Positions 1 to 64,000 of a DNA stretch of 64,000 nucleotides are shown here, piece after piece. A program made the position numbers and the translations under genes. The stretch is from NCBI RefSeq assembly GCF_010091945.1, contig NZ_WVIE01000017.1, positions 1-64,000 on the forward strand. Reading direction: 5' to 3'. The notes under the pieces are model-generated. The model saw nothing but the letters and a program-made list of their open reading frames with translations. It did no database searches and had not been told where the DNA came from. Position 1 is the stretch's first letter; the number at the start of each line of letters is the position of its first letter. The stretch is from Myxacorys almedinensis A. Lineage in GTDB: Bacteria > Cyanobacteriota > Cyanobacteriia > Leptolyngbyales > Leptolyngbyaceae.

Positions 1-2114
1 ACCAATTTGGAGATGAACAACTTGTTTTTGCGGCTCATCAATTAAGGCATAAGCAGCTTGCTGTACCTGATCGTGCAAAAACTTGTAGTCTTGAACTAAC
101 AAGTTTTCGCCTAATTCAGATAGAGGTTGAATTAATCCAGCTTGGATGGCTGCTAGTAAATCTAGAGAAATTACTTTCGGCGATTTTTCACAAGCGATCG
201 CCAATGTCTCTAAATCAAACTCAGATCCAACACAAGCCGCGATCGAGAGAATTTGCTGTGTTGCTTCCGACAATTTCTGCAACTGACGCAGCAGCAACTC
301 CACTACATTATCCGTGATATCTTGAGCTTCAATCTCAGCCAAGTTCCATTGCCAACTCAACTGTTGGGCATCAAAGGTCAACAGATTTTCGCCATCCAGC
401 AACTTCAAAAATTCACCGACAAAGAAGGGATTGCCCTCAGTTTTACGGGACACCATTTTGGCGAGGGAATGAACCGTTTCAGGAGTGTGATGGAGTGTCT
501 CAGCTAACAGTTGGCTCAACGATTCCAATGTTAAGGGGGTCAGAATGATGTCCTGAAGGATTGCTCCCTGGTTTCGCAGGCTCTCTAGTGTCAAAATTAA
601 TGGATGCGTCGGAGTCACTTCGTTATCTCGATAAGCTCCGATCAAAGATAGAGATTGGATTTGCTCGTCAAGTAAGATCAGTTCGATTAACTTCAGCGTC
701 GCAGCATCGATCCCCTGGAGATCGTCTAAAAAGATCACCAGGGGATGCTCTTTTGCACAAAATACCCGTACAAACCTTTGAAACGTCAGATTGAAGCGAT
801 TCTGCGATTCTGTGGCTCCAACTTCGGGTACAGGCGGCGGCTTGCCAATGATCAACTCAACTTCGGGAATGACATCAATGATGACTTGTCCGTTGCCGCC
901 CAAAGCCGTGAGGAGACGCGATCGCCACACTTCCATCTGCTCGTCTGGTTCCCCTAAGAGGTGCTGCACCAACTTTTGCAGGGCATCGACGATCGCGCTG
1001 TAGGGAACATTGCGCCTGAATTGGTCAAATTTACCGGAGATGAAATAGCCGCGCTTTGCGGTGATCGGTTTATAGAGTTCCTGTACTAATGCTGTTTTGC
1101 CAACGCCAGCATCACCAGAAACCAGCATCATTTCACGGACTCCCTCACTCCCAGCCACTCGGTCAAACGCCACCCATAATGCTTCAATCTCTGCCGCTCG
1201 TCCATACAGTTTTTGAGGAATGCAAAACTGTTCAGACACATCTTGCAGTCCCAATTGCATCGATTCAATTCGACCCACTTCTGCCAGTTGTTGAGCGCAA
1301 CGTTCGAGATCGGCTTTGATTCCCCAAGCACTCTGATAGCGATCCTCCGCATTTTTCGCCATCAGTTTCAAAATCAGGTCTGAAATGGGTTTGGGCATCG
1401 TAGCGTTCAATTCATGCGGGAGAATCGGTGGTCTAGCAATGTGACAGTGAACTAGCTCCAGGATGTCTTGGGTGGGAAACGGCAACTGTCCCGTTAACAG
1501 TTCATAGAAGGTGATGCCCAATGAATAAAAATCAGTGCGATAGTCGAGCCTCCGGTTCATCCGTCCGGTTTGCTCTGGGGAAAGATAGGCGGGGGTTCCT
1601 TCCAGTAGATGCAGATTTTTGAACGTGGGATTCGTGCGGCTGAAGCGAGTGGCAATGCCAAAATCAATGAGTTTGACCACGCCAGTATTCGGATTAAAGA
1701 CAATGTTGCCAGGATTGATGTCCTTATGAATGACGTGAGCCGCATAGAGTTTGCCCAGAGTATCAGTAAGGGCGATCGCAACATCCAAAAAATTGACAGA
1801 GGCATGGGGCAGAAGTCCGATTGCTGCCGCATCCAGTATTCTAAAGACTCTCCACCAAAGTCTTCCAAGAGAATCACCAGCGTGCGCTGATAGTCTTGCT
1901 GACTGTATGCCTTGACAACGCCTTCAATGTTGAGGGAACGGGTAATTTCATATTCCTGCCGATAGCGAGTTAATTCCTGAAGAGAGGGATAATTCTGCTT
2001 GAGAACTTTGGTAATCACGGCACAATTCTCCCGCTCTCTAATGCCCCGATACACGAGAGAAGCCAAGCGCTCATAGATTTTGCTGTGGATCGTGACTCTA
2101 GGCAGGGTAATCAT
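1..2114 (-). pseudogene. Ser/Thr kinase - AAA ATPase signalling protein (N-terminal and AAA part; continues off the left edge), frameshifted
   Basis: Minus-strand reading gives a kinase N-lobe (MITLPRVTIHSKIYERLASLVYRGIR...), then in another frame a kinase core (VIHKDINPGNIVFNPNTGVVKLIDFGIA) and an AAA P-loop (VSGDAGVGKTALVQEL). The frame changes near 1830-1850. Confidence 0.75.
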
Positions 2115-2203
2115 GGAATGCTCCCCTGACGAAGGACTGTCAGCCGTCTTCCAAAGTATATCGCTTGCCAAACTTCAGAAAATTAAGCTTCTTGGTGGAT
2201 TTT

Positions 2204-2950
2204 TTAAGGACTTTCCAATGACCTCTTTTCAGACGGACTGCTCGACTGGAGAACCCAAACTTGCTCAAGATCATAAAACTCTCCACGCTGCTGGATCGCA
2301 AATCCATTCAGTAACAGCGCCAGCCACACTTGCACCAACGGCATCTTGAGCGATCGCTGAAGTCGCAACAATGGAACAGCTTGATTGCGTTGACTCAGCC
2401 ATTCTTGAATCGCGGCTCCCCACTCAGACACATCTTCCGCGTGTGCCAGTGCTAAAGCTTGCTCATACGCCACTTCCGGATCAACGACCTGGATCACGTC
2501 ATGCAATGCCTCAATCAATTGCATTGGCTCCACTTCTACTACAATCGATCGTGAATCGGTCTCACTCACTTCAATCGGTTTGCGCGGCAAGGTATCCAAT
2601 GGCTCGATGTACTCATCAAACTCGATTTGCATGGTCTGCCGCACATACTGGTCAAACGCTGTTTCACTCATGATCGGACCATCTTGGCTTGCGGTTGCCA
2701 GAATTTCTTCAAAGGCTCGCTGAGATCGCGCTGCAAACACGGCGGTAATCTGCGAGATGGCTTCCCCTGCCACCTGCAACTGTCCCGCGCACTCTAAATC
2801 AACGATCGACGCTTCCACCTCCTGCCACAGTTGATCCAACTCTGCTGTCTCTGGTGACTGAGCCGCTTCCTCTAGCACCTTCCATAGCGGCAATTGGAGT
2901 TGTCTCATGCGACCACCAACGGATGATGCAGACACGGATGCATCGGACAT
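2204..2950 (-). CDS. hypothetical protein (acidic, helical)
   Basis: 248 aa ORF; overlaps the end of the next upstream ORF, operon-like. Confidence 0.6.
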   Translation of the reverse strand: MSDASVSASSVGGRMRQLQLPLWKVLEEAAQSPETAELDQLWQEVEASIVDLECAGQLQVAGEAISQITAVFAARSQRAFEEILATASQDGPIMSETAFDQYVRQTMQIEFDEYIEPLDTLPRKPIEVSETDSRSIVVEVEPMQLIEALHDVIQVVDPEVAYEQALALAHAEDVSEWGAAIQEWLSQRNQAVPLLRLQRSLKMPLVQVWLALLLNGFAIQQRGEFYDLEQVWVLQSSSPSEKRSLESP

Positions 2951-3447
2951 TGCTGCGGGTCAATGCGCTCGAGACTGGCAAACTTACGAGTTCCGTATTC
3001 CTCATCTAACAATGCGAGTAACTTCCGAACATACAGATGAACTTGACTCGGAACCATGCCAACACAGTGAATCGGTTCAACGATCGCAATCTGTTGCTGT
3101 CCCTGCCAGACTTGCGCCGAAATCGCATGAACTGGAGTATCCCCGCCCGCAGCCCGATACACCACTAACACCGCATAGTAGAGATACGCAAATTCTGGAA
3201 TCTCTACTTCTAATGTCTTCAGCACCGATTCTTGCCGCGAACGATTGCGCTGTTGGTTTTTACGATCGCGATGACGCGCATACGATCGCCGACTGTAGCA
3301 AACTTTCGGATTCCAGCAGCCATCGCCCTCTGACCCATGCAACGCTTGCGCCTGTGCCGCATCGAGCATCGCACATTTTTGACACTTCAAGGGAATCGCC
3401 TTTGCCACGATTACCTCCGGATCGGTGCTAACACCGTATTCAGCCAA
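2905..3447 (-). CDS. hypothetical protein with Cys motif (CQKC...GCWNPKVC)
   Basis: 180 aa ORF, overlapping the neighbours 2204-2950 and 3411-4208. Confidence 0.6.
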   Translation of the reverse strand: MAEYGVSTDPEVIVAKAIPLKCQKCAMLDAAQAQALHGSEGDGCWNPKVCYSRRSYARHRDRKNQQRNRSRQESVLKTLEVEIPEFAYLYYAVLVVYRAAGGDTPVHAISAQVWQGQQQIAIVEPIHCVGMVPSQVHLYVRKLLALLDEEYGTRKFASLERIDPQQCPMHPCLHHPLVVA

Positions 3448-4208
3448 TCTTGCTGCACTTCGGACAACTTCGGAGGGGGAAGCGGTTGGCGATAATCGAT
3501 TCGAGTCGCATAGCGAGCGCGATCGTAAAGCTGGTCAAACACAGCTTGCAATGCCAAAACAGGTTCTGGTTCACCTGGCTTCAAGGGAATCGGAATGTCC
3601 GGCAGCGGTTGATCGAGCATTACCGCATAAAGATCGGCGATCGGGCGCTGCTCACTGCGACTCACCAAAATTCGATAAGTGGCATCCGTTCGCATTCCGT
3701 GCATCGCCATTGGTTTCGCGCCCCGCAACAAGTCTAATTCTACCAAATGCGTTTGACTCGCCAAAATCAATCGGCGTTTCTTTTCATAGTCTGCTCGTCC
3801 ATCTTTCGCTCGCTTGTTGGTGGGAGAGAGCAACTCAACGATCGTAATCACTTCATCGGTTCCCATCTCGCGCACTTCGAGATAGCGCTGGTATAGTTCG
3901 ATCTGCATCGGCAGCGATACTTTTTCTGGTTGGACTTGAGTGGCGACACTTCCTGTCGGTTGCTCGATCTCTACCCCTGATTTTGCCTCACCGCGTTCCG
4001 CAAACACAATCGCATCGGGAATCCCAATCAAAATCTCATCGTCTTGATCATCGGTTTGATACGTGCGAGACTCCACTTCAACGTAGTACTGCGTTCCCAG
4101 TTGCAGTGCGATCGCATCCGCAATCGCCACCATAAAGCGAGTGTGAAACGAAGACCAGAAGGCGGCATATTCAAGGTAGGGGTCCATTCCAGGAAAAGAC
4201 GATGGCAT
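3411..4208 (-). CDS. DUF4058 family protein
   Basis: N-terminus MPSSFPGMDPYLEYAAFWSSFHTRFM and LYQRYLEVREMGTDEVITIVELLSPTNK are characteristic of the family. Confidence 0.85.
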   Translation of the reverse strand: MPSSFPGMDPYLEYAAFWSSFHTRFMVAIADAIALQLGTQYYVEVESRTYQTDDQDDEILIGIPDAIVFAERGEAKSGVEIEQPTGSVATQVQPEKVSLPMQIELYQRYLEVREMGTDEVITIVELLSPTNKRAKDGRADYEKKRRLILASQTHLVELDLLRGAKPMAMHGMRTDATYRILVSRSEQRPIADLYAVMLDQPLPDIPIPLKPGEPEPVLALQAVFDQLYDRARYATRIDYRQPLPPPKLSEVQQDWLNTVLAPIRR

Positions 4209-4418
4209 GGCGACTCCGAAGAACAGAATGAAAACTTGAGATCTTTATCCGATGACTGCTGAACCTCTAGGATTTGGACGATCGCTCAAATCTTAGCCCT
4301 AGATTTTGAAAAAAGCCTCACACTCACCCCCTCTAGAAACCTCAACCCTATACATATTGAGCATTTTCAAATTTTTCTAGTTTGATCTTACCACGCCTCG
4401 CCACTTTGTCTTAGACTA

Positions 4419-4456
4419 TTCATATTCGAGATAATGTTAATTATCTCGAATATGAA
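4419..4456. repeat. perfect 17-bp inverted repeat with 4-nt spacer upstream of a tyrosine recombinase
   Basis: TTCATATTCGAGATAAT-GTTA-ATTATCTCGAATATGAA. Confidence 0.9.
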
Positions 4457-4473
4457 GCTAGAGCAAATATACT

Positions 4474-5475
4474 ATGCAGCGCGACGACAGCGTTCCACAA
4501 CCCAGACTCCTTCATATTGAGGCGGATTATTCTCCAGCAGTTTCTAAAGCTGATTCGCGTACAGACCTGCGACTGTTGCGAGTTGAGGAGTATTTACAGG
4601 CGCGATCGCTCTCGGTGAAAACGCAGAGAGCCTATCGTCAGGATTTACAGCATTTCTTGCGCTGGACAGACAAGGCTTGGGCTGCGGTGACAGCGAGACA
4701 AATCACGCAGTTTAAGACGCATCTGTTGAGAACGGAAGATGGTGAACGGGTGTTGTCAGATGCAACCGTGAAGCGAATTTTAGGGACGTTGAAGGCGTTT
4801 TATGGTTGGTTGTGGCGATCTGGCTATGTTGATCGCGATCCCACCCTCGAAGTGCAGTTGCCAAAATTAGCAGAACCGGAAGCCGATAATTTGACCGATG
4901 AACAAGTCGAAAAGATTTTAGCGGCGGTGATAGGGATGAAATTGTGCGATCGCAATCTGGCATTGTTTGCCGTCTTGCAGCATGGTATTCGAGCAGAAGC
5001 AGCGACATTGTTGAATGTCGGCGATTTTGATGGGAAACACTTGTGGGTACGTCAGGACAAAGCCGACAGTAAAGGGGTTGTCCCGCTCGATGATGAAGGG
5101 GTGCAGAAGATTCAGGCGTATCTAGGGTGGCGAGTGAGTCAAGGGGAGGTGTTGCAACCGGAGAGTCCATTATTTGTGTCGGCTTCGCGGCGCAATCGGG
5201 GGGCGCGGATTGGGTATGACACGATCGATAAGCTCGTCTGTCAATTGCGTGAGCAAACGGGGATTGAGTTTCACGCGCATCAGTTTCGCCATACCTATGC
5301 GACGAACTTGGTGCTTGATGGCATGAATCCGTATCATGTGATGACCTTAACACGGCACAAGTCGGTGCAGAGTTTTCGACGCTATACGAAGGCGGCAGAC
5401 CAGCAAGCGGCAGAAGCGGCATTCTACGAAACAAAACGGCGCAAGCACAAGACGGAACCACCCTTGGAACAGTAG
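4474..5475 (+). CDS. tyrosine-type site-specific recombinase
   Basis: Catalytic residues present: LQHGIRAEAA (R), HAHQFRHTYAT (HxxR), LTRHKS (H), FRRYTKA (Y). Confidence 0.9.
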   Translation: MQRDDSVPQPRLLHIEADYSPAVSKADSRTDLRLLRVEEYLQARSLSVKTQRAYRQDLQHFLRWTDKAWAAVTARQITQFKTHLLRTEDGERVLSDATVKRILGTLKAFYGWLWRSGYVDRDPTLEVQLPKLAEPEADNLTDEQVEKILAAVIGMKLCDRNLALFAVLQHGIRAEAATLLNVGDFDGKHLWVRQDKADSKGVVPLDDEGVQKIQAYLGWRVSQGEVLQPESPLFVSASRRNRGARIGYDTIDKLVCQLREQTGIEFHAHQFRHTYATNLVLDGMNPYHVMTLTRHKSVQSFRRYTKAADQQAAEAAFYETKRRKHKTEPPLEQ

Positions 5476-5664
5476 CAGATTCACTTTGGATCACAGGCAG
5501 TAAACAGAAAAAGGGGCTGTGGCGACGATGCTGGAACAAAATTGAAGATAAAGTTCGATCGGAGTAGTTCTGGATCTCGATCTATCTCGATCTCATCCCT
5601 CTTCTGTTACCTTCGTGAGATAGAAATTAAGCTGAAAGAAGCTGTGTTTCCACTAAACTCCTGA

Positions 5665-5730
5665 TGTTGCGTCAACCTATTTGTGACTTAAAGCATAAGT
5701 TGAGCAATTTTTTCACTTTATGCTTTCAAA
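5665..5730. repeat. left end of Tn7-like element: TGTTGCGT terminus plus two TnsB-site-like repeats
   Basis: TGTTGCGTCAACC...CTTAAAGCATAAGTTGAGCAA then TTCACTTTATGCTTTC. Related 22-mers recur at 10629-10785. Confidence 0.6.
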
Positions 5731-6681
5731 ACCAGGGAGGCAAAGCTGAACTCCATCAACAGAGCCACTTAGCAGGTTCAGCCCCTCAATACAGGAAATG
5801 CCCAGTTTGTAACACCGCTTCAGAAACGCTGTTAACTGAGGCTTTCGTCGTCTTTGAGGGAACTGGTCAGAGGGAGCCAGTTGAAGTGAGGGTGTAAACG
5901 CTAACAGTTCCCCAATCGCGTCAGCACACCAAAACAGCCAGCGTTTCTTCTTTAGATCTTCGGGTCGAAATACCGTCGGCTCCACGCTTCGTCCCAGCCA
6001 AGCTCCACAATTTGAGCAGTATCCCAGTCGTGCGCTGAGCCGGAGAAACGGTTGCGGATGACGACAATACAAACACCAGAGTTGTAAATAGCAGTGGTGT
6101 TGTGGACAGACATTCACCCCCTCAAGCGACCACATTAATGGTTCAGTATAGATTGCGCCTGACTCTCGCCATTCCTGATAACACATGGGACACCAAAACG
6201 GTTCTGTGTGAAAGGCATGAGTGAGGGAAAATAGCGGTCTCCAGGGTAATAGGGTCAAGCACGCTAGATCTTGTCGCAAGGTCAGCGTTTCAAGGGCATG
6301 CACAATTCGTTTCACTGGCTGACTTGCGGCTAACCACGCTGTTGCGGTTGTTTCTTGCAACAGTTTTGGATTTCGCTGCCAGATCGCCCAACTTACTTGC
6401 CATGCGTCTGCTCTCGACAGCCGTGGTGATTGACTGTAAATGAGAAACCAGGGGGTGATCTCATATCGAATCAAAGCGCCTACTGCAACTTGGTGAGCCT
6501 CTGCTAGTCGCGACAAATAGCTGGTTAAGCTTTCTACCCTGGCGGTGCCAAGTCCACCTGGTTGAAGGGAATAGAGATGACTGCGCCTGGGTAGTTTTGG
6601 GGTCTCCAAATCCCATGTACTGTAGAGCGGCACATCCTCAACCACCATGCTCTCCTCCTCCGACTGGACGACGTTTTGCAA
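5713..6681 (-). CDS. tniQ: TniQ/TnsD-family protein (short, 322 aa)
   Basis: ESLTSYLSRLAEAHQVAVGALI start and zinc-finger pattern CPMCYQEW...CPQHHCYLQLWCLYCRH...CSNCG. Last gene of the transposition operon. Confidence 0.85.
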   Translation of the reverse strand: MQNVVQSEEESMVVEDVPLYSTWDLETPKLPRRSHLYSLQPGGLGTARVESLTSYLSRLAEAHQVAVGALIRYEITPWFLIYSQSPRLSRADAWQVSWAIWQRNPKLLQETTATAWLAASQPVKRIVHALETLTLRQDLACLTLLPWRPLFSLTHAFHTEPFWCPMCYQEWRESGAIYTEPLMWSLEGVNVCPQHHCYLQLWCLYCRHPQPFLRLSARLGYCSNCGAWLGRSVEPTVFRPEDLKKKRWLFWCADAIGELLAFTPSLQLAPSDQFPQRRRKPQLTAFLKRCYKLGISCIEGLNLLSGSVDGVQLCLPGFESIK

Positions 6682-7744
6682 GGGGTTGTCCCACTGGTCT
6701 GCCCTGTTGTTGTGCCTTAGCCGCTACTGCAATCGGTTGATTGGCTGGCACCGGTGCAACCTCCAGTCCTAAAGCAATCCGGAGGGTTGAAGATGCTGTT
6801 CGAGGTTCTAGCTGAGCTTCACCCACATTGGCTTCTGTTAATAGCACCATGCACTGTTCCAATGACCAGGCATGGTTTTCCAAATGCCCAACCGTCAGCG
6901 TTCTCGCCCCCTCTTCCAGGGCCGCTACTAACGCACGAGATAGCCAGTCTTTGAGGATACCAACGCAGCCAATGCTACGCTCGTAACAATACTCCCAGTG
7001 ACTCAAGAGATCTGGCTCTTCGGGGAATGGCAAATGCCGTTGAAAGGTCTGAACAATGCCTCTAAATGCCTTCAAGTCTTCTGTGTTTTCTGCTCTGTAC
7101 CGGGGAAGGTGGATATCCATACTGCGGCGGCACAACTGAGCATTGAGATTTCGCAGAACTAGCAGATCATAGGTGCCTGCCAGTACGAATTGAACACCTG
7201 TTAGATTTGCGAGTGACTTAATGCAGTCGGTTTGGTCTTGTAAAATGCGAGCACTAGCGACTTTCGCTAGATTCTGAGCTTCGTCAATGTAGAACACCTT
7301 TAATTGACGCTGGTGCAGTGCAGACTCCAACAATGTTCTCAATTTCAGATTGGTTAGACGCTGATGCACTGGGAAGTGGATGGTCGGTTCTTGAACGGCT
7401 TTGAGTGCCCGTAAATAGAAATCTTTCCAGTCAAAGTTGCGAAACTCCGGTGTGGCAGCCTCCACTCCAGTAATCGGAATGCATCCTGTGTTCTCTGCCA
7501 AGGTTGGGAGAGTGGACTCCAGCATCTTCTGTGTGATTCGCCGGAGTAAGGTTGATTTGCCCACCCCAGTCGGTCCAAATAAAAACAGCAGCGCAGTACC
7601 CGCTGGCTCCTCAACAGTACGCATCAATTTTTGAGCTGCCTCCAGCAATTTTGGGTGTGCCATTGTGTAGCGGTGGAAGTAGGCAATCCGGTCAACAACG
7701 GGTTGCCTCAGCAAGGTGAGTGGAAAGCCTGCATCTGATTCCAT
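6638..7744 (-). CDS. tnsC: TnsC/TniB-family AAA+ transposition ATPase
   Basis: Walker A LFGPTGVGKSTLL, Walker B LKVFYIDEAQNL; overlaps tniQ and abuts tnsB. Confidence 0.88.
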   Translation of the reverse strand: MESDAGFPLTLLRQPVVDRIAYFHRYTMAHPKLLEAAQKLMRTVEEPAGTALLFLFGPTGVGKSTLLRRITQKMLESTLPTLAENTGCIPITGVEAATPEFRNFDWKDFYLRALKAVQEPTIHFPVHQRLTNLKLRTLLESALHQRQLKVFYIDEAQNLAKVASARILQDQTDCIKSLANLTGVQFVLAGTYDLLVLRNLNAQLCRRSMDIHLPRYRAENTEDLKAFRGIVQTFQRHLPFPEEPDLLSHWEYCYERSIGCVGILKDWLSRALVAALEEGARTLTVGHLENHAWSLEQCMVLLTEANVGEAQLEPRTASSTLRIALGLEVAPVPANQPIAVAAKAQQQGRPVGQPLAKRRPVGGGEHGG

Positions 7745-10537
7745 TAAAACTCTCCATAATACATAGGGGTTTCTGTTATTAGAGCAGCCTTGTGAAGGGG
7801 CAACATTTCCGCCTCGGCAGGTTGTTCTGTTTCAGCAGATGGCGTAGCTAATAGCTGGCTGGGTGAGCTACCACTAGCAGTACCAAAACCAAGGTCTGGG
7901 TTAGCAGTTTCTGGCGATTGTGTTGCTACTTGGGTTGCCAGCAGCAATTGATGGTGTTCTAGTGCGCGTAGACGCTGCTCCAAAAACTCCCCTTCTTTTG
8001 CCTGCTGGGAGTTGAGGAATTCCACCAGTTCCTTGTCGGTAATGGTTAGGGTTTGCCCATTGATGCGCTTGCGCTCAGTTAACTCCGCACTAATGAGTTG
8101 AATCTCCCGCTCAGAGCGACTCTGCAAGTCCAGATAATAGGCTGAAAGGCACTTCACCCATTGTCCTTGCACCAGTGCGTAGGCCTGACTAATATCAAAC
8201 GGGTCGTAGCGAACTTCAACCATTGATTGCTCAACCACAGGCTCTCGAAAGGCATTCGACCAGTAGTAGATATTGTGAATTTTGACTCCACGACCAGGTT
8301 GCACTTTCCGTTTTCCTCGCTCCGGTGCTGGTAGAGTTAGCATCTGGAAGATCTCATCGTAGGCAACATGCCGCTGCCATCGACTGCCGCTCGTGACCAG
8401 TCCGGTTTCAAACGCAAAGCGTGGGCTTTGTCCCAGGGCTGGATGTTCTCGCTGGTCATAGATTTCATAAGCCCACTGACATAGCACAGTATAGAGGTCA
8501 GGAAGTGTCCAAACCGCAAGAGTCCGTGGATTGACCGCTTTTGTAACCTGACGAACCTGACGAGTAATTTGGGTGTTCCCCTGCAACTCGTGAATTAACT
8601 GGGTGTTTGCTGTACCAAATAACCGTTCAAGCACTGACCCAAACCTGGCATGAGCCGGAGGACGGTGTTTTTTGGTGCAAATGTAATACGTCAAGAGTTG
8701 CTCGAAATAGTGACTGTGAAATTCTGCTCCATTATCTACCACAATCATTTGTGGCAACCGTTGGAAGCGTTGTACGCAGATCCGAGTTACCATCATGCAG
8801 GAGCGATAACTAGGAGCATCAAAGGTCAGATAGACGGCTAGCAATCGCCTGCTGTAAGCATCGACCATGAAGGTTGCCCACGGTCGCCCCAAGGGATGCT
8901 GAAGGTCAATCTCATCCAAGCTAAGGTGAGCAGGTTCTAAGGATTGGAGAGAACTGACCAATTCGATATCGAGTTGGGTATGGTCGATATGCACAATTTC
9001 AAAGGGACGGCTGCCATGCCGAGGAGTGGTCTGCTTCAGTTCCCAATAAAACGGTTCTTGTTGAATTGCGGCTCGGTGTCCTTCACGCCGTCGAGTCTGA
9101 GCAACTCCCCCCCCGTTGTTTGATAGCTTGAAAGAAGGTCATATGACTGGGAGGTGTCAAAGGTTGCTCCTGTGCTTTGCAAGCAGTGACAAAGGCTTGA
9201 TAAACTCGCCATTTGCCTCGTTGCGTCGGAGTTTCATAGTGGTCTTCGATAAATTGCAGCATCAATTCACGCACACCCTCATCCATCTTGGCGGAATAGT
9301 TGCCCTTCATCCCATGTCTGGGAAGCAGTCCAACGTAGCCGCTGCCATAGAGTGTCTCAGCTTTGCGGTAGTGGTCACGCCAACGACGAATAGTACTGGA
9401 TGGCAAAGAAGGTGGGTCGTCACTCAGATACGGTAGCAATATGGCATAGCGTCGATTTGCTGCAACGATGTCTTCTGGTTTTGCGTGCGCTAATACTACT
9501 TGAATCGTTGGGTGACAACTGGAAAAATCTGCATCCTGGGCTGACGTAATTTTGCCCTCTTTTAGCAAAGTTTCCAGAACCAGATTGGGCAACTCAATCA
9601 ATTTGCCACTGGCGTGCAGTAGACCTGTCGCAGTCATACCGCTATTTGCCACTGTCCAGGTCTGGCTATCCCAGAGCAATTCCATTCCGATTGTGATAGC
9701 CAGGGGGTGATTATCACAGAGGGAACCAGGAGCAACCGAGATTACTTGTTGATACGCACCAGCGACTTCTCGATTCAGAAATACTCGAACCTGTTCTGGT
9801 TCAGCGAGTCGGGCAGTACTCAAGTCTATATACAGTTGTCCTGTTGCAATCAATGCATAAATGTCGTCTCGGCTGGCATGTTCATGCTGCTGAAATAGCT
9901 CCGCCAGGGTAATTCCAACCTGGAGTTTGACTGTGGTCAATAACGATTGAGCAATGGAAGATGCTGGCACAATCAATGGTGAGCCAAAATAGTCTTCCAG
10001 CCAAATGATGTTTTGCTGAAACACCCAGTTAATATCAGCATCGCAGCAAACTTTGAACCAGAACCCCAAGGGAGCCGCATAAGCCTCTCCAGGTGGACAA
10101 TGCCACTTGCCATCAACTCCTTTCTGATAACGATAAGGACTCGATTGAGACAATTTAACCAAATCTGTTACTGTTTTGCATTCCTCCCAACCAGCATCGT
10201 GAGTGCGGATGACAAAGAAGTCTGGGGTATAGTGGTGGCGGTTGCGGCGTCCGCTTTTGGCAAGATAGGTCAATTCAATGGCAGGTGGCTGGTCGTAGTA
10301 CTCTAAAACGTCTGGGTCATGTTCCAACTCATAGATCCGTGCCAGTTCATTCCGGTGCGACTCAAACTGAATGGTAAGCCCCATTTTCCGACTGGGGTAA
10401 TTACCGCAAACGTTCTTTCGGTGCCCTTGAACTCGACGAGAGGGCTCTGCCTGACGAATTTGCTCAACTACTGTCCGGGCAGCCTGTCTGAGTTGGAGGG
10501 CGTGGCACCAGTTATCAAATCCCTGACTATCCAACAT
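7744..10537 (-). CDS. tnsAB: TnsA-TnsB fusion transposase, split into two ORFs (9083-10537 and 7744-8994) by an 8-G run
   Basis: N-terminal TnsA-type nuclease (HHYTPDFFVIRTHDAGWEECKT), then TnsB N-terminal helices. The DDE core follows in another frame (HIDHTQLDIEL; QMIVVDNGAEFHSHYF; SVLERLFGTAN). Removing one G from 9107-9114 gives one open frame: ...IKQRGGVAQTRRREGHRAAIQQEPFYWELKQTTPRHGSRPFEIVHIDH... Confidence 0.82.
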
Positions 10538-10562
10538 GGTTTAAGAGGTGAGGGCAATGAAG

Positions 10563-10579
10563 TGTTGTCAACCTACTTG
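10563..10579 (+). repeat. copy of left-terminus-like sequence (TGTTGTCAACCTACTTG) upstream of tnsAB
   Basis: Compare 5665 TGTTGCGTCAACCTATTTG; same strand orientation. Confidence 0.5.
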
Positions 10580-10628
10580 CTGTTAGTCTAAGGGCTGGAA
10601 AAGGGAATCTCAAGACACTGCCTCAAAT

Positions 10629-10785
10629 GTTTGCTCAACTTATGGTTTCAAAATCATACTTTTGCTCACTTTATGCTTTAAAGCTTGCTGCAATAAACTT
10701 GGCTGAGTTACGCAACAATCAGTCTTTCGAGTTCTAAGTTGCTCACTTTATGCTTTAGAATTTGCTCAGCTTATGATTGAAGTCA
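10629..10785. repeat. right end of Tn7-like element: four TnsB-site-like repeats
   Basis: TTTGCTCAACTTATGGTTTC, TTTGCTCACTTTATGCTTTA, GTTGCTCACTTTATGCTTTA, TTTGCTCAGCTTATGATTGA at about 10629, 10655, 10738 and 10762; ACGCAACA at about 10710-10717. Confidence 0.7.
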
Positions 10786-10809
10786 TATTGAGTTGTGTGG
10801 TGATTACTC

Positions 10810-11916
10810 ATGTTTTCAGGCTCAGAGGGGCTTCCCCCGATTCGCTTGGTTGCTTCCCAGGCTTCATTACCATTACGCTCAACAGAACCGACGGATTTAC
10901 GTTGGCTCCGAGTCGAGGAGTATTTCCAAGCGAGATCGCTGGCTGGCAACACGCAAAAAGCCTATCGACGCGAATTGAGACGGTTCCTTTCCTGGACTGA
11001 TCGAGCGTGGTCAGATCTCACCCCTCGCCAGATTGCCCAGTTCAAAGCCTATTTGCAGGGGCAAAACCTGTCTGCTAATTCAGTGAATCGGGCATTGACC
11101 GCTCTGATGAGTTTCTTTGATTGGTTTCGAGCAGCTTACCCAGAACAAATTGCTCACGACCCGACGACAGCCGTAGAGATGGAGCGGGTTCCTCTACCGC
11201 CTGCCAGAGACTTATCAGAAATTGAAGTTGCGGCTCTGTATCTGGCACTGGAGGAACGAGGGGAGGTGGAGGTGCGCGATCGAGCATTGCTAGCCGTGCT
11301 AGGTCATGGTCTGCGGGCGGAAGAGGTCGTGAATTTGAATGTAGAAGATTATGATGGGGTGCGGCTGACGATTCGAGAAGCCAAGGATGATAGTACGGGG
11401 ACAGTCCCGCTCAGTCGTCAGGCGAGAGAACAGTTGAACACGTATTTAGTTCAGCGTCGCTCTGAAGAGGGGGATTTGTTGTCTGACAGCCCCCTGTTTT
11501 TGTCTATTGGACGGAACCGAGTAGGTCAGCGTTTGGGCTATCAAGGGCTATACTACGCAGTTAAAGCTTTGGGCAAGATTGCAGCGGAACAGGCTCAACT
11601 GGCATTAGAGCGGCAGCAGAGAATTAAGCAAGGAGAGATAGAAGTTGATTTCCAGGATAAATGGGGACAGTTTAGTGAGGCAGAACTCAAACAAATTCTG
11701 ACCTTGGTAAATGTGCATCCGCATCAGTTACGTCACACCTTTGCGACTGGGCTGCTCTTGCGGGGGGTTGAGAGTTTTCATGCTAGGACGTTGACCCGTC
11801 ATAAATCAGAAGCAAGTTTTAAGCGCTATGCAAAACGAGCGCTTAGTGCGACGGCTGAGCGGGCTTTTTATCAATCTATTGGGGAAGAGCCTCCACAGAA
11901 TGGTGAGGTGAAATGA
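10810..11916 (+). CDS. tyrosine-type site-specific recombinase, paralogue of 4474-5475
   Basis: Shares DLRWLRVEEYFQARSLAGNTQKAYRRELRRFLSWTDRAW with the first integrase; catalytic R/HxxR/H/Y present (LGHGLRAEE, HPHQLRHTFAT, LTRHKS, FKRYAKRA). Confidence 0.9.
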   Translation: MFSGSEGLPPIRLVASQASLPLRSTEPTDLRWLRVEEYFQARSLAGNTQKAYRRELRRFLSWTDRAWSDLTPRQIAQFKAYLQGQNLSANSVNRALTALMSFFDWFRAAYPEQIAHDPTTAVEMERVPLPPARDLSEIEVAALYLALEERGEVEVRDRALLAVLGHGLRAEEVVNLNVEDYDGVRLTIREAKDDSTGTVPLSRQAREQLNTYLVQRRSEEGDLLSDSPLFLSIGRNRVGQRLGYQGLYYAVKALGKIAAEQAQLALERQQRIKQGEIEVDFQDKWGQFSEAELKQILTLVNVHPHQLRHTFATGLLLRGVESFHARTLTRHKSEASFKRYAKRALSATAERAFYQSIGEEPPQNGEVK

Positions 11917-12031
11917 AGCAAATTGAAAAAATGGATGCTCAATTAAGCTGGTCTTGATACATACCCCTCTTAAATCACTCTAAGTAGAGATTATCTAGAA
12001 TAGAGGGAAGGTGATTCCGATTCAATGATCC

Positions 12032-12790
12032 ATGCCAGCTTCTAGAGCCGCTCGACCGACGATACGCTTTGTTGATGAATACTGCCAGTTATTTGAGGGA
12101 TTATTTCCAGAAGTACGAAGCTTTGAAGCCTTTAAGCTGTTGCATCTGGGGATGATTAGCGAGATTAAACGCAAATCCTTACCCGCCATTGCCAAAGCAG
12201 TGGGCTTAGATAATCAGCAAAACTTGCATCACTTTTTGAGTGAATCTCCTTGGCAAGTGCAACAGTTACGCCAGAAACGATTGGAGTTAACCCTTAAGGT
12301 ACTCAACGGTCGGTCACTGATATTACTGATTGATGAAACCGGAGATTGCAAAAAGGGGAAGAGTACCGATTACGTCAAACGGCAATACATTGGCAACGTC
12401 GGTAAAAAGGAGAATGGCATCGTTGCGGTCACTGCCTACGGCTTAGTCGATGGCATGATTTTGCCGTTGAGCTTTGAGGTGTACAAACCACGAGAACGAC
12501 TCAAAGCGGGAGAAGCGTATCAAAGTAAACCGCAAATTGCAGCGGCGATGATTCGAGGTCTGCAAGCAATAGGCTTTCAGTTTGAATTGGTGCTGGCTGA
12601 TAGCTTGTACGGCGAAAGCAAGGTGAACTTTGTCAATGTCTTAGAGGAGTTGAAACTGCCGTATATTCTGGCGATTCGTAGCAACCATGCCCTGTGGCTG
12701 CCACAAGACCAGGAGGTTTACCAAGAGCCGTGGCAACCCTTTGAGCGCACCTTTAGCAATGGCACCACCGAAGTGCGCTACATGACGAGC
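12032..12790 (+). pseudogene. IS701-family transposase, 3'-truncated
   Basis: LILLIDETGDCKKGKSTDYVKRQYIGNVGKKENGIVAVTAYG is IS701-like; homology appears to stop near 12785, where transporter-like sequence begins. Confidence 0.75.
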
Positions 12791-13206
12791 AGGATATGTT
12801 GGCATTGCCTTTGTTATGCTATTCATGGGTTTGACGGCGATCGCTTTAGTTGTTTTTCGCCAGCAGGTGATTGGAATTTACCTGGATATCCAAAATCCAG
12901 GTAAATTCCAATGTATTCGCCTTAGCAGTGCCAATGCTAATTATCTCAGCCCTGGCGCAACTTCTAGATGGTATCCAACGGGTTGGCATAGGTGCACTCT
13001 ATGGACTTCAAGATACCCGCATCCCCATGTTGCTCAGTGGGTTTGCTTTTTGGGGAATAGGATTGACCAGTGGCTACTTGTTGGGATTTCCCCTAGGGCT
13101 GGGAGGGGTTGGATTGTGGGCAGGTCAATCCTTAGGAGTTGCAGTTGCTGGAGTCATTTTTGTCTGGCGCTTTCATTGTCTGACGGCTCGAAGCGGCGAT
13201 AAATGA
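12791..13206 (+). pseudogene. C-terminal fragment of a MATE-type efflux transporter, frameshifted
   Basis: VVFRQQVIGIYLDIQNPG in one frame, then SNVFALAVPMLIISALAQLLDGIQRVGIGALYGLQDTRIPMLLS in another; the frame changes inside a 17-bp inverted repeat. Confidence 0.75.
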
Positions 13207-13242
13207 GCAGATGATAACCTCTGATGCTTAGGGAGAAATCAA

Positions 13243-13665
13243 ATGAATGCAGAACCCAGATGGATTGGAGAATTTTCACCAGAAGACCAAGAGGAAATTA
13301 ATGCTCTGCGAGAAAAGCAGGTCTATGCGATCGAAAATGGTGATGCCAACGCCTATCGTGATCTTTGTACTGAGGATATTTTATTGATGCTGCAAGGAAA
13401 TGATGTTGTCGTTGGCAAGTCAAACTTTTATAAATCTGAGTTGAAACTGTTTCGCAAAGTCAAATTTGAATCCATCAAGCAAATTCCGATTCGCATCGAA
13501 CGGTAGGGTAATTTAGCTGTTGAGGTTGGACGACAAGAACTGGTTGTTGCTGCGTCCGCAGAGTCTCCCAAGGATTACAGAAGCCATCGCAAACATTCTC
13601 ATGTCCTGCGAAAAACCAGTGATAGATGGCGCTTTGCGGTTCTCATGTCTAACAACAGTGAGTAA
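13243..13665 (+). pseudogene. SnoaL/DUF4440-like protein with an in-frame TAG
   Basis: TAG at 13504-13506; the same frame stays open to TAA at 13663-13665 (GNLAVEVGRQELVVAASAESPKDYRSHRKHSHVLRKTSDRWRFAVLMSNNSE). Confidence 0.65.
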
Positions 13666-13709
13666 TTTTTGCAATGTGCCACTCAATGATGTGCTGTGAT
13701 AAGGGTGAA

Positions 13710-14138
13710 CTAATTTTCATCTGGTAACACTGCTTCAGCTTCAACTTCGACTAACCATTCCGGTTCCGATAAACCGCGAATAATCACCCAGGAAGTAGCT
13801 GGAGGATTGACAGGGAATCGCTTTAACAAAGCCTCTGTAATCCTCTGCTGGTCATTCTTTGCCGCATCCACGATGTAGATACGCAAAATCACAACATGCG
13901 AAAGGTCAGCACCGATTTCAGCAAGGATTGCTTCTATGTTGTTTAGAGCTACTGTGATCTGAGTAGAAACGTCGGTGCCTACAGTATTTTCCTCTGCATC
14001 AACTCCGACTTGTCCTGATAAAACAACTCGTCGCCCACTTGGAACAACTACAGCTTGACTAAAGCCGTATTGTAATGAGTTGAATACCGTTCTAGGATTG
14101 ATTACAGTTCTCTGCATGAAGACCCCTTGTTGAAACAT
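13710..14138 (-). CDS. RidA/YjgF family protein
   Basis: YGFSQAVVVPSGRRVVLSGQVGVDAE...VSTQITVALNNIEAILAEIGADLSHVV. Confidence 0.85.
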   Translation of the reverse strand: MFQQGVFMQRTVINPRTVFNSLQYGFSQAVVVPSGRRVVLSGQVGVDAEENTVGTDVSTQITVALNNIEAILAEIGADLSHVVILRIYIVDAAKNDQQRITEALLKRFPVNPPATSWVIIRGLSEPEWLVEVEAEAVLPDEN

Positions 14139-14372
14139 CGTGTTTCCTCTATTTGCTACAGTCTTCTTAAGGTAGCGATCGTTTCCTTACTCTGCTTCAT
14201 CCAATCGAATCACCCGATCGAATGAAGTATATCGCCTCGGCAGCCAGGAAAATAATCCTCGAGTTCACCGTTCAAGCTGGATTACTTGTTCGCCATCGGC
14301 TGTTTGAAGATAGCTTTGCGGTAGCGCAGGCGGCACAAGGCTAGATAAAAATCTCTAGATTGATGCTCGACT

Positions 14373-14399
14373 TGTCACAACAAATGATGCTCTCTCGTC
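14373..14399 (+). promoter_or_regulatory. ECF41-type promoter
   Basis: TGTCACA at 14373-14379, 16-nt spacer, CGTC at 14396-14399; an ECF41-type sigma gene lies downstream at 15954. Confidence 0.8.
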
Positions 14400-14435
14400 T
14401 TATGTGTGAATGCCTCACATTTTAAGGAGTTAGAA

Positions 14436-15407
14436 ATGAAAATCTTTGTTGCAGGTGCGACGGGAGCGATCGGTCGTCCGCTGATTACACAATTGCTGGC
14501 TCAAGGACATGATGTGGTGGGGTTGACTCGCTCTTCAGAAAAAGCCAGGACTTTAGTTGAACAGGGGGCGGAAGCGGCAGTCGCCGATGTCTTTGATGCC
14601 GATGCAATTCACAGTGTCATCAAACGCACTCAGCCAGACGTGGTAATTGAGCAACTCACCTCCCTGCCCAAAACCTACACGCCAGAATCGATGCGGGCGG
14701 CAGCCACACAAAACAATCGGATTCGGCTTGAAGGAGGAGCAAATGTGCTGGCAGCAGCGCAGGCTGTTGGGGTGCGGCGTTATCTTGTGCAATCGATCGG
14801 ATTTTGGGCGGCTCCCGGTGCAGGGTTGGCAGATGAAGCAACTCCCCTGGCGCTGGATGCCTCACCCATGATTGCAGATGGCACTCGCACGATCGCAGAG
14901 ATTGAACATCGCTTACTCACAACACCGAATTTAGAAGGGATTGTGCTTCGCTATGGTTTCTTCTATGGACCTGGAACCTGGAATGCACCCGATGGCGATA
15001 TGGCTCATCAGGTGCGTCAGCAACAGTTTCCAATGATCGGCAAGGGGGAAAGCGTCTGGTCATGGATTCATGTTGAGGATGCGGCGATCGCCACCGTTGC
15101 AGCAGTTACTCAGGGCAATCCCGGCATTTACGTGATCACAGACGATCACCCCTTGCCTGTGCGTGTATGGCTCCCAGCCTATGCTCAATGGCTCAATGCC
15201 CTACCGCCGCCCCGCGTGTCGGTTGAGCAGGCTCTGAGTCTAGCTGGTGAGGATGCGGTCTACTATGGCACTCAGCTACGAGGCGCATCGAATGCCAGAG
15301 CAAAATGGGAACTTGGATTTCAGCCGCGATCGTTAGGATGGATAGATGATATTGCCATCGATTCAAGCGAAATTGACATTGAGAGAGCAAAACAATGGCT
15401 ATCTTAA
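14436..15407 (+). CDS. NAD(P)-dependent epimerase/dehydratase family protein
   Basis: MKIFVAGATGAIGRPLITQLLAQGHDVVGLTRS Rossmann motif. RBS AAGGAG just before 14436; the longer ORF start at 14406 would fall at the predicted transcription start. Confidence 0.85.
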   Translation: MKIFVAGATGAIGRPLITQLLAQGHDVVGLTRSSEKARTLVEQGAEAAVADVFDADAIHSVIKRTQPDVVIEQLTSLPKTYTPESMRAAATQNNRIRLEGGANVLAAAQAVGVRRYLVQSIGFWAAPGAGLADEATPLALDASPMIADGTRTIAEIEHRLLTTPNLEGIVLRYGFFYGPGTWNAPDGDMAHQVRQQQFPMIGKGESVWSWIHVEDAAIATVAAVTQGNPGIYVITDDHPLPVRVWLPAYAQWLNALPPPRVSVEQALSLAGEDAVYYGTQLRGASNARAKWELGFQPRSLGWIDDIAIDSSEIDIERAKQWLS

Positions 15408-15817
15408 TTATTCTGTTAGCGACCTTTACCTTCACCATTTTGGTTAGGCGTTTCGGCTTTAGCCAGCAGCCAATTAATTATCGTCTCTGCGGACGAATCG
15501 CTCTAGCGGCAATGTTCTTGTTCACTGGGATCAGTCACTTCGTATTAGACGATAGGATGGTGCAAATGCTGCCTGCATTCGTCCCGTTTCAGTATTTCAT
15601 CATCTATGCGACAGGCATTCTCGAATTGCTTTTTGCAGTGGGCTTGTTGCTTCCTGGCTACTTCAAGCCAACAGGAATACTCGTGATTGCCTTTTTAATC
15701 TGCGTTTTCCCGTCTAATGTTTATGCTGCCTTGAATTCAGTGGATTTTGGTGGTAATGTCAACGGTCCCATGCACCTACTGTTTCGCGCACCTTTGCAAG
15801 TCTTCTTAATTGCATAG
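15395..15817 (+). CDS. DoxX-like integral membrane protein
   Basis: Overlaps the epimerase; LAAMFLFTGISHFVLDDRMVQMLP... with several hydrophobic segments. Confidence 0.7.
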   Translation: MAILIILLATFTFTILVRRFGFSQQPINYRLCGRIALAAMFLFTGISHFVLDDRMVQMLPAFVPFQYFIIYATGILELLFAVGLLLPGYFKPTGILVIAFLICVFPSNVYAALNSVDFGGNVNGPMHLLFRAPLQVFLIA

Positions 15818-15953
15818 ACTTGGATTGTGGCAGTGCGACAACCAGTAGAGGACATTGCCTCACATCACTACAAATTAGATTCTGAAAAAAGGCACAGCAG
15901 GATTCGATCGTTGCACCGATAGTTTGTAAAACTGTCCGTTACCTCACAGCATC

Positions 15954-16925
15954 GTGAGGAACAGTGACTCTACTGTGAAGAATAGTATGAATCATCTTGA
16001 AACATTCAATCAGCATCGATCGCTGTTGTTTGCGATCGCCTACCGCATGTTAGGCACGGTGACGGATGCCGAAGATATGGTGCAAGAGACTTTCCTGCGC
16101 TGGCAACAAACAACAGCAGCAACCGTGAAGTCTGCCAAAACTTATCTGTCCACCATCATCACCCGCCTTTGTATTGACCATCTGCGGTCTGCTCGTGTGA
16201 AGCGAGAACAGTACATTGGGTCGTGGTTGCCAGAACCCATCTTGACTCAACAAACCGATGATCCAGCCGCTCAAATGGAGTTAGCTGATTCACTTTCGAT
16301 GGCATTTTTAGTGGTGCTGGAACGGTTGTCACCGATCGAACGTGCCGTATTTCTGCTGCGAGAAGTGTTTGAGTATGACTATGATGAAATTGCTCAAATA
16401 GTTGGGAAAAGTCCGGCGAATTGTCGTCAAATCTTGCGGCGATCGCGGCAACACATTGCCTCTCAACGTCCCCGCTTTTCTGTTTCCCATCAACAACAGG
16501 AGCAGGTTACAGCCCAATTCCTGGAGGCTTATACGCAGGGCAATTTACAAGATCTGCTGGTGCTTTTGGCAAAAGATGTCACCTTCTGGTCAGATGGCGG
16601 CGGTCAGGTAACAGCAACGCTGAAACCGTTACAGGGTGCGATGAAAGTCGCTCGATTCTTTTTGGCAATCCGCCGTAAGTGGCTGGTGACATCCACTGCT
16701 CAGGTGGTTGAGGTCAATGGACAACCGGGTATTGTCGTCACAACAGATGGCTGCGTTCAAAGTGTGATGACCTTTGAGATTGTAGAGGGTTGCATTCAAG
16801 CCATCTACACCATGCGAAACCCCGAAAAATTAAAGCAGTTTATCGGCTCTCTTCCCGAAACGCCACGCAATGGCAGAACGCTTGTTAATATGAAGTCATT
16901 CCAACTACGTATAACATCATCTTAG
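15954..16925 (+). CDS. sigJ: ECF41/SigJ-like RNA polymerase sigma factor with C-terminal SnoaL-like domain
   Basis: HRSLLFAIAYRMLGTVTDAEDMVQETFLRW; LSPIERAVFLLREVFEYDYDEIAQIVGKSPANCRQILRRSRQHI; C-terminal SnoaL-like region. Confidence 0.88.
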   Translation: MRNSDSTVKNSMNHLETFNQHRSLLFAIAYRMLGTVTDAEDMVQETFLRWQQTTAATVKSAKTYLSTIITRLCIDHLRSARVKREQYIGSWLPEPILTQQTDDPAAQMELADSLSMAFLVVLERLSPIERAVFLLREVFEYDYDEIAQIVGKSPANCRQILRRSRQHIASQRPRFSVSHQQQEQVTAQFLEAYTQGNLQDLLVLLAKDVTFWSDGGGQVTATLKPLQGAMKVARFFLAIRRKWLVTSTAQVVEVNGQPGIVVTTDGCVQSVMTFEIVEGCIQAIYTMRNPEKLKQFIGSLPETPRNGRTLVNMKSFQLRITSS

Positions 16926-16946
16926 CGTGGCAGGGGGCTGTGAGTC

Positions 16947-17846
16947 ATGGCGACAAACGAGGTTCTCACTGTTGATGTGGCTGGCAAGGATGGTCTGGCA
17001 AGGATTTATCCGAATGGGACACTTCTATCCAACGATTTAGCCGATTGGGATGGGCTTTACCTGCACTATTATCGCCAGTCTCCCTTTGAGATGGTTGAGC
17101 ATTCCTGTACACAGCATCGTCTGATTGTGAACGATCGCACCTTGCGATCGCCCATCATAGAAACCTTTGAAGGAGAAAATCAGTTAAATCCAGTCAGCCC
17201 CGGAACAGTGCGAGTGTTGCCTGCTAATACCCGCAGTTGGGCATATTGGGAAACAGAGCATCAGTTTATACTGCTGGCATTTGAACCGGAGTTATTAACA
17301 CGGCAAATCGCTGACACAACGGATGTCAACTTTGTAGAACTGCTTCCCCTCATCAGTCCTTCTGATCCGCTCATTTATAGCATCGGGTTAGCCCTTAAAA
17401 CAGAACTGGAATCGGGTGGACTTGGAGGACGTTTGTATGTCGATGCAATGACGATTGCATTGATGGCGCATCTGTTGCGGCATTATTCTGTTCAGAATTA
17501 TTTGGCTCCCACAGTTGTTAATGGTTTACCGAAACACTTGTTGAAGCAAGTTGTAGATTACATTCACGATCATCTCGATCAGGAGTTAACTCTGGAGACG
17601 TTAGCCACGCTCGCCCACATGAGTTCCAGTTATTTCTCTCGCTTGTTCAAACAATCGACTGGATTATCGCCTCATCAATATGTGATTCAGTGTCGCGTCG
17701 ATCGTGGCAAGCACTTGTTGAGACAAGGAAAATTGAGTATTGCAGAAATTGCTGATTCTCTAGGATTTACCCATCAAAGTCACTTCAGTCATCACTTCAA
17801 ACGCTTGGTTGGTCATACTCCCAAAGCATTCATCAATAGTCAGTAA
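16947..17846 (+). CDS. AraC family transcriptional regulator
   Basis: C-terminal double HTH: LTLETLATLAHMSSSYFSRLFKQSTGLSPHQYVIQCRVDRGKHLL... Confidence 0.9.
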   Translation: MATNEVLTVDVAGKDGLARIYPNGTLLSNDLADWDGLYLHYYRQSPFEMVEHSCTQHRLIVNDRTLRSPIIETFEGENQLNPVSPGTVRVLPANTRSWAYWETEHQFILLAFEPELLTRQIADTTDVNFVELLPLISPSDPLIYSIGLALKTELESGGLGGRLYVDAMTIALMAHLLRHYSVQNYLAPTVVNGLPKHLLKQVVDYIHDHLDQELTLETLATLAHMSSSYFSRLFKQSTGLSPHQYVIQCRVDRGKHLLRQGKLSIAEIADSLGFTHQSHFSHHFKRLVGHTPKAFINSQ

Positions 17847-17933
17847 GAATCTGCTTAAAAGTACAGAAATTTGCAAGACGCAGATTCGGAAGATTTTACA
17901 TACTGAAGTTAGTCTTGTAAGCAGGTTCAAATC

Positions 17934-18620
17934 ATGAACGTTAACCAGGAGAAGCTTTTACCTATTCAAGATTGTGAGCCAATGGAAAGCGCAATTCCCG
18001 GATTATACACCTCGGCTCCACAACCGCTACTGTTCGCTCCTTCGCTCGACATCCGCGCCTTCCTGTTGCATCGTAAGCAAGGCAATCTGCTGATCTACAG
18101 CGTTACTGAATTCGACTCCAATGTACCAGTGGTTCAAAGTCTCGGTGGCATCACACGCCAGTATCTGAACCATTGGCACGAGGCAATGTTTGTTTCAGAG
18201 CGAGTTGACGTGCCGCTCTTCTGCCACGAAAGCGATCGCGAGTTAGTTGCTGAGAAAACAAAGGTAAGCAAAACTTTCTCCATACGCCATTTACTCGACA
18301 ACGATTTCGAGGTCATTCCGACCCCCGGACATACCAGCGGTGCAACTGCCTTTCTCTGGGACAACGGCGAGCATCGCTTCCTGTTCACGAGTGACACAAT
18401 TTACCTGAAAGAGGGCGAGTGGGTTGCCGCAGTACTTAAATCGAGCGATCGCTCTGCTTACATCAAAAGTCTCGAACTCCTGCGTGAGCTTGACTTTGAT
18501 GTGCTTGTACCGTGGCTAGCAACTCACGGACAACCCTATTACACCATGACCAACAAGTTAGATGCTCAACGCCGCATTGGGATGATTCTCGATCGTGTGC
18601 AGCGAGGCGAGGATCACTAA
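17934..18620 (+). CDS. MBL-fold hydrolase-like protein
   Basis: FEVIPTPGHTSGATAFLWDNGEHRFLFTSDTIY; first HxHxDH-type motif degenerate. Confidence 0.65.
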   Translation: MNVNQEKLLPIQDCEPMESAIPGLYTSAPQPLLFAPSLDIRAFLLHRKQGNLLIYSVTEFDSNVPVVQSLGGITRQYLNHWHEAMFVSERVDVPLFCHESDRELVAEKTKVSKTFSIRHLLDNDFEVIPTPGHTSGATAFLWDNGEHRFLFTSDTIYLKEGEWVAAVLKSSDRSAYIKSLELLRELDFDVLVPWLATHGQPYYTMTNKLDAQRRIGMILDRVQRGEDH

Positions 18621-18659
18621 CTGTAACCAGAGTAAATGCAGATTTTCAGGAGAGACATC

Positions 18660-19061
18660 ATGTCTGAATCCATTCTGTTAATCAACACCATGCAAATTCA
18701 TCAAGGAGAACTAGAAGATTTTCAGGAGAGCGTGAAGCGATCGATTGAATTTGTAGAAACCAACGGGCCTCAATTGCTGGTTGAAGTTTACGTTGACGAA
18801 GAGAACATGCAAGCCTACAGCGTTCAGTTTTACCCTGATTCGGAAGCCATGCTGTTTCACTGGCAGATCTCTGATCCGTATATCCGTGACGTGATGCAAC
18901 ACAGTACAGTCAAACGATTAGACATCTACGGTCAACCTAATCATGCTGTGATGGAGGGAATCCGATCGTTTTCCAAAAACGGAATCATTGTGTCTGCAAC
19001 ACTTCATTTCGCTGGCTTCCACCGTTTTCAACCCAATAAATTGTCGAGGAGAAGTTCATGA
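18660..19061 (+). CDS. hypothetical protein (possible dimeric alpha-beta barrel/ABM-like)
   Basis: MSESILLINTMQIHQGELEDFQESVKRSIEFVETNGPQLL; RBS-like AGGAG upstream. Confidence 0.5.
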   Translation: MSESILLINTMQIHQGELEDFQESVKRSIEFVETNGPQLLVEVYVDEENMQAYSVQFYPDSEAMLFHWQISDPYIRDVMQHSTVKRLDIYGQPNHAVMEGIRSFSKNGIIVSATLHFAGFHRFQPNKLSRRSS

Positions 19062-19666
19062 CCTCTACCAAAATCCTTGCCTTTGCCGGAAGTGCCCGCA
19101 GAGATTCTTTTAACAAAAAACTGGTGAAAATTGCTACTGAGGGAGCTAGAGGCGCAGGTGCAGAAGTCACCTATCTGGATTTTCGCGACTTACCTCTACC
19201 GCTCTATGATGAGGATTTGGAGGAAGCTGAGGGCTTACCAGCCAATGCCCGTAAGCTTAAGGAACTGATGAAAGCACATCAAGGATTCCTGATTGCTTGT
19301 CCGGAATACAACAGTTCAATTACACCTTTGTTAAAAAATGCGATCGATTGGGCATCGCGTCCTGAACCAGGCGAACCGTCGCTGGTGTGTTTCAAGGAAA
19401 AGGTTGCGGTGTTGATGAGTGCTTCCCCTGGAGGCTTGGGAGGGTTACGAGGATTGGTTCATGTTCGTTCTATTCTGGGCAATATTGGTGTTCTAGTGCT
19501 GCCGGATCAGAAGGCAATTGGCAATGCTCATCAAGCGTTTGATGAGAACGGCAATTTGAAGGATGAATCGCAACAGGCAACCATCTTGCAACTAGGCAAC
19601 AAGCTGGTAACGATGACTGCCAAATTAAGTTCGTCTATCGAAATGAGTTGGAGCATTCAATCATGA
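19058..19666 (+). CDS. NADPH-dependent FMN reductase family protein
   Basis: ILAFAGSARRDSFNKKLVKIA...FLIACPEYNSSITPLLKNAIDWASRP. Confidence 0.9.
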   Translation: MTSTKILAFAGSARRDSFNKKLVKIATEGARGAGAEVTYLDFRDLPLPLYDEDLEEAEGLPANARKLKELMKAHQGFLIACPEYNSSITPLLKNAIDWASRPEPGEPSLVCFKEKVAVLMSASPGGLGGLRGLVHVRSILGNIGVLVLPDQKAIGNAHQAFDENGNLKDESQQATILQLGNKLVTMTAKLSSSIEMSWSIQS

Positions 19667-19830
19667 AGGAATTTATTCTCTCCCTTGTAGCAGGCTGGAT
19701 TGTCGGCGTTCTATTTGGTTGGCTGAAGCTGCCGTTACCTGCGCCTCCCTTGATGGGATTTGTTGGGGCACTAGGGATTCTATTGGGTGCCTGGTCGATT
19801 GACCAACTAAAACAGTTGGTGCTTCATTGA
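19663..19830 (+). CDS. XapX domain protein
   Basis: MKEFILSLVAGWIVGVLFGWLKLPLPAPPLMGFVGALGILLGAW. Confidence 0.8.
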   Translation: MKEFILSLVAGWIVGVLFGWLKLPLPAPPLMGFVGALGILLGAWSIDQLKQLVLH

Positions 19831-19944
19831 TTCTATCCAATTTGTTTAAGGCGTTTTGCCCTGACATCTTCTCACAAAGGTAGACGAACAAGATGAGGTG
19901 TTTCAGTAAGCTGTTGAACGATCGCCCAGTGTGGAGATTGCACC

Positions 19945-20871
19945 ATGTTCTTTGAATCTGGACTGTTGATTGTCACTCATTTGATCCTTCCCGCTGCTTT
20001 TCTCATCTGGCTCTGGCAGGCAAAAGAGAGCAGTAAACTTGAGTGGTTCACAACCCTGCTCGTAGTCTCACTCTTCAGCGTTCATATTTTTCTGATTGGG
20101 CGCTGGGATGTATTGAGTTACTACCTCAGATTTGTGCTGGTGATTATATTTCTCATTGCTGCGCTGAAGTCTTTCATCAAAGTCAAGTCGTTGCTACTTT
20201 ATCCACCCCGTAAATTTGTAAGTTATTTACCTTTAGGAGTGAATAGTCTGGTTGCAGTGTTTTTCCTAACTGTGATGAGTAGCTATATTCCTCAAGGCTA
20301 TTCTTTCAGTGGCGAACCTGTTCAACTTGCCTTTCCATTGAAAAAAGGAATCTATTACATTGGGCAGGGTGGAAATAGCCCGACGATTAACTACCACAAT
20401 GATAATCCTGCTCAACAATATGCATTGGATATCGTCAAGCTGAATACTTTAGGAATGAGAGCAAATGGGCTGTATCCGCGATCGCTATCGAATTATGCCA
20501 TTTTTGGAGAAACGCTTTACAGTCCTTGCAATGGCAGAATTGGCAGTACGGTCAATGACTTGCCCAATCTGATTCCTCCTGAAAGGGATCGGCAGAATAT
20601 TGCTGGCAACTATATCCTGATGCAATGTGAGGGGGCTGACGTTTTGATGGCGCATCTCTTGCGGGGTAGTGTCACCGTTCGAGCAGGCGAGTCTGTTGAG
20701 GCAGAACAGGCGATCGCCAAAATTGGTAACTCAGGCAACACCAGTGAACCACATCTGCATATCCATGCTCGAAAAGCAAATACAGGGAATTCAATTTTAG
20801 ATGGAGAAGGAATGCCAATGATATTTTTCAGAAGTTTCTTGGTCAGAAACAGCATCGTTTTTCGTGATTGA
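19945..20871 (+). CDS. membrane-anchored M23-type peptidase
   Basis: N-terminal transmembrane segments; VLMAHLLRGSVTVRAGESVEAEQAIAKIGNSGNTSEPHLHIHARK. Confidence 0.8.
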   Translation: MFFESGLLIVTHLILPAAFLIWLWQAKESSKLEWFTTLLVVSLFSVHIFLIGRWDVLSYYLRFVLVIIFLIAALKSFIKVKSLLLYPPRKFVSYLPLGVNSLVAVFFLTVMSSYIPQGYSFSGEPVQLAFPLKKGIYYIGQGGNSPTINYHNDNPAQQYALDIVKLNTLGMRANGLYPRSLSNYAIFGETLYSPCNGRIGSTVNDLPNLIPPERDRQNIAGNYILMQCEGADVLMAHLLRGSVTVRAGESVEAEQAIAKIGNSGNTSEPHLHIHARKANTGNSILDGEGMPMIFFRSFLVRNSIVFRD

Positions 20872-20952
20872 AATAACTCAATTTACAGCAACCGTTAGAG
20901 ATATAAAACCAAAACACAAATGTTCTCGTATCGATAACTGAGGAATAAAGCG

Positions 20953-22632
20953 ATGAGTCTAACAGAAGTCGATATCGATGTCCTGGTCGTGGGATCTGGT
21001 CCTGTTGGATTAGCAATGGCGTGCGAACTGCTCAGACATGGCGTGCGCTGTCGCATTATTGACAAAGCTGCGGAACCAGTCCAAACCTCCCGTGCTCTCG
21101 GCATTCAAGCCCGATCGCTGGAAGTGTTCGAGAACATGGGTGTAATCGATCGGGTTCTAGCAGCGGGAACCAAGGCGAAAGGAGTCACGATCTACGATCG
21201 CGATCTCGTCATCTTGCGTCTCAGTTTGCAACACATTCGAGAGAAAGATAGCCAGTATCCCTTTCTTCTGATCTTGCCACAAAGCCAAACCGAGTCTATC
21301 CTCAACGATCGCCTGAATGAACTCGGTGGTAAGGTTGAGCGATCGCGAGAACTGTTCGACATCCGGCAGGAAAATGATGCCGCGATCGCCCTGGTCAAAG
21401 CAGCCGAAACAGACTCAGGCGACCTAGAGGAGATCCGTGCCCGGTGGCTGGTTGGCTGCGATGGAGCCAGTAGCCAAGTGCGTAAAGTTCTCGCCATCCC
21501 ATTTGAAGGCACAACTGCACCAGAGGAATGGCTCCTCGCCGATGTCGATCTCGATTGGGATCGGACGCGGGAGACGACGCATGGTTGGTTCACACGCGAT
21601 GGACTGCTCGCCGTTTTTCCCCTACCAGGTGGGCAGTGGCGACTGTTTGCACCCGCTGGGGTTGGGGACAGACAGCCCGTTCCACAGGCATCGGTGGACG
21701 TATTCCAACGATTACTGGTGCAGTACACGGGCGATACCAAAACAACGATTAGCCATCCCACCTGGATGTCGAACTTCAAAGTTAACTATCGTATGGTCAG
21801 GTCCTATCGTCAGGGGCAAGTCTTCCTGGCAGGAGATGCTGCACACATTCATAGTCCCTTCGGTGGTCAGGGCATGAATATCGGTATCCAGGATGCCTAT
21901 AACCTGGCATGGAAATTAGCGTTAGTGCTGCGTGGGAAGGCGCGGGAAAGGCTGCTGGATACCTACCAGGAAGAACGCTTGCCGATTGCCAGGTATGTGC
22001 TCCAGGGTTCACAAACCGCAACCCAGGGTTTACTCGTGACGCAGAACCCCGTCTTACGTTGGCTACGCGATCACCTCGTGATTCCGCTGCTCCAGCTAGA
22101 CAGCATCCAGCGCCGGTTAGCCCAGGAAGCCTCAGAATTGAACATGAACTACCGCCGCTCTTCGCTCTCTCGTTCTGATTTGCAAAACAGGTGGATGCGC
22201 GATCGGCTGAACTGGATCAGGGCACCCCATGCCGGAGACCGAGTGCTGCCAGGGGATTGTCTCAGCTATCCTGCTGGCGATCGCACGAATCTCCATCGAG
22301 TGTTTCATGGAACGGAGAGCCATCTGCTGCTCTTTTTAGGTCTTGCGCCTGCTGAAAAAGAGTATGCCTATCTTGCCAAACTCGCGTCTAAAGTTGAAAC
22401 CCTGATGAGCGGCTGCGTCAAAGTGCATATTGTCGTTTCGGGTAGTGCCAAACCGACGCAACTGACCTGGAATGGCTCGATTCTGCTCGATCCGCAGAGG
22501 GAACTTCATACCATCTATGGAATATACCAGCAGTCACTCTACTTCATTCGACCGGATGGCTATATCGGATTGCGTAGCCAGCCTGCAAACGAGAAGCAGT
22601 TGCTGGACTATCTAAACAAAGTCTTCATTTAA
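20953..22632 (+). CDS. FAD-dependent aromatic-ring-type monooxygenase
   Basis: VDIDVLVVGSGPVGLAMACELLRHG; FLAGDAAHIHSPFGGQGMNIGIQDAYNLAWKLALVL. Confidence 0.9.
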   Translation: MSLTEVDIDVLVVGSGPVGLAMACELLRHGVRCRIIDKAAEPVQTSRALGIQARSLEVFENMGVIDRVLAAGTKAKGVTIYDRDLVILRLSLQHIREKDSQYPFLLILPQSQTESILNDRLNELGGKVERSRELFDIRQENDAAIALVKAAETDSGDLEEIRARWLVGCDGASSQVRKVLAIPFEGTTAPEEWLLADVDLDWDRTRETTHGWFTRDGLLAVFPLPGGQWRLFAPAGVGDRQPVPQASVDVFQRLLVQYTGDTKTTISHPTWMSNFKVNYRMVRSYRQGQVFLAGDAAHIHSPFGGQGMNIGIQDAYNLAWKLALVLRGKARERLLDTYQEERLPIARYVLQGSQTATQGLLVTQNPVLRWLRDHLVIPLLQLDSIQRRLAQEASELNMNYRRSSLSRSDLQNRWMRDRLNWIRAPHAGDRVLPGDCLSYPAGDRTNLHRVFHGTESHLLLFLGLAPAEKEYAYLAKLASKVETLMSGCVKVHIVVSGSAKPTQLTWNGSILLDPQRELHTIYGIYQQSLYFIRPDGYIGLRSQPANEKQLLDYLNKVFI

Positions 22633-22680
22633 TAACCAACAATGCTTCTTGTCTTTGACCTTTATTGGATCTAATCTACT

Positions 22681-23068
22681 ATGCAATGGTTGAATGAACC
22701 TGCTCATTGGTCAAGTTCTAATCATCAAATTGTTGTCAGAACATCGCCAAAGACTGAGTTCTGGCGTGTTACGCACTATGGCTTCATTCGCGACAGTGGG
22801 CACTTCTATTTTGAGCGAGTCAACACAGATTTTATGGCTCCATCAGATGGATGGGCAGCAACCCGGTGATCCCCAAAAGGCAGCAGCAGCAGCTATGATT
22901 CAGGTCGTGAATCATCCTAATCCTCCTCTGCGACTGGTGTTGGGAGCGGACATGTTGGAAGTCATTCATGCCAAGTTGGGAACTGTAGCGGCGGATTTGG
23001 CTGATTGGAAGGACGTTTCGATCGACACTGCTTTTGAGGGCGTTGCAGTGAGTGTCATTAGCGGATAA
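22681..23068 (+). pseudogene. short-chain dehydrogenase C-terminal remnant, frameshifted
   Basis: FYFERVNTDFMAPSDGWAATR in one frame and DPQKAAAAAMIQVVNHPNPPLRLVLGADMLEVIHAKL in another. Confidence 0.6.
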
Positions 23069-23081
23069 AACCAGTTCAGAC

Positions 23082-23455
23082 TTACCTGTATCCAGTGACA
23101 TCAGCAGGTTCACCCACTTCCTGCACTTCCACAATGTAGCGCCAAGCATCTGGTTGAGAGCCATCCAGATCTGTAAAACCATAAATCTGTGCCAGTTGAC
23201 CACTGGAGAGCGATCGCCCGTTCCATCGTGCGACCTCTGGATCAGCCGCCAGGTGAGCAATCGCACGCCCAACAAAGTGCGGTGTTTCAGAAATGATAAA
23301 ATGCGGCTCCTTTGCCGTGGCATCCTGCCAGTTCGCTTCACTCACCTCAATACGTACACTGTTGCCCCTGCTGCACCCAGTTCTACGGCAATACCCCGCC
23401 CTGCACCACGAGTGCCCCCCGCAACGATCGCAATTTTATTTTTTAGTGGTTGCAT
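23082..23455 (-). pseudogene. second SDR remnant: N-terminus joined to C-terminus across a deletion and frame change
   Basis: MQPLKNKIAIVAGGTRGAGRGIAVELGAAGATVYVLR, then SEANWQDATAKEPHFIISETPHFVGRAIAHLAADPEVARWNGRSLSS; the central catalytic region is absent. Confidence 0.7.
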
Positions 23456-23739
23456 GATTGTTCTCCTGCAATTCTCTCAGATGAGCTAAAAAATCAACTG
23501 CTCCAAACCATACTTTTTGCAGCTTACTTCCCCTTTCCTGACACCCTTTGGCATATGTCAGCCGTAGAGTGAAGGACGTTGCGCTGGTGAGTCACGCTGC
23601 ATGCCGATCTCCTCCTCTCTATCCTGATGCTATTACAAGTTCACCCACGTCTGACATAGGTTCGACACGTAATAGCACACGTCATGCTGATTTTCTGCCT
23701 TTTGATAGAAAAGTCATTCTATCTATAGAGGGAGTTGCC

Positions 23740-24086
23740 ATTGGCTCCGCTAATCCTGCCCAAATACACACTCTTCAACCCCATCGTCCCCTTTTTCGTT
23801 ACACCCCAGTAGCGCAGATAGCGATAGGGTCCATACGTCTTACCTGTTTTGGAATCCGGAATCATCTTCAACTCAATATGCCCTCGTCCCCCGTGCTTGC
23901 CCAGTGGTGTGCCGTCCTCACGAGTCTCCTGGGTCTCTCCTCCTCTGCCTCCTCCCGCCGTGACTCCAATAGCCCCTGAATCATTTCAGCCAGATCCCCT
24001 AATTCTTCATCACTCCAATCTTGGAGTTGCTGAATCAATCGCGCTGCTTTGCTCCGCTTTGGCATCTCCCACCCCTGACTCCGCAA
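23740..24086 (-). pseudogene. small cyanobacterial protein (RGHIELKMI...GPYRYLRY...LGR type), frameshifted
   Basis: N-part MRSQGWEMPKRSKAARLIQQLQDWSDEELGDLAEMIQ; C-part in another frame GGRGHIELKMIPDSKTGKTYGPYRYLRYWGVTKKGTMGLKSVYLGRISG. Confidence 0.55.
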
Positions 24087-24203
24087 AAATTGCTTAGGGA
24101 ATACTTAGGGATCTTTAGCTTGTTTTCATTCCCTAAGTCCAGATTCACCCGTACTGCTTTTGCCTAGGGAAAACTTGACTTGTCATAAGGGCAAAACTAT
24201 TCT

Positions 24204-25964
24204 CTAAGTCTCATCGTCACCCCAACTGGTAGAAATCTTGACATCCATGAACACTGGGATCGGATGCAAAAACTTCCGAGCCGCTGCAACCATGCAGCGA
24301 TGTAAGAGACAACTGATGTGCTTTGCCTCAGCAACAGGACACTCCAGCAGAATTTCATCATGAACTGTGCAAATCAGCTTTGCTCCTGTCTCTGCCAGCA
24401 CTTTGTTAAGTTTCACTAACGCCAACTTTGTGATGTCAGCATTCAATCCCTGGACTGGATGGTTCAGCAACTCCGCCAGTCTGGGTTTATCCGCCCACCT
24501 GCGTCGCCTACCTGCTAAGGTACGGCTCTCCTTTATTCCCCGGATGTAACTACGCTTGATCGTCTCATGCCACTCTGTCTCTGGAGCGTAGGCTTCAAAG
24601 AATCGTTTTCGGAATGCCTTTGCTTGCTCCAGAGACAGAGTGACCCCATACTTTGTCTCAGCGTAGCTCTGAAGTTTGGCAGCACCCATGCCGTAAATCA
24701 GCCCAAAGTTAATAGCTTTAGCAAGCCGACGATCTTCCTCACTCACATCAGCGATCGCTTTTCCAGTTACCAGAGTTGCTGTCAGTCGATGCAAATCCTC
24801 ACCCTTACGATATGCTCGTTGCATCCGGGCATCCCCACTCAATCGGGCAACAATTCGCAGTTCAATTTGAGAATAGTCCGCTCGCACTATTTGATGACCT
24901 GGTGCAGCTACAAAGCAGGTTCGAGCAGCCGCATCGCGAGGAATGGTTTGCAATGGTGGATTGCGACAAGAGAACCGACCCGATCTGGCTCCAAGCTGAT
25001 AGTAAGTTGGGTGAATCCTTCCTGTTACCAGATGAATATGCTTGGGCAAGCTATCGGCAAAGGTGGCAGTGATTTTGGAGAGGTGCCGATAATCCAACAA
25101 CGCTTGGATTACAGGGAACTGCTTCGCCAGTGGCACCAGTTCCTTCTGGTTGGTCGAATTCACGGGAATCCCAGCCGCTTGCAGTGCTGCAAGCACCTGT
25201 TGCGGAGAGTTGGGGTTGATTGCATCTGTCATCTCTGGCAGCAGAGACATTTGAGCGTTACCCGCAACCCGGAGTTCCCTGACCTGATGAAGTGCCGCAT
25301 CCCGATCGCTCTCCAGCTTTGCCCCTAACGTTTGCCAGCGAGAGAGGTCAAGCAACATGCCATTCAGTTCCATCTGAGCCACAACAGGCATACAGTGAAA
25401 CTCTAGTTGAGCAATTTTGAGGAGATGCGATCGCTCCAGCTTCTTGACCAAAATCGGATACAGCTCCAGCAGAATGGCTGCATCCATTGCTGCATACTGT
25501 AACTGCTGTGATGTCAGCGGTTTGCTCCAGTCGCTCACCTGTTGAGTTTTATCTAGCTCTATATTCAGGAGTTTTTGAGCGAGGGTTTGTAATGAGAGAC
25601 TCTTTTTTAACCCTGCCGTCAGCACTCGATAGGCAAGCTGTGTGTCGAAGAAAGGAGCACTGGGCTGGAGTCCTGCCTTTGTAAGACACTGCCAGTCGAA
25701 TTTGCCATTATGAGTAATTTTGAGAGCAGGTCTGGAGAGGAATTGTTGAAGTAAGGGGCGATCGCAAGGGGCAATCTGAGGTAAATCGATCAGAATCACT
25801 GGCTGGTTGGGGGCTGCAATCTGAATCAGTTGAATGGTGTGAATATAAGGATCTAACCCAGTTGTCTCGCAGTCCAATCCAAGAATTGGAGACTGTTCAA
25901 GCGATCGCAGTGCAATTTCAAGTTCTTTGGTCGATGTAATCAGACGATACGTAACATCCTTCAA
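24204..25964 (-). CDS. family A DNA polymerase with 3'-5' exonuclease, no 5' nuclease domain
   Basis: Exo motif ILGLDCETTGLDP; polymerase motifs QIVRADYSQIELRIVARLSGD, RRLAKAINFGLIYGMG, ICTVHDEILLECP. Confidence 0.93.
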   Translation of the reverse strand: MKDVTYRLITSTKELEIALRSLEQSPILGLDCETTGLDPYIHTIQLIQIAAPNQPVILIDLPQIAPCDRPLLQQFLSRPALKITHNGKFDWQCLTKAGLQPSAPFFDTQLAYRVLTAGLKKSLSLQTLAQKLLNIELDKTQQVSDWSKPLTSQQLQYAAMDAAILLELYPILVKKLERSHLLKIAQLEFHCMPVVAQMELNGMLLDLSRWQTLGAKLESDRDAALHQVRELRVAGNAQMSLLPEMTDAINPNSPQQVLAALQAAGIPVNSTNQKELVPLAKQFPVIQALLDYRHLSKITATFADSLPKHIHLVTGRIHPTYYQLGARSGRFSCRNPPLQTIPRDAAARTCFVAAPGHQIVRADYSQIELRIVARLSGDARMQRAYRKGEDLHRLTATLVTGKAIADVSEEDRRLAKAINFGLIYGMGAAKLQSYAETKYGVTLSLEQAKAFRKRFFEAYAPETEWHETIKRSYIRGIKESRTLAGRRRRWADKPRLAELLNHPVQGLNADITKLALVKLNKVLAETGAKLICTVHDEILLECPVAEAKHISCLLHRCMVAAARKFLHPIPVFMDVKISTSWGDDET

Positions 25965-25990
25965 ATTAGGCAGGACTTACGCAAGCTTTA

Positions 25991-26900
25991 TTACACAAAG
26001 GTCATACGAATATCAGGTTGCTTGAGTTGCCCAATCAAATAGTTTCTCAACAGCCCTGCCTTGACTTGGTAAATCGTTTGGTCTGTGCAAGAAGCAATGG
26101 CTTTAAGCCGACTCCACACGAGCAATGAACAGGCAATGTGGTTGCGCTGAATCCGCGCCTTCCGACACTGGCAAGCTTCAATCCCAGTCAATTGTTTGAC
26201 CTCGCGGTGAAACTCTTCAACTCTCCAACGCACAGCACTCGCTTTTTGAGTCTCGTCCGTCGAGTTTTGAGAGATATCGTTGGTCACGATATAGTCCGTT
26301 CTGCTGGTAGAAACAGTAACCCGGAATAGTTTCACTTTCTTATCTTTGGGAAAGTTGCGAATCTTGATCGTTTTGCCGTGCGCTAAGTCTGCCTCACTCC
26401 ACTCCAATTCGTCAACTCGGTTGTAAGGTTGCTGTCCTTGGCTATCATCGACTTTGCGATTGACCTTCAGCGGACAGTAGTAGATTTTCTCGATGTGGTC
26501 AATCTTCGCCATCAGTTCTTGCGTGGCATACCATGCATCCATCAGCACAGTCGCAAACGGCACTCGCTTGTACTCAATCAAGTTGTCGAGCATGTCTGCA
26601 ACATGATCCAGTTTGCTTTTGCCGTCTCGTTGCGGATCATAGAGGCGGTAGTCAATCACCCAAAACTCACTCCGACTCACATTCACATAGACACAACTGA
26701 CCAGCCCGATACCCTGAACGACTCCATGTTCGTTGCCACTGTACTGTGTACGGGCTAGCTCGATTTTGCTGGCGTAGCGTTTGTCTAACACACTATCGTC
26801 AAACACAATGTATCCGGATGCCGAGGGCACGATGCGATGCTCCACTTGCTGCCAGAGTAACCGGGGCGTTAGTTTCTCACTCCGCAAATAGCCAGCAATT
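25991..26900 (-). pseudogene. IS701-like transposase, C-terminal part (N-terminal part at about 28320-28440)
   Basis: SASGYIVFDDSVLDKRYASKIELARTQYSGNEHGVVQGIGLVSC; N-part MGFTKLDYCQYLLSSPVNYTLTNLAEHLAGVSHDRINRYL across the nested IS. Confidence 0.85.
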
Positions 26901-28319
26901 CCAAATTCAAATTTTGACAGAAGGAACAACTGAGTAGAGGATGGAGGATTGCCAGCGAGAGCCGAAACATGGAACCCCTGCCCCTGAGTTTTGCGGTGTT
27001 GCTGAATTATCTCTATCAAGTGGTTCAACAGATTGACGACCCACGCCAAGCGAGCAATGCAACACGCTACAAACTGAGCGATGTGATTGTGGGCGCGTTT
27101 TCGGTGTTTTTTATGCAATGTGAATCGTTTCTAGAGCATCAGCGACAGATGCGAAGTCGGCGCGGGAAGGACAACGCTCAAAGTCTATTCGGAGTAGAAG
27201 ACATACCGAGTTCACCCCAAATCCGCAATTTGTTGGATGGCGTGGAAGCCGTGAGATTGTTTGACGTGTTTTTCCAGGTGTATGCGGCTTGAGCACGGGA
27301 TGGGTACTTGCAGCCTTATCAGCAGTGGAATGGACAGCTATTGGTCGCGTTAGATGGCACAGAGTACTTCAAGTCGCAGAAGATTCATTGTGAGTGCTGT
27401 TCGAGTCGAACGCACAAGAATGGTAGTGTGACCTACTTTCATCAAGCGATTCTGCCCGTGATTGTGTCCCCGACGCAACCGCAGGTGATTGCCCTAGCTC
27501 CAGAATTGATCACGCCACAAGACGGGCACGAAAAGCAAGATTGTGAAGTAGCCGCCGCCAAACGCTGGATCAGCAGGTATGCAAATCGATTCCACCCCCA
27601 GTCGTTGACGCTGTTGGGCGACGACCTCTACAGTCATCAACCGCTGTGCGAACACTGCTTGTCCTATCAATTGAGCTTCATCTTTACGTGCTTGAGCGAA
27701 TCTCATGCTGCCCTCTACGACTGGCTCGGCTACTTGGAAGCCAACGGCGAAGTCAAGACCTTGGAACAAGTGCAATGGAACAAGCGCACGAAAGAGATTT
27801 ATCGCTACCGCTATATCAATCAGATTCCGCTACGAGACACTCAGCCCGCCCTGCTAGTGAATTGGTGTGAACTGACGCTAGTACGAGAATCAGATGGAAA
27901 AGTTCTGTATTCCAATGCCTTTGTCACGGATCATCTCCTGACTCCCGAAACGGTGTCACAAGGGGTGAGGGCAGGTCGAAGCCGTTGGAAAACCGAGAAT
28001 GAAAACCACAATGTGCTGAAGACCAAGGGCTATCATCTTGAACATAACTTTGGACATGGGCAACACCACTTAGCTTCGTGCTTGCTGACTCTCAATCTCT
28101 TAGCGTTTCTCTTTCACACCGTCTTGCATCTGGTAGACGAGTCCTATCAGCAGATTCGGCTCAAGCGGGGGACACGCAACGGGTTCTTCCAAGATATTCT
28201 CGCGCTGACCAAGTACCTCTGGTTTGAAAGTTGGCAACAGCTACTGGATTTCATGCTCTCTGACTCTCCGCCTGCTCAAACTGCTGATTCCTCGTAGTTT
28301 TTGAATTTGGAATTGCTGG
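26892..28319 (+). mobile_element. nested IS (1428 bp) with 20-bp perfect terminal inverted repeats and 7-bp target duplication
   Basis: CCAGCAATTCCAAATTCAAA ... TTTGAATTTGGAATTGCTGG; CAAATAG at 26885-26891 and 28320-28326. Confidence 0.92.
26969..28297 (+). pseudogene. transposase of the nested IS with one in-frame TGA
   Basis: ORFs 26969-27292 and 27308-28297 are in the same frame, separated by TGA 27290-27292; DDE-like GQLLVALDGTEYF and RSRWKTENENHNVLKTKGYHLEHNFGHG. Confidence 0.85.
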
Positions 28320-28531
28320 CAAATAGCGGTTGATTCGGTCATGGCTCACGCCCGCTAGATGCTCCGCGAGATTCGTTAGCGTGTAGTTGACCGGACTACT
28401 CAACAGATATTGGCAGTAATCAAGTTTTGTAAAGCCCATGGCATTGACCCATTTCACCGATGCTCTAACTTACCGCCTTATCCCTGCGTAAGTCCTGCCT
28501 TATTTATGTGAACCTGAGCCAAAAATATTTG

Positions 28532-28592
28532 AAGTGCGAATACCAGTATTCACGCTTTCGATTGCCAAAGTGCGAATACCAGTATTCACGCT
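28532..28592. repeat. two 25-bp direct repeats, each with a GAATAC/GTATTC palindrome
   Basis: AAGTGCGAATACCAGTATTCACGCT at 28532-28556 and 28568-28592. Confidence 0.9.
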
Positions 28593-28819
28593 CTTGAATT
28601 TAGAGAAGTTAGCCCTTAGTGATGCAGAAAACTTTTTACAGTCTCAAGATGAGAAACAGGTCACACGAGAGAATAAGATCTGCTGCTCTAACCGTTCCCG
28701 CTTGCTTTGCGAGGCAACCGCCGCAGGTAGATGATCGGGTGGCAAAGATTCTAAGCGAGGAATGGGACAACCTTGATAGCAAAGCCGTTGCAGTTGACGC
28801 AGACCGGGTTGCAGAAAAC

Positions 28820-29885
28820 TCAAGCCGCGCCCTGGAGATGATCAAGGGTATGACGTTGTCCGCAGCGCACCAGCATCATGCCTAAAACCAGAGCAATCAG
28901 GATGGCAGCATCGAGCAGCATGAACAATCCGGTGAGGGCAATGGCATCGCGCAGATTTGAGCGAGTGACTTCAAACGCCGCCGACTTGTAATCTTTGAAA
29001 TGGGGTTCAATGCCGCCAAAGCGAGCGCCATAAAGTGCAAAGGTTTGCAATGAGGGAGGTTGGTCACTTAGCACTGCCCAAGCCTCTTGAGTCGGACTGA
29101 TCTGAGCGGTGGCAAGCTGAGCGGCAACAGCGCCCAACACGGTGACATCCGGGAAGAGATAAGCTTGTTGTGCAGGCGGAAGCAAGGCATCCACCCGACA
29201 AGTCACTCCGGTGGAGAGCGTGACCCGCAGATTGCCCTTGGCACGAATCAGCCAAGCCCAACCGTGCTTTGAACACCACCGCCTCAACTCTCCGTGTTCA
29301 AAGCCCCGGTCAGCCAACAACGTTATCTGAGTTTGAATCGGTAACACGCTCTTGGCTTGTTCCAACACTGGGCGATAGTCCTCAAACCCCACACTGGCAC
29401 TCCCATGCTCCAATACGACTTGCGCTCATGTAATCGAGCGTCCGCCCCAAACCAGGCACACCTCAATCAGACAGAACTGATCCCACAATAGGCTGGTGTC
29501 AAGGGTTAAAGTTAAATTCGCTCCGGCAAAGGCTTGCAGAAATTGCTTGAGCAAGGGAACGTAAAAGGCTTCGGCGCGAATCTGGGGATTGTGAATCAGA
29601 TACTTTAAGCGCTCCAAATGACTTCTTGCCGTGCAGTCGCGATGGCTCAGATACGGCAGCCAGTGGCTCAGGCAGGCACTTCCCGATTGCAAGATGGCGG
29701 GCGACTGCTTCCGCAAATCCTTGCAGGTGTCGTTGGTCTTGCGGTTTGATCCATTGACGCAATTGAGCGATTAGTTGACGATACAGATGGGGCGTTTGCA
29801 TGGGATTGCTTTGAGTTGGGGAACTTGAGCATCGCACAATTCGCCCCACCTCAGCAATTTCTGTCTCATTTGAGACTCTAGACAC
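28820..29885 (-). pseudogene. decayed DDE (IS4-like) transposase
   Basis: Fragments in several frames: MQTPHLYRQLIAQLRQWIKPQDQRHLQGF; LTLTLDTSLLWDQFCLIEVCLVWGGRSI; QTQITLLADRGFEHGELRRWCSKHGWAWLIRAKGN. Confidence 0.7.
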
Positions 29886-30116
29886 ATCAAGCCTTTCAGG
29901 ACTTTTCTACATCACTAAGGAAGTTAGCCTGTGAGTCAATCAAACTTGCCGATCAAATTCTGCACTTTGCAAGTATCATCTTCTCATCGACTTTTGAGAT
30001 TGAACTTTGAGAGTGTCGTACTGGTTGCACAAGAGGAGTATACATAAGCGTAATTGAACGCATCCTCGCAACGAGACAAAACCAAATTCCAGCATTGACG
30101 TTCCTTCATTAACTTT

Positions 30117-30821
30117 ATGACTGTCCTAACCACCTCCAAAAGGAAATCTAAAGCTTCAGCCAAACTATCCGCCACCCTGCCCGCTTTCCAGACAATCATT
30201 AAACCGCTTCTGATCTCGATTCTCAATCAAAAGGGCGGTGTGGGCAAAACCACGATCGCGGTCAATCTCTCCTACGCTCTAGCACAACGTGGAATTGAGA
30301 CAATTTTAATCGACGGCGATCCAAACCGTAGCACCTTGGTCGGTGCACGATCGATTGTCTACAGTGAGAGCGTTCCGCTCCGAGTGATGAGTGAAACTGC
30401 ATCCGTTGGACAGACTGGAAACTGTCGTCATTTCTTTGTAGACACCAAAGCCCGACCCGAATCCGTTGACCTCGAAGAAATCGTGCAGCGCTCCACCTTA
30501 ATTCTGATTCCTAGCTCAACCAAGCAAGACGAACTGCGCGTGACTGGCTCTACCGTCAAGCTACTAGACTCCGTTGGCAGCAAAAAGCATCGAGTCGTGC
30601 TAAATCGAGTTCATCCAAACAATCGAGAAGAAACCCTATCAACTTTCAAGGCAGGGCTGCGATCGCAAGGTATTCCCGTTTTTGAATCAGTGATTCGGGA
30701 TTATGCAGCTTACGATGAAGCCTTTGGTCGAGGCATCTCGATCGGTCAGCTTCGAGGCAAGACCGTAGAAAAAGCTTGGTCAGATATTCAGCAATTGTTA
30801 GAGGAGATTTTGAATGGCTAA
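30117..30821 (+). CDS. parA: ParA family partition ATPase
   Basis: [42 protein letters not shown]. Confidence 0.93.
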
Positions 30822-31794
30822 TCGGCTGGCAGCAGCACTGCAAAACATCGGCTCAATGATGCCCACAGCAGATCTCGACAATTTACCTGCTCCAAAAAAT
30901 GACGGCAGCAAAGCAGTGGTGCGGTTGCGGCTATCTGACATCGAGATCAGCGATCGAGTACGGCAATCCCACGACGAAGTATTGATTCGGTCTTTTGTTG
31001 AGACATTCCGCACGTCTGGCTTTCGAGGGGTTCTGTGGGTGCGTCCGACGACAGCGGGACACTATAAGCTGATTGCTGGCGGAACTCGCTATCTGGCTTG
31101 TCAACAGGCAAATATTGAATGGGTTGACGCTTTAGTATTTGAAGTAGACGCAGTTGAAGCGCTTGATCTTGAGCTTGAAGAAAACCTGAAGCGACGAGAC
31201 TTTAACGACTTAGAAACCGTTCACGGGGTTCTGCGATCGCTAGAGCTTGAGTTATCCCTATCTCGCGAGCAAATTCTTGCGCTATTTAGCTGGAATTCTC
31301 GCAATTGTGAACCTGATGGCACTCATCGCGCTCCCCGGAAAGACAGTGTACTGGCTCCGATTCCATTGGAACAACTCGAAGCTGACTGGTCAATCATCGA
31401 GCGCAAATTTGAGCGGTTAGGACGCTATAGCCCAGAAGGATTTCGAGTTAATTTTTTGCCTCTACTGAATTTACCCAAGCCTGTCCAGGATGCAATTATG
31501 CAAGGACACTTAGAGGGTTCAAAAGCGCGATTATTTGCCCGGATATCTGATGAGAAAACGCAGAACACCCTATTAAAGCAAGCGATCGCAGAAAACTGGT
31601 CGCGGGATCAAATTACAGAAGCGGTAAAAACTTGGCGGGAGCAACACGATCCAAAAGTCGTGAATCAAGCCGCAGAAGTGCAGTTTTCAAGTCGTGTTAA
31701 GTCCGTTTTACAGCGACTCTCGAAAGCACCCTTAACGGGACGATCACGCACAAAAGCAGAACGATTGCTGAAAGAGTTAGAGTCTCTCCTATAG
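30814..31794 (+). CDS. parB: ParB/Spo0J family partition protein
   Basis: Overlaps par[54 protein letters not shown]. Confidence 0.9.
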
Positions 31795-31831
31795 TCTTGT
31801 CATCCCTAAACCGCGGCATGGATGACACCCG

Positions 31832-32908
31832 TTATCCTTCATCCGTTCCGTCTAACTTTAATTCTTGAGCAGCAGCTTCTAACTCCATTTCCAACTGCTC
31901 GATCGTCGGCAAACTTCCTTGAAGTTGATCCGGCAACGCATCTCTAAATTGGTAGGTCGAAACGCCAATGGGTTTGTTCACATCGCGTAGAGAGTATTCC
32001 ACGATCGTTTTGTCGTGGGTTTTACAGAGAATCATCCCGATCGTGGGCTGATCGTTCTCGCTGCGTAGAAGGTCATCCACTGCTGACACATAAAAGTTCA
32101 TTTTCCCGCCAAACTCAGGCTCAAATTCCACCGCCTTTAAATCGATTACCACAAAGCAATGCAGCCGAAAGTGATAAAAGAGGAGGTCAATCCTAAAATC
32201 TTTCCCACTAACATGTAAGGGATACTGACTTCCGACAAAGGCAAACCCAACTCCCAATTCTAGCAAGAAATCTCGGATGTGATTCACCAGAGCATTTTCG
32301 AGATCTCGCTCCTGCGCGGCATCCCCTAAACTCAGAAAATCGAAATTGTAGGGATCACGCAAAATTTGCTGGGCAAGATCTGACTGCGGTTGAGGCAAGG
32401 TTTGCAGAAAATTTGTAGTGGATGCCCCTTGTCGCTGATAAAGCTGACTCTCTACATAATGGGTGAGAACATTTCGGCTCCACCCCTGTTCGATGGTCTG
32501 CTGAATGTACCAATTTCGCGCTTGAGCGTCTTTCACCTTCTCCAACAGCACACAATTATGAAACCACGGAATTCTTGCAGCAAGCTGCTGCAAAATTGAC
32601 TCATCCGGGTAAGCCTCTGCAAACGTCTTCATATATCGGAGATTGCGAGCAGAAAACCCCTTCATTTCAGGAAAAGCCTTCTTCAAATCGGTTGCTAATC
32701 GCTCCACAACCTTTGCACCCCAGCCTTGACTGCGCTCCTTATTCAAGACTTCTCTCCCAATATGCCAATACAGTACGACAAGTTCCTGGTTGACCGCGAT
32801 CGCGGCTCGAAGTTGAGCGTTCCGAATCCGTTCCTTTAAGTCGCTGAGGAAGTCATCGTAGTTTTCTGGAAGACTAAGCTGCTGATCTGACACTGAATTC
32901 TTATCCAA
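31832..32908 (-). CDS. DUF1016/YhcG-type PDDEXK nuclease domain protein
   Basis: VVLYWHIGREVLNKERSQGWGAKVVERLATDLKKAFPEMKGFSARNLRYMKTFAEAYP; FRIDLLFYHFRLHCFVVIDLK. Confidence 0.92.
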   Translation of the reverse strand: MDKNSVSDQQLSLPENYDDFLSDLKERIRNAQLRAAIAVNQELVVLYWHIGREVLNKERSQGWGAKVVERLATDLKKAFPEMKGFSARNLRYMKTFAEAYPDESILQQLAARIPWFHNCVLLEKVKDAQARNWYIQQTIEQGWSRNVLTHYVESQLYQRQGASTTNFLQTLPQPQSDLAQQILRDPYNFDFLSLGDAAQERDLENALVNHIRDFLLELGVGFAFVGSQYPLHVSGKDFRIDLLFYHFRLHCFVVIDLKAVEFEPEFGGKMNFYVSAVDDLLRSENDQPTIGMILCKTHDKTIVEYSLRDVNKPIGVSTYQFRDALPDQLQGSLPTIEQLEMELEAAAQELKLDGTDEG

Positions 32909-33047
32909 AACTAAAGGTTAACGTTGAGAACTTAGGATGCTAGAGAAGAGAGCTTATTGCTACCACTCAAAGGAAAGCCATGTTATCGCGGTGGGCTTTC
33001 TACTTTAGGGGGCATAGGAATAGTATAAGTGAAGCTTTTTGTTGATT

Positions 33048-33550
33048 TGCACCCTAAACTTGAACTTTGAATTCTTATTCGGTTTTTGCCTTACCCAATT
33101 TTTGCCTTACCCAAGTAGAAAGAGTGGTGGGTATCGCCCAATCGGAAGCGAAGGTAAGCATAGGGTCCACAATCGTTAATCATTTTCAGTTCAATGTTGC
33201 CTCTAGAGCCACGCGCCCCTGTCCGCGACATCTTTTCCTCTCGTTTTATCTCCCATTCATCAGGTTTTGTCTTCAGTCGCTGCCGCTCTTCTGCTATCAG
33301 CACATCCAATGCCTCGCGCAAATCCATCATGTCATCCAAGCCGAGGGTGTAACAGTCTTGGAGAATGCTTTCAACAGTAGGAATCGTTTGCTTACGACTT
33401 TTTCGAGGCATAGAATGAGCCTAATTTAGGGTGCAATCAGTTCAAAACTATTGATGTACAAGAGGGTATTCCCCCTAAATATTCTTACACTGTTTTTTAG
33501 GGTGCATTGCCGACGCACTGAAAGCATTTTCCTGCTTTATGCACCCTAAA
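33048..33550. repeat. four copies of TTTAGGGTGCA in inverted pairs around and upstream of a small ORF
   Basis: 33048-33058 (-), 33425-33435 (+), 33496-33506 (+), 33540-33550 (-). Confidence 0.8.
33091..33411 (-). CDS. small hypothetical protein (RGNIELKMI...GPYAYLRF...YLGKA type)
   Basis: 106 aa; C-terminal pattern shared with the frameshifted ORF at 23740-24086. Confidence 0.65.
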   Translation of the reverse strand: MPRKSRKQTIPTVESILQDCYTLGLDDMMDLREALDVLIAEERQRLKTKPDEWEIKREEKMSRTGARGSRGNIELKMINDCGPYAYLRFRLGDTHHSFYLGKAKIG

Positions 33551-33578
33551 CCAGTACTTCCTGCACACATCCAAAGCA

Positions 33579-35558
33579 TCACAACTCCAACAGAACTTGA
33601 ATCTGCGCGTGGTGTTTTGGCTGGATGACGCGCTCACCCTTAATCCATCGCGTGATCAGCGATCGATCGACCCCCAAATCCTTCGCTAGTTTTGCCTTAG
33701 ACCAACCTTTTGCATTCAGCGCGATCGCGAGTTCTGCACCAGTCAGATTTGGAGAGCGCCCTAGTGAATCATCTAAAGCCGTGGGTAAGTTTGAATGACT
33801 TTGAGCATTTGAGCCTAGGACAGATCCTAATTTTTCTTGAATGAGAACGGTCGGCTTGATAGTGACGATCGCTTTTAGCCACAGCGTTAACCAATTACGA
33901 GGACGAGTTCTTAACTGCTCAGGCTCATTCGCTAACCCCCATTCGGGTCGGATGCACTCTGGGTAAGTCGTGTTATCAAATTCGATTTGCCATCCTAATT
34001 CATGCAGGGTTAGCAGTGCATTATCCCATTGTGTAATTAAGGCATTTCTCCGTTGTTTACTTTGCTCAACGATCGTCATTAACTCTTTTGGCTCTAAGCG
34101 TTCCAGTAACGTCCCAACTTCATAGCGTCCATCCTGTCGAATGCGGCTCATAATCGTTAAAAAGATTGCCAACTTAGATGCTAGTCGTTGTCGATATGGA
34201 TTGATTTGCAACGTACTCTTCGCTAAATATCCATACTGGCAAAGTGCAGTTTTTCCGCTGACATCCCGACCGTTTAGAAACTTCTCTGTCCAGCTTCCAG
34301 GGCGTACCTTGATGTATAGTTCATCCGGATCTCCCGCCTCGTAACTTAAAGCACTCGGTTGCTTGGCATCTACCGTCAGCGCAAGTTGCCCGGAATACTC
34401 TAGTTCTTCAAGTAGCCACATTGCACCTCTCGCCACGTTATAGCGGTTGGCTCCAACGTTGATGTTACTAATCAGCACAGACAAGCTACAAACTAACTCC
34501 ACCAGGTTGCCGATCTTTTTCAGCTTTTGACCGAGTGTGATGTCCGTTCGTTTATCCCAACCAAACAGACGAATCAGATCGGTTCCTTTAAGCCGAATCT
34601 GCTGTTCCCAGGGTTTTTCTGAATCAGTGGCATAAGAAGAAAAAATGAGCAAAACGTAAGCGGCTTCTGGACCAAACTGTTGGATAATCTCCCACGCTGC
34701 TTTACCCGGCACTAATTCGATTTGTTGATTCGATGGACTTTGACGCACAATGTTGTGCTGAATAAATCCTTCACCAACTAATTTCTTCCAGTACGGGTAT
34801 TCTCCATCCTCCCATTGGTTGTTAATGAGAGCTTGTGCGCCCGTGAGGATCGGGTAGCCCGTTGCAACTCGTTCGATCTCTCGTTCCTGGAATAGAGCAG
34901 GATCAGTTGCCAAAGCATCTGGAGATCGAATTCCTAATAGTTTTTCAATGTCTTCGATCGAGAAAGCCGACAGGTCAAGATGCCTTAGCCATTCGCTTGC
35001 CGTGTAGAATGCACACGCGCTGATGACGATCGATTCTTGCCACGCCTCTTCTTCTGGCAATGCGGGATCAGCTTCCACGGATAGAACGCCAGGAATCGAG
35101 CAATCTGCTGGCATCCGAGCTTCTAACGCCCATTGATCGAGCCGAGTGGTAATCCAGTATGCGGTTTGCTTCCAAAATGGCGCTTGCTTTAAAACCGATT
35201 TAAACAGTTTTTCTAGTCGAGCGATTGCTTCTTTTTGCAATGCACCAATTTTCTCAGTTTCGTTGTAGAGATTGATTAGCTCTGAGTCGCCTCTGACTTG
35301 AGAACGGAGCTGGCGTAGACGGTGCTGATTGATGCCCGTGGCAACGTGAACTAGAACTAAATTGAGAAAAGATTTTCCACGCCGAAGTCGCTCAACATAA
35401 TCTTGTATCCGCTCCGGTGCAGAAGCACTCTCAACCACAATCTGAGACGCTACGGAACTTGGCAGTGCCGATTGTAAGGCAGAGCCTTTTTCCAGGGTTG
35501 CCGATTCAGGCTGAGGCAATCTATTTTTCTTGTGCTTCACAGCAGTCACCAGCATCAC
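33579..35558 (-). CDS. putative plasmid replication/maintenance protein with C-terminal Cro/C1-type HTH
   Basis: C-terminus TGAELAIALNAKGWSKAKLAKDLGVDRSLITRWIKGERVIQPKHHAQIQVLLEL; lies between parAB and the iteron cluster. Confidence 0.55.
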   Translation of the reverse strand: MMLVTAVKHKKNRLPQPESATLEKGSALQSALPSSVASQIVVESASAPERIQDYVERLRRGKSFLNLVLVHVATGINQHRLRQLRSQVRGDSELINLYNETEKIGALQKEAIARLEKLFKSVLKQAPFWKQTAYWITTRLDQWALEARMPADCSIPGVLSVEADPALPEEEAWQESIVISACAFYTASEWLRHLDLSAFSIEDIEKLLGIRSPDALATDPALFQEREIERVATGYPILTGAQALINNQWEDGEYPYWKKLVGEGFIQHNIVRQSPSNQQIELVPGKAAWEIIQQFGPEAAYVLLIFSSYATDSEKPWEQQIRLKGTDLIRLFGWDKRTDITLGQKLKKIGNLVELVCSLSVLISNINVGANRYNVARGAMWLLEELEYSGQLALTVDAKQPSALSYEAGDPDELYIKVRPGSWTEKFLNGRDVSGKTALCQYGYLAKSTLQINPYRQRLASKLAIFLTIMSRIRQDGRYEVGTLLERLEPKELMTIVEQSKQRRNALITQWDNALLTLHELGWQIEFDNTTYPECIRPEWGLANEPEQLRTRPRNWLTLWLKAIVTIKPTVLIQEKLGSVLGSNAQSHSNLPTALDDSLGRSPNLTGAELAIALNAKGWSKAKLAKDLGVDRSLITRWIKGERVIQPKHHAQIQVLLEL

Positions 35559-35574
35559 TCAGTTTACCAACAGT

Positions 35575-35600
35575 GGTATACGAACTCGAATTAGTATACC
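35575..35600. promoter_or_regulatory. candidate operator upstream of the HTH/replication gene
   Basis: GGTATAC-N12-GTATACC, 17 nt upstream of the ORF start. Confidence 0.6.
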
Positions 35601-36040
35601 TGTTGCCCAGACATGACAAAATTCGCGGCAGCAATGTTGCCAACAGAGTCAACAAAACCCCGTCAGCAACAAGCCACTTCACAAGTAATAAGCTCTGAAG
35701 CAGTTACCCATCAAAGGTTTCACGAATACGCTAAAAAGTTTAGTATTAACTAAAGCTCTAGAATGCCCTGACCAAGTTTCTAGAATGCCCTGACTCTTTC
35801 ACTTAGTCAGGGCTTGCTTCAAATTCCGTTGGACGAAATAGCGCGTTCAAACCTGCTTGAAACTAAGCAATTGGCTGACAACTCTATGACCCTGCCACTA
35901 TCAATGCATTGAACAGTACCTTCAAGAAAATTTACATTTCTGCTAATGTTGACAATGTTGACTCAATCTCTAGAATCAACTGACCGCATTGTAAACCTGT
36001 CGAAATACCGCTGCTGACTTATTACTTTTCTAGTAAATAA

Positions 36041-37051
36041 CGCGGTGTGCGACTAAGTTCTTGCAAGGAAAGTCCCACTGGACAATGCTAGACATACAAA
36101 CTATCTAGCTTGAGTGGGATCAATGTTTTCTATTGAAGAGTTTATCATCGTGGTTTTTTGCTGTGTGACGATTTGCCTAAGGAGATCACCCAAGGGCAAC
36201 CGATTCGCCAAACAGGCTTTGCTCTAGCCTTAGCCGACAGTGAGGTGATTACGATGGAGCTTGTGGCAGAGTATCAGGGTATTGATGCTGACCAAGCCAT
36301 TTGGAAATACTTCCGTCGACACTGGTTAGGACTGTTTCCGGGTTTGAGCAGGCGCTCTGCGTTTGTCCGGCAGGCGGCGAACCTGTGGCAGTACAAGGAA
36401 CAGCTTCAGCAGCGTTTAGCGGCACAGTTAGGTGCATTTGCCCAGGGAGTGCATCTGGTGGATGGGATTCCGATTCCCCTGTGCTGTTTCAGCCGTGCGC
36501 CGCGATGTCGCAGTTTCCAGGGGGAAACCGCCTACGGCTACTGCGCGGCAAAAAAGCAGACTTACTATGGGTTTCATGGTCATTATGCTCATCAGTGCCA
36601 CCGGGGTGATTAGTGGCTTTAGCCTCACCCCTGCTGATGCTAGTGAGCGAGAAGCGCTCTGGGACATCGTGCCTCTAGTGGACGGCTTACTGATTGGGGA
36701 CAAAGGGTATCTCTCCCAGTCCCTCCAGCACCAACTTCAAGCCGTGGGCATCCAGCTTGAAACAGCGTTGCGTTCCAATATGCAAGACACTCGAAACGCC
36801 GCTTGGGTGAAGTTGCTCATGCGGGTGCGGCGACTCCATGCGGGTGCGGCGACTCATTGAAACTGTTATTGGTCAACTCGTCGAGCGCTTCTCGATTGAA
36901 AAAGTCTGGGCACGAGATCTGTGGCATTTGACCAGTCGGATCAATCGCAAGCTGTTAGCTCACACCGTCTGTCGCTGGCTCAATCGTCACAGCCCTAACC
37001 CCTTGCAGTTTGAGCAGCTTGTGGCAGAGTAGTTCTACTCGCACATCGCGC
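36041..37051 (+). mobile_element. IS982-family element, decayed
   Basis: Ends CGCGGTGTGCGACTAAGTTC / (RC) GCGCGATGTGCGAGTAGAAC; 7-bp TAAATAA at 36034-36040 and 37052-37058; transposase readable only across several frames. Confidence 0.8.
36125..37032 (+). pseudogene. IS982-family transposase, multiple frameshifts
   Basis: DADQAIWKYFRRHWLGLFPGLSRRSAFVRQAANLW; GLLIGDKGYLSQSLQHQLQ; RVRRLIETVIGQLVERFSIEKVWARDLWHLTSRINRKLLAHTVC. Confidence 0.8.
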
Positions 37052-37469
37052 TAAATAAGCTTATCTAGACCTTGCTGTGCGACCCAATGTGTTGACAACG
37101 TTGACTTAAACTCTAGAATCAACTGACCAACCTTGGAGAATACGCTCAATCTCTTAATAGTGTTGCCAATGTTGACAGGAACTCTAGAATCAAGTGACTA
37201 GTTCCAAGGAGCATGACTTAAAAGCTCTAGGATCGTTAGACGTGATCTTTGATCACAGGCAATAAAAACTCTAGAATCGCCTGACCCAATATTTTTCAGA
37301 TTTAGTCATCGGAACACTTTCAGCCGTTGTTGACTCGCTAAAAGACGACCACGCAATCGAGCCTGTTGACAAGCCAAAAGTCTTATTAAGCGTGTGATAT
37401 ACAGATCGTCCTATAGAGCGTGTTTGATACAGCACTCTTAGTTTCTTCACGATTATTGAGTTTAGGGCT

Positions 37470-39221
37470 ATGGCAACGAAACAGTTTTCATCATTTGAAG
37501 ATGTCCGTGAGTGGGCTGATGGTTTTCTTGCACTTTTCCCGCATCGCTATGACTACATTTGGGCAGAGCATCCCAACCCTGGTGTCAAAGTCGAATGGAA
37601 AACCGAAACCCGTCATCCCTTGAGCGATCGGGTCATTCACCAGGGAAGCTATCTCTACGGCGTTCGCTTCGGCGCAGAAACCCGCTACTGTCTCCTCGAC
37701 ATCGACGCAGGTAGCACCTATCACCCGAAGTACGACCCCTTCGCGATTTCTCGCATCGCCGCTGCCCTAGAACCGCTGGGACTGGTCAGCTATCTTATCT
37801 GCACCTCCAGCTACAGCGGTGGTTTGCACCTCTACTTTCCGTTCCCAAACGCCCAGAGTAGCTGGCAGCTCGCGATCTCTATCACGACGCTGCTCGAAAA
37901 CGCCGGATTTAAGCTCAATCCTGGACAACTCGAAGCCTTTCCCAACCCCAGACCTTACCTCGTCGAAGGTGCGCCCAGTCTCTTCAACGCGCACCGACTC
38001 CCGATGCAAACAGGTTCTTATCTCCTCAACTCAGACTTTCAACCTATCTGGAGTAACCAGCAAGTTTTCGTTCAACAATGGAACTTCGCCCAAGATCGCA
38101 ATGATTTAGATACAAAGCTCCTCAAGCAAATTCTCAAACAAGCCAAACGCAAGTTTTTTCGCATCTCTGGCAAAGCCGATAAGTTTGTCAATGATCTCAA
38201 CGCTGAAATTGAACTCGGTTGGACGGGTCCGGGACAAACTAATCGGCTGTTAGGACGCATTACGATGCGATCGTACATCTTTCATCACATTCTCTCCGGC
38301 GGGAAACCCCTCGCAGGGACGGCACTGATTGAAGATATTATCGACACCGCCCGATCACTCCCCGGTTATCAAGATTGGTGTCAGCATCAGCATGAAATCG
38401 AACATCGCGCTGAAGAATGGGCAAAGTGTATCGAGAGTAGTCACTACTTTCACTACGGTGATCAAAAGGGGAAATTCAAAGCGACCTCTGAGGAATTGGA
38501 GCAAGCGATCGAGCAAGCACCCACTTGGAATCAACAAAGATCAGAATTAACAAGAGAACGAATTAGAAGCGCGATCGCAAACCTTCTGGAAACGGGATCA
38601 CTGCCTTCCAGTGCTACGGCTCGATTCAAAACACTATTGGACTACAAAATTGGGGGTGGTTCTCTCTACCGTCATCGAGACTTATGGCATCCCAACTATT
38701 TAACTGAGGCTGAATTTAATCTTGAAACCGTTGTAAAGCGAGATGAACAGTCAGATGGCGCTGGGGGCGCATCCAACTGTCACAGTCTCACAAGCTTATT
38801 TCCTAGCACTGACGGTAATGCCTCGCCAGCGAATGGTTCTAGCGATTCTACACACCGAATTCAGCCAGGGTTAGATGGTAATTCTTTGTCAGAGCAGGGT
38901 TCTGAGCCTTTGAACGGCGTTCAACTCGTTCAGCAAACCCTTGCAGATATCCAGGCACAACAAGCGGCAAGACGCGAAGCTTTTCAAATCGCTGAGCAAC
39001 GTCAGCAGCAGATCAAACGCGAAGCTTCAAATGCAAAACTAATGGCGCGGATGCAGCAGTTTCTCGCTTCTGGCGATCCAATTTTGGTAGCAGAGGCACT
39101 GGCATGGGCAGAAATTAACCTAGGAGTGTTGGACGTTTCGATGCATTTGCTCCAAAACAATCCCCAAGATTCAACCAGCTTAGAAGATCAAAATCGCGGC
39201 TCTAGGAATGACATGGGATAA
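37470..39221 (+). CDS. archaeo-eukaryotic-primase-like protein (plasmid replication)
   Basis: CLLDIDAGSTYHPKYDP (DxD), ICTSSYSGGLHLYFPFP (sxH), PNPRPYLVEGAPSLFNAHRLPMQTGSYLL. Confidence 0.65.
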   Translation: MATKQFSSFEDVREWADGFLALFPHRYDYIWAEHPNPGVKVEWKTETRHPLSDRVIHQGSYLYGVRFGAETRYCLLDIDAGSTYHPKYDPFAISRIAAALEPLGLVSYLICTSSYSGGLHLYFPFPNAQSSWQLAISITTLLENAGFKLNPGQLEAFPNPRPYLVEGAPSLFNAHRLPMQTGSYLLNSDFQPIWSNQQVFVQQWNFAQDRNDLDTKLLKQILKQAKRKFFRISGKADKFVNDLNAEIELGWTGPGQTNRLLGRITMRSYIFHHILSGGKPLAGTALIEDIIDTARSLPGYQDWCQHQHEIEHRAEEWAKCIESSHYFHYGDQKGKFKATSEELEQAIEQAPTWNQQRSELTRERIRSAIANLLETGSLPSSATARFKTLLDYKIGGGSLYRHRDLWHPNYLTEAEFNLETVVKRDEQSDGAGGASNCHSLTSLFPSTDGNASPANGSSDSTHRIQPGLDGNSLSEQGSEPLNGVQLVQQTLADIQAQQAARREAFQIAEQRQQQIKREASNAKLMARMQQFLASGDPILVAEALAWAEINLGVLDVSMHLLQNNPQDSTSLEDQNRGSRNDMG

Positions 39222-39882
39222 TGCAGGAGAAACCCACCGTCCAGAATTTGCAATGGCTAACTCTCAGGGCTTTGGCATCCCGCGCCCGGTCAAACCAAGA
39301 GTAGATAAAACCAAGAAGCGGGTTGAGGGGCAGCGGATGCCAAACCTTGACTTCGATAGGCGCGTTGAGATGTGGCAAGCCGGACTGTTGCCATTGCGGT
39401 TACCAGAAGGAGTGGAGGCACGATCGCTCACCGCCGCTGAGATCGAGTGGCTCGATCGAGCTGCCGCAGCCGAGTACATTGCTTCCGAAAAGCAGGGTCA
39501 GGAGGCACTCTTTTACACATCCCCACCGCCTGATTTTCGACTGGAAGCCGCAGATTGGTATCTTCGCCCTGATGATCGCTGGAATCACGATCCCGTTCCC
39601 CTTCAACAGATGATTCAGAGATTCCCCATAGAGCTTTTTCAGCTTTCCGCGTCGGGTCAGACACCTGCATTTTATCCAGACCGCACCCCTGATTACACAG
39701 ACGCGCAAGAAGCGGTGATGCGATCGATCTTTCGAGAGACGGTACGCATTGGCTGGTCACTACCTCAGTACAAGTGGTTTGTGATGGAACAGTTGCGGAA
39801 GACAACGGCACGAGTCACGCAGAATGATGCGGTTCAATTGTTGGCACAGTTGCAACAGATGGACAGTGAGCCAGAAGATTGA
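39208..39882 (+). CDS. hypothetical protein
   Basis: 224 aa ORF, start overlaps the primase-like gene. Confidence 0.6.
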   Translation: MTWDNAGETHRPEFAMANSQGFGIPRPVKPRVDKTKKRVEGQRMPNLDFDRRVEMWQAGLLPLRLPEGVEARSLTAAEIEWLDRAAAAEYIASEKQGQEALFYTSPPPDFRLEAADWYLRPDDRWNHDPVPLQQMIQRFPIELFQLSASGQTPAFYPDRTPDYTDAQEAVMRSIFRETVRIGWSLPQYKWFVMEQLRKTTARVTQNDAVQLLAQLQQMDSEPED

Positions 39883-39887
39883 TTTCG

Positions 39888-39923
39888 TTTTCTTGTCGTT
39901 CCATCACTCAACCGACAAGAAAA
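39888..39923. repeat. hairpin TTTTCTTGTCG/CGACAAGAAAA after the 39208 gene
   Basis: 11-bp perfect arms; same motif at 41521-41600. Confidence 0.8.
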
Positions 39924-40093
39924 AGTTTGATTTTAGAAGCAGCGGTTACGATCGCACCTTCTGGTGTCTGCAATTAAATCTGAGTTAGGCTAGGAGCAGC
40001 CCTGACTCGCGGTGTAAAACGATACCTCTTTGAGAGAAAGGGCGAACGGTGAAGCGGCTGCACTGAAACCAGCATCGAGGACGAAGCCTGATC

Positions 40094-40640
40094 ATGCTCA
40101 ACGAGGCGAATACCTGCTGGAAATACGTTCTACCCAAGCTCAAAGACTGGGAAGAAAGCTCTCAGCATTCTCATCTGTTTACCGAGCAGTATGCGATCGA
40201 TGCAGGTCGAATTTTAACCACTGGCGGACGGACGCGACGGCGGCGCAAAAAGTTTGCAGATTATTTGCTTTGCTACACTCGTGATTTTCCTCTAGCAGTC
40301 GTTGAAGCCAAACGTCAGCATAAGTCTCCGCAGGATGGTTTGGAGCAGGCAAAGACCTACGCTGAACTGCTGGGGCTAAAGTTTGCCTATTCGACGAATG
40401 GAGCGGGAATCGTTGAGTTTGACTACACAACTGGGTTGATCACGCGGATGGATTCGTTTCCCAGTCCGCAGGAGCTTTGGGCGAGATGGAGACAGTCTGA
40501 GGGATTGAGCGATGAGATTGCTGAAAATCTACTCACACCGTTTGATCTGACTGGGGGTAAAATTCCTCGCTATTATCAGCGGATTGCGATTAATCGGGCG
40601 GTGCAAGCAATTCTGGTTGGGCAGTACTCGCGTAGCGCTA
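40094..40640 (+). pseudogene. N-terminal fragment of type I restriction HsdR-like protein
   Basis: FADYLLCYTRDFPLAVVEAKRQHKSPQDGLEQAKTYAELLGLKFAYSTNG; ends before the helicase motifs. Confidence 0.75.
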
Positions 40641-40896
40641 TATCGCCTGCTCACGACCATAAGAGATCGCTTCGCGTTGCGTCTCGAAGACGCGGGAGGC
40701 GCGACTAGCTCCTTCAGATTTGACAGCCCAGCCCTCAGAATGAGGGACAACGTGCTTACCTTTTGACATCAGTGATTTTCCTTAAAAGAGAGTAGTTGTT
40801 GTGCCCTTTGAAACAAGACACGTTTACATTATACACAACGTTTACTGATTGACACGTTTGCTACACTAAAGAATGTTAAATAAAACCTAAACTTTT

Positions 40897-41391
40897 ATGG
40901 AAGGCTTCACTCGACAAGAAGCGATCGCTCTTGCAAAAACAACTTCTAGCAATCTCGCTTACTTAGATCGAGCGGAACTTGTTGTGCCTGAGAAATATGG
41001 CAACTCCAAAAAGCCAACGGTTATTTACAAATGGGAGCAGATTCTAGAAATTCGCGTCATTCAGGATTTGCGGAAGAAGACCTCTCCACAAACAGTTAAA
41101 AAGGTCGTTCAATTCTTACAAACCAACGGCTTTAATTCCAGTCTTGCGGACAAGCATCTGGTGGTAATCAACGATGAAGTCTTTTTGGTACCGCCTGACT
41201 GGTCTAATATGCCAAAAGTAATGAGAGTTGCTAGCAAGAGGAGCAGAGGACTAGGGCAATTTGTTTTAGTTGTTTTCCCGCCACTAGAAGATCTCGTTAG
41301 AGAGATTTGGGAGACTGCTAAAAAATCCGAAGTAATCGACTTCGAGAGCTTCAAGCGTCGTGCTAAAGCAAAACCTGCTAACGTTGCTTAG
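40897..41391 (+). CDS. MerR-like HTH protein (possible antitoxin/regulator)
   Basis: TRQEAIALAKTTSSNLAYLDRAELVVPEK...YKWEQILEIRVIQDLRKKTSPQTVKKVVQFL. Confidence 0.6.
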   Translation: MEGFTRQEAIALAKTTSSNLAYLDRAELVVPEKYGNSKKPTVIYKWEQILEIRVIQDLRKKTSPQTVKKVVQFLQTNGFNSSLADKHLVVINDEVFLVPPDWSNMPKVMRVASKRSRGLGQFVLVVFPPLEDLVREIWETAKKSEVIDFESFKRRAKAKPANVA

Positions 41392-41520
41392 AAGCCTCCC
41401 TCATCACCTTCCGCCTCTACTCGTCCTGCGAATTCTCTGAAATTTTTGAAGTGATTGCTCATCCATCGCACAACTCACCGGATTTTCCAGTTGTGCTAGA
41501 GCATCATTCATTAATTACTA

Positions 41521-41600
41521 TTTTCTTGTCGGTAGATCGCTCGATCGACAAGAAACTCTGCCTGTTTTCTTGTCTGTACAGATTCAAACCGACAAGAAAA
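41521..41600. promoter_or_regulatory. two tandem hairpins of the TTTTCTTGTC/GACAAGAAAA motif abutting a start codon
   Basis: 41521-41531 with 41546-41555; 41565-41574 with 41590-41600; GTG start at 41602. Confidence 0.7.
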
Positions 41601-41601
41601 C

Positions 41602-41946
41602 GTGAATGAACACCTATTCGCCGAGCGGGAACGCCTTCTCGCACTCATCACAGAGATCAGAAACTCCGGCGCAGTAGCTCCTGCAAACGTCTGGATCAGC
41701 CCCAATTTCCAGAACAAAGGCGGCAAAACCTACGAATACTACAAACTCACCAGCGACAACCCTGAAGTCAAGCATCAAGGCTTAGGAAAGATGGGCAGTG
41801 AGAAATACCGCGACTGGTTTGCCAGAATTCAGCGACGCAACGCAATTTATGAACTCGAACAACAACTATCGATGCTGCAAGCGTTGCTCGATCGACAAGC
41901 CGCGATCGTCCTGGAACTTCCTCAATCGAAGCGCGAGTCAAGCTAG
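41602..41946 (+). CDS. small hypothetical protein
   Basis: 114 aa: PANVWISPNFQNKGGKTYEYYKLTSDNPEVKHQGLGKMGSEKYRDW. Confidence 0.55.
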   Translation: MNEHLFAERERLLALITEIRNSGAVAPANVWISPNFQNKGGKTYEYYKLTSDNPEVKHQGLGKMGSEKYRDWFARIQRRNAIYELEQQLSMLQALLDRQAAIVLELPQSKRESS

Positions 41947-41997
41947 AGGCGAATGAGATAGTACGATCGTCTTACTCTCTATTCAAACCCAGAATCA

Positions 41998-42858
41998 ATG
42001 CGCCGAGATTCTATTTTTTATCGCTTGTTTGCCCAATCCCCAATCCTGCTCTTTGAGTTGTTAGAATCGCCACCCATCAACGCCCGTGACTATCGCTTTG
42101 ATTCCGTTGCGGTGAAAGAACCGAAGTTTGAAATTGACGGAGTGTTTTTGCCACCAGAGTCCGATCCTCCCGGAACCGTCTTTTTTGCTGAAGTCCAGTT
42201 CCAACGCGACGAAAAATTGTACGAGCGGATGTTTGGTGAAGCGTTTCTGTACTTTTACCGAAACCGCGATCGCTTTTCTGACTGGCAAGCAGTGATAGTC
42301 TATCCTTCTCGTAGCACCGAGCAAACTGCTTCACATCCTTATCGCGCCTTGCTCAACAGCGATCAGGTACATCGAATCTACTTGAACGAGCTAGGCGAAT
42401 TTCGTCAACTGCCACCAGGAGTTGCACTAATGGTGCTGACAACATTAACGCAAAATCAAGCTCCATCAGAAGCGCGATATCTCCTTGCTCAATCTCAGCA
42501 AGAGGGGTGGGAATCAGAGGAAAGTAGCTTCATAATGAATATGGTGATTACAATCATGTCGTACAAGTTCGGTTCTTTAAGTCGAGAAGAGGTGGAAGCG
42601 ATGCTAGATATTACATTCCAAGAAACACGGGTTTATCGGGAACTGCGAGAAGAAGTGACAGAAGGAGCGAGAACAGAAGAAGCGATGAAACTTGTTTTAC
42701 GACAACTTACTCGTCGATTGAAGCAGGAACTTTCTGAGGAAACGCGATCGCAGATCACCGCCTTATCTCTGCTGCAATTAGAAGAACTGGGTGAGGCTTT
42801 GGTAGATTTTGAGCAACTGAACGACTTGGCAACCTGGCTAGAGCAGCGTTCGGTCTAA
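41998..42858 (+). CDS. DUF2887/Rpn-family PD-(D/E)XK nuclease-type protein
   Basis: MRRDSIFYRLFAQSPILLFELL...YRFDSVAVKEPKFEIDGVFLPPE...VFFAEVQFQRDEKLYERMFGEAFLYF. Confidence 0.9.
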   Translation: MRRDSIFYRLFAQSPILLFELLESPPINARDYRFDSVAVKEPKFEIDGVFLPPESDPPGTVFFAEVQFQRDEKLYERMFGEAFLYFYRNRDRFSDWQAVIVYPSRSTEQTASHPYRALLNSDQVHRIYLNELGEFRQLPPGVALMVLTTLTQNQAPSEARYLLAQSQQEGWESEESSFIMNMVITIMSYKFGSLSREEVEAMLDITFQETRVYRELREEVTEGARTEEAMKLVLRQLTRRLKQELSEETRSQITALSLLQLEELGEALVDFEQLNDLATWLEQRSV

Positions 42859-42961
42859 TCAAGAATCAAGCTAAACACGAATTGAGCCATTACTTCTGCT
42901 GTTTTGAGTGCATTGGTAATAGGTGGATTGAGAGATTTTCAGCGATCGTAGTTGCTCACCT

Positions 42962-43213
42962 TCACAATGGCACTGCCTCCGCCAAGACACGCGCTTTGAT
43001 TCTCTCCTTTAACATCTCGATCGTGGCGACATCCACTTTTCGATTCAGCAACGCTTCCAAATCTAAGATCAGTCCTGCCGGAAACCAAGGTGTAATCCGT
43101 ACCAAGTCATAGTCGATCAAAAAGTCTATGTCGCTTTCTGAGGTTGCTTCCCCGCGTGCCACTGAACCAAACACTCGTACATCAAAAGCTCCATGCTTTT
43201 CGGCGATCGTCAA
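42962..43213 (-). CDS. MNT-type minimal nucleotidyltransferase
   Basis: VRVFGSVARGEATSESDIDFLIDYD (GSxxxGxxxxxSDID). Confidence 0.85.
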   Translation of the reverse strand: MTIAEKHGAFDVRVFGSVARGEATSESDIDFLIDYDLVRITPWFPAGLILDLEALLNRKVDVATIEMLKERIKARVLAEAVPL

Positions 43214-43416
43214 GATTTGCGATCGTTCATTTTAATGCCAGTCTCACTGCCCTCAATCTCGCAAAGTTAGACGCACTCCAACAGCATTCAGGACAACCCC
43301 CGTTTGTTTTCTCAATGGCAAGTGTCAAACGGCGAATGCTCAATCAACATCTGCTAGAGCAATTTATTTGCAACTTAGACCTGGAGCCAAGCGAAATTAA
43401 ATCGCATCCAAACTAC

Positions 43417-46400
43417 TCAAGCCTTTGCAACTACGGCATTATCGCTGCCTGATTCTGTCCGGACTATTGTACTGGGTGACTTTAGGTAATTACTCTGCTT
43501 GTAGTACTGAAAGTAGGTTTTTAGCAGTTTGTCGCTCACTTGAGGGCAGGAGATACTTGTTCCTTGAAGCCCCTTTAGAGTATTACGACAATCAAACTTG
43601 GATTCGGATAGATTTAATTGGCTGTCTTTAGATTCCTCAGTCGATTTGAGTAAGAATCGGGGTAACAGGGGGTATAGGGCATTGTCTTGAGAAGATTTTG
43701 TCACTTTGATTAACTCTTCACGCCATTGCTCATAACTCACGGCTTTCAACGAGTAGCCAGATGAGCCAATTAGCCAGTTTAGTAGCTGCTGAATCCGAAT
43801 TGGAGTTGGATTGACAACATGAAATACCTGTCCGAGAAGCTGTTGCTGTTGAGAAAGATGAACGATCACCTGACTTGCGTAGTCAACGGGTGTCATGTCT
43901 ACTAAGGTATCACTGTCTGGTTCTGGAATATACCCGATTTGAATACACCCTTTAATCATACGAGACATGAAATCATCCGTGTTGCAGATTCCTGTTTGGG
44001 TATCTCCGGTGATTCTTCCCAATCTGTAAATGCAAACTGGAATCCCTCTAGAATTTGCGATCGCTGCTAGCCTTTCTGAAACCCACTTACTTTGAGCATA
44101 TCCACTCTGAAGGCTTTCACAAGCTTCCGGAGTATCCTCTTCTCTAACTTCTATTTTTTCTAAGCGATCGACGTTAGAGAAGACACTAAATGTTGAGATG
44201 AAGTGGACAGGCTTTGTGCGAATCATTGCCGCCAGTCTCAAAACTTCTTGAGTCCCCAGAACATTTGCGGCTTTCAGTGTGGAATAGGAGTAAACAAAGT
44301 TGACCAGAGCACCATTGTGATAGATCACATCAATGCGATCAGCTAGAGTCTGAAACTGATCAGAAGTAAGTCCTAGTTTTGGTTGAGCTAAATCTCCTAA
44401 GACTGGAAGAATTCTGTGGGCAAAATTCTGATTCCACAGGGCGTAAGCCTCAAGATTTCGTTGAAGTCTTTCTCTCGCTTGTTCGATCGTGGAAGCACGA
44501 ACCAGACAGTAAATCGTTGCAGAGGTTTGCTGTAGAAGCTGATGTAGTAAGAAAGCCCCCAGAAATCCAGTTGCCCCGGTTAAGAGGATTGCATCTGGAG
44601 GGGATGTTTCTATTGCGTATTCTGTTTCAGGTTGAATGTCAACATCGAGGACTGCTTCTTTCCTCAAATCCACCGCTATTGTTGTCACCAATTCCTGAGT
44701 GAATTGGACTTGCTGTTGCAGATTGGTGATCACCTTTACTTGCTCTGTAATCGTTGGTGCCTCAAACAAACTTCGCAAAGGAATTTCTACCTGAAATAAT
44801 TCCTTGATTCGCGTCCAAAGTTGAATCACGAGAATGGAATGCCCACCCAAGTCAAAGAAATTATCCTGCGTTCCAACCTGCTGAACACCCAAAATCTCCA
44901 TCCAAATCGTTGCAAGCTGCTGTTCGTCAGGCGTTTCGGGTTGAATGTAACTTGTGGTAGGTGGTAGTTCGATGGAGTCGATCGCAGCCAATGCTTGACG
45001 ATCGATCTTGCGATTGGGTGTCAGCGGTAAAGACTCCAGGACAATGAAGGTAGAGGGAATCATATACTGCGGCAGGATCTCCTTTAAGAAGAAACGCAAT
45101 TCGTCAGCAACGATCGTCTGATCTTTCTCTAGAACAAGAAAGGCGCAAAGATATTGCTGAGAATGTTCTCCTGTGAGCAATACGACAGCCTGGCGGACTT
45201 GAGGATGCTGAGACAGTACCGCTTCAATCTCACCCAACTCAATCCGAAAGCCCCGCAGCTTCACCTGATCATCTACCCGCCCCACATACTCGACGCTGCC
45301 ATCCGCTCGATACTTCACCCGGTCTCCGGTTCGATACAATCGTGCTCCTGGGACTGCACTAAACGCATCCGGCACAAAACGCGCTGCCGTCAGGTCGGCT
45401 CGTCCCACATAACCGCGTGCCACTCCCGCGCCGCCGATGTACAGTTCTCCCACTACCCCGATCGGCACGGGCTGCTGCTGTTGATCGAGGATGTACAGTT
45501 GCGTGTTGGAGAGTGGGTGTCCGACCACCGCCGCATCCGTCGCCGTTGTGAGGCGATGGCGAGTAGACCAGATCGTAGTTTCAGTAGGACCGTAGAGATT
45601 CCACAGTGCGGCGGCGCGAGGAAGCAGTTGTGCAGCGAGGTCAGGCGTAAGAGCTTCTCCGCCACACAGCAGCGTGAGCGTTGATCTGCCCTGCCACCCT
45701 GCTTCCAGCAGCAGTCGCCAGGTGGCAGGGGTGGCTTGCATGAAGGTGGCTTGTGTCCGAGTCAGGGTGGCTGCTAATCGCTGACCATCGACTGCCGTGG
45801 CTCGGTCTACCAGTTCTACCGTTGCCCCCACAACGAGAGGCAGCAGCAATTCCAGCACTGCGATGTCAAACGAGAGTGAGGTGACCGCTAGCAGCACGTC
45901 GCCGGGACGCACCTTCAAGTCCTGCTGCATCGAGGAGAGGAAGTTGACCACCGCACGGTGGGGAATTTGTACACCTTTCGGTCTGCCGGTGGAGCCAGAG
46001 GTGTAGAGGATGTATACCAGAGCGTCTGGGGTGACAGAGCAGGGCTGTGGGGAGCGCGGTGAAGAACCATTATTGTTCCAGAGTGAGTCGAGCGGCAGCA
46101 CCCGTCCGGCAAAGGGGAAGAGAGTCTCCAGGGAGGTGTCAGTCAGCAGCAGGGCGACCTGAGCATCCGAGAGGATGAAGGTGAGGCGCTCTGTCGGGTA
46201 GGCAGGGTCGAGGGGAACATACGTGCCACCTGCTTTGAGAACGGCGAGGAGGGCAATGAGCAGGGTGGGAGAGCGGTCTAGGAACAAGCCGACGCGGGTT
46301 CCTGCGGTGACTCCTGCCTGTTGCAAGTGGTGAGCGAGGTGGTTTGCACGCTGGTTGAGCGTGTCGTAGGTGAGGGAGGTGTCATGGTAGCGGAGGGCGA

Positions 46401-47841
46401 TCGCGGTTGGAGTGTGTTGCACCTGAGCTTCCACCCATTCGTGCAGGCACAACTCAGGAATCTCGGTGCTGGTCTGATTCCATTCTTTTACGAGGGTTTG
46501 TTGTTCTTTAGCGGTCAGGAGAGGAATCTCCTTGAGCCGTTGATTTGGCTCTACAATCATCCCTGTCAAAAGCGTTTGTAGATGTCCTAAAAGGCGATTA
46601 ATCGTGTCAGCATTGAATCGACGATCGTCATAAGTAAGCTCCAAGAAAACCTGTGATCCTAATCCAATGACGAGGCTGAGGGGATAGTGCGATCGACCAA
46701 ATGAGAGAACGCCTTCAATGTTAAGCTCGTTTGCTTGTCTTTGTAGAGAGGTATCAACTGGATAGTTTTCAGTAATGACCAGGCTCTCAAACAGTGGGAC
46801 ACCGCGAGGCAGTTCGCTCCAGCCTTGGATCTGAACCAGCGAACTATATTCGTATTGCCGCATTTCGACCTGTCCCGCCTGAAACTGTTGCAGCCAGGGC
46901 ACCAGTGTTGCTTCTGGATTAACTTGAACGCGGACGGGTAGCGTGTTGATAAACAGTCCCGCGATCGCTTCTACGCCGGATAACGAAGCGGGTCGCCCGG
47001 AGGAGGTGATGCCAAAAACCACATCAGATTCTCCACTGTAGCGGCTCAACAAAAGACTCCAAGCTGCCAGAACTAGCGTAGTAGGGGTTAGCTGATGCTG
47101 TCGAGCAAATTGCTGGAGATCGGCACCGATTTGGGGTAGATCGAGCCGCTGAACTGTGTAGGGGTCAGTCGTGGAGAGCGGGTTAGAAACTGGCTGATCA
47201 ACGCCCAGTGGTGTTGGTGCGATGAATCCCTGAAGCATTTTACGCCAGAAGGTTTCTGCTTGCAGGGAATCTTGCTGCCGCAGCCAAGTGATGTAGTTGC
47301 GGAAGGAAGGTGAGGGTGGAAGCTGGAAAGTTTCTCCGGTGGTCAGGGTAGTGTAGAGATTAAATACTTCCTTGAACACTAGCAATCGTGACCAGCCATC
47401 CAGCAAAATGTGATGTTTGCTAAATGTGAATTGATAAGTGTCTTCTGTAAGGTGGATCAGAGTGAGCCGCAGCAAGGGTGCGGTTGTCATCTCAAATCCC
47501 TGAGCGCGATCGACTGCCAGAAAAGCCCGGAGATTTTCCTGCTGCTCGATCGAGGTTTGTTCGCGCCAATCCAGTTCTTGCCAGGGCAATTCGATTTGTT
47601 GATGAACAACTTGTACAGGCTTTTTGAGCGTTGCCCAATGAAACGAGGTTCGCAAGATGGAATGTTGCTCCAGTGCGATTTCCCAGGCTCGTTTGAAAGC
47701 GGAAATATTCAGATTGCCACGCAGCGTAAAGCTATTTTGATCGAAATAGGCGATCGAGTTCGGGTCGTGCAGCGTGTGAAAGAGTAATCCTTGCTGCATG
47801 GGCGAAAGCTCATAGATATCAGCTACGTTTTTCGCTTTCAT
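43417..47841 (-). CDS. NRPS, C-A(Gly-like code)-PCP-thioester reductase
   Basis: C: FSKHHILLDGWS; A: VYILYTSGSTGRPKG, FDIAVLELLL, LCGGEAL, NLYGPTETTIWS; PCP: DNFFDLGGHSIL; R: ILLTGATGFLGAFLLHQLLQ. Confidence 0.93.
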   Translation of the reverse strand: MKAKNVADIYELSPMQQGLLFHTLHDPNSIAYFDQNSFTLRGNLNISAFKRAWEIALEQHSILRTSFHWATLKKPVQVVHQQIELPWQELDWREQTSIEQQENLRAFLAVDRAQGFEMTTAPLLRLTLIHLTEDTYQFTFSKHHILLDGWSRLLVFKEVFNLYTTLTTGETFQLPPSPSFRNYITWLRQQDSLQAETFWRKMLQGFIAPTPLGVDQPVSNPLSTTDPYTVQRLDLPQIGADLQQFARQHQLTPTTLVLAAWSLLLSRYSGESDVVFGITSSGRPASLSGVEAIAGLFINTLPVRVQVNPEATLVPWLQQFQAGQVEMRQYEYSSLVQIQGWSELPRGVPLFESLVITENYPVDTSLQRQANELNIEGVLSFGRSHYPLSLVIGLGSQVFLELTYDDRRFNADTINRLLGHLQTLLTGMIVEPNQRLKEIPLLTAKEQQTLVKEWNQTSTEIPELCLHEWVEAQVQHTPTAIALRYHDTSLTYDTLNQRANHLAHHLQQAGVTAGTRVGLFLDRSPTLLIALLAVLKAGGTYVPLDPAYPTERLTFILSDAQVALLLTDTSLETLFPFAGRVLPLDSLWNNNGSSPRSPQPCSVTPDALVYILYTSGSTGRPKGVQIPHRAVVNFLSSMQQDLKVRPGDVLLAVTSLSFDIAVLELLLPLVVGATVELVDRATAVDGQRLAATLTRTQATFMQATPATWRLLLEAGWQGRSTLTLLCGGEALTPDLAAQLLPRAAALWNLYGPTETTIWSTRHRLTTATDAAVVGHPLSNTQLYILDQQQQPVPIGVVGELYIGGAGVARGYVGRADLTAARFVPDAFSAVPGARLYRTGDRVKYRADGSVEYVGRVDDQVKLRGFRIELGEIEAVLSQHPQVRQAVVLLTGEHSQQYLCAFLVLEKDQTIVADELRFFLKEILPQYMIPSTFIVLESLPLTPNRKIDRQALAAIDSIELPPTTSYIQPETPDEQQLATIWMEILGVQQVGTQDNFFDLGGHSILVIQLWTRIKELFQVEIPLRSLFEAPTITEQVKVITNLQQQVQFTQELVTTIAVDLRKEAVLDVDIQPETEYAIETSPPDAILLTGATGFLGAFLLHQLLQQTSATIYCLVRASTIEQARERLQRNLEAYALWNQNFAHRILPVLGDLAQPKLGLTSDQFQTLADRIDVIYHNGALVNFVYSYSTLKAANVLGTQEVLRLAAMIRTKPVHFISTFSVFSNVDRLEKIEVREEDTPEACESLQSGYAQSKWVSERLAAIANSRGIPVCIYRLGRITGDTQTGICNTDDFMSRMIKGCIQIGYIPEPDSDTLVDMTPVDYASQVIVHLSQQQQLLGQVFHVVNPTPIRIQQLLNWLIGSSGYSLKAVSYEQWREELIKVTKSSQDNALYPLLPRFLLKSTEESKDSQLNLSESKFDCRNTLKGLQGTSISCPQVSDKLLKTYFQYYKQSNYLKSPSTIVRTESGSDNAVVAKA

Positions 47842-47860
47842 AATCTGTTTGGCTCCCTGG

Positions 47861-50800
47861 CTAACTTAACTGAGCAATTAATAAATCGAGGTCTTCCTGA
47901 TCGAGTTGAGCATCTGGAAAATCTGAGGGAGTGTAACCGCCCACTTCTGAAGACTGACAGTGAACAATCAGCGATCGCAGAGCCGTGAGATAGTGTTGAG
48001 CCAACTGCTCAATGCGAGGACGTTGGTAAATTCCCGCGCTGTAATCCCACCGTAGGTGTAGTTGTCCCTCGCTCACAATTGCAGTGATATCGAGCAGATA
48101 ACGGCGGTTGCCTTGAGGACTGCGCCCCAATCCTGTCGATTCCAGTGCAGGGGCAAATAAGGACGTTGCAGCGGCGATCGCGTCTACCTGCCCCAGGTAA
48201 TTGAATTTCACGCAAGCGGGCGAACGATCGCGTAGACCAGCCGTCGCCTCATCCTGATTCAGATAGCGCAGAATGCCGTAACCAATGCCCTGCCGAGGAA
48301 TTTGACGCAGTTGCTCTTTAATGGATTTCAAACATTTTTCAGAATGCTGAGGATCATCTAATTGCAATTGCACGGGAAAAATTGTGGTAAACCAGCCGAT
48401 CGTGCGGGACACCTCCACATCCTCAAACAGCGACTCTCGCCCGTGTCCTTCCAAATCGAGATAAAGCGAGGGAATTTGAGTCCACTGAAAAAATGCCTGC
48501 ACCAGCGCCGTGAGCAACACATCGTTAATTTGAGTTTGATAGGTGGCTGGAACCTCCTGGAGGAGAGCATCAGTTTCTGTCTGAGTCAACGCGACGGACA
48601 CTGTTTGAGTCAGGGCAACCGTATTGGCTCCAGTAAGATTATCCATTGGCAGTGTGGCGGCTCCACTCTCCTGCTGCCAGTAAGTGAGTTCTTGCTGGAG
48701 TGCCTCCGAGTCAGCATAGTTCTGCAAACGGGCTGACCACTCCTTAAAGGAAGTTGTTTTAGCGGGTAGCTGCACTGCTTGACTCTGAGCTAACTGCTGG
48801 TAAGCCGTTTGCAAATCCTCCAGCAGAATGCGCCAGGACACTCCATCAACCACAAGATGATGCAGAATCAGCAACAGGCGATCGGGCTGATGATTGCCCA
48901 GGTTAAACAGGACGACTCGCATTAACGGACCGTCTGCGAGATTCAGGCTAGTTTGCAGGTCGGTAGCAACGGCGGTTATTGTCTCAGATTGCTCTGGGGT
49001 GGCAAGGGTAGACAAATCTAGTTGAGTGAATGGCACGATCGCATCAACATCAGTATTAATCTGCTGCCAGCCTGTTGTATCTCGATGAAACCGCAGCCGC
49101 AGGGCATCGTGATGTTGCAGCAGATGACTCAGTGCTTGCCTCAGCAAAACTGGATTAAGAGGCTGCTGAACTTGCAGCAGAATTGATTGATTCCAGTGAT
49201 GTGGCTCTGGGAGATCTTGCTCAAAAAACCAGTGCTGAATCGGAGTCAGCGGCACAATTCCCGTCACAATTCCCTGCTCTGCGGCAACGACGGGAGCCGT
49301 ATTCACCACTGCTGCCAGCGATACAATGGTGGGATGCTCAAACAATTGTTTGGGCGTAAACCGGAGTCCGGCTTGACTGGCTTTTGCAATCACTTGAATG
49401 CAGAGAATGGAATCCCCGCCTAACTCGAAAAAGTTGTCATAAATTCCCACTTGCGGCAGCCTGAGAACGGTTTCCCAAATTTGAGCAATCGTTGCTTCGA
49501 CGGAAGTGCGCGGTGGAACAAATGCGCCATCGGTATCTGATTGGGGAAGCTCCATTGTCAACAATGTGCGACGATCGAGCTTGCCATTCGGCAGCAATGG
49601 CAGTGTCTTCAAGGGTATGATCGCGAACGGCACCATGACTTCAGGAAGTTTGGCTTGCAGAAATTGGCGCAGATTGTCGATCGCATCAGCAGCCTGCTCA
49701 GGAACGACATAGGCGAGGAGTTGTGGATGTTCTGCTTCTGTGGCAAGCACGATCGCCTCTCGCACCTCTGGATGTTGCTTCAACGCCGCTTCGATTTCTC
49801 CCAGTTCAATTCGGAAACCTCGAATTTTCACTTGCTGGTCTGCGCGTCCCAAAAACTCGATCGTTCCATCCAGACGGTAACGGGCATGGTCTCCGGTTTT
49901 GTACAGTCGGGCATCTGGATTGCTGCTGAACGGATGCGGCACAAAAGCGGCGGCTGTAAGTTCAGGCTGGGCGTGATAGCCACGAGTTACGCTAGCGCCG
50001 CCAATATAAATTTCACCCGGAAATCCGAGCGGTACAGGCTGGAGGTCAGTATCGAGTAAATAGACCTGGGTATTTGGCAGCGGGTAGCCTAGTGGAACCG
50101 TCTCAGAATCGGCTGCCGACAGGCGTTCTTGAACTTCATAAGTCAACACGCCCACAGTGGTTTCTGTCGGTCCGTAGTGGTTGAGTATCTGACAGGTGGG
50201 CGCGTGCTGCCGGATTTGTTCAACTAGATGCCAATGAAGCGTTTCTCCACCCAAGATTAGCTGTCGCCGGGGCAGGATTGCCCGACAATCAGCAGCGTCC
50301 AGCAACACCTTGAGGTGGGAAGGAACAATTTTGAGATAGTCGATCGCGTGCCGCCGACCGTATTCTGCTAGCGCATTCGGATCGAGCGATCGTTCCTGGG
50401 AAATCAGGTGTAAACAGCCACCTGTACAAAGGCAAGCGAACAGCGTGGTATTGCCCAAATCCGCAGCCAGCGTAGAAACTGTGGCAAAACTTGCTCCCTC
50501 AGGGATAGTCAGGCTTGTTAAGATGCCGTTAACATAATTCAACAACTGTCGATGCTCTACAGCCACCCCTTTCGGTTTTCCTGTTGAACCTGATGTGAAC
50601 AGGACATAAACTAAGTTTTCGGGTGTTGTCCAATTGGTTAGATTGGTGGTGGCTTGTTGAGCGATCGTAGACCAGTCCGTATCCAGACAAATGACCTGTG
50701 CTGTCAATGTCAAATCTTTTGCAAGTTGCTGCTGGGTCAGGAGAATTGTGGCTTGAACCTGCTGTAACCGTTGGTCAACTGCCGTCGTAGGTAAGCCCGG

Positions 50801-52378
50801 ATCAAGGGGTAAATATGCACCGCCCGCTTTAAGAATTCCCAACAAGCCGATTAGCATTTCTGGAGAACGATCGACATAGAGCGCCACAACCTGTTCAGGT
50901 TCAATTCCCTGCGTCCGCAGGAAGTGAGCCAGTTGATTGGCACGGGCATTTAGTTCCGCATAGGTGAGGGATTGATCCTCAAAGACTACGGCAACGCGAT
51001 CGGGTGATTGTTCTACCTGCTGTTCAAACCATTGATGAATCGTGCTGTGATTGCAATGGCTGATTGTTGTTTGGTTGAAATCTACTAAAAGTCGCTGTCG
51101 ATCGCGATCGCCGAGGAAATTGAGGTCTGCAATCTTAGCGTCTGGTTGATTAATAATCGAAGTCAGTAAGGTTTGAAAATAGTTTGCAATTTGAGCGATC
51201 GCGTCGGCTGCAAACAGATTAGCATCATAATGAAATTCGGCTCGAAGCTGACCAGATTGACGGATACAGGACAGTTTGATTTTGAAACGATTCAGGTAAA
51301 CTGCTTGCTGATAGATAGAAAAAGTCAGATCAGGCATTGATGCCACAGACCATTCTGCAAACTCAAAACCAACGGGCAAAGTTACTAGAGGCAATCCTGT
51401 AAAATATTCTTGCCATTGGTGTGCTTCCTGCATGATCTGAGCCGTCTGCTGCACCCGTTGACTCAACAGGTCGTTTTCCTCCAAATGGCTCTGTAAAGGT
51501 AAGCATTTGTCCAATAGTCCTAGAGCATACTGCAAATCCTCGTACTTTCGCCCCGCATTGGTAACACCGATCGTGATGTCCGATCGACTCGTCATCCGCC
51601 ACAGCAGCACTTGCCAGCAAGTCAGCAATACCGCCGCGATCGAGCCGTTGTAATTTTGAGCTAACTGGCTAATAGTTTCAGCATCCAGGTGAGCGGTGAA
51701 GCAGCGCGGTTGAAATGGTGCAGCCTGAAGACCTTGGCGCTCAAAGGGAAGCTTCCATCCGCTTAAATCCATGAATTGCTGCTGCCAGTAAGTTTTACCA
51801 CAATTCGTTGCTTCCGCTTCTAGGAGGTCATTTTGCCATTCTGCTAGATCGGCATACTGCATTGGCTCATCTGGTTCATGATCAAAATTGCCAGCATAGG
51901 TACGGCTAATTTCGCTAGCAAGAAACTGTAGCGTTGTCGCGTCTGCACATAAACTCGGAAGACTCAAAATCAGCAGATGTTGCTGTGGCGCAAGGGGAAC
52001 GATCGCCACTCGGAGCGATGCAGATTGCTCAAAGGAAGCTTGGCTATTTTCTTGTAAATAGCTTTGAATCCATAGTTCCAGTTGGGACAGATCATAATCG
52101 GAAAGAGGTTCTGCTACAGAGATACTCAGGTTGGTTTTCTCCTGAATCACTTGCAGTGGCAAAATCATCTCTGGCAAACATTGAAACGTTGTGCGGAGAA
52201 TTTCATGTCGCTGAATCACCTTTTCTATCGCTGTCTTCAAAGTTTCAACCTGAAGCGCTCCCTGACATAGCAACACACCCTGGGCGATCGTTGGAACGTC
52301 AGGATGTGATTGCTGTAGAGACCACAGGTGCTTTTGTTGGGGTGACAGTCGGTATCCCTCGATCGTGGGTAATTGCAT
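47861..52378 (-). CDS. NRPS, interface-like C domain - A(Asp-like code) - PCP - epimerization
   Basis: HHxxxDG replaced by LSLPSLCADATT; A: STLAADLGNTTLF, LKIVPSH, LILGGE, NHYGPTETTVGVL; PCP: DNFFELGGDSIL; E: PLTPIQHWFFEQ and LHHLVVDGVSWRILLEDL. Confidence 0.93.
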   Translation of the reverse strand: MQLPTIEGYRLSPQQKHLWSLQQSHPDVPTIAQGVLLCQGALQVETLKTAIEKVIQRHEILRTTFQCLPEMILPLQVIQEKTNLSISVAEPLSDYDLSQLELWIQSYLQENSQASFEQSASLRVAIVPLAPQQHLLILSLPSLCADATTLQFLASEISRTYAGNFDHEPDEPMQYADLAEWQNDLLEAEATNCGKTYWQQQFMDLSGWKLPFERQGLQAAPFQPRCFTAHLDAETISQLAQNYNGSIAAVLLTCWQVLLWRMTSRSDITIGVTNAGRKYEDLQYALGLLDKCLPLQSHLEENDLLSQRVQQTAQIMQEAHQWQEYFTGLPLVTLPVGFEFAEWSVASMPDLTFSIYQQAVYLNRFKIKLSCIRQSGQLRAEFHYDANLFAADAIAQIANYFQTLLTSIINQPDAKIADLNFLGDRDRQRLLVDFNQTTISHCNHSTIHQWFEQQVEQSPDRVAVVFEDQSLTYAELNARANQLAHFLRTQGIEPEQVVALYVDRSPEMLIGLLGILKAGGAYLPLDPGLPTTAVDQRLQQVQATILLTQQQLAKDLTLTAQVICLDTDWSTIAQQATTNLTNWTTPENLVYVLFTSGSTGKPKGVAVEHRQLLNYVNGILTSLTIPEGASFATVSTLAADLGNTTLFACLCTGGCLHLISQERSLDPNALAEYGRRHAIDYLKIVPSHLKVLLDAADCRAILPRRQLILGGETLHWHLVEQIRQHAPTCQILNHYGPTETTVGVLTYEVQERLSAADSETVPLGYPLPNTQVYLLDTDLQPVPLGFPGEIYIGGASVTRGYHAQPELTAAAFVPHPFSSNPDARLYKTGDHARYRLDGTIEFLGRADQQVKIRGFRIELGEIEAALKQHPEVREAIVLATEAEHPQLLAYVVPEQAADAIDNLRQFLQAKLPEVMVPFAIIPLKTLPLLPNGKLDRRTLLTMELPQSDTDGAFVPPRTSVEATIAQIWETVLRLPQVGIYDNFFELGGDSILCIQVIAKASQAGLRFTPKQLFEHPTIVSLAAVVNTAPVVAAEQGIVTGIVPLTPIQHWFFEQDLPEPHHWNQSILLQVQQPLNPVLLRQALSHLLQHHDALRLRFHRDTTGWQQINTDVDAIVPFTQLDLSTLATPEQSETITAVATDLQTSLNLADGPLMRVVLFNLGNHQPDRLLLILHHLVVDGVSWRILLEDLQTAYQQLAQSQAVQLPAKTTSFKEWSARLQNYADSEALQQELTYWQQESGAATLPMDNLTGANTVALTQTVSVALTQTETDALLQEVPATYQTQINDVLLTALVQAFFQWTQIPSLYLDLEGHGRESLFEDVEVSRTIGWFTTIFPVQLQLDDPQHSEKCLKSIKEQLRQIPRQGIGYGILRYLNQDEATAGLRDRSPACVKFNYLGQVDAIAAATSLFAPALESTGLGRSPQGNRRYLLDITAIVSEGQLHLRWDYSAGIYQRPRIEQLAQHYLTALRSLIVHCQSSEVGGYTPSDFPDAQLDQEDLDLLIAQLS

Positions 52379-52388
52379 AGTTCAGTTC

Positions 52389-53456
52389 CTACTTGTCAAT
52401 GTTTGTTTGTCGCAGCACGTCTGGACTGTGAGAATCTGCCATTGCCGCCAGAACTCGACGTGAACCCAAAAAAGGGCAGCGTCCATGTGCGGTGAGCATA
52501 TTGTCCAAAAGCAGCACATCTCCGGCTTGCCAGGGAAATCGCACCGATTCCTGCTCATAGGCAGAGCGAATTACTTCGAGAACAGAGGGTTCGATCTCTG
52601 TGCCGTCGCCATAGTAGGCATTGCGCGGGAGCGCTTCCACAGGAATTCCCTGCATCAGATCGGTCTGGAGCGTTGCGCCTAAACTTGTGATGTGAAATAG
52701 GTGCGCCTGATTAAACCAAACCGCTTCGCCCGTTTGAGGATGGGTCGCGATCGCTTGACACACCTGACGAGTTCTTAACTGATCCTGTCCCCACCACTCA
52801 ACGGCAATTCCAGCCTGATGGCAGTATTTTTCAACGACTGCTCGATCGTCCGTTTGAAAGACTTCTTGCCAGGGCAAATCCAATCCTCCACCATAATTTC
52901 GCACATACAGCACACCGTTCTCAAATCGCGATCGAATGCTGGAAGGAATCTGTGCTAGAACCCGGCGACTATCCGCGATCGGGGTTTCTCCCCCCTGTTG
53001 AGCAGGCTGAACGCAATAAAAGCTAATTCTCAAGCACCATTGCCGCGCGTAGGACATTTCGTTGTGAAGGGGAATTGCCCGATCTGCCGGATATTCTGTA
53101 GAGGTGTAGACATTGGAGCGAACCTGAGTGCGGGGGGTCGATCGATAGGAATAAGGCATCGCGGTTTGGGAAACCCCCTGCATGAATATCTCAAAATCTG
53201 CATCCCCTAACACTTGAAAGTTACGAAACAGAATACCGCCATGTTTCAACAACTCTGTTTCGATCAGTCGTTGATTCTCCTTTGCCCACGCCGCTAAACT
53301 CAGTCCTTCCAACGTTGGCTGAATGATCAGAGGAAGCTGCTGTTCAGACGGTTGCATCTGAACAAGCTGAGTTGTAGAAGTCACTAACTTACGTCGATGC
53401 TGCCGGATGAAAGTCGTGGGATCTGGAATCTGATTCATAGTCGGGAAGTCCATCAA
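52389..53456 (-). CDS. TauD/SyrP-like Fe(II)/2-oxoglutarate dioxygenase (putative Asp beta-hydroxylase)
   Basis: LKHGGILFRNF, ADRAIPLHNEMSYARQWCLRISFYCVQPAQQGGETPIADSR, LLLDNMLTAHGRCPF. Confidence 0.88.
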   Translation of the reverse strand: MMDFPTMNQIPDPTTFIRQHRRKLVTSTTQLVQMQPSEQQLPLIIQPTLEGLSLAAWAKENQRLIETELLKHGGILFRNFQVLGDADFEIFMQGVSQTAMPYSYRSTPRTQVRSNVYTSTEYPADRAIPLHNEMSYARQWCLRISFYCVQPAQQGGETPIADSRRVLAQIPSSIRSRFENGVLYVRNYGGGLDLPWQEVFQTDDRAVVEKYCHQAGIAVEWWGQDQLRTRQVCQAIATHPQTGEAVWFNQAHLFHITSLGATLQTDLMQGIPVEALPRNAYYGDGTEIEPSVLEVIRSAYEQESVRFPWQAGDVLLLDNMLTAHGRCPFLGSRRVLAAMADSHSPDVLRQTNIDK

Positions 53457-53459
53457 GGG

Positions 53460-56400
53460 TTAATGCTGTTTGCGTCGCTTAGTCAATTTCAACCTCTGAA
53501 GGCTCAATTGCTCTAGCTCCTGTGCTTTCGTTTGCTGGTGTTGCTGCTCGGCTGCAACGATCCAGGTAATAAGTTCTTTTAATGGCACCTCCGGTTGTTC
53601 GACAATTTGACGTAAAACCGTTGAAAAACACTGTAGCCATTGATTCATAACGTCGGCATCCAATCGAGTCGGGTCATACAACAGTTGCAGCGATAACTCT
53701 GTTTCGGGAATCACTCGCACAGTGAGCGGATAGCCATTATTCACGCTGGAACTGACTCGCTGAATTTCTAACTGAGTCGATCGCTGTCTTAGAGATTCAT
53801 CGATCGGGTAATTCTCAAATACAATCAGGCTCTCAAATAGCGGTAAGCCTGGAGCAAGATCGCTCCACCTCTGAATTTGTACCAGTGGCGTGTATTCATA
53901 CTGTCGGGCTTCACTTTGTTGAACTTGAATTGCTTGAAGCCAGGGAATGAAAGCAGCAGCCGGATTAATCTGCACCCGCACAGGCAGAGTATTGATAAAC
54001 ATCCCAATCATAGAATTCGAGTCAGATAGCGTCACCGGACGACCTGCTGTTGTTGCACCAAATACTACATCCTCGCTGCCACTGTGATAACTCAATAACA
54101 GTGCCCAAACTCCCTGAATCAGCGTGTTCAGTGTTAGCCGATGCTGTTGAACCAGGGATTGCAGCGCAGCAGTTGTTTGGAGCGTGAACGATCGCGACAG
54201 AATTGCGGCTTCACTGGCTCGATCGATTTTGGCTACCGAGTTGCTGAATCGGGTTGGGGTCGTAAATCCTTGCAGCATTCGACTCCAAAAGGCTTCGGCT
54301 GAAGCAAGATCCTGGTTGATTAACCAGGTGATGTAATCCCGATAGGGACGAGTCGGCGGTGCAAGTACTGATTGTTCCTGATAGAGCCGTTCATAGGTGG
54401 CGAACACTTCCTGAAACACTAGCGGCACAGACCATCCATCTAAAATCAAATGATGGAAATGCCAGATAAATCGGTAGGTGTCTTCTGTCAGTCGGATCAG
54501 GAGAATCCGACTCAGTGGAGCTTGGTGGATTTGAAACCCACGCTGTCGATCGTCTTTCAATAAAGCGGCAATCTGGGCTTGCTGCTGTTCTGAAGACAAG
54601 TTGCGCCAGTCTGCCTCCTGCCAGGATAGGGAAGCCTGCTGTCGCACAACTTGCAAGGGTCGATCGAGTCCTTCCCAAACAAAAGCAGTCCGAAAAACAG
54701 GATGGCGATCGACGATCCGCTGCCAGGTTTGCTGGAGAACAACGGTATCCAATTTTCCGCACAAATTAAATGATAGTTGGGTGCTGTAGAGTCCGTGGTC
54801 TGGCGCATACAGCGTGTGAAACAAAATCCCCTGCTGTGCTGGAGAGAGCGGATACAAATCCTCAATCGTGCGATCGCTGCCAACTAATCGATCCAGCGTT
54901 ATTTGATCCAGTTCTGCGATCGGAAAGTCTGAAGGGGTGCTTCCTCCAGCACCAAGAGACAGGCAATGATCGATCAATGTTCTCAAGGATGCGACAAAGG
55001 CTTGCATGAGCGCGGCGATCGTGGCGGATTGATGCACTGCTTGACTGTAGGTGCAGTTGAGATGCAGTTGTCCTCCTGTGACTCCAGCCTGAATGTCCAA
55101 TAGATGATAGCGACTGCCGGACAAACTTTGCAGGGGTGCAGCAGACTCCGGCGCAAGCTCGAACAGAGAAGACTCTGGCAGCAACTGATCAAACTGACCC
55201 AGATAATTGAAGCTAACTTGGGCTTGAGGCAGCGATCGTAGTGGTTTAACAGTGTCTTGATTGAGATAACGCAGCACTCCATAGCTCAATCCACGAGTAG
55301 GAATCCGGCGTAGCTGCTCTTTAATCGATTTCAATGCCTCAGCCGGATCAGTGATATTTGTCAAATCTAGCTGTACTGGAAATAGCGTGGTAAACCAGCC
55401 AACTGTGCGCGATAGGTCTATGTCTTCCCAAAGCTGTTCGCGTCCGTGACCTTCCAGATTTACCAACAACCGGGAAGTTCCAGTCCATTGAGCGAATGCC
55501 TGAACCAGTGCGGTCAGGAGTAAGTCATTGATTTGAGTGCGATAAACAATAGGTACCTGCTGCAACAACGTCTGTGTTTCTGCCTGACTCAGATTAACGG
55601 ACAGCGTATGAGTGTTGGCAACAGTGTTAATTCCATTTGGGAAATCGATCGGAAGCAACTCTATCCAACTGCGAGACAGCCAATAGGTTTGAGTTTGTTG
55701 TAATTCCTCAGACTGTGAATAGAGTTGCAACTGTTGCGCCCACTGTTTAAAAGCAGTCGTTTTTGCAGGTAGCTGCATGGCGCGTCCCTGAAGCTGCTGC
55801 TGGTAGAGCATTTGAAAATCTTCTAACAAGATGCGCCAAGACACCCCATCCACAACCAAATGATGAATGATGAACAACAGACGACTGGATTTGCCAGCGC
55901 CAAAATTAAACCAGACCACCCGTATCAGCGCTCCCTCTGCCAGATTCAGGCTGGCTTGCAGTTGCTCGATCGCTCTAACCATTGCACTATTTTGTTGTGT
56001 GTCTGGCAGTTCAGAGAGATCGATCGCAGCACAGGGATCAGGCGACAATTCTGCATTTACCGCTTTCCAACAGTTTCCTTCTTGATAAAACCGCGATTGT
56101 AGAGCATCGTGATGGCTCAGTAACTGCTGCATCACCTGTTTGAGAACAGTGAAATCCATCTGCTGATGCACTGTTAGCAATACTGCTTGATTCCAATGGT
56201 GTGTGTCTGGCAATGACTGCTCAAAAAACCAGTGTTGAATCGGGGTCAGCGGCAGTGAACCTATGACTACCCCCTGTTCAGCTATTGCGTGAGAGGCAGT
56301 ACCAACGACGGCTGCTAGCGCCTGGATGGTCTGATGTTGAAACAACTGCTTGGGAGTTAAATGCAATCCGGCTTGATTCGCTTTTGCGATGATTTGCAGG

Positions 56401-59400
56401 CTGAGGATGGAATCCCCTCCCAATTCAAAAAAGTTATCCTGTACACCGATTGTCTCGATCGCCAATACCTGCGACCAGATCCCTACAAGCTGCTGCTCAA
56501 CAGGCGTTTGGGGAGCGATGTAGCGAGCGGCTAACCTCGATCGAGCTATCTCCGGCGCGGGTAGGGCGCGGCGATCGATCTTTCCACTGGGAGTTAGCGG
56601 CATCTGTTCCAGCCAGACGAAGGCTGAAGGAATCATATGCTCTGGCAATCGCTGGTTCAGCCAGTTTCGTAATGCCTGAATTGTAATTTCCTCGTGATTT
56701 CGGAGAACTCCGTAGGCAACCAGATGCTTCTGTCCGGTTGCTTCTTCCCGCGCCACTACCACTGCTTCCCGTATCTGGGGGTACTGACTCAAGACCGCTT
56801 CAATTTCACCTAACTCAATCCGGAATCCCCGAATTTTGACTTGGTAATCCGTCCGACCCAAAAATTCAATCGCTCCATCCGCCCGATAGCGAGCTAGATC
56901 GCCTGTGCGGTAGAGCCTTGCTCCCGGTACATCACTAAAAGGATGCGAAATAAATCGTTCTGCTGTGAGTGCCGGACGATCGAGATAGCCTCTTGCCAAA
57001 CCCATCCCGCCGATGTAAAGCTCACCAGGAACCCCAATTGGTACAGGCTGCAAGGAGTGATCAAGCAAGTGAATTTGCGTATTAGCAATTGGGCGACCGA
57101 TCAGAACCGTGAATTGCCCAGAATGGCGATCGCATTCCCAGTACGTCACATCGATCGCGGCTTCGGTGGGTCCATAGAGATTATGTAAGGTGGCATCTAG
57201 TTGCTCAAAAAAGCGATTTTGTAGCTCCACAGGTAAGGCTTCACCACTGCAAAAAACCTGTCGGATACAACAGCAGGCTTCTGATAATTTCGGCTCCTCC
57301 AGAAAGACCTGAAGCATAGACGGAACAAAATGCAGCACAGAAATATTTTGTTCTGTAATCAGCCCGACGAGGTAGGCACTGTCTCGATGTCCCCCTGGTT
57401 GAGCCATCACTAGACAAGCACCCGTAGCAAGCGTCCAGAAGAATTCCCAGACCGATACATCAAAGCTAAACGGCGTTTTTTGAAGGACGCGATCGCGGGG
57501 CGTTAACTGATACGTTGCTTGCATCCAGCAGAGACGATTATCAATGCCTCGATGGGTATTCATCACTCCTTTCGGCTTGCCTGTAGAGCCAGAAGTGTAA
57601 ATCACATACGCTAAATTCTCTAAGCTGGCAACAGGGTTAGGATTAGTGGAGCATTCCTGAGCAATCTGCTCCCAGTCGGTATCTAGACAAAGAATTTGCC
57701 CCTGAAATTCCGAGACGATCGGCTTCAAATGCTGTTGGGTTAGTAAAATCGGGACTTGAGCGTCTGTCATCACAAACGCTAATCGATCGCATGGATAGTC
57801 TGGATCAAGGGGCACGTAGGCTCCGCCAGCCTTAAGAACTGCCAGCAGTGCGATCGCCATTTCTAGCGATCGCTCCAGGCAAATTCCTACTCGCACCTCT
57901 GCTCTGACTCCTAATCGATGTAGGAAATGAGCGAGTTGATTGGCGCGAGTATTTAATTCTCGATAGGAAAGGTGTTGCCCTTCAAACACAACGGCGATCG
58001 CGTCGGGAGTTTTCTCGACTTGTCTTTCTACCCGCTGATGCAAACAAAGCTGCTCTGGATAAACAACCTGGGTTTGATTCCATTGAATCAGGAGTTGCTG
58101 TTCTGCTGCGGTCAGTAACGGTAGCTGACTGAGGCGCTGCCGTGGATTGGTGACGATTCCTTCCAACAACATTTGCAGGTGTCCGATCAATCGCTCTATT
58201 GTATCGGCTGCAAACAAATCACAGTTATATTCTAGTCCGCCTAACAATCCTTGTTCAGTTTCACTAAAGAGAAGCGATAAATCAAACTTGGCAGTGCTAC
58301 TCTCCAAGGGTTGAGGAGTGATTGTTAGCTCTGGTAATACCAATGCAGTTGTTGGCACATTTTGCACCCCAAACATGACCTGAAACAGGGGAGCATGGCT
58401 CAATGTCCGCTCCAAATTGAGCGCTTCGATCAGTTGCTCAAACGGGAGATCCTGATGAGTGTAAGCCTGCAAAGTTGCTTCTCGCACCCGCGCCAGTAAC
58501 TCACTGAATGGGGGATCGCCCGATAGATCCGTTCGCAGAACCAGTGTGTTAACGAAGCAGCCAATCAAGGATTCCGTCACACTTTGGGTGCGATTGGCGA
58601 TCGGCGTACCAACCAAAATATCCGTTTGCTGAGTATAGCGATATAGCAGCGTCGTGAAGGCTGCCAGCAGGGTCATGAATAGCGTGGCGTTGTGCTGCTG
58701 ACTCAGTTGCTTGAGCTTAGGAGTGAGAGAAGCCGAAAGTTGCAGCCAGCAGCTTTTTCCTCGAAAGGTTTGAACCGGAGGACGTGGATAATCTGTGGGT
58801 AGCGATAACAGCGATGGTAAAGGGTGCAAATGCTCCTTCCAGTAGGATAGGTGCGTGTTCAGTCGATCGCCCTTGAGAGATTCACGCTGCCAGTAAGCAA
58901 AATCGGCATATTGAATCGGGAGTTCTGGCAATGGAGAGGGATTGCCTTGAGAAAAAGCACGGTAAAGAACCACCAATTCACGCATCAATACCTGCGCTGA
59001 CCAAGCATCCGAGACAATGTGGTGAATCGTACATAAAATCACGTGCTCAGAGGATCGCAACCGCAGCAGTGTGATTCGTAAAAGCGGAACCTGACTCAGA
59101 TCAAACGGTTTTTGAGCCGCTTCGATCGTAAGGCGCTGAATTTCTGTTTGCTGTTGAGCAGTCGATTTTTCGGACAAATCTACTACAGGAATTTTCAGAG
59201 TGACAATCGGATGGATCACCTGGAGCGGTTGCCCTTGGTGCGCGACAAAACCGCTCCGCAGCACTTCGTGACGTTGCAGAATTTCATTCAAACTCTGCTC
59301 CAACGCTGGAACATTCAAACAACCTTGCAAGTGCAGAACTGTGGGAATGTTGTAAACAGCATTCTCTGGCTCTAACTGATTCAAGATCCACATTCGCTGC

Positions 59401-59561
59401 TGCGAAAAAGACAGCGGGTTCCCTACCTGTGCAGGGCGACGAGCCACGATCGACTGCTGGCTAGAATCCATAGATTCACCGCGCAGACGCTTTTCCAGAA
59501 GGGCGCGTTTTGCGTCTGAAAGCTGCGATTTTCGAGTTGCGATCGAGTCGTTGTGCTGCAT
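53460..59561 (-). CDS. NRPS, C-A(Ser-like code)-PCP-E-C
   Basis: C: CTIHHIVSDAWS; A: FSFDVSVWEFF, LHFVPSM, VFCSGE, LYGPTEAAIDVTYW; PCP: DNFFELGGDSIL; E: IIHHLVVDGVSWRILLEDF; terminal C: LYPLSPAQQGILFHTL, WHFHHLILDGWS. Confidence 0.93.
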   Translation of the reverse strand: MQHNDSIATRKSQLSDAKRALLEKRLRGESMDSSQQSIVARRPAQVGNPLSFSQQRMWILNQLEPENAVYNIPTVLHLQGCLNVPALEQSLNEILQRHEVLRSGFVAHQGQPLQVIHPIVTLKIPVVDLSEKSTAQQQTEIQRLTIEAAQKPFDLSQVPLLRITLLRLRSSEHVILCTIHHIVSDAWSAQVLMRELVVLYRAFSQGNPSPLPELPIQYADFAYWQRESLKGDRLNTHLSYWKEHLHPLPSLLSLPTDYPRPPVQTFRGKSCWLQLSASLTPKLKQLSQQHNATLFMTLLAAFTTLLYRYTQQTDILVGTPIANRTQSVTESLIGCFVNTLVLRTDLSGDPPFSELLARVREATLQAYTHQDLPFEQLIEALNLERTLSHAPLFQVMFGVQNVPTTALVLPELTITPQPLESSTAKFDLSLLFSETEQGLLGGLEYNCDLFAADTIERLIGHLQMLLEGIVTNPRQRLSQLPLLTAAEQQLLIQWNQTQVVYPEQLCLHQRVERQVEKTPDAIAVVFEGQHLSYRELNTRANQLAHFLHRLGVRAEVRVGICLERSLEMAIALLAVLKAGGAYVPLDPDYPCDRLAFVMTDAQVPILLTQQHLKPIVSEFQGQILCLDTDWEQIAQECSTNPNPVASLENLAYVIYTSGSTGKPKGVMNTHRGIDNRLCWMQATYQLTPRDRVLQKTPFSFDVSVWEFFWTLATGACLVMAQPGGHRDSAYLVGLITEQNISVLHFVPSMLQVFLEEPKLSEACCCIRQVFCSGEALPVELQNRFFEQLDATLHNLYGPTEAAIDVTYWECDRHSGQFTVLIGRPIANTQIHLLDHSLQPVPIGVPGELYIGGMGLARGYLDRPALTAERFISHPFSDVPGARLYRTGDLARYRADGAIEFLGRTDYQVKIRGFRIELGEIEAVLSQYPQIREAVVVAREEATGQKHLVAYGVLRNHEEITIQALRNWLNQRLPEHMIPSAFVWLEQMPLTPSGKIDRRALPAPEIARSRLAARYIAPQTPVEQQLVGIWSQVLAIETIGVQDNFFELGGDSILSLQIIAKANQAGLHLTPKQLFQHQTIQALAAVVGTASHAIAEQGVVIGSLPLTPIQHWFFEQSLPDTHHWNQAVLLTVHQQMDFTVLKQVMQQLLSHHDALQSRFYQEGNCWKAVNAELSPDPCAAIDLSELPDTQQNSAMVRAIEQLQASLNLAEGALIRVVWFNFGAGKSSRLLFIIHHLVVDGVSWRILLEDFQMLYQQQLQGRAMQLPAKTTAFKQWAQQLQLYSQSEELQQTQTYWLSRSWIELLPIDFPNGINTVANTHTLSVNLSQAETQTLLQQVPIVYRTQINDLLLTALVQAFAQWTGTSRLLVNLEGHGREQLWEDIDLSRTVGWFTTLFPVQLDLTNITDPAEALKSIKEQLRRIPTRGLSYGVLRYLNQDTVKPLRSLPQAQVSFNYLGQFDQLLPESSLFELAPESAAPLQSLSGSRYHLLDIQAGVTGGQLHLNCTYSQAVHQSATIAALMQAFVASLRTLIDHCLSLGAGGSTPSDFPIAELDQITLDRLVGSDRTIEDLYPLSPAQQGILFHTLYAPDHGLYSTQLSFNLCGKLDTVVLQQTWQRIVDRHPVFRTAFVWEGLDRPLQVVRQQASLSWQEADWRNLSSEQQQAQIAALLKDDRQRGFQIHQAPLSRILLIRLTEDTYRFIWHFHHLILDGWSVPLVFQEVFATYERLYQEQSVLAPPTRPYRDYITWLINQDLASAEAFWSRMLQGFTTPTRFSNSVAKIDRASEAAILSRSFTLQTTAALQSLVQQHRLTLNTLIQGVWALLLSYHSGSEDVVFGATTAGRPVTLSDSNSMIGMFINTLPVRVQINPAAAFIPWLQAIQVQQSEARQYEYTPLVQIQRWSDLAPGLPLFESLIVFENYPIDESLRQRSTQLEIQRVSSSVNNGYPLTVRVIPETELSLQLLYDPTRLDADVMNQWLQCFSTVLRQIVEQPEVPLKELITWIVAAEQQHQQTKAQELEQLSLQRLKLTKRRKQH

Positions 59562-59567
59562 AATCTT

Positions 59568-62500
59568 CTATCCCACCTTTTGAACAAGTTCTTGCGCTTC
59601 TGTTTCGGTTAGTTCTTCAATTTCCACCAGCAGGATTGCCTCGATCTGCTCAGCGACCTCTGCAACCGTATGCGCCTCAAATAGTTGACGCAGTGGAAGT
59701 TCCACCTGAAAGGTCTGGCGTAATCGAGCTAGTACTTGAGTTGCCAACAGGGAGTGTCCGCCTAGCTCAAAGAAGTTGTCGTAAATGCCAACCGTTTCCA
59801 ATCCCAGAATTTCTGACCAGATGGCGGCGATCGTCGTTTCAACCGAATTGCGAGGCGCAACATAAGATTGGGCAGATCTAGCTTTTTCAGGTAGCGGCAG
59901 TGCGTGACGATCGACTTTACCGTTGATAGTTAGTGGCAGTGCTTTTAACTCCACAAAGGTAGCAGGAATCATATATTCCGGTAGTTTCTGCTTCAAAAAT
60001 TGGCGGAGTTCTAACACAGGAATTGAGATGGTAGATTTCAGTACTACGTAAGCTGTTAGCACCAGATTTTTGGGATCATCTTCCCTCAACAGCACGACGG
60101 ATTCTTTCACATCTCGATGGTGCAACAATAACGCTTCAATTTCTCCCAACTCAATCCGAAATCCATGCAGTTTAACTTGTTGGTCAACGCGCCCCAAAAA
60201 TTCCAGGTTGCCGTCGGGTAAATATCGAACCAAATCTCCGGTTTTGTAGAGCCGCTGATTAAGCTGATGAGAGATGAACTTTTCAGCAGTTAGATCAGGA
60301 CGATTCAAATACCCTCGCGCCAGTCCTGCACCACCGATATAAAGTTCACCTGCGACTCCGATCGACACAGGATTTCCGCTGCCATCCAGAACATAAAGTT
60401 GCGTGTTGTCGATCGCTCGCCCGATTGGCACTGTTTCAGAGATGCGCTCGGCTAAAGACTCCGGTTTAACCGCGTAAGTGAGTACCCCCACTGTTGTTTC
60501 CGTAGGTCCATAATGATTAAAAATTTCACAGGTAGGCATCTGTTGCTGAATCTGCTCAATTAAGCTCCAACGGCAAACTTCTCCGCCCAAAATTAATCGC
60601 TGTCGGGGCAAAATTTTGGTTGAATCTGGACAATCGAGTAAGGCTTGTAGATGGGAGGGAACAATTTTGAGACAATCGATCGGGTGCTGGCTAAAATATT
60701 CAACCAGCGCTTGGGCATCACAGGTGCGCTCAGCCGCAATGATATGTAAACAGCCGCCACTACAGAGACAGGGAAACAGCATCGTATAGCTGAGGTCGGC
60801 TGCCAGTGTGGATACGATCGCATAGCTGGCGTTTGGTGGAAAATTCAACCTTGCTGAAATGCTGTGCAGGTAGTTGAGAATCTGCCGATGTTCAATCGCC
60901 ACTCCCTTGGGTTGCCCAGTCGAACCAGAGGTGTAAATGATGTAGGCAATGTTTGTCGGGGCGATCGCAAGGTTGGGATTCTCAGAACTGGATTGAGCGA
61001 TCGTTGCTTGATCGTGATCCAAACAAATTACCTGGGACAACGGTTCAGGCAGGCGGTTCAATAACGATCTCTGGGTGATGACGATCGGCACTTGAGCATC
61101 CTGTAAGCGAAACTCTAAGCCAGCAGTTGGTAAGGCTGGATCTAGCGGCAGGTAAGCACTTCCTGCTTTCAGGACTGCCAAAATTGCGATAATTAGCTCT
61201 AACGATCGCTCCAAATAGATCGCAATTGGAATATCTGGTACAGCCCCGCATTGTTGCAAGTAATGAGCTAATCGGTTAGCTTGATTGTTTAATTCTCGAT
61301 AAGTCATCGAGTGATTCTCAAATACCAAAGCAATGGCATCGGGAGTTCGCTCAACTTGCTGTTCAAATTGCTGAGGCAAACACTCGTTAAGTGGATGATC
61401 AACTGCTGTGTTGTTCCATTGAACTAGCAGTTGATCACGGTCTTCCGCACTCAAAAGATTAAGTTGAGCGATCGAACATTCTGGTTGACTGGCACTGTCA
61501 AGTAGAGTCTGTAGCTGAGATGCGAGACGCGCGATCGCTTGAGTAGAAAACAAGTTGGAATTGTACTGCAACTCTATCGTTAGATGACCTGCTTGGGTAA
61601 AGCTGTTGAGTTTTAGGTCGAAGCGATCGCTATAAACCTGCTGCCGTTCAATTTCCCAGGATAGTTCTGACACGGATTGGGATAACTGCTCAGAAAACTC
61701 AAAGCTTAAAGGAAAGAATTCTTGATCCTTCAATCCATCAAACCTGTCCTGCCACTCCTCCATTTCCTGCCAAGTTTGATGAATCTGACGCAACACTTCG
61801 CTGAATAACATCTCTTCTGTTAAACAACTCTTTAATGGTAAAGACTGGCTCAATAAGCCAACAACAGACTCTAATTCTTCATACTGTTGATAGCTCCAAA
61901 CAACTCCGGTCGTGATCTCTGTTTGTCCAGTAAGCCGCCTGATCAACACCTGCCAGCACGCTAGTAGAAAGAGCGCGATCGATACACCATACCGCTCTGC
62001 TGTCGCTTGAATTTGAGTGTTAATTTCAGGCGAGAGGGGAACAGAATAAACCTGTGGCTTAAATGAAGTGATACCATCTGAGATCACTCTAAATGGCAAC
62101 TTTAATGAGGTTAGCTGCGAATTTTGCTGCCAGTACGATTCCGCAATGTTGTTTTCTTCTAACAGTTCATTCTGCCACTCTGAGAACTGCACATACTGCA
62201 CCACTTCCTCTGGTGAAATTTGATCAGTTGAGTTGTGCGTGTAAGCTTGAAATAGATCCTTTAGCAAATTTTGCAGACTTTTTGTATCTGCACAGAGCGC
62301 AGGCAATGTCAGAACTAACAAGAATTTCTGGGGTGACAGTGCAAGTAAGAGCGATCGCAATAATGGTAACTGCTCTAGATTATCGAACTCGCCTTGCTCC
62401 GCTGTAATTAACTGTTCGATCTGAGAGGCTTGGGTTTTAGAATCTTCAGCGCTTAGATCGAGGTGTCGCCAGTTAATTGAAGCTACAGGATGAATAACTT

Positions 62501-62717
62501 GCAGCGGTTGTTTCATCCCAGCCCGACGACCAAACGTAGTTCGTAAACTGTCATGGCGATTCACGACAGCTTGGAGAGCGGCGTGTAGGCGATCGACATC
62601 AATCTCTCTCAACCGAATCACAGATTGAGCAACATAGCGATCACCAGATGCCTGTAGCGCCCATAATCGATTTTGTTGAGGAGACAACCTGTATCCTGTA
62701 ATGATTGGGTCTTGCAT
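59568..62717 (-). CDS. NRPS, interface-like C domain - A(Asp-like code) - PCP
   Basis: HHxxxDG replaced by LTLPALCADTKS; A: STLAADLSYTMLF, LKIVPSH, LILGGE, NHYGPTETTVGVL; PCP: DNFFELGGHSLLATQ. Confidence 0.93.
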   Translation of the reverse strand: MQDPIITGYRLSPQQNRLWALQASGDRYVAQSVIRLREIDVDRLHAALQAVVNRHDSLRTTFGRRAGMKQPLQVIHPVASINWRHLDLSAEDSKTQASQIEQLITAEQGEFDNLEQLPLLRSLLLALSPQKFLLVLTLPALCADTKSLQNLLKDLFQAYTHNSTDQISPEEVVQYVQFSEWQNELLEENNIAESYWQQNSQLTSLKLPFRVISDGITSFKPQVYSVPLSPEINTQIQATAERYGVSIALFLLACWQVLIRRLTGQTEITTGVVWSYQQYEELESVVGLLSQSLPLKSCLTEEMLFSEVLRQIHQTWQEMEEWQDRFDGLKDQEFFPLSFEFSEQLSQSVSELSWEIERQQVYSDRFDLKLNSFTQAGHLTIELQYNSNLFSTQAIARLASQLQTLLDSASQPECSIAQLNLLSAEDRDQLLVQWNNTAVDHPLNECLPQQFEQQVERTPDAIALVFENHSMTYRELNNQANRLAHYLQQCGAVPDIPIAIYLERSLELIIAILAVLKAGSAYLPLDPALPTAGLEFRLQDAQVPIVITQRSLLNRLPEPLSQVICLDHDQATIAQSSSENPNLAIAPTNIAYIIYTSGSTGQPKGVAIEHRQILNYLHSISARLNFPPNASYAIVSTLAADLSYTMLFPCLCSGGCLHIIAAERTCDAQALVEYFSQHPIDCLKIVPSHLQALLDCPDSTKILPRQRLILGGEVCRWSLIEQIQQQMPTCEIFNHYGPTETTVGVLTYAVKPESLAERISETVPIGRAIDNTQLYVLDGSGNPVSIGVAGELYIGGAGLARGYLNRPDLTAEKFISHQLNQRLYKTGDLVRYLPDGNLEFLGRVDQQVKLHGFRIELGEIEALLLHHRDVKESVVLLREDDPKNLVLTAYVVLKSTISIPVLELRQFLKQKLPEYMIPATFVELKALPLTINGKVDRHALPLPEKARSAQSYVAPRNSVETTIAAIWSEILGLETVGIYDNFFELGGHSLLATQVLARLRQTFQVELPLRQLFEAHTVAEVAEQIEAILLVEIEELTETEAQELVQKVG

Positions 62718-62734
62718 AGATGTATTTCTCCCGT

Positions 62735-64000
62735 TTAAGTTTGACTAGCGGATGGGAGGCGATCGAGGCTCATTTCCCCCATTGCCACAACAATTTTGCG
62801 GAACCCAACGTAAGGATTGCGCCCGTGAGCAACCAGCAGATTATCCAGCATCAAAATGTCTCCTGACTGCCAAGTAAACTGCTGCTTTAACTGTTGATAA
62901 AGTTCTTGAATTTCCGTTAAAACGGACGCTTCAATATCAGATCCATCGCCGTAATAAACCTGCCGAGGTAAAGTTTCCGCGCCAAATAAATCTAGCAGGG
63001 ATGCCTGAACGGACAGATCCAAAAATGACAGATGATGTAGTTGTAATTGATTGAAAAATACCCACTCCTGAGTCTTCGGATGCTGAACGATCGCAGGTCG
63101 AATTTGACGAGTTCTTAAACCGTCGTGGTTCAGCCATTCAAACTCAATTCCGGCTTGGCGACAGTAGGTTTCAACAACGGTTCGATCGCGGGTGCGGAAG
63201 AAATCTTGCCAGCTTACATCCAACCCTTTTGTATAGTTGCGGACGTACATCAGTTGCTTCTCTAACAATCGATCGCGGACTGCTGGGCTGAGATGCTGAT
63301 ACATCTGCCGACAATCGACGATCGGGGTTTCTCCCCCTTGCTCAGCAGGCTGCACACAGTAAAACCAGATTTTCATCGGATAGCGATGCAGGTGAGAGCT
63401 TTCGTTGTGAAACAGAATCGCTTTATCAGCAGGATAGGGAGTGGAGCCGTACACTTTTCCACTAATGCCTGCTCTGGGCAAATCGCCATATTCCTCAAAT
63501 AACTCTGGACAAATTGCTTGAGCAACCTGCTCAAACGCTTGAGCCGATGGAACCTGAAAGCCCCGAAATAGAATGCCTCCATGCTGCAATAGCTGGGTTT
63601 CAATCCAGACGCGATTTTCCCTTGCCCAATCTGCTACGTCTAAGGACTCGATCGCGGGTTCCGCTACTAGCGGCATCGGACAATGAGATTGCAGAACTCG
63701 TGTTTTAATCAGTTCTCCTTGCGGTAGGCTGATCGCTTTCGGCGCGATTTGCTTAAATTTCTTCAGGTTCTCTAGCTTGCGTTGTTGTTGAGCAATGGCT
63801 TTTTGTGCTTTCTCGGCATCGGTGTACAGGTTCAGATCACCTACAGGTGTATCGGGTTGAGCCACAATACTGTTAAGCAAGGTTTCAAACTGTCGTGATA
63901 AGGTTGCGATCGTGTCTGGACGAAACAGATCTGTGCGGTAATTCCAGGTGCCGACAGTTCCCTGATCTGTATCTTCCATAAACAATGCTAAATCGAATTT
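62735..64000 (-). CDS. end of an NRPS condensation domain fused to a TauD/SyrP-like dioxygenase (continues off the right edge)
   Basis: KFDLALFMEDTDQGTVGTWNYRTDLFRPDTIATLSRQFETLLNSI (C-domain end), then LLQHGGILFRGF, ADKAILFHNESSHLHRYPMKIWFYCVQPAEQGGETPIVDCR, LMLDNLLVAHGRNPY in one frame. Confidence 0.88.
   Translation of the reverse strand, partial: KFDLALFMEDTDQGTVGTWNYRTDLFRPDTIATLSRQFETLLNSIVAQPDTPVGDLNLYTDAEKAQKAIAQQQRKLENLKKFKQIAPKAISLPQGELIKTRVLQSHCPMPLVAEPAIESLDVADWARENRVWIETQLLQHGGILFRGFQVPSAQAFEQVAQAICPELFEEYGDLPRAGISGKVYGSTPYPADKAILFHNESSHLHRYPMKIWFYCVQPAEQGGETPIVDCRQMYQHLSPAVRDRLLEKQLMYVRNYTKGLDVSWQDFFRTRDRTVVETYCRQAGIEFEWLNHDGLRTRQIRPAIVQHPKTQEWVFFNQLQLHHLSFLDLSVQASLLDLFGAETLPRQVYYGDGSDIEASVLTEIQELYQQLKQQFTWQSGDILMLDNLLVAHGRNPYVGFRKIVVAMGEMSLDRLPSASQT

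Follow-up and report, generated by a model that had tools for sequence, protein, structure and literature searches.

Predicted biosynthetic order of a cyanochelin B cluster in Myxacorys almedinensis A and evidence for its horizontal transfer

We analyzed a window of 64,000 nucleotides, corresponding to bases 1-64000 of contig C8 (111,659 bp) of Myxacorys almedinensis A, the assembly of which (GCA_010091945.1) comprises 85 contigs and 4,958,574 bp (PMC7317110). Positions 43417-64000 were occupied by five long minus-strand open reading frames and the 3' end of a sixth (ORF list), in which condensation, adenylation, carrier, thioester-reductase and TauD domains were detected using Pfam. In transcription order, the genes were as follows, with amino acid (aa) identities given relative to their counterparts.

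62735-64000, minus strand: 3' end of the ccsFGH counterpart (BAU16013), containing the last part of the third C domain together with a fused TauD-family dioxygenase (PF02668, 3.5e-46); the full reading frame (C8:62735-71536, minus strand) encodes 2933 aa, 92.3% identical to BAU16013 over 2933 aa.
59568-62717, minus strand: ccsI counterpart (BAU16012), C-like without HHxxxDG - A(Asp) - T, without E; 91.5% aa identity.
53460-59561, minus strand: ccsJ counterpart, C - A(Ser) - T - E - C (HHLILDG); 92.0% aa identity.
52389-53456, minus strand: ccsK counterpart (BAU16062), a free-standing TauD-family Fe(II)/2-oxoglutarate dioxygenase (PF02668, 9e-46); 92.7% aa identity.
47861-52378, minus strand: ccsL counterpart (BAU16061), C-like without HHxxxDG - A(Asp) - T - E; 89.8% aa identity.
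43417-47841, minus strand: final NRPS gene, corresponding to BAU16060, C (HHILLDG) - A(Gly) - T - thioester reductase; 87.7% aa identity.

The ccsFGH counterpart crosses the right edge of the window, and its upstream Phe and Gly modules fall outside. The product of the ccsI counterpart is predicted to handle the first β-hydroxyaspartate (bOHAsp) in the L form. The ccsJ counterpart, which showed three condensation-type stretches and TIGR01720 (Pfam/NCBIfam), is predicted to incorporate D-Ser and to supply a condensation domain for the next bOHAsp module; ccsJ in AP017310 is interrupted by the record origin. The ccsK counterpart is a predicted Asp β-hydroxylase, and the ccsL product is predicted to handle the second bOHAsp, which would be epimerised. 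Finally, the thioester reductase of the last gene matched TIGR01746 at 394 bits (NCBIfam) and is predicted to free the chain with a C-terminal ethanolamine. NCBIfam equivalog names such as MxcG and EntF were dropped as their scores were far under the cut-offs.

Adenylation codes were obtained by aligning the domains with part of the GrsA Phe domain. DLTK... is the standard Asp adenylation code, and DLTKIGHVGK was extracted twice, from 59568-62717 and 47861-52378, confirming the two domains with this pattern that the original prediction had recognized by eye. The Ser code DVWHFSLIDK was found in 53460-59561 and the Gly code DILALGLIWK in 43417-47841; a second copy of the Gly code and the Phe code DAWTIAAVCK were located just outside the window, in the ccsFGH counterpart. 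The extracted codes cover six modules, Phe, Gly, Asp, Ser, Asp and Gly, and each was identical to that in Leptolyngbya sp. NIES-3755. The module for Ser and that for the second Asp each carried an epimerase-type domain, and codes and domains together gave the module order Phe-Gly-Asp-Ser(E)-Asp(E)-Gly-reductase. This agrees in residue order and stereochemistry with published cyanochelin B, which consists of an acylated methylthiazoline, L-Phe, Gly, L-threo-bOHAsp, D-Ser, D-threo-bOHAsp and ethanolamine (PMC12628792). The earlier proposal of bOHAsp, D-Ser, epimerised bOHAsp and a Gly-derived terminus thus matches the published structure.

A TauD-family dioxygenase (PF02668 in both cases) lies immediately upstream of each Asp module in transcription order: in one case it forms the end of the upstream NRPS (62735-64000 and beyond), and in the other it is free-standing (52389-53456). 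The fused enzyme carries the motif FHNES ... AHGR and the free-standing one LHNEM ... AHGR; i.e., the H-x-D/E...H facial triad is kept in both (HNE ... AHGR, aligned with HHE ... H of PDB 1y0z). Relatives of the free-standing hydroxylase were at most 63% identical in a genome collection excluding M. almedinensis A and near genomes. The antiSMASH hydroxylase subtypes CyanoBH_Asp1/2 were defined from cyanochelin clusters and form separate cyanobacterial clades (PMC12971057). Judged by motif and position rather than by a profile match, both hydroxylases probably fit these types better than SyrP; this refines the original description, a TauD/SyrP-like dioxygenase adjoining each Asp adenylation domain.

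HHxxxD was found in the catalytic C and E domains and in neither N-terminal domain of the two Asp modules, where LPSLCAD (47861-52378) and LPALCAD (59568-62717) replace it at the motif position. Identity between these two C-like domains was 40%, and neither exceeded 30% with any of the other C/E domains. Reitz et al. in 2019 reportedly described the interface domain as a non-catalytic condensation-superfamily domain beside a bOHAsp module and its hydroxylase. The same arrangement, without HHxxxDG, occurs here, and both domains are probable interface domains by motif and position rather than by a published profile. An active-motif C domain and a hydroxylase lie directly upstream of each Asp protein, indicating a working order of C - hydroxylase - interface - A - T. 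By analogy with published proteobacterial systems, the interface domain may dock the hydroxylase.

To the right of the window, C8 contained a FAAL/KS/AT gene, another PKS gene and a KS/AT/condensation/AMP-binding/methyltransferase gene (Cys). A Cy-type motif, DNLLVDAAS, was present as well. The domains correspond to a FAAL/PKS start and a predicted Cys cyclisation module with a C-methyltransferase. The fatty-acyl loader or earlier residues expected past the right edge were thus located, together with the Phe and Gly modules. Next came a plus-strand cassette encoding a TonB receptor, a periplasmic binding protein (Peripla_BP_2), an MFS protein, two FecCD permeases and HlyD/DevBCA, 90-98% identical to NIES-3755; the rightward check for TonB and ferric transport genes that accompanied the original prediction was therefore answered by a TonB/Fec uptake cassette adjoining the cluster. 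Between the biosynthetic and receptor genes, we found no Fur-like sites above chance (one weak site versus 0.75 expected from shuffling).

Right beyond the conserved block, a second iron-uptake-like set was observed at C8:100779-111062, comprising an ABC-3 permease, an LCM-type methyltransferase, an AraC-family regulator, a second TonB receptor with an AMIN domain, an MFS protein and an ABC exporter. The TonB receptor gene of this set is shortly preceded by a Fur-like site, AGGAATGATAATCATTCTC (15/19), at C8:103673. The set has no counterpart on the NIES-3755 plasmid, and partly similar DNA occurs on M. almedinensis contig C36.

On the left of the cluster, the contig also has ParA-like and ParB genes (30117-31794 of the window) that resemble a partition pair of a plasmid, and C8 may be plasmid-derived. 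Genes reminiscent of mobile elements were found at 9083-11916 and 24204-27118; they encode a TnsA-like endonuclease, a phage-type integrase, a transposase and a family A DNA polymerase. Between the partition genes and the cluster lie a YhcG/DUF1016 nuclease-like gene (31832-32908), an HsdR-N-like fragment (40094-40708) and a DUF2887/DUF4351 gene (41998-42858). In addition, a stretch of approximately 1 kb (36030-37055) matched about ten places in the genome of one relative at 77% and is probably an insertion-sequence-like element.

We compared the locus with that of NIES-3755, for which the structure of cyanochelin B, its production under iron starvation and its photolysis have been established; production in iron-starved Phormidesmis has been demonstrated too (PMC12628792). 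A single collinear blastn block joined C8:43470-100363 to AP017310.1 85440 to 44095 (across the origin), with 90.713% identity over 56,982 bp; the nucleotide identity published for the two clusters is 90.6% (PMC12628792). Gene order corresponded one-to-one, and the proteins were 88-98% identical. The cluster on plasmid 2 of NIES-3755 (AP017310.1 85398-32159; PMC12628792) has the same gene and domain order, transport cassette and hydroxylase arrangements; however, its surroundings differ, and the flanks do not match. M. almedinensis A has already been listed as a carrier of the cyanochelin B cluster by Falcao et al. 2025 and, from its A domains, as a likely producer (PMC12628792); as far as can be told, the reported cluster is the same locus, and we found no difference. 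Judged by sequence, 43417-64000 almost certainly represents the downstream half of the M. almedinensis A gene cluster for cyanochelin B biosynthesis. Assignment to a bOHAsp siderophore NRPS of the cyanochelin class, as originally predicted, is supported by orthology to the NIES-3755 cluster and by the structure, and a by-eye NRPS reading has thereby been checked against an experimentally solved orthologue. The cluster is real and the reading essentially correct, but the cluster is already published, and the evidence for transfer is a modest addition.

In the proposed pathway, the upstream genes at C8:62735-88434, mostly outside the window, would activate a fatty acid, extend it by polyketide steps, build the methylthiazoline out of cysteine and attach Phe and Gly. 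After loading, the first Asp would be hydroxylated by the dioxygenase at the end of the preceding NRPS, with this enzyme docked at the non-catalytic condensation-like domain. Ser would be added and epimerised next, and the second Asp, once loaded, would be hydroxylated by the free-standing enzyme and epimerised; we infer this pairing of hydroxylases with carriers. Gly would be added last, and reductive release would yield ethanolamine. The two bOHAsp residues would chelate Fe(III) and render the complex light-sensitive. The divergent TonB receptor/Fec-type ABC/MFS/DevBCA cassette would carry the siderophore out and the iron complex in. M. almedinensis would be expected to make the same compound as NIES-3755. 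A cyanochelin variant other than B, with a different acyl chain or an altered residue, is conceivable, as the proteins differ by 2-12% from those of NIES-3755 and chain length depends on the fatty-acid loader and precursor supply and is not fixed by sequence; however, we consider it unlikely because all six extracted codes and the domain order are identical and cyanochelin B is the product even of the Phormidesmis clusters, which are more distant at 86.9-88.9% nucleotide identity (PMC12628792).

Falcao et al. left open whether the cluster is ancestral or transferred (PMC12628792). In codon alignments of M. almedinensis and NIES-3755, identity at fourfold-degenerate sites was 0.792 for the cluster (8,982 sites) and 0.387 for chromosomal genes (2,791 sites); the chromosomal sample is small and was picked by blastn hits, so that any bias favours conserved genes, and both sets include a few small antisense or spurious frames. 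Long chromosomal genes with protein identity above 0.91 had silent-site identities of just 0.38-0.42, indicating that protein conservation alone cannot explain the similarity of the cluster. Four 20-kb stretches of M. almedinensis gave long matching pieces at about 67-81% against NIES-3755. When 42 genomes of the order were searched with ccsL, matches near 90% came from M. almedinensis A and NIES-3755 alone; elsewhere the best matches were about 44-55%, suggesting that different products are likely in those genomes. The ends of the conserved block coincide with those of the cluster plus transport cassette, beyond which the surroundings differ from NIES-3755. A search of relatives with both flanks found no clean empty site, the flank matches being scattered and short. 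The silent-site comparison indicates that horizontal transfer brought the cluster into one or both of the lineages.

Falcao et al. considered it possible that the cluster was inherited vertically from an ancestor shared by Leptolyngbyaceae and then lost repeatedly, with no transfer, and the carriers all fall within one sub-lineage (PMC12628792). We nevertheless regard this account as quite improbable: silent-site identity in the cluster is twice that of the chromosome (79% versus 39%), even against equally conserved chromosomal proteins, the near-90% ccsL match is confined to two of the 42 genomes, the flanks are unlike, and the cluster sits on a plasmid in NIES-3755. Very probably, the whole 57-kb biosynthesis and transport unit forms a siderophore island that moves horizontally among Leptolyngbyaceae genera; a plasmid carries it in NIES-3755 and possibly here too, where the contig also bears ParA/ParB, integrase and transposase genes. 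If the mobile-island reading is true, the silent-site comparison would largely settle the question of ancestral versus transferred origin. The data indicate that the pathway for a photoreactive siderophore travels between cyanobacterial genera together with its transporters as a single unit, a point relevant to the spread of iron-sharing traits in surface mats.

A non-siderophore bOHAsp lipopeptide of the turnercyclamycin or syringomycin type is highly improbable, for although bOHAsp modules with TauD-family enzymes are also known from non-metallophore lipopeptides (PMC12971057), the locus shows direct orthology over 57 kb to the cluster of a proven siderophore and adjoins a conserved TonB/Fec uptake cassette. 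Further two-bOHAsp clusters of Leptolyngbyaceae, in L. boryana NIES-2135, M. chilensis and M. californica, are reported to have a cyanochelin-like organisation (PMC12628792). The proteobacterial cupriachelin and variochelin systems share the logic of the cyanochelin B cluster, with an Asp module, a non-catalytic C-like domain, a TauD-family hydroxylase and a photoreactive product. Both are reportedly among the IBH/TBH-type bOHAsp siderophores of Proteobacteria treated by Reitz et al. in 2019. The cyanobacterial hydroxylases, however, form clades (CyanoBH_Asp1/2) apart from the proteobacterial IBH/TBH types (PMC12971057).
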